Shown here: one piece after another, positions 1 through 64,000 of the stretch
Layout: every line of letters begins with the position of its first letter
Numbering within the stretch: position 1 is the stretch's first letter
From: Quercus robur
Taxonomy: Eukaryota > Streptophyta > Magnoliopsida > Fagales > Fagaceae
Assembly (NCBI RefSeq): GCF_932294415.1
Contig: NC_065542.1
Span: forward strand, 2,497,501-2,561,500
Length of the DNA stretch: 64,000 nt
Direction: 5' to 3'
Translations under genes and position numbers: made by a program
Notes under the pieces: model-generated
What the model was told of the DNA's origin: nothing
The model's input: the letters and a program-made list of their open reading frames with translations, nothing else
Database searches by the model: none

Positions 1-400
1 AAGATGAAGTAAAGTTAAATTGAGCCTACTGCTATCAGATTGCCTACAAGCTATACTTTTAGGTGCCTTTCTCACATTTATCTCATGTAGTGTATTTGAG
101 TTAATCTATATGAGAGCATGAGTTGTGAATTTTGTCAAAGTTTTGAAAGCTATTACTTTTTTTTTTTCTCAATCACACAATATGATCAGATAAGCATTAA
201 CTCAGTCTTTATTCTAGAATATGTACTTACAATTAAAAAGTCTACAAATACTTTTGAAAGCTTCAAACAATTTCACCCTTGATATAATCTTCTTCCTGGG
301 ACTTGCCTACTTGATAGTCATGGGCCTTACGGCCAAACCATTATATTGTTAATATCTTTCTTCAAAATAAACTAGCATATCAAGCTAATGTAGAAGTTGT
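1..400. repeat. MATE-intron-like repeat block
   Basis: No gene. About the first 160 bases match, with scattered changes, sequence at 17,700-17,860, 35,440-35,570 and 36,630-36,760, which shares phrases such as CTCATGTAGTGTATTTGAG. Related wording also follows the MATE exon near 4,865. I read it as MATE intron or flanking sequence carried along in the duplications. The rest of this stretch holds nothing I can name. Confidence 0.5.
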
Positions 401-414
401 GATTTTTCCTTTAT

Positions 415-520
415 ATCACCGGAGGAATTGGCTAGCAACATAGAGGAGCCTATGTCTATCTTGGAGCATATTATCTAGTTAGGACACCAGTATGTGCTGT
501 TGTGGCCTTTGTTAAATCCT
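415..520 (+). pseudogene. MATE efflux transporter, isolated exon remnant
   Basis: One exon-sized piece translates as a MATE (DTX-type multidrug/toxin extrusion) segment resembling the family phrase GWQHIGAYVNLGAYYLVG. The Trp codon of that phrase has become TAG, and the following helix reads VRTPVCAVVAF. Intact plant MATE proteins have about 480-500 residues and 12 membrane helices; only about 30 residues survive here. The same exon recurs at 5,237-5,330 in a better preserved copy. Dead fragment; the family assignment is from remembered motifs. Confidence 0.6.
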
Positions 521-1319
521 TAAAAGTCCTTCAGATTGGATTTAGAGATAGGGTCTATTATACAAGCTTATTTATTTATATTGCTAAAATGTACAAGCAT
601 TTTTGTTTGCCCATGGAACAAGTTTAACAAATTGGCAAAAGCAGGTTACTAGTACAAAAATTCTTCCTTTCTACAAAATTGTCCCCTTTCCTTTTTCTAA
701 TTTGTCTTCTTCTTTATTCTGCAATTTATGTCAACTTTATCATATAGCATGAATTTTCGAAGCCTTCTAACTATTTCAGACTAGAGTAATTGGTGTCAAA
801 TCTATATTTTATTAAAATTGGTGGTAATTGAAACGTGCTAGGCCTTTAGACTAAACTAGTTTTGAATGCTTAGTTGGATTTTTATTGATGTTTCAGGTTT
901 TCAAAGCTAGAGTAGGGATATATCAGTGAGACTATTTTAGTAGATAAGATAATAATAGAGAGCAATTTATGTTTCTACTTTCTTAAGTTTATTGTTAATG
1001 AAATTTCTTATTCTTAAAAGAAGAAAAATTTAAAATATAAATAAAAAAAACTGCAAAACAAGAGACTGGAAAGGACTCTCACCAAAGTTACTCCACCTTT
1101 AGGTTCTTTACAATTAGACCAACCACTTCTTGATTTTGGCTTGCCACTTATTTTACTTGATTGTTCAGACCAACCATACGTGTTGTCATATTGGTGGCTT
1201 CAGCTTTCTTTACATTCCAATCGCTTCTGCATTTGTGCTAATGCCCTACTTTTATCAATGTAGATTAGAAGGCACACCTTTAGATTATGAATTGCTAATG
1301 AAATATATGTATCCATAGT
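521..1319. other. Intergenic, no gene seen
   Basis: AT-rich sequence without a convincing coding region. The longest open stretch (1,130-1,318, 62 codons) has no recognisable similarity and no splice context. Confidence 0.5.
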
Positions 1320-1975
1320 AAAGCTGCAAAATTGCTTAGGTAAGGTAGGTGGCTCAATCCTATTATGGCATCCAATTTGTAAGTGTCCAAGTATTATTCT
1401 AATTTTCATATTCACCTTGTGTAGTGCTGGCAGAAGCAAGAGAAATTATCCTCATAAATTTTTTAAACGTGAAAACTAGAGACTATGTAGTCTCTACCAT
1501 GTCTATACTTCGTAATCATTGGTGACATGCCTTCTAGAAAATGCAAGGAGGGACTCCAATTATACTGATTATTAATGAGTAAATTGCTATTATTTTTTGT
1601 TTTGATTATAGTACCATACTAACTCAAGTTTTCATATATATGCAGATGATAACGATTAACATGTCAGCAGAAGATGACACTCATGTTTTGTTTATACTTT
1701 GTCTAGCTGCGAAATGGGGAGGATTTTCACTGGAGGATTTCAGTTGAGGCTATGGCTACTGGATGTGCATAAGCATTTCTGTCAGTCTGATTGGTATGTT
1801 GTATCGAATTTATATATGGTTTTGGTTATAATGATTTGGAAATGTATTCAAGTGACATATCTTTGTATCTTGTTTCATAAAGACAGTAGAGCCAGGATCT
1901 TTTCTTTCATCTTCTTCTTTTTATTTTTATATGGTTTCAGTTATGATGATTTTCATAGGATGAACCGATGATGTT
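1320..1975 (+). pseudogene. Relic of a TNL gene 3' end and downstream flank
   Basis: This stretch aligns with the sequence after the C-JID exon of both TNL genes (15,000-15,960 and 33,230-34,280). Shared pieces include a phrase around GGCTCAATCCTA, the two-base-repeat-rich acceptor region, and the end of the tail exon with its downstream phrase GAAGATGAC(A/C)CTCATGT. The Asp-codon repeat that fills the tail exon in the other copies is nearly absent here; only a few GAT codons around 1,645-1,680 remain. It is therefore a third, older TNL 3' end, now between MATE fragments, and codes for nothing. Confidence 0.6.
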
Positions 1976-2061
1976 CATAACTGTTATTGGATAGCCTACA
2001 AGGCACAAGCTATACTTTTAGGTGACTTTCCCACAAGCTATACCTTTTTTTCCCCATATAC

Positions 2062-2255
2062 TGTAGCGTATTTAAGTTTTTTTTTTTTTTTTTCCTTGAT
2101 AAGTAAGAAAGGTGTATATTCAAAAAACTGTTTTATGTAAAAAAGCACAAAGCAAATCAAAGATCACAAAAAAGGAAAGAAAAGCAGAAACATAAAGGAA
2201 AAGCTAATTACAAAGAAAAAGAGAGCTAAGGAATGAAGAGAGTGTAGCGTTTAAG
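2062..2255 (-). mobile_element. Short retroposon insertion with target-site duplication
   Basis: An insert of about 166 bases (2,077-2,242) starts with a run of T and is flanked by TGTAGCGTATTTAAG (2,062-2,076) and TGTAGCGTTTAAG (2,243-2,255). A poly-T start means the poly-A tail lies on the minus strand, as expected for a LINE- or SINE-mobilised RNA. The body is purine-rich with no open frame. The imperfect 13-15 base duplication is typical of target-primed integration. Family not identified. Confidence 0.65.
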
Positions 2256-2689
2256 TTGATGTCTATGAGAGCATTAGTTGTGAATTTTGGACAAGTTTAG
2301 AAGCTATTTTGTTTTATCAATCATGCCATATGATCAGCTAATTAAGCATTAATTCAGTCTCCATTCTAGAATATTTCCTTGCAATTAAAAGTCAACAAAC
2401 ACTGTTGAAAGCGTCAAACAATTTCCGCTAGCCTGCTTAGTATATGAGCTTTATCAACTTCCCTAAAATCAACTATCTAATATCTGTTAATTTACTTATA
2501 CATATTCGCAATCCGAAACTATAATTTGTTGTCGTAGATGTTTTTCATATCCGTTGTTGTTGTCGTTATCATTATCACATCATTATTATTATTATTATTT
2601 TACCATTGATGTTTGCTAGTTTGAGAAACTGATATGCTAGAGTAAGGAATATAATTCAAGCATAGCTATAATTGAATTTTTGTGATTGC

Positions 2690-3180
2690 AAATCAGGGTG
2701 GGAAAGGCTGGGGCTTTAGAGACTTTATGCAGACAAGCCTATGGGGCAGAGCAATATCAAAAGCTAGGAATTTATACTTACACTAACATCTTCTCTTATT
2801 CTAGTTTGTATCCCAATATCTATCCTATGAATTTTCATAAATAAGCTACTAATACTCATAGGCCAAGATCCTTCAATCTCACTATAGCACACATGTACTC
2901 CATATGCCACATCCCTAACCTGTTTTCATACGCTATACTTCAATCACTAACTCACTACTTCCAGACTCAAGAGTCTGGTCCTTCCAATGCTCTTTAGTTC
3001 ATGTGCAACTCTTTGTTTCAAAATTCCCCTTTGTTGGGCTCTAGTTTCTCAATTAAAGTTAGGAAGCATTGGAGCTACAGTATTCACTGATTCATCATAT
3101 TGGTTGAATGTGTTCTTGCTTGGGATACATAGTCCAAACAAGAGACAATATCTTATTACACGGATTTATGCAGCCCTCCT
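2690..3180 (+). pseudogene. MATE efflux transporter pseudogene, N-terminal half
   Basis: Reading with several frame changes gives MATE family sequence: a segment like [19 protein letters not shown], then helices rich in Leu/Ile, then LLILIGQDPSIS, then QTQESGPSNAL-like remnants and PLCWALVSQLKLGSIGA, with SYWLNVFLLGI at the end. Frameshifts and stops occur near 2,800-2,990, so no continuous protein is possible. The last 95 codons (2,987-3,274) happen to stay open. The same segment recurs at 3,815-4,290, making these adjacent duplicates. Confidence 0.75.
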
Positions 3181-3814
3181 CTCACAACAGGTGAGCCCTA
3201 CACACTTGTGGTATCCATACATTACGAGGAGACATTCTGTAGATTCACAAATAAGATATAGACACCTCTCATAAAGAAAGAGAGAGAACATTTTTATATG
3301 TATCATGTGTGTAATTGCATGAATAACAACAAAAATATTAATTTTTTTACTTTACCCTAGAGCACAATGGATAAACTATAATATTGAAAAAAGCATTAAA
3401 GGTAAAACGGTTTAACCTAAAGGCAAGGAATAAAGTGTATTTTATAAAATAATAAAAGTAGGACTAAAACTCATTTTCATTCTTAAACTTTCAGCAAGAA
3501 AGCAATCAGCAAAGCACATCCTAATGCACTATCTATTTTTTGTGTTGGTAGAGCTCTAGCTTCTTGACAAGCATAATTGAACTTGATTAACTTGACTAAA
3601 ACTAACAGCCTAGAATCTGTTTATTTACTTATACAAATTAGTTAATCAAAAGAATAATTCTTTGTCAAATGCCTATCAAATCTATAGTTATTGTTGTTGT
3701 TTTCATCATTATATCATTGTTATTATGTCACCATAGATGTCGGCCAGTATGAGAATCTAATATGTCTGATTGAGGAATATAATTCAATCATGATGATAAG
3801 TGAATTTTTGTGAC
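3181..3814. other. Spacer between MATE pseudogenes
   Basis: Non-coding. The part from about 3,600 to 3,810 repeats, with divergence, the sequence at 2,470-2,690 just upstream of the previous MATE fragment (ATTATTATT/GTTGTTGTT runs, then a GAGGAATATAATTCAA phrase). The MATE duplication unit therefore includes upstream intron or flank sequence and is about 1.1 kb long. Confidence 0.5.
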
Positions 3815-5330
3815 TGCTAAGCAGTGCGGGATGGCTGGTGCATTAGAGACTTAATGCGGACAAGCCTATGGAGCAGAGCAATATCAAAAATAGGAATTTA
3901 TACTTACACCACCATCATCTCTCTTATTTTGGTTTGTATCCCTATATATATCCTATGGATATTCACTGACAAATTACTAATACTCATAGGACAAGATCCA
4001 ACAATCTCACATATATTTCAGACATACTGTGTATGCCTCATCCCTAACCTGTTTGCATAAGCTATTCTTCAACCACGAATTCGCTATTACCAAATTCAGA
4101 GCCTGATCCTTCCAATGCTCTTTAGTTCATTTGCAGCTCTATGTTTCCCTATACCTTTTTGTTGGATTCTCGTTTTTAAATTAAAATTAGGAAGCAGTGT
4201 AGCTACATTAGCCTGTGCTTCATCATAGTTATTGGATGTGCTCATGCTTGGGGTATACATGGAGTACACTTCTGCCGTATTCTCAAAGGATGTCTTCTTC
4301 AGCATGAGGGAGTTATTTTGCTTTGCTGTTGCTTCGGCTGCAATGGTTTGGTAATTTTCTGTTTTGTTCTGTCTTTCATGATTTTTGTAGTATTCATTTT
4401 TTGGCTACATGTATTAAGTCTCTCAGCATTTTTTTGCATACCAATCATAATCCTCTTGATGGTGGTCATTTGAGGGTCTTATTTTGCTTTCTGGGCTTTT
4501 ACCTAATCCAGAATTGGAGACTCAGTGCTTTTGCTATGGTATGCTTCTTTTCCATATTTACTATATGAGATTACAATAGAATACTTCTAATTTTTCACTG
4601 CATGCAGTCTCACAATTACTAATTTGTACTACTACATACCATATGGATTTGCAGCAACAGCAAGGTTTGCGGGTTTCGAATGAGTTGGGAGCTGGGAATG
4701 CACAAGCAGCTAAATGACTGTTATAATGGTTCTTGTAGTTGCAGAGATTTATTGTAGCCGTGATTCTCTTCTTCTGCCATCGTGTTTGGTCTATGCCTTT
4801 CGCAGTAAGAAGGAAATTGCAGATATGGGTCCTTTGCTTTGTCTCTCAATAGTCATCTTTCAGGTAACTTTCTCACATTTGAGTTGGAGCTAAACTTTTG
4901 AAACGTATAACTTCTTAATTCTTATCATTTCACGCGATACTATTAGCTATACTATCAAATACACATTAGTTCATTATTCATTTAGAATATTTCCTAATAA
5001 AGATTTAAAAAAGCTTACTCTTGGAAGTAATCTTCTTTATGGGTTATAAAATAGCCTTATATCTTTATTAGGAAATGTTTATGCAGTAGTTATGCCATAG
5101 TCATAACCATCATAATCATATTGTGTATATTTCTTCAAAATAGATCAGCATATGATACCAATGTAGAAGTGGTGATTCTTCCTTGATATTGCTTGCCATT
5201 AACTCACAAAGTTATTTTGTGCTATATATGCATCAGGGTCCCTAGAGGAAGTGGCTGGCAGGATATTGGCGCCTATGTAAATCTTGAGGCATATTATCTG
5301 GTTGGGGTTCCAGTATGCATTGTGGCCTTC
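3815..5330 (+). pseudogene. MATE efflux transporter pseudogene, longer copy
   Basis: Exon pieces run in the normal MATE order. At 3,824-4,060 a membrane segment reads [20 protein letters not shown], followed by LLILIGQDPTISHIF. At 4,650-4,720 is the family hallmark VSNELGAGNAQAAK, ended by a stop. At 4,740-4,863 a GPLLCLSIVIFQ exon ends in a GT donor. At 5,237-5,330 is the [20 protein letters not shown] exon. Stops (for example in ETLCG, now ending in TAA) and frameshifts break every exon junction except the last. Family proteins export small organic molecules with proton or sodium exchange. This copy looks non-functional. Confidence 0.8.
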
Positions 5331-6317
5331 AGTGTACACTTGAAAGGAAAGGGTCTACTGTAGAAGCATTTCTACTTGATCCTAAAACTATTTCACAAAT
5401 TGGGAAAAACATGTTACTAGTACCAAAAAAAAAAAAAAAATCTACCTTTCTATATATTTGGTTTTATTTTTACACCTTTCTACAACTAAATTTCATGTTC
5501 AACTTGATCATATTGTATTAAAATTGAGAACCTTATAACTAATTGTGACTGAAATAATTGGTGTCAAATTGAGTTGAATGGACAAAATATTAGACTAAAC
5601 CATTTTGAATGCTTAGTTGTATTTATGTTGATGTTTCCAGCATCAAAAGCAAGAGAGAGGATATTTGATGGAGATATTTAGTCTAGAGTTCAAAGTTTAT
5701 TGAGTTGAATGGACAAGATTTTTTATTGGTAAGATGTTCCCAAGGAGTCTAGTTTGGCTAATACTAATTTTTATCCAACGTACGAAAGGAAAATACAATA
5801 ATATCACCATTCTATTTCTCATAACTTGAAAGAGGAAAATTTTTTTAGTATTTTTTTTTTTTTTAGAACTCTTTCCAATGTTTTGGTTGTGGAAGATTTT
5901 AGAGTTTTAAGATTTAAACCTCTTTATAAAGACATTAATGCCATTTTTGCTATTTTTGTAAGAGTGAAGATAGAATTGCTACAAATTTTTGTTATATGTA
6001 TCTTTAAGTGTGTGTGTATATCTATAAAATCAAATACATAGGAAAAGGTAAGTCATAAATTATGACAACATATTCAACGAATTGTTCACTCCTATGTGTC
6101 ATCCCATAGGAATGAATAATATATATCTTAAATTCAACCTGACTAAAAACATTAGAGGACCACTGTGTTTGGCTAAACATGCCTAGTACTATATTAAGTC
6201 CCTCACAACTGTGGCAAGGGGAAGCACCGTACTTTACTACTGTGATTTGATGTAATCTGTCATTATTCTATTCAATAAAATTTCTACCCCTATTTGGGAA
6301 AAACTCATGGTTGTAGG
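5331..6317. other. Intergenic, AT-rich, no gene seen
   Basis: MATE 3' flank with homopolymer runs (A at 5,425-5,440, T at 5,850-5,863). Short open frames here show no domain, splice context or compositional sign of coding. Confidence 0.5.
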
Positions 6318-7250
6318 AATTATGGAGATTCAACATGAATGTGAGAAAATTGAGCACCATGTTACAGGGATTTGGACATATATCAAATAATTGCCATGTG
6401 TTCACATCTTAATGAAATTTCAATTATAAGCTCCATCATTGGTCACCACGAAATTACTCTGTCCATTTTAGTTATTTATTTATTTATAATTCTAAAAATA
6501 AGGTAAAAAGATAAAGGAAATGTTGAAGCTGAAGTTGTGGCTAACCGACAGAGTGAAGCAAACGACAAAAGAAAGAAGAGAACGACATCAACTAATTCAG
6601 CACTGTTAGCACGTGTGAAGGAAAGAAAGAAGTCTGTTAGGAAGTCCAGCTGTCAAGCACTGATTAGTTGAATTGGATTGTTAGTTAAGTTGTTAGGAGT
6701 TAGTTATTTTTGCTGTTTTGGCGCCTTTTTCTTGTTGCTCTGTTATGCTATATATTGATATAGTTAGCTAATTATCTTGTACTCTGATATTGAAGTAATA
6801 CAAGAACTTTCATTCCATCTGTGTGAGTCTCTTTCTTTACAGGAAATGATTAAGATAGTGGGGGGAATCATTATCTTAATCATTATCAATGATTAAGATA
6901 GAACTTTCATTTGTTTGTATTGTTAAAAGTTTTAATGATAATTTTTGTATTTTACCATAAATTTTAGCTAAATAAAAGTGAATTTTTTTTCTTCAATTCT
7001 CTAACGAGGAGACTAGGAAGGAAACTTTCTCTTTAATGGAAATATCTCATACACTGAAAATGTCTATTTCACACACTTGACTGAGAACAGGGGCTGTGAA
7101 ACTAAAATGATAATTTTTGTTAATAAAAAAAAAAAACTAAAATGAAAATTAACCCAATCTGCCTCTGAGATTGGGGTTATCATAAGCTTTTTTTTTTTTT
7201 TTTTTAAAATTCAATTTTCTCCCTAAGCTCATAGGACAATTTACTCTGTT
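6318..7250. repeat. Decayed copy of the TNL upstream region
   Basis: Blocks match sequence upstream of both TNL genes in the same order. 6,360-6,480 resembles 21,880-22,000 (AATTTCAATTATAAGCTCCAT). 6,925-7,000 resembles 11,190-11,225 and 23,620-23,670 (CCATAAATTTTAGCTAAATA). 7,130-7,250 resembles 23,050-23,160 (CAATCTGCCTCTGAGATTGG). No TIR exon follows this copy; the Harbinger-type and other insertions from 7,795 onward separate it from unit 1. Confidence 0.55.
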
Positions 7251-7740
7251 TTAAAAAATATCCATGCTCTTCTAAGTCCTTGCTTCTTTTCAATAGCTTG
7301 TCTTAACTGCATATGTCTTACATTGTGGCAATTATATACGCGGAAGAATTTCTAGTAGCCAATGTAAATAAATAACTGTTAGAGATGGAGAAGGGACCAA
7401 ATTAGGTTATGCCAAATATATGCGCGAAAGAGTATCTAGTGGCTAGTGATAGATAAATAAAAGTTTAAGATGGAGAAGGAAGAGCAATAGAATATTCAAA
7501 TTGTTTAAATGATGTTTGTTTAAGCTTATAGAGTGAACTGAATATCTAAAAAAAAAAATTGATAGCATCTGACAATTAACCCAAATCTCAAGACGGTTCA
7601 AGCAGTGATATTTCAACGAATGTATTATGCCCACAATAGTAGCCCCATCAAGGCTCCAATAGTACTCATGGTATTATTCTTACCATCACATAGCATGAGA
7701 TCGATGACAATGAGTTCACCCCAGAAGTCCCCTTTTCCAT

Positions 7741-7742
<2 letters not shown>

Positions 7743-7779
<37 letters not shown>
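7743..7779. repeat. (TA)n microsatellite
   Basis: An uninterrupted AT dinucleotide run of about 36 bases sits just left of the Harbinger-type element. Confidence 0.9.
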
Positions 7780-7781
<2 letters not shown>

Positions 7782-7794
7782 AGATGAATACTTA

Positions 7795-9190
7795 GAGCAT
7801 TACCATCAGCTCTTCTATAAAAAAATGTCATTTTGACACACTAAAAGCCTATTTTATTATTTTAATATATCATTTTATAATATCTCATTCATCACATGTT
7901 TTATTCTTCAATTCTATACATTAAAATAATATTTACAGCACATTAAAACAAGAACAAAGTTTCTCTCTAAACTACTTTGGAGAGAAAACCTACAAACTCA
8001 TCATATATATTTATATTGAGTGTGAATTTTGAAAATCTAACCGTTAGATTGCATATTCTTATTACATCCTTAATGCTTACAAAATTTCAAAAAAATCAAA
8101 AATCAATTGCTATGTCATCAAATAAATGTTATAATTTCAAGTTTTTGTAATCTAAAGTTGTAAATAAAAAATAAGTTAATTGATCAAATAGTAAATATAT
8201 TCGATTTGAGCGAAATTTGATATGCATGTTAAGAACATAAGAAACATGAAATTCAACGGTTAGATTTTCAAAATTCACACCAAAAAAGAAATATATGAGA
8301 AGTTTGAAGAGTTTTTCTCCAAACTAGTTTAGAGAGAAACTTTGTTCTTAAAATAATATATTAACTCCTTCCCATCATCATCAACAACAACAACAACGGC
8401 ACAACCACCATTGCCGCAACAATACCGATAGCCACCACCGGCACAAACCCACATCCACCAACGCCACCTTAAAAAAAAAAAAAAAATCCACAACAACCCA
8501 CCACATTCACAAACCTCAAAACCCATCCCAAATCAAACAAACCCATAGCCACCACTGTTGCAACAACGACCACCAACAATCACTACCGCAACAACACTAA
8601 CAGCCACCATCGGTACAAACCCACATCCACCAACACCACCTTTAAAAAAAATAGAGGGCCAAACTTACATGCGCTCCACCAGTCGACCTTATCAGTGAGG
8701 CCAAACTCTATGGCAACGGCCAATCTCAATGGCAACGGTTTAGGCGGAGAAAAAAGAAGAAATAGAGAGAGAATGACAAAAAAAAAAAAAAGAGACAGAG
8801 AGGCGCAGAGAAATTGATAGAAAAAAGAAAAAAGAAAAAAAAGAGAGAAAAAAAAAAGAAAAAGAAAGAAAGAGAGAGGTGAAACTTCTGGAGAAAGAAG
8901 AAGAAAAGAGGAAAAGAGAGTGACAGAGATGAAGGAGTGCCGGAGAAAGAAAGAAGAAAAAGAAAAAGAAAGAGAGAGGAGAAGAAAGCCATAAAGGATG
9001 AGAAAGAAATGAATAAAAAACTTTTTTTTTTTTTTAGTATTCTCAATCTATACCATTCCAAAGATAGAATGATACTGTTCACATGCGGTAAAAATTATGA
9101 GATTTGGAACATCTAATGAGAGGGGTTTTTTGGTCTTTGGTGTGTCAAATGTCAAATATTTGGAATTTGACACACCTGATGAGAATGCTC
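7795..9190. mobile_element. PIF/Harbinger-type non-autonomous element, TTA duplication
   Basis: The ends are inverted: GAGCATTACCATCAG at the left and, reverse-complemented, GAGCATTCTCATCAG at the right. They are flanked by TTA at 7,792-7,794 and 9,191-9,193, the three-base duplication typical of PIF/Harbinger. The 1.4-kb interior has no transposase. It holds a nested element (7,950-8,349), an A/C-rich segment with repeated phrases (8,380-8,640) and an AG-rich stretch (8,745-9,005). Open frames on the minus strand here are low-complexity Phe/Ser or Leu/Phe runs and not genes. Confidence 0.75.
7950..8349. mobile_element. Nested inverted-repeat MITE inside the Harbinger-type element
   Basis: About 60 bases at each end are inverted copies, beginning AAGAACAAAGTTTCTCTCTA. 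Inner parts also pair: TGAATTTTGAAAATCTAACC near the left has its inverse near 8,255-8,275. A related but truncated copy lies at 19,500-19,830. I could not define the target-site duplication. The 400-base size and long terminal repeats suggest a Mutator-like or unclassified foldback MITE. Confidence 0.7.
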
Positions 9191-9387
9191 TTAGTCCACC
9201 TCTATTGATTTAAATAATAATAATTAAAAAAAAAAAAAAAAAAAAAAACAATAAAGCAAAGGAGTAAGAAACGGGGGGATTGGAAAAACTGCACTCGACT
9301 AACCATCAAAGAAGTAAAGGCAAAAGTTTAAACTTGACTGAAAGACAGATGTAAAGTTGTGAACACACACATGAATAAGAGATATAA

Positions 9388-10408
9388 GAGCATCCACAAC
9401 AGTGGATGCTAAAAATTTAGCTATTTGACACCACAAAATTTACTTTATCTGTTTTACATACTCACTTTACAAAACATGCTATAGCAGTGGATTTATTTTA
9501 ACTTTCAACACAATAAAATAATATATCTACTACAATAAAATAATATACTCACTACAATAAAATAATATACCAAACCCAATAAAAATTAATTTCCCAATAA
9601 CCCACAACACAACGATGATCATCCACAATCCATAGCAACCATCAAAACCATCATGATCACCCACTAGTTCACATCACCCACAGCACCATCAAAACCCAGA
9701 ACCACCATGATCCACCACCGACAACCAAAAAAAAAAAAAAAACCACTATGATCAACCCAACCAAAAGCCCACTAGATCATCCACAATTGACAAAAGCCAC
9801 AGTGATTAACCCAACCAAAAACCCAGATCAAACTCAGATGGATCGGCAGCATGCCATGATCACCCACTAGTTCACATCACCCACAGCACCATTAAAACCC
9901 AAAACCACCATGATCCACCACCAACAACCAATCAAAAAAAAAAAAAAAAAAACCCATTATGATCAACCCAACCAAAAGCCCACTGATCGGCGGCTTAGGA
10001 GTTCAACGAAGTGGGTCAGTTGGTGGCTCGATGACATCGAGCTTCGATGGGCGGTGATGGTGAGTCAGGCCGGTGGACAGAGAGGTGAGAGTTTGAGAGA
10101 GTGAGCTTGAGAGAGTTTGAGAGAAGGTGAGACAGAGAGAGGTGAGAGCTTGAGAGTGAGTCTGAGAGGGAGAATAAAATAATATAAAAAATAAAAAATA
10201 AGCAAATATTATTTTAATCCGGCTGAGAGTAATTCTTTTTTTTTTTTTTTATAGCTCTTAGCTACAGTGCATAGCCATATATAGATGTGCACTGTAGCAA
10301 TGAAGGTAAAAAATTTACCTTTAACTCCACTACTGTAATATGGATTTTTGTGTTTTGGTGAAACTAAAATAGCTATATAGCTATTTAGCTTTACCGCTGT
10401 GAGTACTC
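9388..10408. mobile_element. PIF/Harbinger-type MITE with internal duplication
   Basis: The left end is GAGCATCCACAACAGTGG. The right end, reverse-complemented, is GAGTACTCACAGCGGTAAAG, followed inward by AGCTAAATAGCTAT matching TTTAGCTATTT at the left. TAA flanks both sides (9,385-9,387 and 10,409-10,411). An interior segment around ACCCACTAGTTCACATCACC occurs at 9,660 and again at 9,866, a direct duplication with a period of about 207 bases. No transposase. Confidence 0.75.
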
Positions 10409-10691
10409 TAACAGATTTTGATTTAGCATTGAAATATAATATAAAGTTAAAGTACACCATTTTAATTAAAAACTTAAAGTTTACAAGTTTGGATCAAATT
10501 ATATTACAATAATCACACACTATTTTCATTATCATTTAATGTAAATTTTTACTAACACATATTTACTCAACACATTATATACATAAAAAAGTTTCAGAAT
10601 AACCCTAATAGAAAATAAGAATTAAAATTTAAAAAACTTAAATAAATAAATAACAATTAAAAATGAAGAAGGAAGTTTATATAAATAAAAA

Positions 10692-11087
10692 GGTAAATTG
10701 CAAATTGCACCTCTAAAGTTTGGGAGTGTTTGGATTTTACATCTTGAAGTTTTAGAATTTGAATTTTACCTCCTGAAGTTTAGGGTGTTTTGATTTTATA
10801 CTCTAACGTTTCAAAATTTGGATTTTACCCTCTAAAGTTTACTAGTGCTTGGATTTTACACTCCCAAATTCTGAAACTTTAGGGTGTAAAATACAAACAC
10901 CCCAAAACTTTAAGGAATAAAATCCAAACACCCCTAAAATATAAGGAGGTAAAATCCAAATTCTGAAATATCAAGGTATAAAATCTAAACACTCCCAAAC
11001 GTTAGGGAGTAAAATCCAAATTCTGAAACTTTAAGGTGTAAAATCCAATCAACCCTAAACTTTAGGAGTGTAATTTGCAATTTAACC
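10692..11087. mobile_element. Foldback MITE built of ~33-base repeats
   Basis: The element begins GGTAAATTGCAAATTGCACC and ends in the inverse of GGTTAAATTGCAAATTACAC. Its two arms of about 190 bases pair over nearly their whole length. Each arm is itself a run of a degenerate unit of the type AACTTTAGGGTGTAAAATCC, so both a large hairpin and register-shifted pairings are possible. No coding sequence. Confidence 0.75.
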
Positions 11088-11099
11088 TAAAAAAAAAAA

Positions 11100-12202
11100 T
11101 GGAGATGAAAGCAAGAGCAAACAAATTTTCTAATGGCTTTATGTGAGCTTTGTGCTCTTTAAAGAGTTTTGATAGTATCGCAAAATCTAATGATAATTTT
11201 TACCATAAATTTTAGCTAAATAAAAAAGTTTTTTTTTTTTTTTCCTTCTTTCTTCAATTCTCATACGCAGTACGCCCACCACATCTGAAAGAAAAAGGAA
11301 ATTTAAACAGCTTCATATTCATAGCTGGCTACCATGAAACTACTCTGTTTCTAAAAAAAAGAAGTAATGGGAAAAGGCAACTGAGACTGGGAAAAGGCAT
11401 TTGACTGAAAACAAACACACGGAGAAAGAAAGAACAGAGTACAATCCTTTATTAAACAGCCTATAAATATCAATTGGATCCGGCTTTGTTTCAAGTGGGT
11501 TTCGAGCATTACAATCACAGTTAGTCTTCTCTAATTTCAATTTCCAAATATGTAAGTGTCATTTTTCACACTTATTCATCCCTTTTATTTCTTCCCTTTC
11601 ATTTTTTTTTTCTTGAAATGAAAAATCCATATCAACTTGTTTTCTTCTTCCTAATTGCCGTGAAGCAAGAGTTTCAACTTTTGTTTGTTTCAAGGTTTGA
11701 ACCTCGAGTTGGTTTTCTCATTACCAATGAAATGAATGAATAAAGCTCCAAACAAAAGTTTGCTTTCTAAGATTAGAGTTTTTATAAGAGTGCTTAAATT
11801 CCGTAGTCTTTTTAAAAAAAAGGAAAATCTATTAAATTATCTTTGTCTCATTTCCTATAGTTAAATAATTTTCAGTCGTCCCTTCTTTGGAAAAACAGAA
11901 ACAAAAGAAAAAAAGAAAAAGAAAAACAGGAGTCGTTGGATTGTCTAAAACCGGAGTGTTTTCTGGAGGTTTTGGAGACCATCGCTGCTGTAATTCCTTC
12001 TCACAAATGGGTAAGTTCTCACTTTTAAGTTTTACACACAAACACAATCATCTCTATTTATTATTACCGTTTCACTCCCTGTCTGAAACTAAAATCCCAC
12101 TTCACATCGTTTTCTTCTTCCCTTATTTAATTATTTAATTTTCTTTATTTTTAATTGGTTGTACTTTTTTTAATCTAAATTTCCAACAGCTACAAGCCTA
12201 CA
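11100..12202 (+). promoter_or_regulatory. TNL unit 1 upstream region and 5' leader intron
   Basis: This kilobase is shared with 23,560-24,751 upstream of the second TNL, with small insertions and deletions, so promoter and leader were duplicated with the gene. A leader intron is likely: donor after CACAAATGG at 12,010, acceptor TTCCAACAG at 12,181-12,189, then 13 bases to the start codon. The same splice sites exist in the second copy (24,569 and 24,746). I could not single out a TATA box with confidence. Confidence 0.55.
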
Positions 12203-15200
12203 ATGAAGTGTAAAAGAGAGTCTTCGTCGTCACCATCTTCTTCTTCAACACATCAATGGAAATACGATGTATTTCTTAGTTTTAGGGGTGAGGATACCCG
12301 TAATAATTTTACTGACCATCTATATGTTGCTTTGCAACGAAAGGACATTTTAACATTTAGGGATGAAAAACTTGAGAAAGGAAAATCTATTTCTAATCTC
12401 TTCAAAACAATAGAAAAATCACAGATTGCTATAATCATTCTCTCAAAAAACTATGCATCTTCTACGTGGTGCTTGGATGAGCTTGCCAAGATTGTCAAAT
12501 GCAGGGAAAAAATGGGACTGATAGTTTTGCCAATTTTTTATGATGTTGACCCGACTGATGTACGGAAACAAACAGGAACTTTTAAACAAGCCTTTACTGA
12601 TCACCAGGAACGCTTTAAAGATAACATAGAGAAGGTGGAAACATGGAGAGCTACTTTAAGAAAAGTGGCTAATATCTCTGGTTGGCATTTACAAAATAGG
12701 TAATTTCCATGAATTTCAAATGATAAGCTTCTTTCATATACCATGAATCATATAATTAGCTATTAGAATATAACATAACATGCATGTATTGAACTACATC
12801 ATGGTATGCTAGTTAAAATGCCTAATTCATCTTCTCCATTTTTTATTTTTTATTTTCTTAACTTTACTTTTGTTATTGTTTTCTCTCTCTCTCTTTTTTC
12901 AAGAAAAAATTGGAGAATTGAATATAGTTGGAATTGTATGGGGTTATTTTGTCAAGCTAGTCCTTAAATTGCTCCCAAGTCCCACACGAGTGAAAAATCT
13001 CCAAGTTTATATGGAACACTTGGTGCTTTATGGATTTTAATGTAGTAATTGAGCCTCCATTTGGGAAGCGCGTTTTGCGTTTCCAGCAGTGTGTTTTTTT
13101 TAGTGGGTCCCGTGCACTATTTACGGGACCCGCAAACTACTTTTTTCCAACAAAAACAACTTTAAAATTAGGTTTCACCGCACTATTCACATATTTAAAA
13201 ATTATTTTGTTACATTATTTTCAGTTTTAAGTAAATTGTACTTTTCCAGTTCCTTTGGTGGGATAAGTTTACCCATTGGCTTCTTTAGTCAAAGTCTACC
13301 TATAAAAATGGTTGAAAGACTATACATTATGATGACTAAAAAAAATTTAATTCTACTATGAAGAGGTAATCAATTATTAAGTCACTCTTTTCAAAAAAAG
13401 AAACAAAAAATTTATTAAGTCACATGATGCTTTAATATTATGGACAAACATTCACCAATTACTCTAGCCGTGCCCCTTAAGAATTTAAGTCAACTGAAGA
13501 CTCTTTTTTTGAGAAAGAACACTATGAGTTTATTCAATTAACCAAACTTTTGTCAAACAATACAAGGTTGTGGGCCTTTGTATTGTAACCAGCTTGTGTC
13601 AATTATAACACTTTAAGGGATCGTTTGAGAACAATTTATTTAGCTGAAATTAAAATTTTTTTGTTAAAAATACTAGAGGTAAAGCTAAAAGTTAATTGAA
13701 ATAGTATAATAAGACATATAAATAGTATTAAAAAGTGAAATGGGACCATGAAAAGTAGCAAAAACAAACTGAATAATAAAATAAGATGCTAAATATAATC
13801 TATCCAAACGCAACCTTAATAAATCAATGTGACGCTTTAACAACCCAAAATGACCTTTTGCCAAATTATAGATTGGATTAAGTTTACCGCATGCAAGTCC
13901 TTTTTAAAAGGAATTTGTTTTGGTCCAATCACTATTTTTGGTTAAATAAATTCCTTAAAGCGCATTTTAACCCTTTTATTCACAAATCAACTGTTTTAAA
14001 AAATAAAAAAAAATAAAAATTATGTAATTTTGAAGAAGTAGAGCTTTAGTATTTTATAATGATATTAGTGCCTAAATAGAAATTCAAAGAACACCTCTTC
14101 TTAAGCAAAGCGAAAAGAAAAAGAAAAAGAAAAAAAATACACCATTATTTGAGTCTCCGTTCAAGAGGTAAAAACTTGTGCTTGTGCTGGCACTAAGGCT
14201 TAACCTTTTATTATTTGTATTCTAGTAATCTTAACAAAATATAACGATAACTATAGCCCTGAATATAATATACAATTCTATATCAGTATTTCTCTCCATG
14301 AGCTGATGAATTCATATGTACATGCTTGTGCAAGGTGTATTCTTGCCTGGTATTTTTTCTTCATCCTCTGCGGTTTTATAATTGGTTTGGACCATCATGT
14401 GATTATTTTCTATCTTGTTAACAGGCATGAGTCAGAATTGATCCAACACATTGTGAAAAAGATGATTTTATAATTGGTTTGGACCATCATGTAAATTTCT
14501 TCTATCATCTTTGCAGGCATGAGGCAGAATTTATCCAAGACATTGTGAATGAGATAATGGAGAAATTGAGTTCAAAATCCTCAAGCTCATTTGCCAGTGT
14601 GCAGAAACGTGGGTGCAGCAGTAGCCGTGTCATTACTTATGAAGGTTGGGATGGTGTCCATCATGGATTTGACAATTCAACAAGTAGCTGTGATGACTAT
14701 AGCGATATTGAACCTGAGGAAAGTGATCTCTTTTCATACAATGGTAATGACCTGCTCCAATATCTTTCCTATTATAAGTCTAACCCTGTTTTATTTTATT
14801 TTACTTGTTGCACAGCTCATTAGTATAGTCCAGCCTTTTTTTTTTTTTTTTTTTAGCTGACCGCAAGCAATCCCAATCACCCTATATTTTCTAAGCCTCT
14901 ACATCATCATCACTTGCAGGAAGCTTAATAACTAGTATAGAACCTTAGGCAAGTTAAGAATATGATCTAATAGGAAATACATTCTAAAGCTTTACTCGTT
15001 ACACTGCTCCAAGGACCAAGAATTTTGGTAATGTAAATGGTTCAATCCTAATTTGGCATGTAACTATCAGAGTATCATGCCATTTTGCCTATTCATTTTC
15101 TGCAGGCAAACGCAAGACAATTTTTCCTGATAACTTCTTGAAACTTGAAAACTAAGTACTAAATAGTATTTCCTTCCCTGCCATGTGTATACTTGATAAT

Positions 15201-15344
15201 CAATGGTGTCATGCTCTATAAAATAGATAATAAGAAACTCCAATGACACTAGTTTGTAATGAGTGAATTATTATTATTATTATAGTACCTTACTCACTCA
15301 GATGTTGACAAATATGGAATTGGTGGTGATGATGTATATGCAGC

Positions 15345-15376
<32 letters not shown>

Positions 15377-15642
15377 TTGATGTATATGTAGATGATGATG
15401 ATGATGATGATGATGATGCTTCACATGCAAATGATGATGATGATGATGATGATGATGATCCATATGCAGATGATGATGATGGTGATGTGTATGTATATGT
15501 AGATGATGATGACGATGCTTCATATGCAGATGATGATGATGTATTTGTAGATGATGATGTATTTGTAGATGATGATGATGATGATGCATATGCAGATAAT
15601 GATGCATATGCAGAAGATGCTGATGATGATGATGATTATTGA
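12203..15642 (+). CDS. Truncated TNL-derived gene: TIR domain, short C-JID remnant, Asp-rich tail
   Basis: Three exons join in frame: 12,203-12,699, 14,517-14,743 and 15,302-15,642, all with GT-AG borders, giving 354 residues. Residues 1-166 are a complete TIR domain (DVFLSFRGEDTRNNFTDHL, BB-loop region FRDEKLEKGKS, and WCLDEL with the expected NADase glutamate E93). Exon 2 starts like a normal TNL second exon (RHEAEFIQDIV), then jumps after about 23 residues into the end of a C-JID (VITYEGWDGVHHGFD). Exon 3 codes 113 residues, about 64 of them Asp. Plant TIR domains cleave NAD+ and feed EDS1 signalling; NB-ARC and LRR are absent here, so this would be a TIR-only type protein. Compared with the 24.7-kb paralogue, about 3.84 kb (NB-ARC to C-JID) and a further 54 bases are deleted, both without breaking the frame. 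Whether it is expressed is unknown. Confidence 0.7.
13045..13235. mobile_element. hAT-like MITE in intron 1 of TNL unit 1
   Basis: The sequence CCATTTGGGAAGCGCGTTTT ... GGGTCCCGTGCACTATT ... ACTATTCACATATTTAAAAA is a widespread plant MITE type (host gene flank, GGGTCCC core, CACTATTCAC motif). The paralogous intron at 25,615-25,660 has different, shorter sequence here, so it arrived in, or was lost from, one copy only. Edges are approximate. Confidence 0.5.
13616..13818. mobile_element. Second small MITE in intron 1 of TNL unit 1
   Basis: The left end GGGATCGTTTGAGAACA and the right end ATCTATCCAAACGCAACCTT are roughly inverted. The paralogous site near 26,940-26,950 runs straight from ATTATAACACTTT to AATAATTCAATGTG without it. 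About 200 bases, AT-rich, non-coding. Probably hAT-like; the duplication is unclear because the target is rich in T and A. Confidence 0.5.
14375..14545 (+). repeat. Tandem duplication of the intron 1/exon 2 border
   Basis: The phrase TTTTATAATTGGTTTGGACC, an acceptor and a GGCATGAG(T/G)CAGAATT exon start occur twice, about 90 bases apart (14,375-14,464 and 14,465-14,545). The first acceptor (GTTAACAG, about 14,424) leads to a frame that ends in TAA after about a dozen codons; the second (TTTGCAG, 14,516) is the productive one. The paralogue has the same two borders, now split by a hAT-like insertion (27,589-28,756), so the duplication predates the unit duplication. Confidence 0.75.
15302..15642 (+). 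repeat. GAT trinucleotide array inside the coding tail exon
   Basis: Runs of three to ten GAT codons are separated by short spacers reading VYV, VFV, AYA, ASYA or PYA in the coding frame. All interruptions keep the frame. The matching exon of the second copy is at 33,549-33,871. The opposite strand gives an open poly-His frame (15,290-15,667) that is only the shadow of this repeat. Confidence 0.9.
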
Positions 15643-16939
15643 CCTGACTACAGAAGATGACCCTCATGTCCTGTTTATACTTTGACTAGCTATTTTTCAT
15701 AGGATGAATATCAATTGAGGCTTTGACAACTAGATGTGCACATGTAATTCAATGAGCCTGTCCATGTTTTAAATTTGTATTTGGTTCAATTACAATGATT
15801 TGGGAAGTTGTTCAAGTGGCATATCTAATCATCTTGTTTCAAAATGAAAATGGAGTTTAAAATTTAAAGGGGATCTAGCTCTTGACAGATAAGGAGTTAC
15901 ATGGTTTTTGTAATAATATTTTTTTGTTGGATGAATTTCAAGTGGGCTAGTGCTATTGGATGAACTACGAGCAATACTTTCAGATAACTTTGTCACATTT
16001 CTACCTTCTATGTGTTTTTGTGATAATGTTTATGAAACAATATATTCCTTGCAATTCAAAAGGAGAAAGTTTCAAACAAGTTCAGTTGTAAAGTAATATT
16101 CTTTTTAGATTATAAAAGAGCCCTATATATTCAAGAGGAAATGTCTTGCTAGAGAGTGGAAGGGACTCCCACCAAAGTTATTCCACAGAAAACGATCTCA
16201 AACTCTCCTTCGGCCCTGACGCTGACCCTGAACTTGACCCACCTGACATCGACGAATCTTCTGGATTTGGAATGGGGATGAGACTTGAGAGATAGAGACA
16301 AAGCCAAAGGTGGCGGGGTTAAGTTTAGAGTTAGGAATTAGGATTAGATTTTTTTTTTTAATAGGTTTCGAATCTCCCAATCTATGTATACTATCGTGGG
16401 TCGGATTCGGATATGCAATTTTTTTTTTTTTTTCCATCTCTCTCGGGTCAGTTTCTTTGGATTTGGGCTATATTTCAATAATGGGCTCTGTTCCTTTATT
16501 TAGGTACGACTCTCTTTTTCTCTTTTTAAATTTGGGATTTAGGAGGTACAAAATTTTGGTATGGTGCAACAAAATATTAGCTTACTTCTTGGCCTGTCAC
16601 ATAGTGATTCATCAATAATGGGCCTTAAGAAGTGTTTAGTTTATAGAATTTTTAGGGGGAGTTCAAAAAAATTTTTTTTTTTTTCCCAGAATCAAATTTC
16701 AAAGATTCTTGATCGAGAAATCAAGGTAACAATTTTGATTGCATCAAGGACAAAAATTGGGTAAAGAAAAGTGCAATCTTTTCATTAATAAATGTAATAA
16801 AAATTTAAGGAGACGTTTTCCTATTTATTAATTAATTAAAATTACTGTCACTTACAAATAATAAGTATATTTATTAGAGAAATGCCACGATTACAAGTTA
16901 GTATGGGAAACAGAGTGACAAGTTTGGTGTAGGAGTAGT
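15643..16939. other. TNL unit 1 3' flank
   Basis: Shared with 33,872-35,280 downstream of the second TNL at high identity, including the phrase GATTATAAAAGAGCCCTATA and a poly-T tract near 16,420. No gene. An open stretch around 16,200-16,440 on the minus strand reads through a segment like LRVRVRGE in both copies, but it is broken differently in each. Confidence 0.5.
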
Positions 16940-16947
16940 GTATAGGG

Positions 16948-17588
<641 letters not shown>

Positions 17589-17599
17589 GTATAGAGAGT

Positions 17600-18540
17600 T
17601 TTTTTTTGTTTTTGTTTTTTTTTCTTTGATGGGTTCTAGTCCTTATCAGATATGATTTATATGGTTTCAATTATTATGATTTTCATAAAATATAGTAAAG
17701 CTCAATTGAGCTTACTATTTTCATAAAATATAATAAAGTTCAATTGAGCTTACTGCTGTCATATCACCTACAAGCTATACTATTAGGTACCTTTCTCACA
17801 TTTCTCTCATGTAGTGTATTTGAGTTAATCTCAATGAGAGCATGAGTTGTGAATTTCGGAGAAGTTTATATGGTTTCCTTGCTCTTTAGAAGATTCTTCT
17901 GTTGTCGTAATTAGTATGGTTTGAAGGAATTATGAATGGACAGAAATTTGTCAAGTGTAGAATTGGAAAATTGAGTCATTGGTAACCAATTTCCAAATTC
18001 TTGATATAGCAGATAATTACATGAGAAACAGAGTTTTCAACAGAAAAGGGGCCCTCATATTAATTTGCAGAATAGTTTTAGCTCCAATGGAACAAAATCA
18101 TAGAAACTCAGACACAATGTGGAACTTGTTAGGTGGTTAAGGTGCTTTAATGCTTGTGAGATATAGATGGTCTTTTTTTTCTTTTTCTTTTTTTTTTAAA
18201 AAAATTATTATTAACGGGTTCTTTTAGAATAATTGTTAATAAACTATTTAAGTAAAGTTTTGACACCACTTTTGTGAGAAATATAAAAAACCATAAAAAA
18301 AAAAAAAAACATTAATTTCTTTTTTCTCTTTCCAAAAAAGTTTTTAAAAATATTTCATAAACTAATGCCCTGAGGGCATACATTAACTTTTTCCCTTTTT
18401 TTTAATTACCACTATTATAATTAAATTGAAGTAAAAAGTTGTACAAGACCTATAGCAATTTTGTCTATCAGATAACATATTCTATTATTATTAATTTATT
18501 TGTAGCTATTAAAAAAGTTATGGTGACTATCACAAGATCA
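17600..18540. repeat. MATE-flank repeat, first of three copies in this window's TNL flanks
   Basis: Aligned with 35,290-36,270 and 36,470-37,308. Shared landmarks are TGATGGGTTCTAGTCC, AAGCTCAATTGAGCTTACT, CTCATGTAGTGTATTTGAG and TTTTGACACCACTTT. It also resembles the first 160 bases of the window. Non-coding, with no stable open frame between copies. Confidence 0.65.
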
Positions 18541-18740
18541 AACCAATTTGCAAAGTTTGGAGAGATGCAAAATTTATTTGGCCACATGAATGGAGGTACT
18601 TCTTGACCAAATTCATATCCTAGGATTTTTGGCCACATCAATGGATTTGAAATTGAGGCATTTCAAATCTATTGATTCAAAATCAAAATCAAAATCCATA
18701 TCCAAATTCAAGTTTTCCAACACAACTTGCAATTAGATGA

Positions 18741-18944
18741 CCTTTCTAAATTCTTGTTAGATAATGTAATTACAAGAGAAAAATATTCAAACAAAGATGG
18801 TTCCTCATTCTATAAGAGGACCTAGTTGTGAATCAATGAATGCCTTTCTAAATTCTTGTTAGATAATGTAATTACAAGAGAAAAATATTCAAACAAAGAT
18901 GGTTCCTCATTCTATAAGAGGACCTAGTTGTGAATCAATGAATG
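18741..18944. repeat. Perfect-looking 102-base tandem duplication
   Basis: CCTTTCTAAATTCTTGTTAG begins the two copies at 18,741 and 18,843, and they appear identical through ...GAATCAATGAATG. The absence of differences suggests a recent event. No gene overlaps it. Confidence 0.9.
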
Positions 18945-19310
18945 TTGTTGTATTTGCAATTAGACATTTGAGACAATGCAAAATTCGTTACCACATTGAA
19001 GGCCATTTTCTTTTGATAAATCAAAGTAATGACTGTTGACTCTCTCTCTCTCTCTTTGCAAAAGCGTATCTAAGCAAAAAGAGAAAGAAGAATGATGCCC
19101 AGGACTATCCAAGAGGCAAAAGCAAAGCATAAATAGAAAGAAAACAAAAAAGAAAAAAGAAAAAAGCAGTGTAGAGCAGTTGAAATCAAACTTCTCGAAT
19201 TTTTTTATAAAAATATGCTCTTGCAACTAAATTGAAGATTATAAAAATTCTCAAAAGCACTACAAGCTAAAACTCTCTCTCTCTATCTCGCCCTTCCTCT
19301 GTCTTTCTCA

Positions 19311-19430
19311 ATGGGAAACTGCTTTAGGAAATCCCGTGACATCCCAATCTCCTCAGGCTCCTCTCATGACACATCACCTCCACAACAATTTCCAAAGAGT
19401 ACTCAAGGACGATTTAGCCCAAATCCATTA
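19311..19430 (+). pseudogene. Possible first exon of a myristoylated protein, cut off
   Basis: A CT-rich leader (19,270-19,310) precedes ATGGGAAACTGC, giving MGNCFRKSRDIPISSGSSHD and then a Ser/Pro/Gln-rich stretch. MGNC at the N-terminus fits N-myristoylation plus palmitoylation, as in several receptor-like cytoplasmic kinases and calcium-dependent kinases, but no kinase sequence follows. After about 40 codons the frame runs into a poly-A tract (19,430-19,453) and then a MITE copy. I cannot name the parent gene. Probably a truncated fragment. Confidence 0.35.
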
Positions 19431-19494
19431 AAAAAAAAAAAAAAAAAAAAAAAGGCCATTCTTTCTATCTCTTTTACTCTAGTTCTACACATGG

Positions 19495-19830
19495 TGTTAT
19501 ACATATTTTGAAAATCTAACCACCGAATTGCATATTCTTAATGTTCTTAATATACATGTTAAATTTATTTCAACTCGGATGTTAATTACTATTCGATCCA
19601 TAAATTTTTTTTTTATACATAATTTAAGACTACAAAAACTTAAAATTAACAAATTTATTGATGACATAGCTATTGATCTTTGAACTTCTTGAAATTTTAC
19701 ATGTATGAAAGATATGATAAGAAAATGCAATTTAATTGTGGTTTTATCAAAATTTACATTCAATAAAAAAATATAAGGAGAGTTTGAAGAATTTCTTTCC
19801 AAACTCGTTTGGAGATAAACTTTCTCCATA
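19495..19830. mobile_element. Truncated copy of the 7,950-8,349 MITE
   Basis: The phrase TTTTGAAAATCTAACC, the central ACTATTCGATCCAT-type segment and the end AAACTTTCTCC after CCAAACTCGTTTGGAGA match the nested MITE in the same orientation. The left terminal repeat is missing and is replaced by the poly-A junction of the preceding fragment. Confidence 0.6.
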
Positions 19831-19849
19831 ATCATTTAACAAAGAGGAG

Positions 19850-21800
19850 AGATGAACACATGCATTGAAGGTTGTGAATTTAGAAAAATAAATTAAGACG
19901 AAAGCAAGTAAAGATGCGGCATGAAGAAAATGTTGATGGTAGTCTTTGTCCGACGATGGTGGTACTAGTACGGCAACTGGCCAAAGAAGAAGATGATGGT
20001 GGTGGTGGTGTTGCACTAAAGGATTGTTTTGCTAAGGATTTATCATTTGTAATTGTCCTTTTGGTATTTTTTTTAGACTGGATTTGTCATTTGGCTAAGG
20101 GATTTTCTTATTATCTAGGTTTATGAATTGTTTTATTGGTTAGTCTAAAAGATTTTCTTGATATTCTTGGGGCAATTGAGCAAAGGGATTATTTGATAAA
20201 AAAAAAAAAATAAAAAAAAAAATTGAAGAATTTCTTGTGTCAATTTGTAAAAAAATATGGAGAGAGAGGGACAAGGTCAAAAATTTTGTGTAGCTATATA
20301 CTAGTCGTTCTGGGGCAATGGCCCCCTAAGCCCACACGTTCCGTCCCTGCTGACCCAGCCACACGTGCAAAGTCTCACCACCTTACAATAAAGCCTCACC
20401 TACTCGATGTTAGGTGCACCACCATCGGTGCTTCTGAAGGATTGGGGCTTGAGTTGGGCCTAACTCATCTCATTGTCATTGAGTTTCTCTCAAAGTGAGA
20501 CCAGCCCACTAACATGACTAGCCCATACTAATTTACACCCAGGTCCAAAAATACTTAGGCATAACCAACTCAAGCCCAACATAATTTTAGGTCCAAACCC
20601 TTTTAACTTGCAAACATTCAGCCAGATCTCTCTTAAAACATTAACACTCACACTTAAAAATTAAAACCCAATCAGCCCACACTCATATAAAGCCCAAATT
20701 ATAAATCAAATGATGACATGACATTTTCATTAGTGAAATTACATGACATTTTTAATTCAAATGATGACATGACATTTTTATTAGTGAGCTAATAAGTAAA
20801 AATCAAATTGATTGCTACCAAATCAATTGTGACTTTATGATATTTTTTATTACTAAAATTTTTTTATAGCATCAAACAACTCTTTAAATCTTTTTGGTTA
20901 GTGTATAATTTATTTTGGATTAATAATTATTAATTATCATGTTACGCAACATAAAAGAAGACTTTTGTTTTTTTGTTAAATTAAAGAAGACTTTTGTTTT
21001 TTTGTTAAACTAAAGAAGACTTTGTATGTGCCAAGTAAATCACCAATTCATCAATGTCATACTCATAACATTTTTTTTTTCTTTTCCCTTTTGCCTTGAA
21101 GATGACGTAAATACGCTGAGTTTCTTCCCTTCTAGAGTGTTTCGCGTCGAGCGGTAGTGTGAAAAGCGGACTTTGTTTTGTGCGTGTGGGCTGTTGCTGA
21201 CATGTTGTGGACAAAACTTGGCTTGGAGTTTCGGAGAATGACTAGAGTGTTCGCCTGGTATTATTTTGATTAAACTTTTTCTTTCTTTGTGTTTAAGTTT
21301 TCTAGAGGATGATTGACACTTGACAGCTTTGTTGACTGGCTGGTAAAAGAAACATAATTTGCTAATTATTTTTTTTTGAAAAATGCAATCTGGTTAATGG
21401 TCTTTTGGAAAGATAAGGTTGTCTATGGTATCTTCGTAGCCATAATTTATTGAGTAGTGTAGCATTTATTACAATTTTTATTACATTAAGCTTATTAAAT
21501 GATGTATCACCAACCACAAAAAGACCTTCAAATATATTGAAATCTACCAATTATATTTATTGTCACATCAATTTGTAAACTTTATGTAATAAAACTTGTA
21601 AGACCTTTAACATTTTTCTAATTCATTATGACTAATAACAAAATTGTGCCTTAAAAAAAAAAATTTGATGAACACCGGAATTTGTACCATAACTTAAGAT
21701 TGGGGATCATATAGCACAAGAGACAGCATAAGAAATAGATGTGCTTCATCTCACTTCAGTTTGGAGGAAATGGGATTAAAAAAAAAAGAAAAAAAAAAGA
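19850..21800. other. Intergenic, no gene recognised
   Basis: Contains short tandem repeats: ATGATGACATGACATTTT at 20,709-20,780 (two copies about 50 apart) and AAAGAAGACTTTTGTTTTTT at 20,954-21,020 (two and a half copies). A segment at 20,300-20,500 reads open for 80-90 codons and has higher GC than its surroundings, but I recognise no domain. Confidence 0.45.
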
Positions 21801-21869
21801 CCAACTTTTCCAAGTTTGAGGAGACTAAGAATGAAACTTCAAAGTAAAGGAATCAGCTTAAATTTAGTG

Positions 21870-22060
21870 TGTTGGATCCATTGGGATTTGGACACATGTC
21901 AAATAATTATCATGTGTTCATGTCTTAATGAAATTTCAATTATAAGCTCCATTGCTGGTTACCATGAAATTACTTTGCCCCTTTTAGTTATTTATAATTC
22001 TAAAGAAAGAAAAAAAGATAAAGTGGGGGAATCAATATCAATGAATTGACTTTCATTTAG
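21870..22060. repeat. TNL-upstream repeat block
   Basis: Matches 6,360-6,500 (GGATTTGGACACATGTCAAA against GGATTTGGACATATATCAAA, then AATTTCAATTATAAGCTCCAT). Part of the duplicated upstream region of TNL unit 2. Confidence 0.6.
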
Positions 22061-22138
22061 CAATAGTCGGTAAGCTCAACCCTTCTGCCACGCCAAAAAA
22101 GAAACGAAGGAAAATAGGCATTTAAGACTTAAGACTAA

Positions 22139-22358
22139 GGGTCCATTTGGATTGAACTTATTGTTGCTAAAACTAAAAACTGAAAACTGAAAACACTGTA
22201 ACAAAATAATTTTTATATGTGTGAATAGTACTGTGGGACCCATTTTTAATATTTTTTAATGTATGAACAGTGCGTGAACAGTAAATTTTGTCTATGAACT
22301 GTAAATTTTGCTCCCTTAAAAGCGTGAAGGAAACGCTGAATCCAAACGCTCACTAAGC
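22139..22358. mobile_element. hAT-like MITE
   Basis: The left end GGGTCCATTTGGATTGAAC and the right end GCTGAATCCAAACGCTC are roughly inverted. The interior carries GTGAATAGTACTGTGGGACC and GTGAACAGTAAATTTTG, the usual core of this common plant MITE, here in the opposite orientation to the copy at 13,045. Flanks share ACTAAG on both sides, but the full duplication is uncertain. Confidence 0.6.
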
Positions 22359-22666
22359 AAAAGAGTAGTTGATTTGAGTTGAAACAGATGATATTGAAGT
22401 TGTGAAAACAAACACATGGAGAAAGATAGAATAGAGTGCATTCATTTATTAAACAGGCAATTATGTAATAATATTACTGTGTGGTGGCGATGTGCTGATA
22501 CTGTGTGGTGGCTGTGAATCTATGATATTAGATTGAGGGAATTAGTGTTATCTTTTAGCTAAGCATTAGTATTTTTTTTTCAATAAAAGAAAAAAATTTC
22601 ATTTTATTTTAATTTTAAATTTTGGAAAAAAATTAAAAAAAAAATCTGTAAAGGCATTGGATGGAA

Positions 22667-22965
22667 CTAGCCTCATCACACGCGCTTTGCGCGTGCAATG
22701 AGACTTTTTTTTACCTAAAAAAAAAATGTTTTATATATATAATTTTTATTTTAAAAATCTAATTTATAAGTGGATAAAGTAATTTGAAAATTAACAGGAA
22801 AGTGGTCTTATTTTTTAGGCAATGTTTTAGTGGGAGTTAGAGCTGCATTTTTAGCGGATTATCTTTTAGTTTTGTCTCTACTTAAATATAGGGGTATAGG
22901 GGTATTTTTGAACTAAAAAAAATGAGGAATCCAAACAGGGAAAGCCCCTTAAATAGTAGTATAGA
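22667..22965 (-). mobile_element. Non-autonomous Helitron, 299 bases
   Basis: On the minus strand it starts TCTATACTACTATTTAAGG and ends with a hairpin (GCACGCGC, AAA loop, GCGCGTG) about eight bases before a terminal CTAG. It lies between A and T, as Helitrons do, without target duplication. The plus-strand view shows the hairpin at 22,679-22,697. No helicase is encoded, so it would need another Helitron for movement. Confidence 0.75.
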
Positions 22966-24751
22966 TGAGGACATGCACAACTATTGCAAATGTAAAGGAG
23001 TAATTGGACAAAATTAAAATTTTTAAACCTAAATGATATTTTTTTTAATTAAAAACTAAAATGAAAATGAATCCAATCTGCCTCTGAGATTGGAGTTAAT
23101 ATCATAAGCTATCATGATTTTTTTAAAATATTCAATTTGCTCAAGCACATAAGACAATTTACACTTTTTTTTAAAGGGTAAAAGTGTGGTTGATTGGATT
23201 GAAAGAATGGCATGAAATTGTGAACATACACGAATAGGAGAAATAACAAATTCCAATTGAGCATAAAATATAATATAAAGTACACAGTTTAATTTAAAAA
23301 AATAAGTCTATGAATTAGGATCAACTTATATTATAATAATAATTCACTATTTTCATTATCATTTAATGTGAAATTTTATTCATTCGTATCTACTCAACAT
23401 ATTATATACATAAAATAGTGTTTGAATAATCCATAATAGAAAAATAACAATTAATTTTTTAAAAATAAATAATAATTAGAAATGAAGAAGGAAGTTTATT
23501 GAAAATATAAAAAAGAGAATTTCTAAAATCTCTTTTTTAGAAATTTTCTAATGGCAAATAAATTTTCTAATGGCTTTATGTAAGCTTTGTACTCTTTAAA
23601 GAGTTTTGATAGTATCGCAAAATCTAATGATAATTTTTATTTTTTACCATAAATTTTAGCTAAATAAAAAAGTTTTTTTTTCCTTCTTCAATTCTCATAT
23701 GCAGTACGCCCACCACATTTGAGTAATTTTTTGAAATACATGTGGGTGAAAAAGTGTGTAAAAATATGTATAATGTTATTAAAAACTGAAAATGGATATT
23801 TGAAATGTCCTACCAAACAGCCCTTAAACTGATTACCATGAAACTACTCTGTCTCTAAAAAAAAAAAAAGTAATGGGAAAAGGCAACTGAGACTGGGAAA
23901 AGGCATTTGACTGAAAACAGGGATGTGAAATTGTGAACACAAACACACGGAGAAAGAAAGAACAGAGTACAATCCTTTATTAAACAGCCTATAAATATCA
24001 ATTGGATCCGGCTTTGTTTCAAGTGGGTTTCGAGCATTACGAACAATCACTACTACTCTACTCTAATTTCAATTTCCAAATCTGTAAGTTGTCGTTTTTC
24101 ACACTTATTCATCCCTTTTATTTCTTCCCTTTCATTTTTTTTTTCTTGAAATGAAAAATCCATATCAAATTGTTTTCTTCTTCCTAATTGCCGTGAAGCA
24201 AGAGTTTCAACTTTTGTTTGTTTCAAGGTTTGAACCTCGAGTTGGTTTTCTCATTACCAATGAAATGAATGAATAAAGCTCCAAACAAAAGTTTGCTTTC
24301 TAAGATTAGAGTTTTTATAAGAGTGCTTAAATTCCGTAGTCTTTTTAAAAAAAGAAGAAAATCTATTAAATTATCTTTGTCTTATTTCCTATAGTTAAAT
24401 AATTTTCAGTCGTCCCTTCTTTGGAAAAACAGAAACAAAACAAAACAACAACAAAACAAAAAAAAAAAACAAAAAAACAAAAAAAAAGAAAAAGAAAAAG
24501 AAAAAAGAAGCACGAAACAGGAGTCGTTGGAGATCATCACTGCTGTAATTCCTTCTCACAAATGGGTAAGTTCTCACTTTTAAGTTTTAACACACAAACA
24601 CAATCATCTCTATTTATTATTACCGTTTCACTCCCTGCCTGAAACTAAAATCCCACTTCACATCGTTTTCTTCTTCCTTAATTTAATTATTTTATTTTCT
24701 TTATTTTTTATTGGTGGTACTTTTTTTATATCTAAATTTCCAACAGCTTCA
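22966..24751 (+). promoter_or_regulatory. TNL unit 2 upstream region and 5' leader intron
   Basis: Matches 7,100-7,260 and 10,420-12,202 upstream of unit 1 once insertions are removed. The foldback MITE, the Harbinger-type elements and their flanks are present only in unit 1. The leader-intron splice sites are kept (donor about 24,569, acceptor CCAACAG at about 24,740-24,746). A short insertion at about 23,720-23,825 is unique to this unit. Confidence 0.55.
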
Positions 24752-25878
24752 ATGAAGTGTAAAAGAGAGTCTTCGCTGTCACCATCTTCTTCTTCAACAC
24801 GTCAATGGAAATATGATGTATTTCTTAGTTTCAGGGGTGAGGATACCCGTAATAATTTTACTGACCATCTATATGTTGCTCTGCAACGAAAGGACATTTT
24901 AATATTTAGGGATGAAGAAGAACTTGAGAAAGGAAAATCTATTTCTGAGCTCTTCAAAACAATAGAAGAATCACAGTTTGCTATAATCATTCTCTCAAAA
25001 AATTATGCATCTTCTACATGGTGCTTGGATGAGCTTGCCAAGATTGTCAAATGCAGGGAAGAAATGGGACTGATAGTTTTGCCAATTTTTTATGATGTTG
25101 ACCCGACTGATGTACGGAAACAAACATGAACTTTTAAACAAGCCTTTACTGATCACCAGAAACGCTTTAAAGATAACATAGAGAAGGTGGAAACATGGAG
25201 AGCTACTTTAAGAGAAGTGGCTGATATCTCTGGTTGGCATCTACAAAATAGGTAATTTCCATGAATTCTGAATGATAAGCTTCTTTCATATACCATGAAT
25301 CTTATAATTATCTATGAGAATATAACATAACATGCATGTATTGAACTACATCATGGTATGCTAGTTAAAATGCCTAATTCATCTTTTCCATTTTTTATTT
25401 TTTATTTTTTTAACTTTACTTTTGTTATTGTTTTCTCTCTCTCTTTTTTCAAGAAAAAAAATCAAAAATTGGAGAATTGAATATAGTTGGAATTGTGTGG
25501 GGTTGTTTCGTCAAGCTAGTCCTTAAATTGCTCACAAGTCCCACGTGAGTGAAAAATCTCTAATATTTATATGGAACACTTGGTGTTTTACGGATTTAAA
25601 TGTAGTAATTGAAGCTTCGTATACTAAATTGTGAAAGGGCCAAACCCAAAGGTAAATTGTAATTTTTCAGTTCCTTTGGTAGGAGAAGTTTACTCACAGG
25701 CTTCTTTAGTCAAAGTCTACCTATAAAAATGGTTGAAAGACTACACATTATGATGACTAAAAAAATTAAATTCTACTATGAAGAGGTAATCAACTATTAA
25801 GTCACTCCTTTCAAAAAAAAAAAATTATTATTAAGTCACATGATGCTTTAATATTATGGACAAACATTCACCAATTAC

Positions 25879-26857
25879 CATGGTTTTAAAAACTAGACCG
25901 GACCGGCCAGTCTGACCGGTTCAATCAAGAACCGGCCACTAATCTGGTCCAGTTATAATTAAAAACTAAAAAATAGCTAAAAATCAAGAATACTAAAAAA
26001 CCGGCCGATTTCACCGTATTTTACCTTTTTCCCAACCTAAAAACTCATATCCTCTCTTTTTCTTTCCCTCACAACCCATTCTCAACCTCCATTGAATTTT
26101 TTTTTCTCTCACACTTTCTCGTCTTCTCTATTCGGCTTTGGAATTTGGTGGTCGGTGCCTCTGCCTTAGCCTCCTTTTTCTCTTGACCTTATGGTATTTT
26201 GAGTAGATGAACGAGCTTTAAAGGACAAGAACTGAAGAACACTTAATCTTTTCTCATCTTCAGTTCTTGTAAAAGAAATGAAATTTGGGGAAGAAGCAAC
26301 GCTGATCTGTTGTAAAAGAAATGATATTTTGGGAACATGCTAGCTATGGAGTGAGGTTGAACTTTGCTTGGCAGAGAGAGAGGTAGAGGAAGATGTGTAA
26401 AATGAGGAGAAGAAATGAAGAGTGAAGAATTAGATTCGAATTTTGTGTAGAAGCAAATTTTGAATTGAGGTGGTATTCCATATTCCAAAGAGCAAAAGGA
26501 GAAGAAAGTGGGGGTAGGTGGAGAAAATTCAATGAGCAAAAAGAGAAGAAAGTGGGGGTAAGGTGGAGAAAATTTAATGTCAACGGTGGTAGGTGGGATA
26601 GTAGGGAAGTTATTTAGTTATTTATATTTTTCATTATAAGTTTGTTTTTAATGATTGTGATTAAACTTTTATGATATAAATTTTTTAAAGTAAATATTAT
26701 CAGTTACTATAAAATTATTATATAATTTATTTATTATTTTTCTAATTATAAATTATGACATCACTGGTTCGACCATCGATCTGACTTCGATCAAACCAAA
26801 AAACCAGTAATCAATCCCTTTTACAATTCTTTGTCCACACCGGTTTTTAAAACCTTG
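25879..26857. mobile_element. hAT-like non-autonomous element 1 in TNL intron 1
   Basis: Begins CATGGTTTTAAAAACTAGAC and ends with the inverse of CAAGGTTTTAAAAACCGG. CCAATTAC flanks both sides (25,871-25,878 and 26,858-26,865), an exact eight-base duplication. The other TNL copy shows the empty site CCAATTAC once at 13,455-13,462. ACCGGACCGG-type subterminal repeats are present at the left end. 979 bases, no transposase. Confidence 0.85.
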
Positions 26858-27588
26858 CCAATTACTCTAGCCATGCCCCTTAAGAATTTAAGTCAATTGA
26901 AGACTTGAAAGTCCAATTTTAGAGAAAATTATAACACTTTTAATAATTCAATGTGACGCTTTAACAACCCAAAATTACCTTTTGCCAAATTATAGATTGG
27001 ATTAAGTTTACCGCATGCAAGTCCTTTTTAAAAGGAATTTGTTTTGGTCCAATCATTGTTTTTGGTTAAATTGGTTAAATAAAATCCTTAATGCGCATTT
27101 TAACCCTTTTATTCATAAATCAACTGTTTTAAAAAATAAAAAAATATGTAATTTTGAAGAAGTTGAGCATTAGTATTTTATAATGATATTAGTGCCTAAA
27201 TACAAATTCAAAGAACACCTCTTCTTAAGCGAAGCGAAAAGAAAAAGAAAAAGAAAAAAAATACACCATTATTTGAGTCTCCGTTCAAGAGGTAAAAACT
27301 TGTGCTTGTGCTAGCACTAAGGCTTAACCTTTTATTATTTGTAGTCTAGCAATCTTAAAATTTAATGCGTCCGTTTCAACAAAATATAACGATAACTATA
27401 GCTATTAATATATTATACAATTCTATATGAGTAATTCTATCCACGAGCTGATGAATTCATAAATACATGCTTGTGCGAGGTGTATTCTTGCCTAGTATTT
27501 CTCTTCATCCTCTGCGGTTTTATAATTGGTTTGGACCATCATGTGATTATTTTCTATCTTGTTAACAGGCATGAGTCAAAATTGATCC

Positions 27589-28756
27589 CATGGTTTTGAA
27601 ATACGGACCGGACCGTACGGTCCGACCCGGTTAACCGGGAACTGTCCTTGAAACGGCTCTTTTAACCCCAAAACTTGCTATACACAAAAAGCACAGTGAA
27701 CCGTTTGAACTGCAGTTAAACAACTCGGGTTGGAGAACTGTGGCCGGGTCTCACGGGTTAGGCCGAAATTGGAGAAAAGAAGAAAAAGAAGAAGCGTTGT
27801 GCCATTTTCTCTGTTGAACTTTGTCTTTTTATCTCTCATCCTCACCACAAATCCGAAAATGCATTCCCAAAACACACTAAGTCCACAAAATAAAAAAGAA
27901 ATGAAAAGCACAAACCTTATTTTTACCCCTTCTGCATTTTCCAATTTTTCCTTTCTTCTCCATTCTTCTGCGTTTATTCTTCTTTTGCTTCTTTGGCGTT
28001 TCCTTTCTTCTTCTGTTGCTGGTGCCCAAAACCAAAAGAAATCAAAAGTCTAAGATTTTTTCTTTTCCAATAAAGCTATCTACTAATATGGCAGACACTA
28101 CCCCTTCCCCATGAAAAAGCTGGACATGTGGCCATGCTTCAACCATTCATTTGCTTTTAATTTTTTTTAAACTTTTATAGGACATTTAATCAAAACTTTA
28201 AATGCATTTTTTATAGGACATTTAAATATTTAATTGCATTATTTATTAGTACTACAAACCCACATATTCGTATTAAATTCATGTACTGCTCTTCTCAACA
28301 TCCATTCATGTACTCTTATTGTAAATTAGGATTTATATTATAGATTAAATCTGTATAATATTACATAAATTTATAAAAAAAATGTACAATATTTTACATA
28401 TTTGCATAAAAATATATAAAGTTGTAGACATTCATTTTGTTTATAATATAAATTTATTTTATACTGATAGTATAATGTAAATTAATAAATTTTTTATTAT
28501 TTTTAACAATTAATAATAATATTCCATTGATTTTTGAAACATCATAATGAAAGTTATGATATAAAAAATACATTTGAATGATGGTCTTTATATTTATTTG
28601 AATTATTTTAGTTTGTTTTTCTATTTATACTAATTTATTATATTTATCTATATTTTAAATAACTATTAAATTAATTATGACATCATCATGTTTTGACATC
28701 GAAAACCTTGAACCTCTTCCTTCTCCGATTCTTTGAATAGTCTAGGTTTCAAAATC
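27589..28756. mobile_element. hAT-like non-autonomous element 2 in TNL intron 1
   Basis: Starts CATGGTTTTGAAATACGGAC and ends GGTTTCAAAATC, imperfectly inverted. ATTGATCC flanks both sides (27,581-27,588 and 28,757-28,764). The empty site ATTGATCC occurs once in the other copy at about 14,436-14,443. GGACCGGACCGTACGG near the left links it to element 1. It splits the duplicated intron/exon border described for unit 1. Open frames inside are of no recognised kind. Confidence 0.8.
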
Positions 28757-29929
28757 ATTGATCCAAGCCATTGTGAAAAAGATGATTTTATAATTTGTTT
28801 GGACCATCATGTAAATGTCTTCTATCATCTTTGCAGGCATGAGGCAGAATTTATCCAAGATATTGTGAAAGAGATGATGGAGAAATTGAGTTCAAAATCC
28901 TCAAGCATTACCAAAAATTTCGCAAGAATGGAATCTACTATTGCAAAAATGATCCCTTTGTATTTAGGTTTTGAGAATAATGTTTACATGATAGGGATTC
29001 ATGGTATGGGGGGTCTGGGAAAGACAACTCTTGCTAGAATTCTTTATGATGAGTTTCATATTCATTTTGAAGGTTCTAGCTTTATTGCTAATATTAGGGA
29101 AGATTCACAAAAACACGGTTTGCCACGATTACAAAAGCAGCTTCTTGTTGACATTTTGAAGGACAAAGAAATAAATATACAGAATGTTTATGAAGGAGTT
29201 GACATGATTAAGAAAAGGCTATGCCATAAAAAAGTTCTACTTGTTATAGATGATGTCAACTATTTGGACCAATTAGAAAAATTGGTTGGAGAGAAAAACT
29301 GGTTTGGATTGGGGAGTTGGATCATCATAACAACTAGAGATGAACGTGTGTTGATCCAACATGGAGTGCTTAGAAGATATAAGCCTGAGGTATTAAATAA
29401 TGATGATGCTTTAAAACTTTTTTGTTTGAAAGCCTTCAAAATGGAGCAACCCAAAGAAGGTTATATGCAGCTCTCCCAAAAAGTTGTAGAATATGCTAAT
29501 GGCCTTCCACTAGCTCTTGTTACTTTGGGTTCCTTTTTGGTTGAAAGAACAATTGATGAATGGCAAAGTACATTGAATAATTTTAAAGAAACTAAAGGAG
29601 AGATCTATGATATACTTAAAATAAGTTACGATGGACTAGAGGAAATGTGGAAGGAGATATTTTTAGATATTACATGTTTCTTTAGAGGGTATACGAAAGA
29701 TGAAGTACTAGAGATGTTAAAAAATCGAGGTTTTGATGCAAAAATTGGTTTAAGTGTTCTTGTGGAAAAATCTCTCATAACCATGGATGACAATGAACAT
29801 TTAGGGATGCATGATCTACTACAAGAAATGGGTCAAAAAATTGTTCGTCTAAAATCCGGTGGAAATCTTGGAAAGCAGAGCAGGTTGTGGCTCAGTGAGG
29901 ACTTGCTTTGTGTATTGAAGAACAATATG

Positions 29930-31138
29930 GTAAGAACAACGACAAAACTATAGTTTTATCTCAGCAAATTAGTGACATAATTTTGTTCAATAAATTATTA
30001 TTATTATTATTTTTTTAAATCCAATTGGTAAGCGATTACCTAAGTTTTAAGTAACAAAATAAAAAGTGAAACATTCATTTACCATGCTAATATTTTGTCA
30101 ATGACGATTTTTTGAGATTTTGAAAAAATAAAAAATTTTGTTTGTAAATTTTTATAAATTTGAATTCATCTTTCTTGTTGTAATCAATTAATCATCCACC
30201 TCTTGGTTACTACCTAGAACATAAGGCTATCTTAACATTTTTTTTTTATATAAAAAATTCATTTTGTAGATTTTCTTTTCTTTTTTCTTTTTCCCTCACT
30301 TTAAAAGTAATGTTGTAATTTCCTATTTTTCACCCTCTTGGTTTTGAATATCTAAACGGTAGAAGTGCACCTTTCTAGTTTTAAACTTTTAATGAATGAG
30401 TTTTAAACAGATTAAAAAGAAAAAAAATACTTTAAAATATGATGTTGTACTTTGATCTATTAGTTATAAATAGGATTTAATATGTATTACAATTTACTAT
30501 TAACATATGATTTTTAACTATGATCTATTAGTTACTAATTAGTTACTATTAGTATCTGTTTTGGTTAGGTTTTTGAAAATTTTAGAAGTTGTGTTTTGAA
30601 AATTGTGCTTTTTAGAATAAAATTAAGTGTTCGGTAAAATATGTGGAAAGTATTGTTGATATGAAATATTTGCAGTGTGAAAACGCAATCTTCTGGCAGT
30701 TTTTATGATCTGCAATTTGAAAACACACCTTTTCCCCTGTTATAAAAATGTAATTTTATTAAAAATGCAAAGCCGAACGGCAATCTTTTTGCATTTTCAT
30801 TTAAATTGCTCTCGCCATTCCAAATGGTAATATGTAGTCAGTTTTACTATTTTCTATTATGTTGGGCCACCATTTGGGGAGGGCAGGGGAGGGGAATGCA
30901 AAAATTAAATTATTTTTTGTTCAGGTTAACCGAGGAAATTTCCCCATCCATATCCTTCTTGAGTCTACTAATTGGTATTTTAAGACTTAAAAGGTGGTTA
31001 TATATATGGAAAACTCAGGGAATCAAAATTTTTTTTTTTAATCTCCTTTAAGGCTTTAACACTGTAAAACTTTAGTAATTCTATTATTCTTATCATTTGC
31101 CTGTGCAACTCACCAAGTCTTTGTTTTCAAAATATAAG
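29930..31138. other. TNL unit 2 intron 2
   Basis: Bounded by ATG|GTAAGA and ATATAAG|GCAACA. AT-rich. A segment at about 30,555-30,800 (TTTTGGTTAGGTTTTTGAAA ... GCAAAGCCGAACGGCA) looks like another small MITE, but its ends are not certain. Confidence 0.45.
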
Positions 31139-33548
31139 GCAACAAACGCAATTCAAGCCATAGTCGTCAACTGCAAAGAAGAGGATTGCAGTTATGGAGA
31201 ATTTTCTGAAGTTTTTTCAAAGATGTCTAATCTTAGATTGTTAAGTATTTGTCACTTGCACTCCAAGAATACTCTCAATCGTGATCCCAATGAGCTAAGA
31301 TATCTTGAACGGGAGTGTTATTCTTTAAAATGTTTGCCATCCGGTTTGCCACCAAAGGAGCTTGTTCAACTTGACTTGAAGTATAGCAGAATCAAATATC
31401 TTTGGGAAGGAGTAAAGGTAATTTTGTTCTTTTAACTGCCTTTCTATTTAGAGTATTTGTTATTTCTCTTTTCTTTAAGTGTAGCTACAATACACTTCTG
31501 GTTTATTTCAGTTTCCTCCTTCCATCAATGAACTTGTTTTTTCTTTTTGAAGCAGAAAGTTGTTTATATTTATATAATTTTTACTTATTAAACTAAATTA
31601 TATGTTTAACAGGGGCTTTTTTTTTTCCTATTTGTTTGTAACAGATTTTAGGCAAGTTAAAGTACATCAATATTTCCTCTTCCAACCTTATTAGGACACC
31701 TGACCTTTCAGGGATTCCGAGTCTTGAGAAAGTTTGGTTGAGACCCACTCAGCAGGCTTAGCCATTTAGAACTGTCGTTCTGCAGATCTCTTGCCAATCT
31801 TCCCAGCATATCTGCTAAAATAGAGTCCCTTACGGTTCTTAATCTTAATGGTTGCTCGAATTTGAGGATGATTCCCGAATTTAAGGGAATTATGAAAAGC
31901 CTATCAGAACTTCGTATAAGTTGTACTGCTATTGAGGAACTACCACCCACATCAATGAAGTGTTTGTCCTCCTTAAAATATTTAACACTAAGTGGAATCA
32001 ATTTTGTCACCCTGCCTGTAAGCATCAGTCAACTTTCCAACCTTGAAGCTCTTGATTTTTCACACTGTTTGAAGCTTCGATCAGTGCCAGAGCTTGCAGC
32101 AAGTGTGAGATATATAAAAGCTGAAGGATGTACTTCCCTAGAACCATCACCAGCACTGCTTTGACAGAGCAGTTTGTCACGACCTCCTTCCCAGTCTTAT
32201 GATGAGAGCAGCGGCGGAGTGGCATTTACAATACAGAACCGTTACCTACAGGTACTCTCTCCCTCTTTGCTAAATGGAGTATCACAAACATAAATTTTTT
32301 TTTTTTTTTTTTTAATACAGAGACTCCTTTGTCGTAAAACTGGATATGAAACTTCCCCCAAAAGGAAAGAGGATGGATCTAAAACTGAATTTCAGATAAG
32401 TATTCCTGGATTTCGAATTCTGGGGTGGTTAAGTCATCAAAGGTTGGGGAACTCCATGAGCATAAAGCTGTCTCCAAATTGGTGTAATAGTAGGTGGATG
32501 GGATTCGCACTCTGTGCTCTTATCGAAGCACGTAAGGATTGTTGTTTTGGTGAGCTTGATATTAAAGTTCGTGACAGAGCTCTTGGTGATATGCATCACA
32601 GTCAATATGCCTCTAAAACTTTCTTTGCAAAATTACATCTTACGGACCACATTTGGATATTGTATTTGTCTCGTGATGATTGGTTTGCCATTGTTGGGAA
32701 TGATGAATGCAGTCAGATTGAGGTTGTATTTTTTGAGTACCATAGCTCATTTGAGAAAGTGCAGAAATGTGGGTTCAGTTTGGTATATGAGCAGGACAAG
32801 GAAGAGTCAAACCAAGCAATTGCACAATGCAGCTGTAGCCGTGTCATTACTTATGAAGGTTGGGATGGTGTCCATCATGGATTTGACAATTCAACAAGTA
32901 GCTGCGATGACTATAGCGATATTGAACCTAAGGAAAGTGATCTCTTTTCATACAATGGTAATGACCCGCTCCAATATCTTTCCTATTATAAGTGTAATCC
33001 TATTTGATTTTATTTTACTTGTTGTACAGCTATTAGTATAGAACAGCCCCAACCCCCCCCCCCCCCCTTTCTTTCTTTTTTTTTCTTTCTTCTTTCAGCG
33101 GACCGCAAGCAATCCCAATCACCCTATATTTTCTAAGCCTCTACATCATCATCACTTTCAGGAAGCTTAATAACTAGTATAGAACCTTAGGCAAGTTAAG
33201 AATATGATCTAATAGGAAATACATTCTAAAGCTTTACTCGTTATACTGCTCCAAGACCAAGAATTTTGGTAATGTAAATGGTTCAATCCTAATTTGGCAT
33301 GTAACTATCAGAGTATCATGCCATTTTGCATATTCATTTTCTACTGGCAAATGCAAGACAATTTTTCCCGATAACTTCTTGAAACTTGAAAAATAAGGAC
33401 TAAATAGTATTTCCTTCCCTACCATGTGTATACTTGATAATCAATGGTGTCATGCCCTATAAAATAGATAACAAGAAACTCCAATGACACTAGTTTGTAA
33501 TGAGTGAATTATTATTATTTTTTTAATTATAGTGCCCTTCTAACTCAG

Positions 33549-33871
33549 ATGTTGACAAATATGGAATTGGTGGTGATGATGTATATGCAGTTGGTGGTGG
33601 TGATGATGATGATGGTGATGTATATGTAGATGATGATGATGATGATGCTTCATACGCAGATGATGATGCTCCATATGCAGATGATGATGTATGTGTAGAT
33701 GATGATGATGATGATGATGATGATGGTGCATATGCAAATGATGATGATGGTGATGTATATGTAGATGATGATGATGATGATGCTGATGCTTCATATGCAG
33801 ATGATGATGTATTTGTAGATGATGATGATGATGATGATCAGATGATGCACATGCTGATGATGATCAGATGA
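33549..33871 (+). repeat. GAT array in the tail exon of TNL unit 2
   Basis: Starts with the same VDKYGIGGDDVYA as unit 1, then alternates Asp runs with VYV, ASYA, PYA, VCV, AYA. At 33,839 a CAG/ATG interruption, itself duplicated (GATCAGATGATGCACATGCT twice, 26 bases apart), throws the Asp frame off and the reading ends at TGA 33,869-33,871. Asp codons continue out of frame to about 33,945. Confidence 0.85.
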
Positions 33872-35097
33872 TGCACATGCTGATCATGATGTATATGTAG
33901 ATGATGATGATGATGATGCACATGCAGATGATGATGATGATGTTTGACATGACTACAGAAGATGACCCTCATGTCCTGTTTATACTTTGACTAGCTATTT
34001 ACCATAAGATGAATATCGATTGAGGCTTTAACAACTAGATGTGCACATGCAATTCAATGAGCCTGACCATGTTTTAAATTTGTATTTGGTTCAATTACAA
34101 TGATTTGGGAAGTTGTTCAAGTGGCATATCTAATCATCTTGTTTCAAAATGAAAATGGAGTTTAAAATTTATTTATTTTTAAAGGGGATCTAGCTCTTGA
34201 CAAATAAGGAGTTACATGGTTTTTGCAATAATATTTTTTTATTGGATGAATTTCAAGTGGGCTAGTGCTATTGGATAGCCTATGAGCAATACTTTCAGGT
34301 AACTTTATCACATTTCTACCTTCTATGTGTTTTTGAGATAATGTTTATGAAACAATATATTCCTTACAGTTCAAAAGGAGAAAATTTCAAACAAGTTGAG
34401 TTGTAAAGTAATTTTCTTTTTAGATTATAAAAGAGCCCTATATATTCAAGAGGAAATGTCCTGTTAGAGAGTGGAAGGTACTCTCACCAAAGTTATTCCA
34501 CAGAAAATGATCTCAAAACTCTCCTTCGCCCCTGACTCTGACCCTGAACTTGCAATTGACCCACCTGACATCGACGAATCTTCTGGATTTGGAATGGGGA
34601 TGAGAGCTAGAGACAAAGCCAAAGGTGGCGGGGTTAAGTTTAGAGTTAGGAATTAGAATAGATTTTTTTTTTTTTAATAGGTTTCGGATCTCCCAATCTA
34701 TGTATACTATCATGGGTCAGATTTGGATCTGCAATTTTTTTTTTTTTTTTTCATCTCTCTCAGATTAGTTTCTTTGGATTTGGGCAATATTTCAATAATG
34801 GGCTCCGTTCCTTTTTTTAGTTACGACTCTCTTTTTCTTTTTCTTTTTCTCTTTTTAAATTTGGGATTTATGAGGTACAAAATTTTGGTATGGGGCAACA
34901 AAATGTTAGCTTACTTCTAGGCCTGTCACATAGCGATTCCTCATTAATGGGCCCTAAGAAGTGTTTGGTTTACAGAATTTTTAGGGGGAGTTCAAAATTC
35001 TTTCTTTCCCCTTTTTTTTTTTCTAGAATCAAATTTGAAAGATTCTGGATCGAGAAATCAAGGTAACAATTTTGATTGCATCAAGGACAAAAATTGG
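33872..35097. other. TNL unit 2 3' flank
   Basis: Copy of 15,643-16,780 with few differences. No gene. Ends where the tandem block begins. Confidence 0.5.
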
Positions 35098-37308
35098 GTA
35101 AAGAAAAGTGCAATCTTTTCATTAATCAATGTAATAAAAATTTAAGGAGACGTTTTATTATTTAGTTAATTAAAATTACTGTTATTTATAAATAATAAGT
35201 ATATTATTAGAGAAATGCCACGATTACAAGTCAGTATGGGAGATACAGTGACAAGCTTGGTGTAGGAGTAGTGTATAGAGTGTTTTTTTTTTTTCTTTGA
35301 TGGGTTCTAGTCCTTATCAGATACGATTTATATGGTTTCAATTATTATGATTTTCATAAAATATGGTAAAGCTCAATTGAGCTTACTATTTTCATAAAAT
35401 ATAATAGAGTTTCAATTGAGCTATTCAGCAAAAAAAAAAAAAAAAAAAGTTCAATTAAGCTTACTGCTGTCGTATCGCCTACAAGCTGTATTATTAGGTA
35501 CCTTTCTCCCATTTCTCTCATGTAGTGTATTTGAGTTAATCTCAATGAGAGCATGCGTTGTGAATTTTGGAGAAGTTTATATGGTTTCCTTGCTGTTTAG
35601 AAGATTCTTCCGTTGTCGTAATTAGTAGGGAATTATGAATGGACAGAAATTTGTTAAGTGCAGAATTGGAAAATTGAGTCATAGGTACCTAACAATTGGT
35701 AACCAATTTCCAAATTCTTGACGTAGCAGATAATTACATGAGAAACAGAGTTTTCAACAGAAAATGGGCCCTCATATTAATTTGCAGAATAGTCTTAGCT
35801 CCAATGAAACAAAATCATAGAAACACAGACACGATGTGGAACTTGATAGGTGGTTAAGGTGTTTCAATGCTTGAGATATAGATATATTTTTATTTTTATT
35901 TTTTATTTTATTAAGTATTTTTAGCGGAGGTACCTTTAGAACAATTATTAATAAACTATTTAAGAAAAGTTTTGACACCACTTTCGTGAAAAATATAAAA
36001 AACCATTAAAAAAAATTAATTTCTTTTTTCACTTTCCAAAAAAGTTTCTAAAAATATTTAACAAACTAATGCCCTTAGGCATCCATTAACTTTTTCCCTA
36101 TTTTTGTTACCACTATTATAATTTTTTTTTTTTTTTTTTTTTGGCTAAGCCACTATTATAATTAAATTGAAGTAAAAAGTTGTATAGGACCTATTGCAAT
36201 TTTGTTCAACAGATAACGTATTCTATTATTATTCATTTATTTGTAGCTATTAAAAGAGTTGTGGTGACTACCACAAGATCAAAAAAGTGCAATCTTTTCA
36301 TTAGTCAATGTAATAAAAATTTAAGGAGACGTTTTCTTATTTAGTTAATTAAAATTACTGCCATTTACAAATAATAAGTATATTTATTAGAGAAATGCCA
36401 CGACTACAAGTCAGTATGGGAAACACAGTGACAAGCTTGGTGTAGGAGTAGCGTATAGAGTGTTTTTCTTTTCTTTTCTTTGAGGGGTTCTAGTCCATAT
36501 CACTATCAGATATGATTTATATGGTTTTAATTATTATGATTTTCATAAAATATGGTAAAGCTCAATTGAGCTTACTATTTTCAAAAAATATAAAAAAGTT
36601 TCAATTGAGTTATTCAGCAAAAAAAGAAGAAGTTCAATTGAGCTTACTGCTGTCATATTGCCTACAAGTTGTACTATTAGGTACCTTTCTCCCATTTCTC
36701 TCATGTAGTGTATTTGAGTTAATCTCAATGAGAGCATGAGTTGTGAATTTCGGAGAAGTTTATATGGTTTTCTTGCTCTTTAGAAGATTCTTCCGTTGTC
36801 GTAATTAGTTGAGTTTATGGGAATTATGAATGGACAGAAATTTGTTAAGTGTAGAATTGGAAAATTGAGTCATAGGTACCTAACAATTGGTAACCAATTT
36901 CCAAATTCTTGATATAGCAGATAATTACATGAGAAACAGAATTTTCAGTAGAAAATGGGCCCTCATATTAATTTGCAGAATAGTCTTAGCTCCATTGAAA
37001 CAAAATCATAGAAACTCCGACACAATGTGGAACTTGTTAGGTGGTTAAGGTGTTTCAATGCTTGTGAGATATAGATTTTTATTTATTTATTAAGTGTTGT
37101 TTGCGGGGTACCTTTAGAACAATTATTAATAAACTATTTACGAAAAGTTTTGACACCACTTTCGTGAAAAAAATATATAAAAAAAAAAAAAAAACCATTA
37201 AAAAAACCATTAATTTCTTTTTTCTCTTTCCAAAAAAGTTTCTAAAAATATTTCACAAACTAATGCCCTTAGGGCATCCATTAACTTTTTCCTTATTTTT
37301 GTTACCAC
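35098..37308. repeat. Tandem duplication of a ~1.1-kb MATE/TNL flank block
   Basis: The segment starting AAAAGTGCAATCTTTTCATT at about 35,103 restarts at about 36,283, and the two copies (35,098-36,278 and 36,279-37,308) follow each other closely. The same order appears once in unit 1 at 16,765-18,540. The second copy is cut at 37,308 by the Mutator-like terminus. Non-coding. Confidence 0.8.
36110..36163 (-). mobile_element. Minimal poly-T insertion with 14-base duplication
   Basis: CCACTATTATAATT stands on both sides (36,110-36,123 and 36,150-36,163) of an insert of about 26 bases, a T run followed by GGCTAAG. The matching site at 18,405-18,420 has one CCACTATTATAATT and no insert. This looks like a LINE-machinery insertion truncated to little more than its tail. 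Confidence 0.75.
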
Positions 37309-37400
37309 GGAGAAAATGGGCAAATACCCTTTTTCTCGAAATTAAACATTCGTTTGCCCTCTTTCTGAAACTAAATAGGGAATTGCCCCTCTTTTGTAAC
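37309..37400 (+). mobile_element. Left terminus of a Mutator-like element
   Basis: At 37,309 the flank repeat, which elsewhere continues CCACTATTATAATT, is replaced by GGAGAAAATGGGCAAATACC and a TGCCCTCTTTCTGAAACTAA segment. The latter is a degenerate tandem of two TTTGCCC-type units, typical of Mutator-like terminal inverted repeats. The expected partner end and a nine-base duplication of TGTTACCAC were not found to the right. Element identity is inferred from the transposase gene at 50.5 kb. Confidence 0.5.
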
Positions 37401-37540
37401 TCGACAATATAGAAATCGAGTTTTAATGAATAACTCGATATTATTATAGTCGAGTTAGTCTGACCTTTCGAATTTTCCCGAATAAAAAAATGTTTGTGTA
37501 GACGGCCATAACTCGGGAAACTGGAAATCGAGTTATGTTC
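37397..37540. repeat. CGAGTTA dyad cluster upstream of the PMD gene
   Basis: Three inverted pairs: GTAACTCGAC/ATCGAGTT, ATAACTCGAT/GTCGAGTTA and ATAACTCG/ATCGAGTTAT, each with a spacer of about 7-15 bases. A CT-rich probable transcribed leader starts about 30 bases downstream. Confidence 0.8.
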
Positions 37541-38180
37541 AGCGGTTTGAATCAATAGGACCCTAACGTCTCACAACGCTATTCAGTCACTCACTCTCTC
37601 TGTACACTCTCTTTCCCTCGCTCTCTGCCATCACTCTCTCTCCACACTCTGTCTCTCTCGCTCTGCGATCAGGCTTCCCCACTCTTCCTCGAGTCTCCAT
37701 CAGTCGTCGTTGGTTCCCGCCGCCGCTGATTACAGGTACGGTCCTCTCCCTCTGAAATATTTTCTGACGTTGGTTAATGTTAGGTTGCGTTTTGTGTGGG
37801 ATTTTGATTATTTTGTTGAAACTTAAGGAAGTAGTAAATTTACTAATGAAGATGAGAATTTTGTTGTCTTTTATATGCTGCAATGATGATTTTCTCATTA
37901 ATGAGTTTAAATGTGCTTGGGGTTTTGATGAGGGGTTTTGGCAAATCGAGTGGTGTTATAACTTATATTTTCAGAAATAGTTAATTAATAATTATCCGAA
38001 GCTTTAAGAAGTGATTTAAATAGTTCTGAAATAATTTTTTTTATGGCAAGTTCTTATTTATTTAAGAAGTGATGTTGAAAATCTTGTGCTCAAAATATAA
38101 TGTCTTACTGAATCTATGCTTTTATTTTATATTAAATGTGGTTTACTTGTTAGAAAATTGCTAACAATGTATTTGCTGCC

Positions 38181-41100
38181 ATGTCAGATATGCAGGCACT
38201 AGATAGAGTGCGGCCTGGACCCGATGTGGATACCCAGTTGGCCCAGCAGCCGAATCATCGGTCAAGTCCACTTTGGAGGTGCGCCGCTGACGAGGTATGT
38301 AGTAGTATTATTAATACATGTTTGTTTTATAATTACCTCGTGTTTAATCTCCTAACAGAATACTCGTCCGTGTGCAGGAGGCGCCTGGCATGATAAAGGT
38401 TCGACGCCGTAAATGTGTATTGCCACAGGGTGGGTTAGATCCACGTATCATGCAACACATAGATGCAGCAGGGTTGACTGGTTTATTCAAGGTTCCTGAT
38501 ATGGAGGTCGACCACGCCTTGATCACGGCGTTGGTTGAGCGGTGGCGTCCGGAGACGCACACGTTCCACTTACCCCATGGAGAAATGGGTATCACCTTGC
38601 AAGATATGGAGGTGATGCTGGGGCTTCCGGTGGATGGGTTGCCTGTCACTGGGAAGACAGACTACAAATGGAGTGAGCTGTGCGAACAGTTGTTGGGCCA
38701 TAAACCTCCACCCCCGATACCAAACTCAAACAAGTCTACCCTTGCTGGGGCGAGGATAAGATACACCTGGCTTGATGCACAGTTTGCCGCTCCCTTAGTT
38801 GTGGACGCTGCTGACGAAGTCGTGCAGCAATATGCCCGCTACCACCTACTTGTACGGATGGGGGCCCTCTTGTTCATGGACAGGTCTGCGGACCGGGTCT
38901 CACTGCTGCCTCTGCAGTTGCTCAACCCAGTCAGCAATGCGAGACGGTATAGCTGGGGTAGTGCAGCATTGGCCTGGCTGTATAGGCAACTTTGTGGTGC
39001 ATCGAAGAAGGATGCGATGCAGATTGGAGGAGCACTCTTGTTGGTGCAGCTATGGGCCTATTCAAGGTTCCCACAATTATGCCCTGTTGTGAGGCCGCCT
39101 CTACCGCCAGTGCACTCAGGGCCCCTTGCCATTAGGTACGTTCATTGAGTTCTCGTTATTTGTCTCTTTCATATAATTAAAAGTATGCCAAACTAACAAA
39201 CGAAAGAAACTTATCAATGCTTAGTATATGGATGTGAAATATAAAAGCAAAGTTTGTTAAATGTAAGGTTCAGTAATGAGCATTTGTCGACATCTCATGT
39301 TTGGTAGGTGGAGCGGGCCAAAATGCACCGCAGAGCATGCCACACACGTCCTTGCTGCGTACCGGGCGTCACTGGCTACAGTACGGGCCGAGCAGGTATT
39401 CGGTTAATTTAGTTTGAATTCTTATGACCACGTTTCCCTCAATTCTTATAACTACGGGCCGAGCACGTTTTCCTCAAATGCACCGCACATGCTTTTATTT
39501 TCGTTTCCCTCAATTTTATATTATTTTGAATTCTTGGATTGTTGTAGGAATGAGTTGATTTCATAATACCATCCAATCATTTTGTTTGGTACTTGGATTT
39601 CCATCCCATCATTTAACTCAATTGGAATGTCCATCGTGAAGTACTTCACATTAGAACTTCCATTTGTAGCACCTGCATGAATACTTGCTCGTCCTTACAT
39701 AAAGTAAAACAAAAGTAAAAAATTCTTGAATGTTAAATCAAAGGGTTTTTTCCAAATTGGGTTGGATTGAAGGGTTTTTTCCAATGCAACCCAACTAACA
39801 TGACTCAGGTTAAGTTGGGTTAAATCAATGGGTTATATATAAATTTAGTCATATATATATAAAGTAGAATTTGGCTATATTCTTCATTATGTACGGAAAC
39901 GTTTGTGATTTACACGGAAAAAAAAAAAAAAAACACAGAATAAATTGTCCCTTTTCCAAGATGTTTGAAGCATGTGCAACATGCGCAAAACATTGAGCAT
40001 GAAGTCTTCGTTTAGTGCAAGGCAGTGAGTTCAAACTTGTGTTGCAACCAAAAAACAAAAACTCCACCAATTGTTACAAATGTCATTAAGCTGATGCAAT
40101 GAAGAGAAGACGCACATATTGGATTATGTAATTGGTTATAATTCAATGAGAAATGAATTTACCTAATAGTATACCAAAGATGATCAGATTTGTCTTTGGT
40201 TGTATTTGTGTGCTCAAGTAATTCATTTGATTTTAATGATGCATCTTCGAAACTGACGATGACATCTTTAAATTCTTTCCAGCTACTAACTGAATCAAAA
40301 GTTTGTGTTCATTTTCTGATTATGTTATTATACACCGTTTCAACCTACTTAACATGAGAAAATAGAACTTTTAGCCTGCTATGAAAATGAACTAAAAAAT
40401 TTCAAAACAATATTTCTTAAGACTTTATATAAGGCGAATGATTGTAAACGCAGAACCAGCATGGTCAATTAAATTCTAAACAACAAATTTCTAACTATAA
40501 ACTTGACAAATATGGGTCTTTTCAGAACAAGGGAATCAAGGCATATTAGAATACAAATGATATTTTCAAAACGCATGGCCCCTGCGCAAGGATGACACGC
40601 ATAAATCGAGAAATGGTCCAAATTTTTTTCTTTCCCTAATCCTTGTGTGAATTCTGCTTCACTGTCTTCTTCGTTGTTTTTGCACTTTCTGCTTCTTTAC
40701 ATGCGTTTTGGAGTCTTGCTCAACAGGTTAGCCCAGACTTGTGCTCATAATTCTTTTAGAGAGAGTTTGAATCTTTGATAGTTGTTATACTTCAATATTA
40801 AAGCTTTAAAATAGAAATTTTTTTTAGAACTGTTGAAGCTTATTAATATTTCACACCTTCTGGATTCGCTATAGTTTTGGTGGTTGACTTAGATATTACC
40901 ACAATTATATTCCAGATTTTCGTTGAATTAAATTTGCTGAGTTAGAGCTGCTCTTCACTGTTGTAATATAGTTGGCTGTTAAATCTCATAAAATGATAAA
41001 ATTCTTTAAATTTAGAACGTTGGGAAAGCTGCAAATGTTAAACTACGAAAATTTTATCTAATTATTGTGTAATCATGACATGAGAGCAAAAATATAACCC

Positions 41101-44100
41101 AAGTTTGCATTTTTGGCCTAAGTACAGAAACAGAGGGAATGATGACATTATTGATCATTGGCCCGTAAAACACATGATCACTTCTCTGGCTTTCATTGAA
41201 ATTTGAAATTAAGCAAACTAAAGGATGGAGTTACTCTGACTTGAATGTCATAGAGTGACCATAGGCTAAGCCATTGCCATAGCTTGTCCTTGTCCAATGC
41301 TGGATGGTTGTCATTGCTTGGGTCCACACTGTGAAATTTCCAAAATACAAAGCCATTAGTGCCCTCCCAGTAGGAACTCGAGAGTCCAGGGTATAGGTTA
41401 AACCCTTTGTGAGATTTGGGGTTGTTTAGGATGCCAGAGTGAGCACCGAAGATAGTCTCAATTGTTGCTTTGCCTTCAAAAACTTACTAATGTTTGGAGT
41501 TTATGCATTTCACTACCCCTGTGACAGAACATAGCAATATTTAGTATTAAGTGACCATCTAAGGTTAATATAAACTTTTATGTTATCTAAACATCTGTTT
41601 GGGATGTTCTAGTTGATGGTGTTTTCATAGGTAGTCAATGTGAATCACTTGTAATTAATTAATAAAATGTTATGAGCTTAAAACCATAGTTATTGCTCTG
41701 CCTAATAAGTAGACAATTTAGTATTTCTTCTTCTAACATAGGGGTATCCAGGATTACAAAAATTGTTATTGTGATGCAAAAAACATTGTTACATTGTACG
41801 TTATAAATTACCTTTGCTGAATTGAAGGTTATATTTTTACAGTCTAGTAGAATACTGTTTGACTTCGATTTACGTATTCAAGTGGTATATTTTGAATATG
41901 CACAGCCTCGATTGTCTTCTTGGAAAACAATGGCCTAAGTTTAAAGAAACAAATAATTGTTAATCAGTGATATATGAGAAAACATAAAGACGCTTGACAC
42001 ATTACCTCTTGTTGTTGACCTAAATGAAAAGTTAGTTCGTGCTCCTTGCACCAAAGTTGGAGAGCACAATTTAATTGCAGCATGCAACTCCTTAAGTTGT
42101 CCCCACTTTAGCTGCCTTAATAGTCCTAAAATTATTAAAAGCTATGGATTATTAACGAGTACTTTATTCATATAATTTTAGAAGCGTGCAAAATATGCTG
42201 ATCACCATATTCTTCAAGAGGAATGTAATTTTAGACATTGACATGATTAGTTTGAGATAACTAAAAGGCTTACGTAATTTCCAACACTAAAATTTATAAG
42301 AAATATATATTTACATAGAAATATAATAACAGTATTTGATGAGGATTATACCATGTAATAATTTACATAGCTTCCATTTCTTGCAATATAAAGTGGTACT
42401 TGAAATGCAATGTCTTCAGTAGACCTTATAATAGTCATTTTGTTCTCATTCATTGAAACATTGTTAATGACTAATGCAATTAATGTAGCACAATATTTCT
42501 ATTACGATAAAAAGATTTTGCGAAATCATCAACTTGGATTCATCTTACAGCCATAAGGATGCTGTAGTACCCTCCTCTAAGTTTGGTTCAGATTGAAAAC
42601 CCTAGTATTTGATGGTGTCAGTTAGCTTTGAACCCTGTCCAGCATATGAACATGGGGCTGAAAATGGTGGACATGAACAACCTAGATCTTTTAATATTTT
42701 TTGCAGGTCAATTTTGTTGTTCTTTTAGTTTCTGCCCAATAATCCCTGAAGATTTTGTGTACGACTAGAAGCTAGAAATTCCATGCTTTGCATATTACAT
42801 ATCACCTACATAATGTTAAATTAGTATGATGTCTCACTATCACAAACATAATCTACTTATGCAGATTGTATGGGAGCCGTACACGCATACGCTAGGCTCC
42901 CTACCTGCGTATTGCACTGCTGGGCAGCATATTTGGAGGGCCGAGGTGCCGTTGATATTCTTTTGGATAGTGGAGTGGCATCATCCTGAGCGAGTCCTCC
43001 GTCAGTTTGGGATGAAGCAACCAGTTCCAAGTGTCGTGGATACGTCGACTACCCTTCACAAGATATCCCTTCAGGGTAAATGGGAGAAGAACTGGGAGGT
43101 AGAACATGATCCCTTTATTCGGCAATGGGCCAACCGAGTGAATGTAGTTCGCGGGTCCGATCTCCTAGACGATGATGATACGTATCTCGTTGAGTACATG
43201 ATGTGGTACAATCGCCACACAAGGCGGTACATAACACCAGAGTCTGCGTATTGGGAACTCATGGTGAGGCAACAATTCCTATTTTATGGATGAAACCATT
43301 GTTGGATTAAATATCCTCAGCAGATTTATCATGCATATTTTGAAGTCCACAATAGTTATTGTTGTTACATCTCTATAAGTTTCTCTGTCATGTTGTTTTA
43401 AAGTGAAAAAATACTGCATGACATGTCATTATGTTTTAAAGTCAAAATACTGCATGATTTAAGTTGTTCATAACAAACTGAATTTGTCTTGATCCAATTT
43501 GTTTGCATGAGGAATGGTTAATGGGCAATGACTAATGATGACCACACCTTTGTTCATATAATTACATTCAACTTTTAAAAAGGGTAGGTTGGGTTGGGTT
43601 TTATTGTATTTTATTTTAATTTTTTTTAATTTTTTTTTGTTTTTGGTTGGCTTGTACTTTAAAATGGACGGTGCAACTCTGTGTAGTAGTGATAAATTCG
43701 CATTTCATGATAGTTTAGATAGCCTTTCCTCCAGGACTGATTAATGTATTACATATTCCTTGATAGATATTACCTCTAGGATTGGGAAGTCCCTTACTAA
43801 ACTGTTGGTAGAATGCAATTCCCAACAGCTTAAAGGTCATTTAAAATCTTGCAAGTATGCAGCAAGGAGATGTGCATTTATACTAGATTCAAGTATGATA
43901 TATGTTCTAAGTTTTTGGTACTTCCCTTAATTGAAACTTGAAGCTTGCGTTTGATATTTTCAATTCATTTGATTTGGGCGTGTACGTTAGGAAATAATAA
44001 CTTCAAAATATGTGTCCTGATTGCAATGTGATATTAATGGAGTTGTAAATCTCGTGAAGCCTAGATACAGAAGTGAAATTCTGATATTTTCACTTATGCT

Positions 44101-45246
44101 AAGATTGAACTTATGTACAACCAACTATACGTGTTTTTTAGAAGTATTATCTCAATGTTTAGATTGCGTAGCGATAAACATAACAGGAAACATACAACCT
44201 CTTGAGTGTTGGGTTGGAACTATAAATTCTTGCACAGGGGGGGCCAACCCCTATTTTTATACACTGTCTTTTTAAAGATGCTTCATAATTATAAGTAATA
44301 TAAGGATTTCATTAGCTATGTTTGCTACTTTTTCTTTTGATTTTGGAACAGATTTATCCAAGTTTTGCATCATACTTGCGTTCTTGCTTTTATGACGCCC
44401 TTGTTTTGTAGGTTCGGACGATGATTAGGTCTATACCGAGGTGCGATGAAGGTTCTGACATGCACACTGACCTTACATTTACACTAGAGCTTGTGGAGGA
44501 GCTAGGCCGACTTAAATTGGCGAATGCGCTTGCAGAAGCAGTTGACATTGATAGACAGGCCCCAGTTCGTGGCGGGCAACGTGGTGGGTCTCGTGGGGGT
44601 GGACATCGTGGAGGTGGTCAAGCTGGTCGCAGCCGTACGACCGAGTCGGCTCCCATCTACGAGGAAGGGAATGAGGAGGGTGTAGAAGAGGCATGGCTTG
44701 GCACTGATTGGGTACTGTCTGATGACGACGGCAGGACACCGCGATGCACGCCTGGCGATGGTGCTGGGCCATCCCATAGCGTCGATCATCAGGGCACTGT
44801 TCCAGCCCACACTACATCCCATGGTGCTAGCACGGACTTTGAGGGCCCTCCTCGTATGTCGCCCCCAGTTTTCAGTGGATCTGCCCATGATGGTGGATGC
44901 ATATTTGTCCCCACACCAGGCATGCCCACCCCACCTCTAGTGCAAGTGGACCCCACCATGTCAGCTCCATCTCAAACCGCCCACGGAGAGGCTGTACAGA
45001 TTGAGCAGATACCGGCTGAGGACATTGAGCCGGTGGAGGCTTTGCGGAGATCGCGACGCCCGCGTGCGCATGCTCCCGATTGCGGGACCGGTGATGGTAT
45101 GTACTTCGTCTACACTTCCCATCTTCTTGAGCTACTTGTACTGTGCATTTGATTGATTATGTTAATTTAATTATGCTGTTGTGTCTGATGAAACAGGTAA
45201 GATTAGACCTGTCAGGGCATATGGGCGGAAACGAAAAGATCATTAA
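38181..45246 (+). CDS. Plant mobile domain (PMD) protein, MAIN/MAIL-like
   Basis: Six exons keep one frame: 38,181-38,294, 38,378-39,135, 39,308-39,395, 42,865-43,263, 44,412-45,096 and 45,197-45,246, 697 residues. Residues about 40-460 form the PMD (PF10536, called aminotransferase-like), including [20 protein letters not shown], the characteristic [20 protein letters not shown] and [17 protein letters not shown]. The C-terminal third is a Gly/Arg-rich stretch ([17 protein letters not shown]), an acidic and Pro/Ser-rich linker and a basic end (YGRKRKDH) suited to nuclear import. PMD proteins are found both as host genes that act in gene silencing (MAIN, MAIL1 in Arabidopsis) and inside Mutator and Gypsy transposons. 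The setting here argues for the transposon type. No frame defect is seen. The start could also be the in-frame ATG at 38,190. Confidence 0.85.
40573..40629 (+). ncRNA. U6 spliceosomal snRNA, 3' fragment
   Basis: GCATGGCCCCTGCGCAAGGA followed by TGACACGCATAAATCGAGAA and ATGGTCCAAATTTTTTT reproduces the 3' half of plant U6 snRNA with a single difference (CATAAATC for CACAAATC). The 5' half, including the ACAGAGA box, is absent, and the upstream bases are unrelated. No U6 promoter boxes are seen. A truncated pseudogene within the PMD intron. Confidence 0.85.
41224..41480 (-). pseudogene. Unidentified protein-like fragment
   Basis: On the minus strand about 85 codons stay open with protein-like composition, including [47 protein letters not shown] and [17 protein letters not shown]. 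It has no ATG at its start and no clear end. The Trp/Tyr/Gly richness and lack of stops in an AT-rich intron suggest a captured exon of a host gene. I cannot assign a family. Confidence 0.35.
43264..44411. other. PMD intron 4
   Basis: Donor ATG|GTGAGG, acceptor TTTGTAG|GTTCGG. Nothing recognisable inside. Confidence 0.55.
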
Positions 45247-46542
45247 ATGCCTTAGTGTATGCTTATACTTCCTGCCTATAGGTGACTGCATAGTTACGTT
45301 TCACTTTTCTTCTAAAGTCGTATTTTTTTTTTTAGACCTAACTGCAATGGTGGACACGAAAAGGCCATTGAGCTGGATTGTCCTTGTGTGCTTATTCTTC
45401 ATGTGTATAGGTGACTGGAATAAGCATGCAAAATGTTCTACTAATTGGGGAGAATCTTGGTGGCTGTGCATCTATTTCTGGATCATTGCTTGGGGAGAAT
45501 ACTGGCTGTCAATGTGTTTGTTGTCAAGAAATTGATATTTTGGAGAAAACCCATAAGGCGTATTGTATTTATTGATGTATTAGGAAGTTTTTCTGCACTT
45601 GGAGTTTTGATTGCAATTTGACAAATGTCTGGATTGGTATTCATTTGAAGCCAAACTTTCTTGTGTTTTTGTATGTTGTTAGCTACAGTAAAGTGGGTTG
45701 TAAGAGAGTAATTTGTTTTTTTATTTTTGTTAGTTTTGTGAGAAACAAATGTGTGGTATTGTTGATAAGCAAGAAGAAGTAATTTGATACTTTCTGTAAA
45801 AGAGTTTGATGACGAAGTTTATGCGGATCAATGGCAGAACCAACTCCTTTGTAGCAAATCATTTATCCGAGTCTCTACAATGCTTGGCTAGGTATGTGTC
45901 TCTCTCCTAATTTTCTGATTCGCCTTCCCTACAATTCCTAGATTGGTACATCCTCCTTCCCATTTTATTAATTTTAATCTCCTTTAAATCCCCTCCTCTC
46001 TAGAATGATTAGATCTGTGTACATTTGATTACAAGTTCGTTAGTAGGAAGTTTGGAGAATAGAATTTATATTTTTTTCTAGCATTGTTCTAGAGCAGCTC
46101 ACAATATAACTTACCTAAAGCTGAAAACGGCAAAAATCTTAGTTATGTGTGCATGTTTTGTTCCTTTTGCTTCTTGGGGTTTGTAATTGTTATTTATCAT
46201 TGTATATATTACCTTTTCATTTTGGTAGCAAATTGGGAACCCAATGAGAAACATTTAATTGATTATTGATTTTTTCATCAATTAGCCTTCTTATTTTATG
46301 ATTTTCAGTATATATATATATATATGTTGTGTGTGTCATTGGCCAATGAATCAAATCTTGTCCATCATTTGCTTTAATGAAATGATGGAGGCATTAATGA
46401 AAAATTTGCATACTGTTTGAATGTTACTTTTATTGTTTGTGTATTGCCGTTTTTTGGGTTTGAATTATTATCTATGCTTACAAAGGTATATGCATTTTTC
46501 TCAATAATTTTCGGTTAGTATCTAATGTCTCCTTCACCACAG
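45247..46542. other. PMD 3' region, no further gene seen
   Basis: Includes likely 3' untranslated sequence; open stretches such as 45,143-45,535 are Trp/Cys-rich by composition and show no domain. A short TA run lies at 46,311-46,326. Confidence 0.45.
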
Positions 46543-46871
46543 CACATTAAGACGTTGGAGAAGTGGCCAACCTTCAGAATCCTGGGAGGCTCATAAGGCA
46601 GCAATCCAAGCACTCATAAAGCTGCCTTCAGGCGAGCTTGTTACAGGTATAATATGATTAAGTAGATGACTGTTCTGCTAGATATTGTTTTAGATTTTGT
46701 TGGTAGTTGGAATTGGTTACATCAGATTGGAATGCATTATCAACTACGAATGTCTTTCACTATGAACTTATGGGGTTCATTTTTATGCTACCACGATTTT
46801 AGGTTCAAGTGATACAACTTTAAAACTTTGGAGAGGAAGCAAATGTACACATACTTTTGTTGGGCATACAG
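46543..46871 (+). pseudogene. Captured WD40 fragment of a PLAA-type gene, intron kept
   Basis: Two exon pieces, 46,543-46,646 and 46,803-46,871, are separated by a GT-AG intron and join in frame. They read TLRRWRSGQPSESWEAHKAA, IQALIKLPSGELVTG and SSDTTLKLWRGSKCTHTFVG. This matches two WD40 blades of plant phospholipase A2-activating protein (PLAA/DOA1/Ufd3 family, ubiquitin-Cdc48 adaptors). No other part of that gene is present. A preserved intron means DNA-level capture, as in Pack-MULEs, not retroposition. Confidence 0.75.
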
Positions 46872-46900
46872 GTATTTTTTCCATTTATTTGCCTTCATTG

Positions 46901-46904
<4 letters not shown>

Positions 46905-46960
<56 letters not shown>
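46905..46960. repeat. (TA)n microsatellite
   Basis: An uninterrupted TA run of about 54 bases immediately after the PLAA fragment. Confidence 0.9.
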
Positions 46961-47473
46961 TTATCTGCAATGTGTTGAAATCATGTGGGAATGAAAATAA
47001 TTGTAGATTTTGCAAACTAACGATGCTGTAAAATTTTCTTCTTACATGTCTGTTTGGTGATCATCAAACATATTTTCTTTGAGCTTCCTATAAGTTAGAA
47101 GTGGAAGAAGCATTTAATAAGACTTCTGATGTATAAGTTGGCATTAATTGACCAAACTGTTGACATGGGTAATCCTCATATGTTTAGTGCTTTACATGGT
47201 TTGATTGCTAAAAAATTTAGACATGATGATACTGAGTTTGTCTCTTGTGGAGTATTTAGTGGGAAAGGAATGCTTGCACTTTTGACGGAAGTGCAAGCAT
47301 TCTTGATTTGAAGTTCTTCCGGACTTTATCTAAGCGGACTAATGCTTTGGCATTCATTACCAATCTGACTGGTTTTCTATTTATCTTCACATGATTGAGA
47401 GTTGTGTTATTTGCTTCAAACTTGGCTTTATAATATGGCTTTATATATCATTGATAAAACAGATCAAATATAG

Positions 47474-47630
47474 GCTGATGCACTTGTTCTGAGGGGGATC
47501 AGTTGCACATTTGAGGAAGGGCACAAAATACGTATTGTTGGCAGAATTGGCAGTGGCAAGACCACTCTCATAGAGATGAACCTGTTTTGTCCAGTGGAGC
47601 TAGCTAGAGGGACCATTGTAATGTATCTAT
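47474..47630 (+). pseudogene. Captured ABCC-transporter nucleotide-binding fragment
   Basis: After a likely acceptor (ATATAG at 47,468-47,473) the frame reads [20 protein letters not shown], then the Walker A sequence [12 protein letters not shown], then a degraded LFRLVEP-like part ([14 protein letters not shown]). This is the second nucleotide-binding domain start of a plant ABCC (MRP) transporter. About 50 codons remain. Like the PLAA piece nearby, it begins at an exon border, so it is probably captured DNA. The stretch at 47,107-47,340 is open for 60 codons but unassigned. Confidence 0.7.
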
Positions 47631-47639
47631 TGAAACCTG

Positions 47640-48451
47640 TAGTATTCCATGTAATGTTCACGAGATTACGTAACTTTTAAATTTTAAGTGTTCATTTTTT
47701 TTCTAATTCAGAATAATACTACAAGGTACATCATAATTTTAGGGTTTTATTTACTGTGTTTGGGATTCAAGAACCTTTATATAGCTGTGTTATTTGTTTT
47801 TTTAGTTGGTTGGTGTCAATTTTTATTCATGGTCATTTTGTTCTGGACTTTCTATATTGTGGCTATTAAAATTTTCAGAATTGACTTGAAGAATTTAGAT
47901 AATTTTCTAATGTTGGACGATTTATCATGTATGAATAATTCCAATCCTAGCTTTTTTAAACTTTGAATTTTCTTTGATTGGTATGGATTGCAGTGAATCC
48001 TCCAACGAGGAGGATTTCCAAATCGTTCATGTAGAGGTTATGCAATTCATTGTTGTTTTTTACGTCATGTACATTCGTTAATCGTGGCTCATTGTGTATA
48101 GGCTGATGTAGTATTTTGTAAGTACACAATAATGGACTGCAGTGAATCAAATAGACGGGGTACGACCAAAGGTGACTGAATAGGATCAAATAGAGTAAAT
48201 AGAATGTAGTACACCGATTTTCCTAGAAACCACAGTGGACCGAATAAGACCAAAGTAGATATAATGGACCGAATAAGACCAAAGTAGTCCAAAAACAAAA
48301 ATAATAAGGTTATTTTTCCATATATACATATCTGCCAGTGAAACAATTGGAAAACGATGACACTTCTACTTAAAGCACACATGACAACAGATGGTACTTG
48401 GAAGTATACATATCTTACTAAATACCACAACAAGAAGTCGTACTTTTGCAT
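47640..48451. other. Spacer, small tandem repeat
   Basis: No gene. GGACCGAATAAGACCAAAGT occurs at 48,236 and 48,267 within a purine-rich segment (48,150-48,290) that looks like a MITE end. Confidence 0.45.
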
Positions 48452-48889
48452 TCATGCATCCGTACGTTGTCTCGTGGGTGCATCAACTTCATCATCCCCC
48501 ACAACGTGAGCCACCACTTCATTCAACATGTTTGCACTCAACGTTGCGATCCTCCTTGCGTGGTCACGCTCCTCAATGGCAACTTCCAACTGATACCTTA
48601 ACAAAGTGTGCCTAATGTCTCCACTGCCATAGTTGGTTCCTTCGCTTTGAGAAGTGCTAGGTGGAGTTGAGGTTGATATGTTTGGAGTTTCCCACGACGT
48701 AGACACACCACCATGCACGCCCATACCATTACCATGCAAATACTCCATGTATGCAGCTTCGGCTTCCCTTCGATCTTTATATGATTTGTGATTGGCGTTT
48801 GGGAATTTATGAACTTGTCTACTCGCATCTAGCCAACTGTCGTATATGCCTGGAACACGACCGTTAAACACAACATAGGTTCGTCCCAT
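48452..48889 (-). CDS. Small protein with RNase H1/viroplasmin-type hybrid-binding domain
   Basis: 145 residues in one exon. Residues 3-50 (YVVFNGRVPGIYDSW, then QVHKFPNANHKSYKDRREA) match the N-terminal hybrid-binding domain of RNase H1, also called the caulimovirus viroplasmin domain (PF01693), which binds RNA:DNA hybrid or double-stranded RNA. The rest is a Ser/Thr/Pro-rich linker and a likely helix (RYQLEVAIEERDHARRIATL). There is no RNase H catalytic domain. It runs tail-to-tail towards the PMD gene and head-to-head with the transposase gene, sharing the dyad cluster at 48,985-49,165 about 100 bases from its start codon. Function in the element is not known; small HBD-only genes next to transposons are seen in plants. 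Confidence 0.7.
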   Translation of the reverse strand: MGRTYVVFNGRVPGIYDSWLDASRQVHKFPNANHKSYKDRREAEAAYMEYLHGNGMGVHGGVSTSWETPNISTSTPPSTSQSEGTNYGSGDIRHTLLRYQLEVAIEERDHARRIATLSANMLNEVVAHVVGDDEVDAPTRQRTDA

Positions 48890-48984
48890 CCTGCTCTACA
48901 CAAACGCAATGGTGGGAACTCTTTGCACTAGAATAACATGGCTGCACCTTCTAACGTGTGAAGTGAGCTTTTGTAGTGGAAATG

Positions 48985-49165
48985 GGGCCACAACTCGATT
49001 CCATATAAATCGAGTTATAGCATGCGGAGTTACATGTAACTCGACTTCTCATTAACCGAGTTTCTGAAATGCCGTCATTTCAATACGTCTTGTCAACAGT
49101 AACTCGATTTATGTGGTATCGAGTATTATATAAAATCGATGTACTTAATATCGAGTCATGTTGTC
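48985..49165. repeat. CGAGTTA dyad cluster between divergent HBD and transposase genes
   Basis: Inverted pairs include CAACTCGATT/AATCGAGTTA, TAACTCGA/CCGAGTTT, GTAACTCGATT/TATCGAGTA and AATCGAT/ATATCGAGTCA. It lies about 100 bases upstream of the minus-strand gene and at the probable 5' end of the plus-strand transposase transcript. Confidence 0.8.
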
Positions 49166-49189
49166 CCCCTCCCCACATTTCAGAATCCA

Positions 49190-49712
49190 TGCACGTGTCT
49201 GGCTCTATCTGTGTTGAAAACCTTCACTGTCTGGTCTCTGAAAAAGAAAGCCTATGAGGTGAACAAAGTTTGCTAACTCTTCTGCCATTTTCCTTGTCAT
49301 TATTGCATCCTCACCAGGCGTGCTGTTGCTGTGGTCCCCTTCTTCTTTGTTCTGGCACATCTTCCCTGACAGGTATATATTCACTTACATAACTACTTAT
49401 AAATGGATTGACTTACATAACTACTTAAGGGTTTGGATTGCTTTCTACAACTGTCTTATTCTGACATTATGTGTGTGTATATATATACATAAAGAAAACA
49501 TTGTATAGATATATGTATATATAGACAAACGTACTTACCCATATAATAAGATGTATATGTGGCATTCCCAAATATATGTATATATATATACACACACATA
49601 CACACACACACACATATAAGGGGAAATATATATATATATACATGTATGTATGTATGTATATGCAAATATATGTAAATATAAACAAAGCTACCTACCCATA
49701 TATGATCACATG

Positions 49713-49746
<34 letters not shown>

Positions 49747-50360
49747 TGTATAGGTATGTTTACATATAATGTATGTGCTTAGGGCACCAATTTTTTGAAA
49801 CATTTTTGTTAGGAATTGCAAAAACTGTTAGTGCATTGAAAATCCTGCAAAAAATTGTCCAAGAAACGATTAATTATTGTGTGCTCTTATGACTTATGTG
49901 AGAATAATCTTATATGTGTGTATGTGTGTGTGATAGTGATATTGTATACATATTGTTCCTAAATATGTCGAGTTTTATATAGTAATGTATATAATACTTT
50001 TTTTTGAGAACTCTTTTGGGAAATATGTATATAATCATTCTAAATAAACATATATATAAACAAACATTGTACGGTGAATTCATATGATGACATATGCATT
50101 CATTCGTAACTACACACTAATGATGTGTAATGTATACTGAGGTTTAAATTGTATGGCTCTTTCAGTTCTGAAAGTCTTTGCTGTGTGGGTTCTGAAAAAG
50201 AAAGCCTGCGAGGTGAACAAGTTTTGCTGACCATGTTTGCATTTTCCTACTCCATATTGCATCCTTACCAAGCGAGTTTACAAACACCCTAATTCTTTGT
50301 TGTGGCACGTCTCCCCTAAAAGGCCAATGTTTGTGTTCAAACGAATCAAGTGTGTACACC
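49190..50360 (+). repeat. Duplicated 5' leader of the transposase gene
   Basis: 49,200-49,375 and 50,160-50,330 are diverged copies (shared: TCTGAAAAAGAAAGCCT, GAGGTGAACAA, TTGCATCCT.ACCA, TTCTTTGTT.TGGCAC). The intervening sequence is mostly TA/CA/TG microsatellite. The transposase leader probably contains an intron ending at TATCCAG (50,461-50,467). Either copy could serve as the first exon. Confidence 0.6.
49480..49760. repeat. TA/CA/TG microsatellite tract
   Basis: Interleaved runs of TA, CA and ATGT repeats. They create long frames of Tyr/Ile/His/Val on both strands which are not genes. Confidence 0.9.
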
Positions 50361-50474
50361 TATAATTAGGATAGCATCATAGTGCATCTGTAAAAGAGTA
50401 ATTACTATTGCATTAACATAACCCCCTATCTTCTGCATGATAACCACAATTAATTGTCCTTATCCAGGTCTGCC

Positions 50475-53099
50475 ATGGGTCGTCACTGCTTCTACGTTTA
50501 CTATGATGGGGAACAGTATTTCCATGACTTGCATGGGCTGTCCTATAAAGGCGAGTCTGTGAAGCAGAAGTTCATTGAGTTGAAATGGGGAACACACTTG
50601 AGAAAAATGCACCGGAAGATAATGGAAGCTCTACGGTTGGACAAGGAGTCACATAAGATATCCATTGTGTACCGTGCCCCCCAGATACTTGTGAGTACTC
50701 AGGTTGTCTACAACTCAAATCCGTTGGGTTGCGATGCTGACGTGGACATGATGTGGGCAGTGATTAAGCGGACCCCCCAGTTCATAGCGTCTGACTTGTA
50801 TGTAACTATTGAGGCTGTTGGGTTCCATGGTAGTGCAAGTTCACAGCATGCCAGTGGGGTGGAAGAGCCACACTCATTGTCGGTTGACGTGCATCCTCCC
50901 TTTGCCTATGCCACGCCTTTCCCCTACAATAATCAACCATGTGCAATAGATCATTTGGACAACACCGAAGTGGTGGGCGCCACCAATACACATGATGTGG
51001 GAGGGTCTACTCACACATATGAGCATGTCCAAGCTGATATGGACGGGGGAATTGATATTGATGCCAGCCGAGATGTGTATGAAGAGTTCATTGATACAGA
51101 TGGACCAGTGGACGACGCGGAGGTCTTAGATGTACCACTGATTGAAAATAACGAGGAAGATTGCCTTACAACAGTTCCTATCCCAGAATGGTTCACATCA
51201 AACACATGGGACAATATTAATGACCCATCACCTGCATTGGGTACAGGACATCTTACAAGTTGGCATAAAGATGACCACCCAGCAAGGGGGATGCTATTCA
51301 AGAATAAAGCCTCTGTTCAATATGTGTTGACCCTCTACTCTGTGGAGCATAACAAGCAATACAAGGTCATCAAGTCTGACACCAATAGGCTGGTAGTGCG
51401 GTGTAAGAATGAGGCATGTCTGTGGTCAATTCGGGCCAATTGCAGCAAGAAGCACGGGATGTGGGTTATCAGTACATGTAAGGGTCCCCATAGTTGCTCA
51501 TCCCTCCAGCTACCAACTGATGGGCGGATGATGGATTCAAAGTTCATCTCCATTGCACTTGAGAAGTATGTACGGGAAGACCTAACCCGAAAGGTAAGGG
51601 ACTTGCGTAGTATGTTGCATGCAAGGCATGGGCATGATGTAACTATGTACAAGGTTTGGGAAGCCAAACAGAAGGCAGTTGCACGTATTTACGGGGATTT
51701 TGACGAGTCGTACGCAGAATTGCCACGATTTCTAGCTGCATTGTCTGATGCAGATCCGGATACTGTGACCACACTAAAGTGTGACCCCAATGTCCCGGGG
51801 ACTTGTATATTCAACTCCGCGTTTTGGGCTTTCGGTCCGTGTATTAGAGGGTTTAGGCATTGCAGGCCGGTGATAAGCATAGATGCAACGCACCTTTATG
51901 GCAAGTACAAAGGAAAGCTGTTGATAGCAATGGCAACAGATGGTAACAACGAGGTTTATCCACTCGCATTTGCCGTTGTCGAAAGCGAGAGCACGGAGAC
52001 ATGGGGATGGTTCTTGGCATGCCTGTTGACCTATGTTACAGACCGCACCAATTTGTGTATAATATCCGACAGGCATCGTGGGATACAATCATGCTTCGAT
52101 GACACCACTAGGGGCTACTTGCAACCGCCCTTAACCCATCACCGGTATTGCCTCCGCCATTTAGTAAGCAATGTTAACACTAACTTCAATAGTGTGGCCT
52201 TGAAGAACTTGGTATGGAACGCAGCAACTGCGAATCAAGTTAGGAAGTTTGAGAACACCATGGATTGCATCAAGAATGTCAACCCGGCTGCGTACGACTA
52301 TCTTAAGGAGGTAAATCAAGAAAAGTGGACACTTGTACACGACCATGGGCACCGATATGGGGCAATGACAACCAACCTGTCAGAGTGCTTCAATGGGGTA
52401 CTTAAGGGCGCACGTAGCTTGCCCATAACTGCAATGGTGAAGTTTACATTTTACAAGGTGAACTCATACTTTGACGAACGTCGAAACAAAACCCTAGAGA
52501 AGTTGGAAGAGGGGCAAGTGTGGTGCAAATATGCCTATGACAAGTTCGAGGAAAATCAAGAGAAGGCGAAGCTCCATATTGTTAGAAGGATGAGTGCGCA
52601 ACAACGGTTATATACAGTGGAGACACAGTCTTCACTGTTGAACACTGGCGGGGGAGATCACACCCATAGGGTTTCCCTCATAGACATGACATGCACGTGC
52701 GGCAAATGGGAAGCAAACAAGATCCCTTGTTCCCACTTGATAGCAGTTTGTGCCAAACACAACCATGATGCCACTGAGTATATGGATCATTTCTACCGCC
52801 TTGAAGAACGCTATCACAGCTATGAGCCTATATTCCAACCACTAAAAGATAGGTTAGAATGGCCGGAGCCAGCAGAAAGGAGAACCGTAATGCCAAACCA
52901 GCGGTTGATCCGTGAAAAAGGTCGGCCCAAGTCCACGAGAATCCGCAATGAGATGGATGACGAGGATAGGGAGTTGCCAACCTCATTGTGGATTGAGAAT
53001 GGACCAAAGTTGAAGTGTGGGTTGTGTCGCCAAGAGGGTCATAACCGTCGTACATGTCCAACTCGAAATGTGGCTTCAACAAGCCATGGTGCTATGTAG
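50475..53099 (+). CDS. mudrA-like: MURA-type Mutator-like transposase
   Basis: One uninterrupted exon of 874 residues from the ATG in GCCATGGG. Residues about 268-340 form the Mutator DNA-binding/WRKY-GCM1-type zinc region (RGMLFKNKASVQYVLTLYS ... CLWSIRANCSKKHG). The MULE catalytic domain (PF10551) has D470 in SIDATHLYGKYKGK and D532 in IISDRHRGI; I did not assign the catalytic glutamate with certainty. A SWIM zinc finger follows (C740, C742, C752, H754) and a CCHC knuckle ends the protein (C848, C851, H856, C861). It cuts element ends to move Mutator-like DNA. Length and domain order are normal, with no stop or frameshift, so it may be active. An upstream in-frame stretch from 50,454 begins with TTG across the probable splice acceptor and is not the start. 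Confidence 0.92.
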   Translation: MGRHCFYVYYDGEQYFHDLHGLSYKGESVKQKFIELKWGTHLRKMHRKIMEALRLDKESHKISIVYRAPQILVSTQVVYNSNPLGCDADVDMMWAVIKRTPQFIASDLYVTIEAVGFHGSASSQHASGVEEPHSLSVDVHPPFAYATPFPYNNQPCAIDHLDNTEVVGATNTHDVGGSTHTYEHVQADMDGGIDIDASRDVYEEFIDTDGPVDDAEVLDVPLIENNEEDCLTTVPIPEWFTSNTWDNINDPSPALGTGHLTSWHKDDHPARGMLFKNKASVQYVLTLYSVEHNKQYKVIKSDTNRLVVRCKNEACLWSIRANCSKKHGMWVISTCKGPHSCSSLQLPTDGRMMDSKFISIALEKYVREDLTRKVRDLRSMLHARHGHDVTMYKVWEAKQKAVARIYGDFDESYAELPRFLAALSDADPDTVTTLKCDPNVPGTCIFNSAFWAFGPCIRGFRHCRPVISIDATHLYGKYKGKLLIAMATDGNNEVYPLAFAVVESESTETWGWFLACLLTYVTDRTNLCIISDRHRGIQSCFDDTTRGYLQPPLTHHRYCLRHLVSNVNTNFNSVALKNLVWNAATANQVRKFENTMDCIKNVNPAAYDYLKEVNQEKWTLVHDHGHRYGAMTTNLSECFNGVLKGARSLPITAMVKFTFYKVNSYFDERRNKTLEKLEEGQVWCKYAYDKFEENQEKAKLHIVRRMSAQQRLYTVETQSSLLNTGGGDHTHRVSLIDMTCTCGKWEANKIPCSHLIAVCAKHNHDATEYMDHFYRLEERYHSYEPIFQPLKDRLEWPEPAERRTVMPNQRLIREKGRPKSTRIRNEMDDEDRELPTSLWIENGPKLKCGLCRQEGHNRRTCPTRNVASTSHGAM

Positions 53100-53848
53100 C
53101 AGGTAAGAATTACAAATCTTAGTAACAAGGGGGTATCATAAGTTATTCTTCTTTACATGTTTAGATATTACATTATATGAGTTATAATTAAGATGTGGGC
53201 AGTAATTTGTAGTATTCTTTCAATCTTATTGTTTGTGGTGTACATATTCTAGTATTCATGAGGTCTCTATTTCCCTAACTGTATATGTTTTGCTGCAGAT
53301 TTGTATTCAATCCGCAAGGTGTAACTGTAGATGCTCCTCATTTAAGCAGGCAAGCTTGAATGCTCTTCTATATTTGTCAATTCAATTTATTGATTACCAT
53401 GGGTTGTATACTAATTTCTGTGTTGGCTACTCCTCAGAAAGGAGGCAACTTCTGAAAAGAACAAAAAGAAGGTGTCACTCAAATGCTATGACTCCATGTT
53501 TGCCTAAAACCATTGTTGGCGGATGCTGTCCAAGTTTCAACTTACAATTGCTATGACTGTTTAAAATGCAGAAATGGAACTTTTTATTTTTGTACATCAA
53601 CTGATTAAAGCTTTAGAGGCTCTTTACTTACAAATAAGCTTGTATATATGGATGATTTTTTCATTCGCGTAATGCAAATGGGGGAATGTTACTGATGGAT
53701 GTGGTTGGTTATGATTTGTATGGATGACTTGTTGTTCACAGCATGGTTGTCAGCAGGTCCACTTTAACCATGAATAAGCACGTTACTGAATGCGTGTGAA
53801 CAGTGCAAGTAGCAAGCAAAACTACAAGTAGAAAGGTTATACTAAATG
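53100..53848. other. Transposase 3' region
   Basis: Includes a possible 3' intron (CAG|GTAAGAATT directly after the stop, acceptor near 53,299). No further gene seen. Confidence 0.45.
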
Positions 53849-55365
53849 AAACTCGATTTTCTAGATAACAAGTTACGTTGCAGTCCATTTTCAACCCCCT
53901 ACGACTGTATCCACTCTCAATTGTCAAGTATCTGAGTTACTCGATTTCTAGATATCCGAGTTACCTTCAACATACCTCGATTTATAGGGTACCGAGTTAC
54001 GTTGGAGATTCCTCTTAGACTGTATCTGGACCAGTCCAAATATCTGGGCTGGTGTAGGAAGCCCAGTCAACTTAACTCGATTTCATCTTTACCGAGTTAT
54101 GTTGAGAGTAACTCGATATATATAGAATCGAGATACGTTGAAGACCGTTGTCTCCACTTAGATTCCTCTTGGACTGCCTCTGGCACCAGTCCAAATATCT
54201 GGGCTGGAAGCCCAGTGAACTTAACTCGATTTCATCCTTACCGAGTTATGTCGAGAGTAACTCGATATATATAGAATCGAGATACGTTGAAGACCGTTGT
54301 CTCCACTTAGATTCCTCTTGGACTGCCTCTGGACCAGTCCAACTATCTGGGCTGGCTCAGGAAGCCCAGTCAACTTAACTCGATTTCGTCGTAACCGAGT
54401 TATGTTGAGAGTAACTCGATCTATATAGCATCGAGATACGTTGAAGGCCGTTGTCTCCACTTAGATTCCTCTTGGACTGCCTCTGGACCAGTCCAACTAT
54501 CTGGGCTGGCTCAGGAAGCCCAGTCAACTTAACTCGATTTCGTCGTAACCGAGTTATGTTGAGAGTAACTCGATCTATATAGCATCGAGATACGTTGAAG
54601 GCCGTTGTCTCCACTTAGATTCCTCTTGGACTGCCTCTGGACCAGTCCAACTATCTGGGCTGGCTCAGGAAGCCCAGTCAACGTAACTCGATTTAGTGGT
54701 TACCGAGTTCTGTTGAGAGGAACTCGATATATTTAGAATCGAGATACGTTGAAGACCGTTGTCTACAATTGTTGCCGAGTTATTCCCAATTTCCCATGTA
54801 ACTTAACTCGATTTCTTTATAAGCGAGTTAGTCCCATATAACTCGATTTCTTGGATATCGAGTAATTCTACTTTAACCTGATGTTCAGGATATCGAGTTA
54901 CTTCAAATGGAGAGTAACTCGATCTATATAGCATCGAGATACGTTGAAGGCCGTTGTCTCCACTTAGATTCCTCTTGGACTGCCTCTGGACCAGTCCAAC
55001 TATCTGGGCTGGCTCAGGAAGCCCAGTCAACGTAACTCGATTTAGTGGTTACCGAGTTCTGTTGAGAGGAACTCGATATATTTAGAATCGAGATACGTTG
55101 AAGACCGTTGTCTACAATTGTTGCCGAGTTATTCCCAATTTCCCATGTAACTTAACTCGATTTCTTTATAAGCGAGTTAGTCCCATATAACTCGATTTCT
55201 TGGATATCGAGTAATTCTACTTTAACCTGATGTTCAGGATATCGAGTTACTTCAAATGGACTTCCAAACCACCACACACAACATGGATTCCTCTGAGATA
55301 CACTGCGCACAGCATGGACTCCTTTTAGTCCCAGTACACATAACTCGATTTCTAAATAGTCGGGT
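53849..55365. repeat. CGAGTTA dyad cluster and 154-base tandem array upstream of the B3 gene
   Basis: Single dyads at 53,849-54,000 lead into tandem units. The phrase GCCCAGTCAACTTAACTCG begins at 54,061, 54,210, 54,364, 54,518 and 54,672 (spacing 149, then 154). The stretch 54,672-55,020 is then repeated as 55,021-55,259 and appears identical. Each unit contains four successive inverted pairs: TTGGACTG/CAGTCCAA, CTGGGCT/AGCCCAG, TAACTCGAT/CCGAGTTA, and GTAACTCGAT/ATCGAGATAC. The array stops about 95 bases before the B3 start codon. Minus-strand open frames of 75-80 codons across it are repeat shadows. Confidence 0.9.
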
Positions 55366-55457
55366 TATGTGTATGACCAACCCACTATTTAGTGCTCAAA
55401 CGTACGAAGCAGCAACTGTTCAACTTCTTCTCAGCGAAAGTTTGGAGAACCAGAACA

Positions 55458-57312
55458 ATGGCTTCTCAATGGCGGAGAGACAACGACGATGGTCCTGCTG
55501 ATCGGTCCCCACACTTTTTCAAGATTATTCTGCAGAATGCTGTTCAGGAAGGAAAGCTTGTAAGTATGCTCAAATTTATAAATTCTATCATTGTCTGAAA
55601 ATCATATGCTAATACACTTCGAACACTTCATCTTCTTTATTTGTGATTGTTGAAATATGTACATTTGTTACATGTAGTCAGAAAAACTTTCATTTTGCAA
55701 TACGTAGGTTACACTTTAAGAAGAACACAGTCACATAACAGAGTACTTTTGCATCGTACAAGTAGATATGAACAAAAAATGGAACAGGGATATAAGCGCA
55801 TGGTAGAGATTGAGGAAAAATATGAAGGAAATTCACAGTTTAATATATATTCTTTTGCAGTGGACCTGTCAAATGTACAACATTTCCCCAAAATTTTTTA
55901 CATTTCAACAACAACAGAGAAATGTAAAAGTGTAGAGGTTGATGGTTATTTTGGTTATAAGATTAGGTTGTATAAATTGGTTTCAAAATTCATAAGAGTT
56001 GTTACTGTTATAGCTATTAAATATAACGTCAATGTTGCAGGATTACATTTTATTTTGTTTGATTTTCTTTTCTTTTTTGTGTGGGGGTGGGGGGCTGTAA
56101 CTAAGAAGTATAAGAGGGTCATTCAAACTTTTATTTTCTAGCATTGTGTATAAGGATTGATTGCATGTGTTTATTTCCCTAGCCTGCATTTATGTTATGG
56201 AGATTCTTTTTACAGCGGATTCCAGATAAGTTCGTGCAGAAATTTGGAGTGGACCTGTCAGATATGGCCTTTCTCACTATTCCAAATGGTAGAAAATGGA
56301 AAGTCAAGTTGGCACAACATGCTGGGGGGGTTTGGTTTCAAAATGGTTGGTCCGAATTTGCAAGCTCTCATGGTGTAGCCGTGGGGCACTTGCTGGTTTT
56401 CAAATATGAAGGAAATTCACAGTTTCATGTACTCATATTTGATGCCACTGCAACAGAAATAGACTATACTTTAGACGACGAACAACATGTACATCATAGG
56501 ATCGAAGATGATGAGAGTGATGACAGCTCTGTTGAAATCATCAAACACTTTTATAGGGGAGAGGGTTCAGGTTTGAATGTTACACTTTTGTAAGCAACTG
56601 CTTGATTTGTTTAGCTTCTGCTCTATTAATTTTATGTGCATGACTTCGTATTTTCAACTTCTTTCAGGATCAGCCCATCCTAAGAAAGACGGTGGTGTAG
56701 CTAAAAATCTTGTTATAGCCAATGCTTTTAAATCAGAAAATCCCCTTTTCACTGTTACCATGCGTCCATCCTACATTAATGGCAAGGATCGTGCGGTAAG
56801 CTTTTAGCTTCAGTAAAATGGAATATTTTTGTAATTTAGAAATGCAACTCCCATTAACTGTCATTTTTCATAGATCAATTAGAAAGATTGTCACACTAGA
56901 TACTTGTGGCTGGACATTTTGTTGGTAATGATTTGTTCTTATTTGTGTTTTTAGGTGAAAAGATGTAGATCAATTAGATACTTGTTGCTGGAATATATTT
57001 GTTAAATATCTATTATTGTTCCTTGTACAGAGTTTACCCCAACACATTATCAACTACTTACCAAGAGACGGGTTTACCAAGGACTACACCAAAGCAAGTA
57101 TACTCCCTGTCAAGCTCCAGATTGTGGACCGATTATGGCCTGTGAAGCTATACATTTATGAACGAAGTGGGGGTTCATCATGTGTCGTATCAGCTGGTTG
57201 GTCTGCGTTTGTGAGGGAAAATAGTTTGCAAGTAGGAGATGTTTGCGTATTTGAGCTGATTATGAGGGACGGTGTTGTGTTAAACGTCCACATTTTCAAG
57301 TGCCAAGACTAA
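55458..57312 (+). CDS. REM-type transcription factor with two B3 domains
   Basis: Four exons, 55,458-55,559, 56,216-56,570, 56,668-56,795 and 57,031-57,312, all GT-AG and in frame, give 288 residues. The first B3 domain runs from SPHFFKIILQNAVQEGKL across intron 1 to RIPDKFVQKFGVDLSD, WKVKLAQHAGGVWFQNGW and GHLLVFKYEGNSQFHVLIF. An acidic linker follows (HRIEDDESDDSSVEII). The second B3 domain spans FTVTMRPSYINGKDR, SLPQHIINYLPRDGF, VKLYIYERSGGSSCVVSAGW and GDVCVFELI. Two-B3 proteins of this kind (VRN1/REM group) bind DNA, often with little sequence preference, and act in the nucleus. It is intact. Its promoter holds the dyad array shared with the transposon genes, so it may be part of the element or a host gene flanked by it. 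Confidence 0.85.
55800..55890 (+). repeat. Shuffled exon 2 pieces inside B3 intron 1
   Basis: AAATATGAAGGAAATTCACA (about 55,817) and AGTGGACCTGTCAAATGT (about 55,859) closely match exon 2 phrases at about 56,402 and 56,249, but in reversed order and joined by TTTTGCAG. This is a rearranged partial duplicate, not a usable exon. Confidence 0.65.
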
Positions 57313-57849
57313 GTGGTTAGGGTGGATGCAAAGTGATGATAATATTATGTGATGTTTAGAGTGTGTTTACTTTGCAACTTTACTATTCATCCCTATTTTG
57401 TTCATCCCAGTTTGCAAGTTTATTGATTGGGTACTTTTGTGATGTTTAGAGTTTCACTCTTGGGAAATTTTTAATTACTATGATGAACTTTCATATGTAT
57501 TTTAAAATGAATGTGATGCTGTATTTTTTTCTACGGTTTTGTTTGGATTTTGGCCTTTTTTGCATGGCGACTCTTGGATTTTATTTTAGGGGGGTCAACA
57601 TTGTTATTGCTATAGGATTTTGTTCTTTTCAGATGACATTGTTGTATGTTTTGTATATATTGTAACACTTTAATACAATAACACCATGTGCAATAATTTG
57701 TAGTCATTATTATAGATGTTTGCAAATTTAGATGTTTATAAAATAAGTGAGAAGTTAATCCATCAATTGTGTCAATCAATATAATGTGGCAACTTGAAAA
57801 GCTTGAAAGCTAAATTTTCAAAATTTCACTTGGTAGCAATTTTTCAAAT

Positions 57850-58671
57850 GTTATAGATGAAGTTGGAGGAACGTTACTTCAGTTACAACTCCTGGAGTAA
57901 CGCCCTCATTAATGCTGCCCTCAGCCACGCAGCTGGATTGGGCTTCAGTGTCTGCAATTATTGAGGATTTAGTGCTGCCAAAGTCCACGCCAATTAGCAA
58001 TAAGTCCAACTCAATTAATACACCTTCTATTTCGGTGGAGGTATTACAGGAGGATACGTTTTTGGCAAATATAAATAATAATGAAGAGTTATTATTGGCA
58101 AGAATTGTTACACCCAATTTGGAGTCTACCAGCCAGCTAGCATGTACAATTGGAGTTAATCCAATTAATGCCTTGAAAAAATATTCCAAGGGAAATCAAT
58201 TTCAAGTGGCGGCAATAGTGGTAATTCGGGATAATAATGGAGTTGTGATGGCTTCTTGTTCAGAAAAAATTCATCAAGCTTACAAGCCTGATGAGGTTGA
58301 GGCGCTGGCTGCTCTGAAGGCAGTGACATTTGCGCGTGAGTTGGGTTTTCAAAGAGCTACTCTCGAAGGAGATTCTCTCGGTCAGATTAAAGGTTTGAAG
58401 TCAACAGAGTGTAGCCTATCTCCAATAGGTCTACTGGTAGATGATGTGAAAAGGGTTGCTAATAGTTTTGAACGATTGTTGTATTCTCATGTTAAGAGAA
58501 ACGACAATAGGGTTGCTCATAGTCTGCCGAAAAATGCATTACGCATATCAGATTTTCAAGTATGGATAGAAGATGTCTCATCGCATATTGTTTCGATTTT
58601 AGATTTGGATGTAATTGTTTCAAGTTAATAAAATAAGTCAGCTTCTTTCTCAAAAAAAAAAAAAAAAAAAC
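57850..58671 (+). mobile_element. LINE-type retrotransposon remnant with RNase H domain and poly-A
   Basis: An open frame of 238 codons (57,912-58,628) ends in an RVT_3-type RNase H region: FQVAAIVVIRDNNGVVMASC, EVEALAALKAVTFARELGF, ATLEGDSLG, and VKRNDNRVAHSLPKNALRIS. The acidic residues of RNase H are partly visible (E in VEALAAL, D in EGDS, D in NDNRVAH), while the first is replaced (VVIRDN). Upstream residues (MLPSATQLDWASVS...) resemble no RT. A TTTCTC poly-A tract at 58,652-58,670 marks the 3' end. It is a 5'-truncated or internally deleted LINE. I could not define a target duplication, so the left edge is approximate. Confidence 0.65.
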
Positions 58672-59459
58672 TTGATGAATCGTTGCTCAAAGAAAAATAT
58701 CATTGTTTCCTGAAAAATCTTTGCTAATATACAAATGAATAACACAAAATACTGGTGAAATATGTACCAATACGCTATTTGCAGCCAAATTTTCCACGGC
58801 TCCTTTGCCAGCTAAAAAACCACGAACAAGAGGACTGTATGGAACTATTCCAATGCCAAGCTCCCTGCATGTACAAAAACATTAAAATTCGAGAGACCAT
58901 ACTCATGCTTCTGGATAAGATAATTAAATTATATTGAAATCAAATCTACACAAAATGGATGATATTTTTTTTTTTTTTTTGTTGCAGTAGTCCTTCAAAA
59001 GAACAGTAGTGTTGCAAACGCAAGGATGAATATAAGGGGAAAATAAAAAAGGAGAGAGATTTAGGATACACGGAAGCATTCAAAACACCAAAATTTATAG
59101 AAAAACATCATCTTTGAACTAAACAAACCTGCAAACAACATCTGTCAAACTCCTATCATAACTGCTGCCATTAACTGCTTATGAAAGTGGGTCATCCACA
59201 CGGTAGAAATGCAAGTAATTCTATCATTGTCATAAGGAATCATGAGTCTGGATTATTTCTAAATCCATTTTCTTGCTGAAATTTTCATAAAAAGTGTGAA
59301 ACTTACATTTTATTGAGAATCATACCACTAAAAAATAAGTAAATAAAAAATATTTAATAAAAAGGCTCCGCATGATTTTTGGAACATGTATTAGAAGACT
59401 ACTTGTTATTGTCAATTAATGTTGACAAATGATTACACCTAACAGGAAGATTAAGGGAG
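58672..59459. other. Intergenic, no gene seen
   Basis: AT-rich, a T run at 58,968-58,981; small open frames without features. Confidence 0.45.
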
Positions 59460-60075
59460 ACCAGTGAAAATAACTCAAGTTCTACAAAATTGAGTAACTC
59501 TGCAAATAACTCGCTTTATGATGTCGCCATTTATATGCAAGCCATTACACACAGAAATTGCATTCTTGAGATATTCTACTGCAAATAACAGAGTACTATG
59601 TTATTTGTTCGGTTTTGTGCGAGGTAGCCATATACAGTTGGATTCCTCTTGGACTGCATCTGGACCAGTCCAAATATATGGGCTGGGTGGGTGCATGTGT
59701 ACAATGTAACTCGATTTTCCAAATCTCGAGGAATTTGATTTCTTGTGAGTGTCCACTGCACAGAACTCGATTCAAGTAGAATCGAGTATTGTCGCAGGCC
59801 TACCTTTAAACTTCGATTCGTCTTGGACCGCATCTGGACCAGTCCAAATACCTGGGGGCCCATAAAAATAACTCGAGTTCTTTATAATCGAGTTATTTGA
59901 AATTAACTCGTTTTCTGTAACATCGAGTTATGAGAAAGCCGTTCCACCATTAACTGGATTCTTGTTATTTGTGCTACACATAACTCGATTTACGGACAGT
60001 CGGTTTATGTGCAAGCCCTTGTGCTGAAAATTTGATTGCATTTAACTCGATTATAGTAATATCGAGTTATATGGA
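59460..60075. repeat. CGAGTTA dyad cluster upstream of the 60.9-kb gene
   Basis: Degenerate inverted pairs occur at 59,470-59,515, 59,707-59,790, 59,868-59,930 and 60,042-60,072 (ending TTAACTCGATT/TATCGAGTTAT). Between them are two copies of the spacer hairpin seen in the B3 array (GATTCCTCTTGGACTGCATC at 59,640 and a variant at 59,815, each followed by GGACCAGTCCAA). The probable leader of the next gene begins within 50 bases. Confidence 0.85.
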
Positions 60076-60865
60076 CATTACAATCTATTACCCATTTTTA
60101 TTAACTCTTCCCCAGTTCTGCAGAACTTGCAGCTGTCCGAAATTACATCTTCGATTGCTCTCGCTTCATCCGGCTAGAACCCACAATTTCCCGCGCAAAT
60201 TCGTCGAGGATTTTACATAGTAAGACTCTTTTAACGGTTGCTGTCTTTGAAATTACACATTGTTGGTGCATTATTCTCAAATTTTGCATTTTGATGCTTC
60301 ACACTTCTATGTCTATGTCTATGAAGATTGTGATGAAATTGGGTGTTTGCCTAGTCAAATGCATTGTTGTTAGTAAGGTTGCCTATGTCATAGGTTGTCT
60401 TCCTTCCACAAAATGAACTTGCCAGTGGCTCCATATGTGTGTGGTATAGATATATGCTGGTTGTATGTCTGAACTGTACATTGTGCAATTTATTTTCTGT
60501 TTTTTGTAGAAGCTGGTGAAACTTACTACATGTAGCTACGATGGTATGATATATGTCAGTTCCTAAATCCACTTGTATGTTTCCTATATGATAAGACTTC
60601 TGTTATATACTCTAGGTCTCTAACTTCAAATTATTGACTCGGACCAAAATGCATTACAATTATTGCACCAACTAAACAACCCGTGAATAAGAATATTTGG
60701 TTTTCATTGTGTTGTTGTAAACTGCTCTAGACAGTATATTGTGTGCATGATTTTCTACACATGGTAGCTGGTTACTCTTCAATTTTTGTTCTCTGCTTCA
60801 AACTTCATTTTGGTTCTGTTTTTGTGTGAGCTGATCGTGTTTGCACTACTGACCATCGATTAGTT

Positions 60866-61999
60866 ATGGGTCCGAAGAGGACTAAGAGGGGAAAATGCAA
60901 AGCTGCATCCGAACCTGAAGTGGTGTTTGATCAATTAAGGTTCCTCACGCCAGAAAATGAGCAAACCTTTGAAACCTTGATTAAGCGTAGGCGTATTTGG
61001 GGAGAAAGGCAAATCAATTTACAGGAGCTGCATCCTTTTGTTCGTGAGAATCTACAGTCTAGGCATTGGCTGTCCCTATGTACAAACATACAACCCCCTC
61101 CAGCTGACTTGATTAGAGAATTCTATTCGAATCTATCGGTGCATGAGGATCTTGGTGGTCACAAGGTGGCATCGTCCATACGTGGTGTACCGTTTACAAT
61201 AACTAGGGAGCACGTATCTAAAGCCCTTGATGTACCTATAATTTGTACACCTACTTATCCAAACTCTATGTCTCCTCGTATTGATGATGTTATGGATGTT
61301 CTTTGTGGACGATCAAACATTCGGGATTCTGGCCGAAGTATTAGCTCAAGTGAGTTGACTGAGCTTAATTATATCTTCTTTAGGATAGCTTGTCACAATA
61401 TTTTCCCTATCTCTCATATCCATACAATCCCTGTAGACAGGTGTATCTTGCTTTACGCCCTTGTCACCAATAGTTCCATTTGTTTTCCTTCCCTTTTCAT
61501 CGAAACCATTGTCAAGGTGCGTAGGAGCAAGTATAAGAGGCATGCTTTGTTTTTCCCAGTTCTCATCCATAGGGTCCTCAAATATTTAGGATTAAAGAAC
61601 TTTCCTTCCCACGAGTTGGTTCACATCCAAGCCCCTATAGGAGCCAAATTTCTGAAACAGCGAACTGCCCAAAAGAAGGTTGTCGACCTCAGTGTTGGTC
61701 CATCCAACAGACCACGAGTACGGTCTACTACTGGAGATGTTCAAGATGAGGACATGCATGGGGATCCCACATCTGTTGTTGCCGAGGATGGTGATGATGA
61801 GATAGATGTTGACACTGTTGATGCAGCGCATACATGCCCTCTTCCTCCCTCTCTTCATGCTATGATGGAGACCATTATGACGACTCAGGCAGCCCATGGT
61901 CAGCTTCTACATGGTCTTCTTGCCGAGGTTGGAGCTATGCGAGCGGACTTAGCTCACTATAGACGTCTTGTTCCACCTTCTACACCATCTGACTCTTGA
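60866..61999 (+). CDS. Putative plant transposon protein domain gene
   Basis: A single exon codes 377 residues from ATGGGTCCGAAGAGGAC, with a basic start (GPKRTKRGKCK). Residues about 40-270 match a family common in plant genomes near transposons (PF20167, putative plant transposon protein domain, by memory): RRRIWGERQINLQELHPFV, WLSLCTNIQPPPADLIREFY, SSELTELNYIFFRIACHNIF, HTIPVDRCILLYALVTNSS, LIHRVLKYLGLKNFP. The remainder is an acidic linker (EDGDDEIDVDTVD) and a helix (LLHGLLAEVGAMRADLAHYR). No biochemical role is known to me. A leader intron is likely between about 60,220 (TAG|TAAGAC region) and 60,860. The frame is intact, and its promoter carries the dyads. Confidence 0.75.
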   Translation: MGPKRTKRGKCKAASEPEVVFDQLRFLTPENEQTFETLIKRRRIWGERQINLQELHPFVRENLQSRHWLSLCTNIQPPPADLIREFYSNLSVHEDLGGHKVASSIRGVPFTITREHVSKALDVPIICTPTYPNSMSPRIDDVMDVLCGRSNIRDSGRSISSSELTELNYIFFRIACHNIFPISHIHTIPVDRCILLYALVTNSSICFPSLFIETIVKVRRSKYKRHALFFPVLIHRVLKYLGLKNFPSHELVHIQAPIGAKFLKQRTAQKKVVDLSVGPSNRPRVRSTTGDVQDEDMHGDPTSVVAEDGDDEIDVDTVDAAHTCPLPPSLHAMMETIMTTQAAHGQLLHGLLAEVGAMRADLAHYRRLVPPSTPSDS

Positions 62000-62720
62000 T
62001 GATTCCCATTGGGTATTGTACCCAAGGGGGGGACGATTTTCAGTTCGTGGTTGCTATAACATATTTGGAGAATTGTATGACAGTTCTATATTTTTTTATT
62101 TTAGTGGCAATTTGAAGAACATGGTATCCGTTGAAAGTAATTTGATATATTAATATGATGGTTAGTTTCATGCCCATCGTTACTATCATTAGTATTATTG
62201 AAATGGATGTAATGGTCTAAGAATTTTTTATGTTATTATGTGATTCTATATAATATCAAGTAGATCCAAGTCTGTGTGTAAATAACATTTATTTCATAAT
62301 TCTGTACGACGCTCACGTGTTTTTAGATTATAGTAATTATTAATACAAATGGAAGGTTTTGTGAAAGCACAATTCGTTTACAGGTTTTGATATTAACGAT
62401 GAACCACCTAGGAGATTTTCCTTGGAACAATGGCTGAAGCTATATCTTGACTTCAGGCAACTATTTTTATTGGAGGTTTTGCTGAGCTTACATGTATTTT
62501 CCACTAATTGGATATTTTTGTCGATCTTAAATCAGCAATTATATTATTCTGAATTTGATCCTCGCCTGGACTATTCCTCATGCATCATATTTTCATTACA
62601 AAATTTATTGATGAAACCTTGCAGTGCAGACTCGTCGAAAAATATAAAAGCGACACTTGGCATGACCTCATTCACTCTAGCATTAGGTCTAACGGATTTT
62701 TTTTAATCAAATATGAGAAA
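62000..62720. other. 3' flank of the 60.9-kb gene
   Basis: Non-coding as far as I can see. An open frame at 62,422-62,706 has no recognisable similarity. Confidence 0.4.
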
Positions 62721-62749
62721 TCCAAACCTGAAGTGGTTTGCTCTTCCCA

Positions 62750-63530
62750 TGTATATTAGATAACAGTGAGCTGAAGATAATAAACATCGTGAAGTTTAAG
62801 TATGTTGTGAAGGACCAACCACGATTAAACAGATATAACAGTGACCTCAAGCCACTAACATCAAAGTTCTAAGAGCAAAGTGGTGCTTTCAACCTGTAAA
62901 TTATTATGGCACGCGTTTGTTTGAGAGCTTAGTTTCAGGGTTGAACATGGTTTTACCTATATGCAATCTCTTCTAACCAACAGTCACGAATTATGGGAAG
63001 AGCGTTTTGACTACCATCCTTGAAAATGACCAACGACAATGACTAATGATGTTTAAGATTTTGTAAAGGTAAAGTCCACAATTAAACAGATATAACCAGG
63101 AGCTCAAGCCACCACCAACATCTACGGTATAACAGATGTGGTATTCAGACCAAATTGGGCCTCGCTTCAAACCGACAAGTCTTTGACCACGATGTTTGAT
63201 CGAATAGTCGAGTAAGTAGGTATTCCCTCAAATGCAGTCTCACATCAATTGGCTACGATTACAAGAGAAAGTACACTTGTACATGACCTATGGCGCTACG
63301 TAATTTGTAAGAGTGATGGTTCTGAGACCAAAGTGATGCTTTTAACCTGTAAATGTTTAATGACCAAAGATAATGAACACCGTCATATTTACACACCATC
63401 ATGTTTACAGACATTCAAAATGACCAAATCACAGAAAACACTGTGATCTTCATAATTTATTTTGTGAAAGACCAAACATAATTAATAAATTAATATTGCG
63501 AACTTGCTGGTGAAAGAAAAAACACAATTA
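62750..63530. repeat. Diverged direct repeats of ~250-300 bases
   Basis: Phrases recur in the same order: AATTAAACAGATATAAC with CTCAAGCCACCA (62,824 and 63,081), AAAGTGGTGCTTTCAACCTG against AAAGTGATGCTTTTAACCTG (62,877 and 63,330), and GATAATAAACATCGTGAAG against GATAATGAACACCGTCAT (62,776 and 63,370). The copies are rearranged and diverged. Nature unknown. Confidence 0.5.
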
Positions 63531-64000
63531 ATATAGCGAAGTTTGAAGGTGACCAAGTTCCAACTCTAAACACACGTCACCAGCCTGCTTCTGTAGCACC
63601 AACTGTAGTCATATCAAACTCCTTCAATCGCAGCACATGTGCCAACAGACGCTGCTGCTTAGTCAAGTCATGTTCGGTGCTCTACACGATGTGGATACCC
63701 AATTCGACACTGTTTCACACCCACACTCACGTGAATACAGAATTGTGAAATTGGATGCACAAATGTCTCATTTACATCTACTGTTGCAACTACTGCCCAC
63801 CTTTGATGTGACATTAGGAACATTTAAAATCTTGTTCATATAGTGTTTTTCCTGAAGGGTTTGACATGACAGGCCCTAATAAGTGAAATTGTAATGCCTG
63901 GACCGTGAAATGAGGTTATAAATGCACCAGTGATATAATGTTAACTTTCTACCCCGCTAACTTCGTAGATTGATTAAGCTATGAGTCGCAATGCCTCAAC
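63531..64000. other. End of window, no gene seen
   Basis: The open frame at 63,637-63,843 is short and without recognisable features; sequence may continue into a feature outside the window. Confidence 0.35.

Follow-up and report, generated by a model that had tools for sequence, protein, structure and literature searches.

A fixed-spacing dyad at the ends and most gene promoters of a 32-kb Mutator-like element in oak

Maize MuDR (Mutator) encodes a MULE transposase, carries in its TIRs both a transposase-binding site and promoters, and makes a target duplication of the 9-bp class. In the VANDAL elements, as described in the accessible parts of the two reports, the targets of VANC proteins are tandem repeats of varying number between copies (PMC5735166), the VANDAL21 motif being YAGTATTAY and the VANC6 motifs AGTTGTCC/AC, and the TIRs are degenerate (PMC5735166, PMC10398659). 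In En/Spm, according to the portion of the paper available, the element-encoded DNA-binding protein TNPA binds subterminal repeats and acts on them in transposition as well as regulation (PMC2613891). Here we describe a large Mutator-like element of Quercus robur in which one dyad of fixed geometry occurs at both ends and at most gene promoters.

The window, that is, the whole 64,000-nucleotide stretch of DNA analysed, contains from 37 kb onwards a single Mutator-like element of 32,320 bp, running from 37309 to 69628 and so past the window's right edge (Table 1). Two paralogs of the flank at 36283-37308, both within the window, run on past the point at which this copy stops, so that 37309 should be the element end. 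In the sequence downstream of the window the right TIR ends at 69628 and is followed by TTGTTACCAC, the same 10 bp as precede 37309. The homology of eight other copies to the right end has its limit at exactly 69628 in six, at 69630 in one and at 69626 in one (81% identity). The first-pass annotation had drawn the block at 37-62 kb, limits that are too narrow, as the element includes a fifth dyad cluster at its right end (69284-69540). A TIR-plus-TSD search confined to the window found nothing because the right end lies outside it. Placement in the MULE superfamily follows from the TIRs, with dyads next to them in register, from the domains of the transposase, and from target duplications within the 9-10-bp class: an exact 10 bp in the window copy and in two further copies read at both ends (CTCATTAACA and AATAATATAT), at C2:95087435-95118995 (10 kb of the middle left out) and C3:2446183-2477766. 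Two more copies on C2 are 99.6% (at 35.19 Mb, 14.5 kb read) and 99.9% (at 89.50 Mb, 15.1 kb read) identical to the window element. Outside the element, the left half of the window holds genes that, named by eye, we take to be TIR-type NLR resistance-like genes (12179-14823 and 24584-33041). Three paralogous intergenic copies lie between the NLR genes of this half (16571-18542, 34900-36250 and 36200-37308), and the two that are without the element provide empty-site comparisons.

The gene order in the block is PMD, host-gene fragments, HBD (on the minus strand), MULE transposase, B3 and T32. The transposase contains PF10551 (E 1.5e-19), PF03108 (E 1.3e-10) and SWIM, and is 95% identical to Quercus lobata LOC115949803; the B3 protein is 100% identical to a Q. 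robur protein, and T32 is 99% identical to cluster P0121 (64 members). The host-gene fragments lie at 45802-47620 and 58787-58870. They include ABC transporter C pieces identified by protein P0090 (named ABCC10), whose alignments at 45802-45888 and 47483-47575 fall in the stretch from PMD to the transposase; a fragment in 45802-47620 is, we assume, of WD40 identity, and an aldo-keto reductase piece is presumably represented as well. The RNase H-like ORF, terminating in poly(A) and lacking dyads, looks like a nested fragment of a retroelement. Beyond the window, a second B3 gene lies on the minus strand near 66.2-66.9 kb. Near the right TIR (68318-68797 in window coordinates, minus strand) is an open reading frame of some 150 aa for which no Pfam family exceeds its cut-off; it is possibly a further gene that would be driven from the right TIR dyads. 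A U6 snRNA match (RF00026, 50 bits) falls within a PMD intron at window positions 40517-40627. The structure model of T32, at a pLDDT of 39, is useless.

That these neighbours travel together is indicated by fused, collinear gene models: 11 of 240 proteins (nine from Q. suber, two from Lithocarpus) match at least two regions of the block with their parts in window order, for example PMD-ABCC fragment-transposase (P0090) and transposase-B3-T32 (P0016, P0091). No translated dyad was found in fused gene models among 360 proteins. No relative emerged from viral contigs, scanned for the dyad and searched with the transposase, or from bacterial and archaeal genomes, searched with T32; 39 matches to the TIR pattern in viral contigs were taken as chance.

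Table 1. Positions of the element, its genes and its dyad clusters in the window (coordinates of the 64-kb stretch).
Feature	Position	Strand	Remarks
Target-site duplication TTGTTACCAC, left copy	37299..37308	.	10 bp; right copy 69629-69638
Mutator-like element, part in window	37309..64000	.	continues to 69628
Left TIR, outer 88 bp (GGAGAAAATGGGCAAATACCC...)	37309..37396	+	88.6% identity over 88 bp to reverse complement of right end
Dyad cluster 1	37397..37535	+	3 dyads; TIR/subterminal and PMD promoter; right end in same register
PMD gene	38190..45152	+	several exons; PF10536 in two exons, E 1.3e-51 and 1.4e-19; partial gene model
Host-gene fragments	45802..47620	+	ABC transporter C and presumed WD40 pieces
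HBD gene (RNase H1 N-terminal / caulimovirus viroplasmin domain)	48452..48895	-	PF01693, E 2.7e-15
Dyad cluster 2	48991..49158	.	4 dyads; divergent HBD/transposase promoter; 4 at same place in C3 copy
MULE transposase	50481..53099	+	open 872-aa frame; DBD_Tnp_Mut, MULE, SWIM
Dyad cluster 3	53849..55367	+	23 dyads in 154-bp and 349-bp tandem repeats upstream of B3 gene
B3 gene	55458..57312	+	4 exons, 288 aa, two B3 domains
RNase H-like ORF	57861..58628	+	poly(A) run at end
Dyad cluster 4	59471..60069	+	7 dyads, 5' of T32 gene
T32 gene, 'putative plant transposon protein'	60866..61999	+	PF20167 ('Transposase_32'), 377 aa

The dyad, TAACTCGAT-N9-ATCGAGTTA, was scanned for by pairing TAACTCGAT with its own reverse complement at spacers of 0 to 30 and accepting at least 14 of 18 letters. 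Over all spacers 65 half-site pairs passed, and 37 of these have a spacer of 9; a spacer of 8 gave a single pair (at 23303, in the left half of the window) and a spacer of 10 none, while ten Markov controls held 0-2 gap-9 pairs apiece. The 37 dyads form four clusters between 37.4 and 60.1 kb, just where the first-pass annotation had placed them, and its observation that the left half is free of clusters stands, no gap-9 pair having been found in positions 1-37396 by the same scan. The window contains 28 exact matches to TAACTCGAT, every one of them within 37431-60069; 100 shuffles averaged 0.33. Alignment of 30 distinct dyad rows with their flanks reveals a near-invariant core, AACTCGA, and a variable spacer, and adjacent dyads are often 34-36 bp apart. 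Each of four upstream intervals contains one cluster, for which P is about 5e-4 under uniform placement, with intervals chosen after the clusters had been seen. Clusters 3 and 4 have about 300 bp in common at 67% identity. Two of the 349-bp tandem units, at 54561-55260, are 100% identical, suggesting a very recent duplication or an assembly effect.

In the oak genome (786 Mb) there are 360 perfect dyads, and the reversed-pattern control gave 0. Fifty of the 360 were examined, being the first in contig order rather than a random sample, and all 50 fall within or next to element-family sequence: 41 are at most 400 bp inside a TIR end, most commonly 88 bp from the outer end, and the remaining nine adjoin the 5' regions of T32 (close copies contribute four and a divergent copy one; one more is at L072 beside a T32 coding match, and three at L054 beside sequence like a T32 5' region, where the 10 kb read holds no T32 coding match). 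The dyad is a regular part of the element's TIR, at positions 89-115. Even where a TIR end has no perfect dyad at the expected place (27 of 44), the best pair has a spacer of 9 in 25 of the 27, and conservation is 0.958 in the half-sites, 0.835 in the outer TIR and 0.771 in the spacer, these ends being partly from close copies and hence incompletely independent. Two listed TIR ends (L067 at 1820; L070, off the edge) were omitted from the conservation and duplication counts. The examined loci also include 13 short TIR-TIR elements of 289-504 bp, with target duplications that are exact over 8-11 bp in nine, have one mismatch in three and are lacking in one (end shifts of up to 4 bp allowed). These 13 fit the description of MITEs, 12 of them with a duplication of at most one mismatch; the window element, at 32.3 kb, does not. 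Since the dyad is commonest in the TIR, in long and short non-autonomous copies alike, the first expectation is a site for end recognition or a TIR promoter.

Could the dyads then serve transposition only, the internal clusters being functionless relics of nested TIR-TIR derivatives? The 13 short elements, nine of them with exact duplications, show that such derivatives occur, yet the left outer TIR sequence has no match at the internal clusters, and dyads recur without it in the HBD/transposase, B3 and T32 promoters. Furthermore, the clusters are kept in the second copy at 96-99% identity and beside the T32 5' regions of diverged copies, and the half-sites outlast the spacers. We regard this explanation as improbable. 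The same evidence qualifies the idea, raised with the first-pass annotation as what would count against it, that the dyad is a dispersed MITE unrelated to promoters: many copies do lie in MITE-like elements, but those at internal promoters have no outer TIR around them.

The variation between relatives limits how far the association with genes can be taken. The copy on C3 has the same genes in the same order, with the T32 match split over two frames, and contains 35 dyads to the 44 of the window copy (gap 9, at least 14 of 18); before the B3 gene the numbers are 15 and 23, respectively. The second B3 gene has two upstream dyads in the window copy (16 and 14 of 18) and none at the corresponding position of the C3 copy. 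A divergent relative at C2:30860001-30890000 (PMD 57-63%, transposase 62-77%, T32 58% identical) has dyads at its T32 promoter and a right-hand cluster at the expected end position, while within that interval its own TIRs were not matched, dyads before PMD or transposase were not found, no B3 match lies between transposase and T32 (another B3 match is present) and there is no HBD match. Some of the T32 5' regions that adjoin perfect dyads are likewise diverged. These two cases, the divergent relative and the second B3 gene, mean that a dyad at every gene, as the first-pass annotation had it, is no rule of the family; in the window most genes have dyads, but the RNase H-like ORF has none of its own.

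The position of the clusters directly 5' of genes might also be explained by a host transcription factor acting on the dyads, with the TIRs as promoters and the internal genes carrying the same host site. Clusters 3 and 4 hold another inverted motif with a 9-bp spacer, TTGGACTG-N9-CAGTCCAA, and cluster 3 in addition CTGGGCT-N9-AGCCCAG (spans 54006-55012 and 59641-59860 in the window), which would agree with promoter function of this kind; the latter motif resembles, we presume, the TGGGCY site II of plant promoters. However, the restriction of the examined perfect dyads to element-family sequence is unexpected for a common host site, and no dyad occurs in the NLR-bearing left 37 kb, so that we consider a host-factor promoter unlikely.

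The pattern of substitution bears on what may be recognised. Among the five tandem units of cluster 3, 2 of 36 half-site columns vary, as against 8 of the 18 spacer columns and 14 of the 101 others; the difference between half-sites and spacers is significant (P 0.0012), that between half-sites and the other columns of the units is not (P 0.24). The two halves of the dyad show no covariation beyond shuffling, and in 28 distinct dyads one-sided breaks of a pair number 41 and compensated changes 2, a pattern more in keeping with half-sites recognised as double-stranded DNA than with a hairpin. Although all five dyad stretches folded as RNA do so better than shuffles (z -3.1 to -4.7), as would be expected if the dyads acted as RNA or DNA hairpins, the clusters sit upstream of the likely transcripts, and together with the missing compensation this leaves us giving the hairpin explanation hardly any credence.

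CpG dinucleotides in the half-sites are largely retained. Distinct one-mismatch half-sites have CpG transitions in 0 of 24 cases inside the clusters (of 32 before repeats were removed) and in 3 of 5 outside them, and among the 37 dyads 34 retain the CpG in the left half and 35 in the right; one dyad with several mismatches, at 59471, has undergone the transition in both halves. Beyond the half-sites, clusters 3 (0.47) and 4 (0.53) are depleted of CpG, as is the left 37 kb (0.42); the depletion is milder in cluster 2 (0.78) and absent from cluster 1 (1.4). This retention would be consistent with a VANC-like system, in which a B3, PMD or HBD protein of the element would bind the arrays of dyads and either clear the element of DNA methylation or keep it from being methylated, and so would the non-coding tandem arrays that differ in number between the two copies, as VANC targets do in the accessible text of PMC5735166 and PMC10398659. 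B3 genes of this kind group in a clade of Fagaceae, and some are fused to the transposase in gene models (in a tree of 39 rows hand-picked among the matches listed, where the Fagaceae label wrongly took in Quillaja). On the other hand, selection on a binding site could also explain the retained CpG, and the dyad is rigid and commonest in the TIR, whereas the VANC motifs reported, in the portions of those papers available, are short, repeated and non-coding; the divergent relative, moreover, has T32 dyads and shows no B3 match between transposase and T32, though there is one elsewhere in it. As the explanation of the dyads, such anti-silencing seems rather unlikely, but it is conceivable as an extension of the reading preferred below. 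The VANDAL-like arrangement proposed in the first-pass annotation is borne out in that this is a Mutator-like element with a fixed-geometry motif at most promoters and a B3 array of variable number, but not in its emphasis, the dyad being primarily a TIR site.

The reading we prefer, on which we are evenly divided, is that a protein encoded by the element recognises the dyad, both at the two ends and at the internal promoters, and would thereby be a single regulator of the ends and most genes. This protein may dimerise on the dyad, or may carry two DNA-binding domains, each for one half-site. At the TIRs its binding would help to define the ends for transposition and would also drive the terminal genes inward, and at internal sites the same protein would coordinate transcription; binding may in addition keep the CpG of each half-site unmethylated. 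A wider and more tentative version, which we think possible but would not expect, is a transposon-wide regulon, in which the end-marking site spread to most internal promoters, a self-encoded protein recognises the ends, switches genes on and prevents methylation, and the array of dyads in front of the B3 gene grows and contracts from copy to copy as the element evades host silencing.

As the reader of the dyad, the transposase is our first candidate because short derivatives retain the dyad in their TIRs, and the B3 proteins are the second. In the structure model of the B3 protein two folded B3 domains, matched by solved B3 structures, are joined by a low-confidence linker; the model carries no information on sequence preference. 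Two domains so joined make the B3 protein a possible reader, and in the accessible part of PMC10690724 B3 proteins of the ARF family are described as forming dimers on inverted repeats with set spacing. A host factor could read the sites equally well.

A single motif of fixed geometry connects the ends of a 32-kb element with most of its promoters and with its short non-autonomous relatives; where read, copies of the element reach 99.9% identity. How large, multi-gene transposons stay expressed despite host silencing is a question that extends beyond the VANDALs of Arabidopsis, and the short relatives carry dyads to other places in the oak genome. Both the dyad reader and any anti-silencing effect are directly testable with a 27-bp probe. 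The literature searched, as far as its text was accessible, does not describe this dyad, or a MULE with PMD, HBD, B3 and PF20167 together.

Compared with known systems, the oak element resembles MuDR in its MULE transposase, its TIRs and the class of its target duplication, and differs in its 32-kb length and at least five genes; we know of no TIR motif that recurs at internal promoters of MuDR. Plant MULEs with a PMD gene likewise combine it with a MULE transposase, but the available text of that report lists PMD, DUF and unknown ORFs rather than B3, HBD and PF20167 together, and mentions no shared motif (PMC6446971). A promoter motif tied to PMD proteins is also described for MAIN/MAIL1 (PMC7156037, PMC9899485, in the parts accessible); this 'DOWN' motif, CATGCAGTTT in the MORC1 promoter, is found at host genes and differs in sequence from the oak dyad (PMC9899485). 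The likeness to VANDAL elements and VANC, on the accessible sections of those papers, lies in a Mutator-like element with several genes and a short motif within tandem repeats of non-coding sequence, with turnover from one copy to the next, as in the B3 arrays of the two oak copies. The oak dyad is another sequence, however, the TIRs are clear instead of degenerate or absent, and no VANC was identified in the oak element, judging by Pfam families alone (PMD, HBD, MULE, B3, PF20167). Finally, En/Spm (CACTA) with TNPA shares, in the part of the paper available, the clustering of short motifs near the ends (PMC2613891), but belongs to another superfamily, and the oak dyads occur also far inside the element, at the promoters of its genes.
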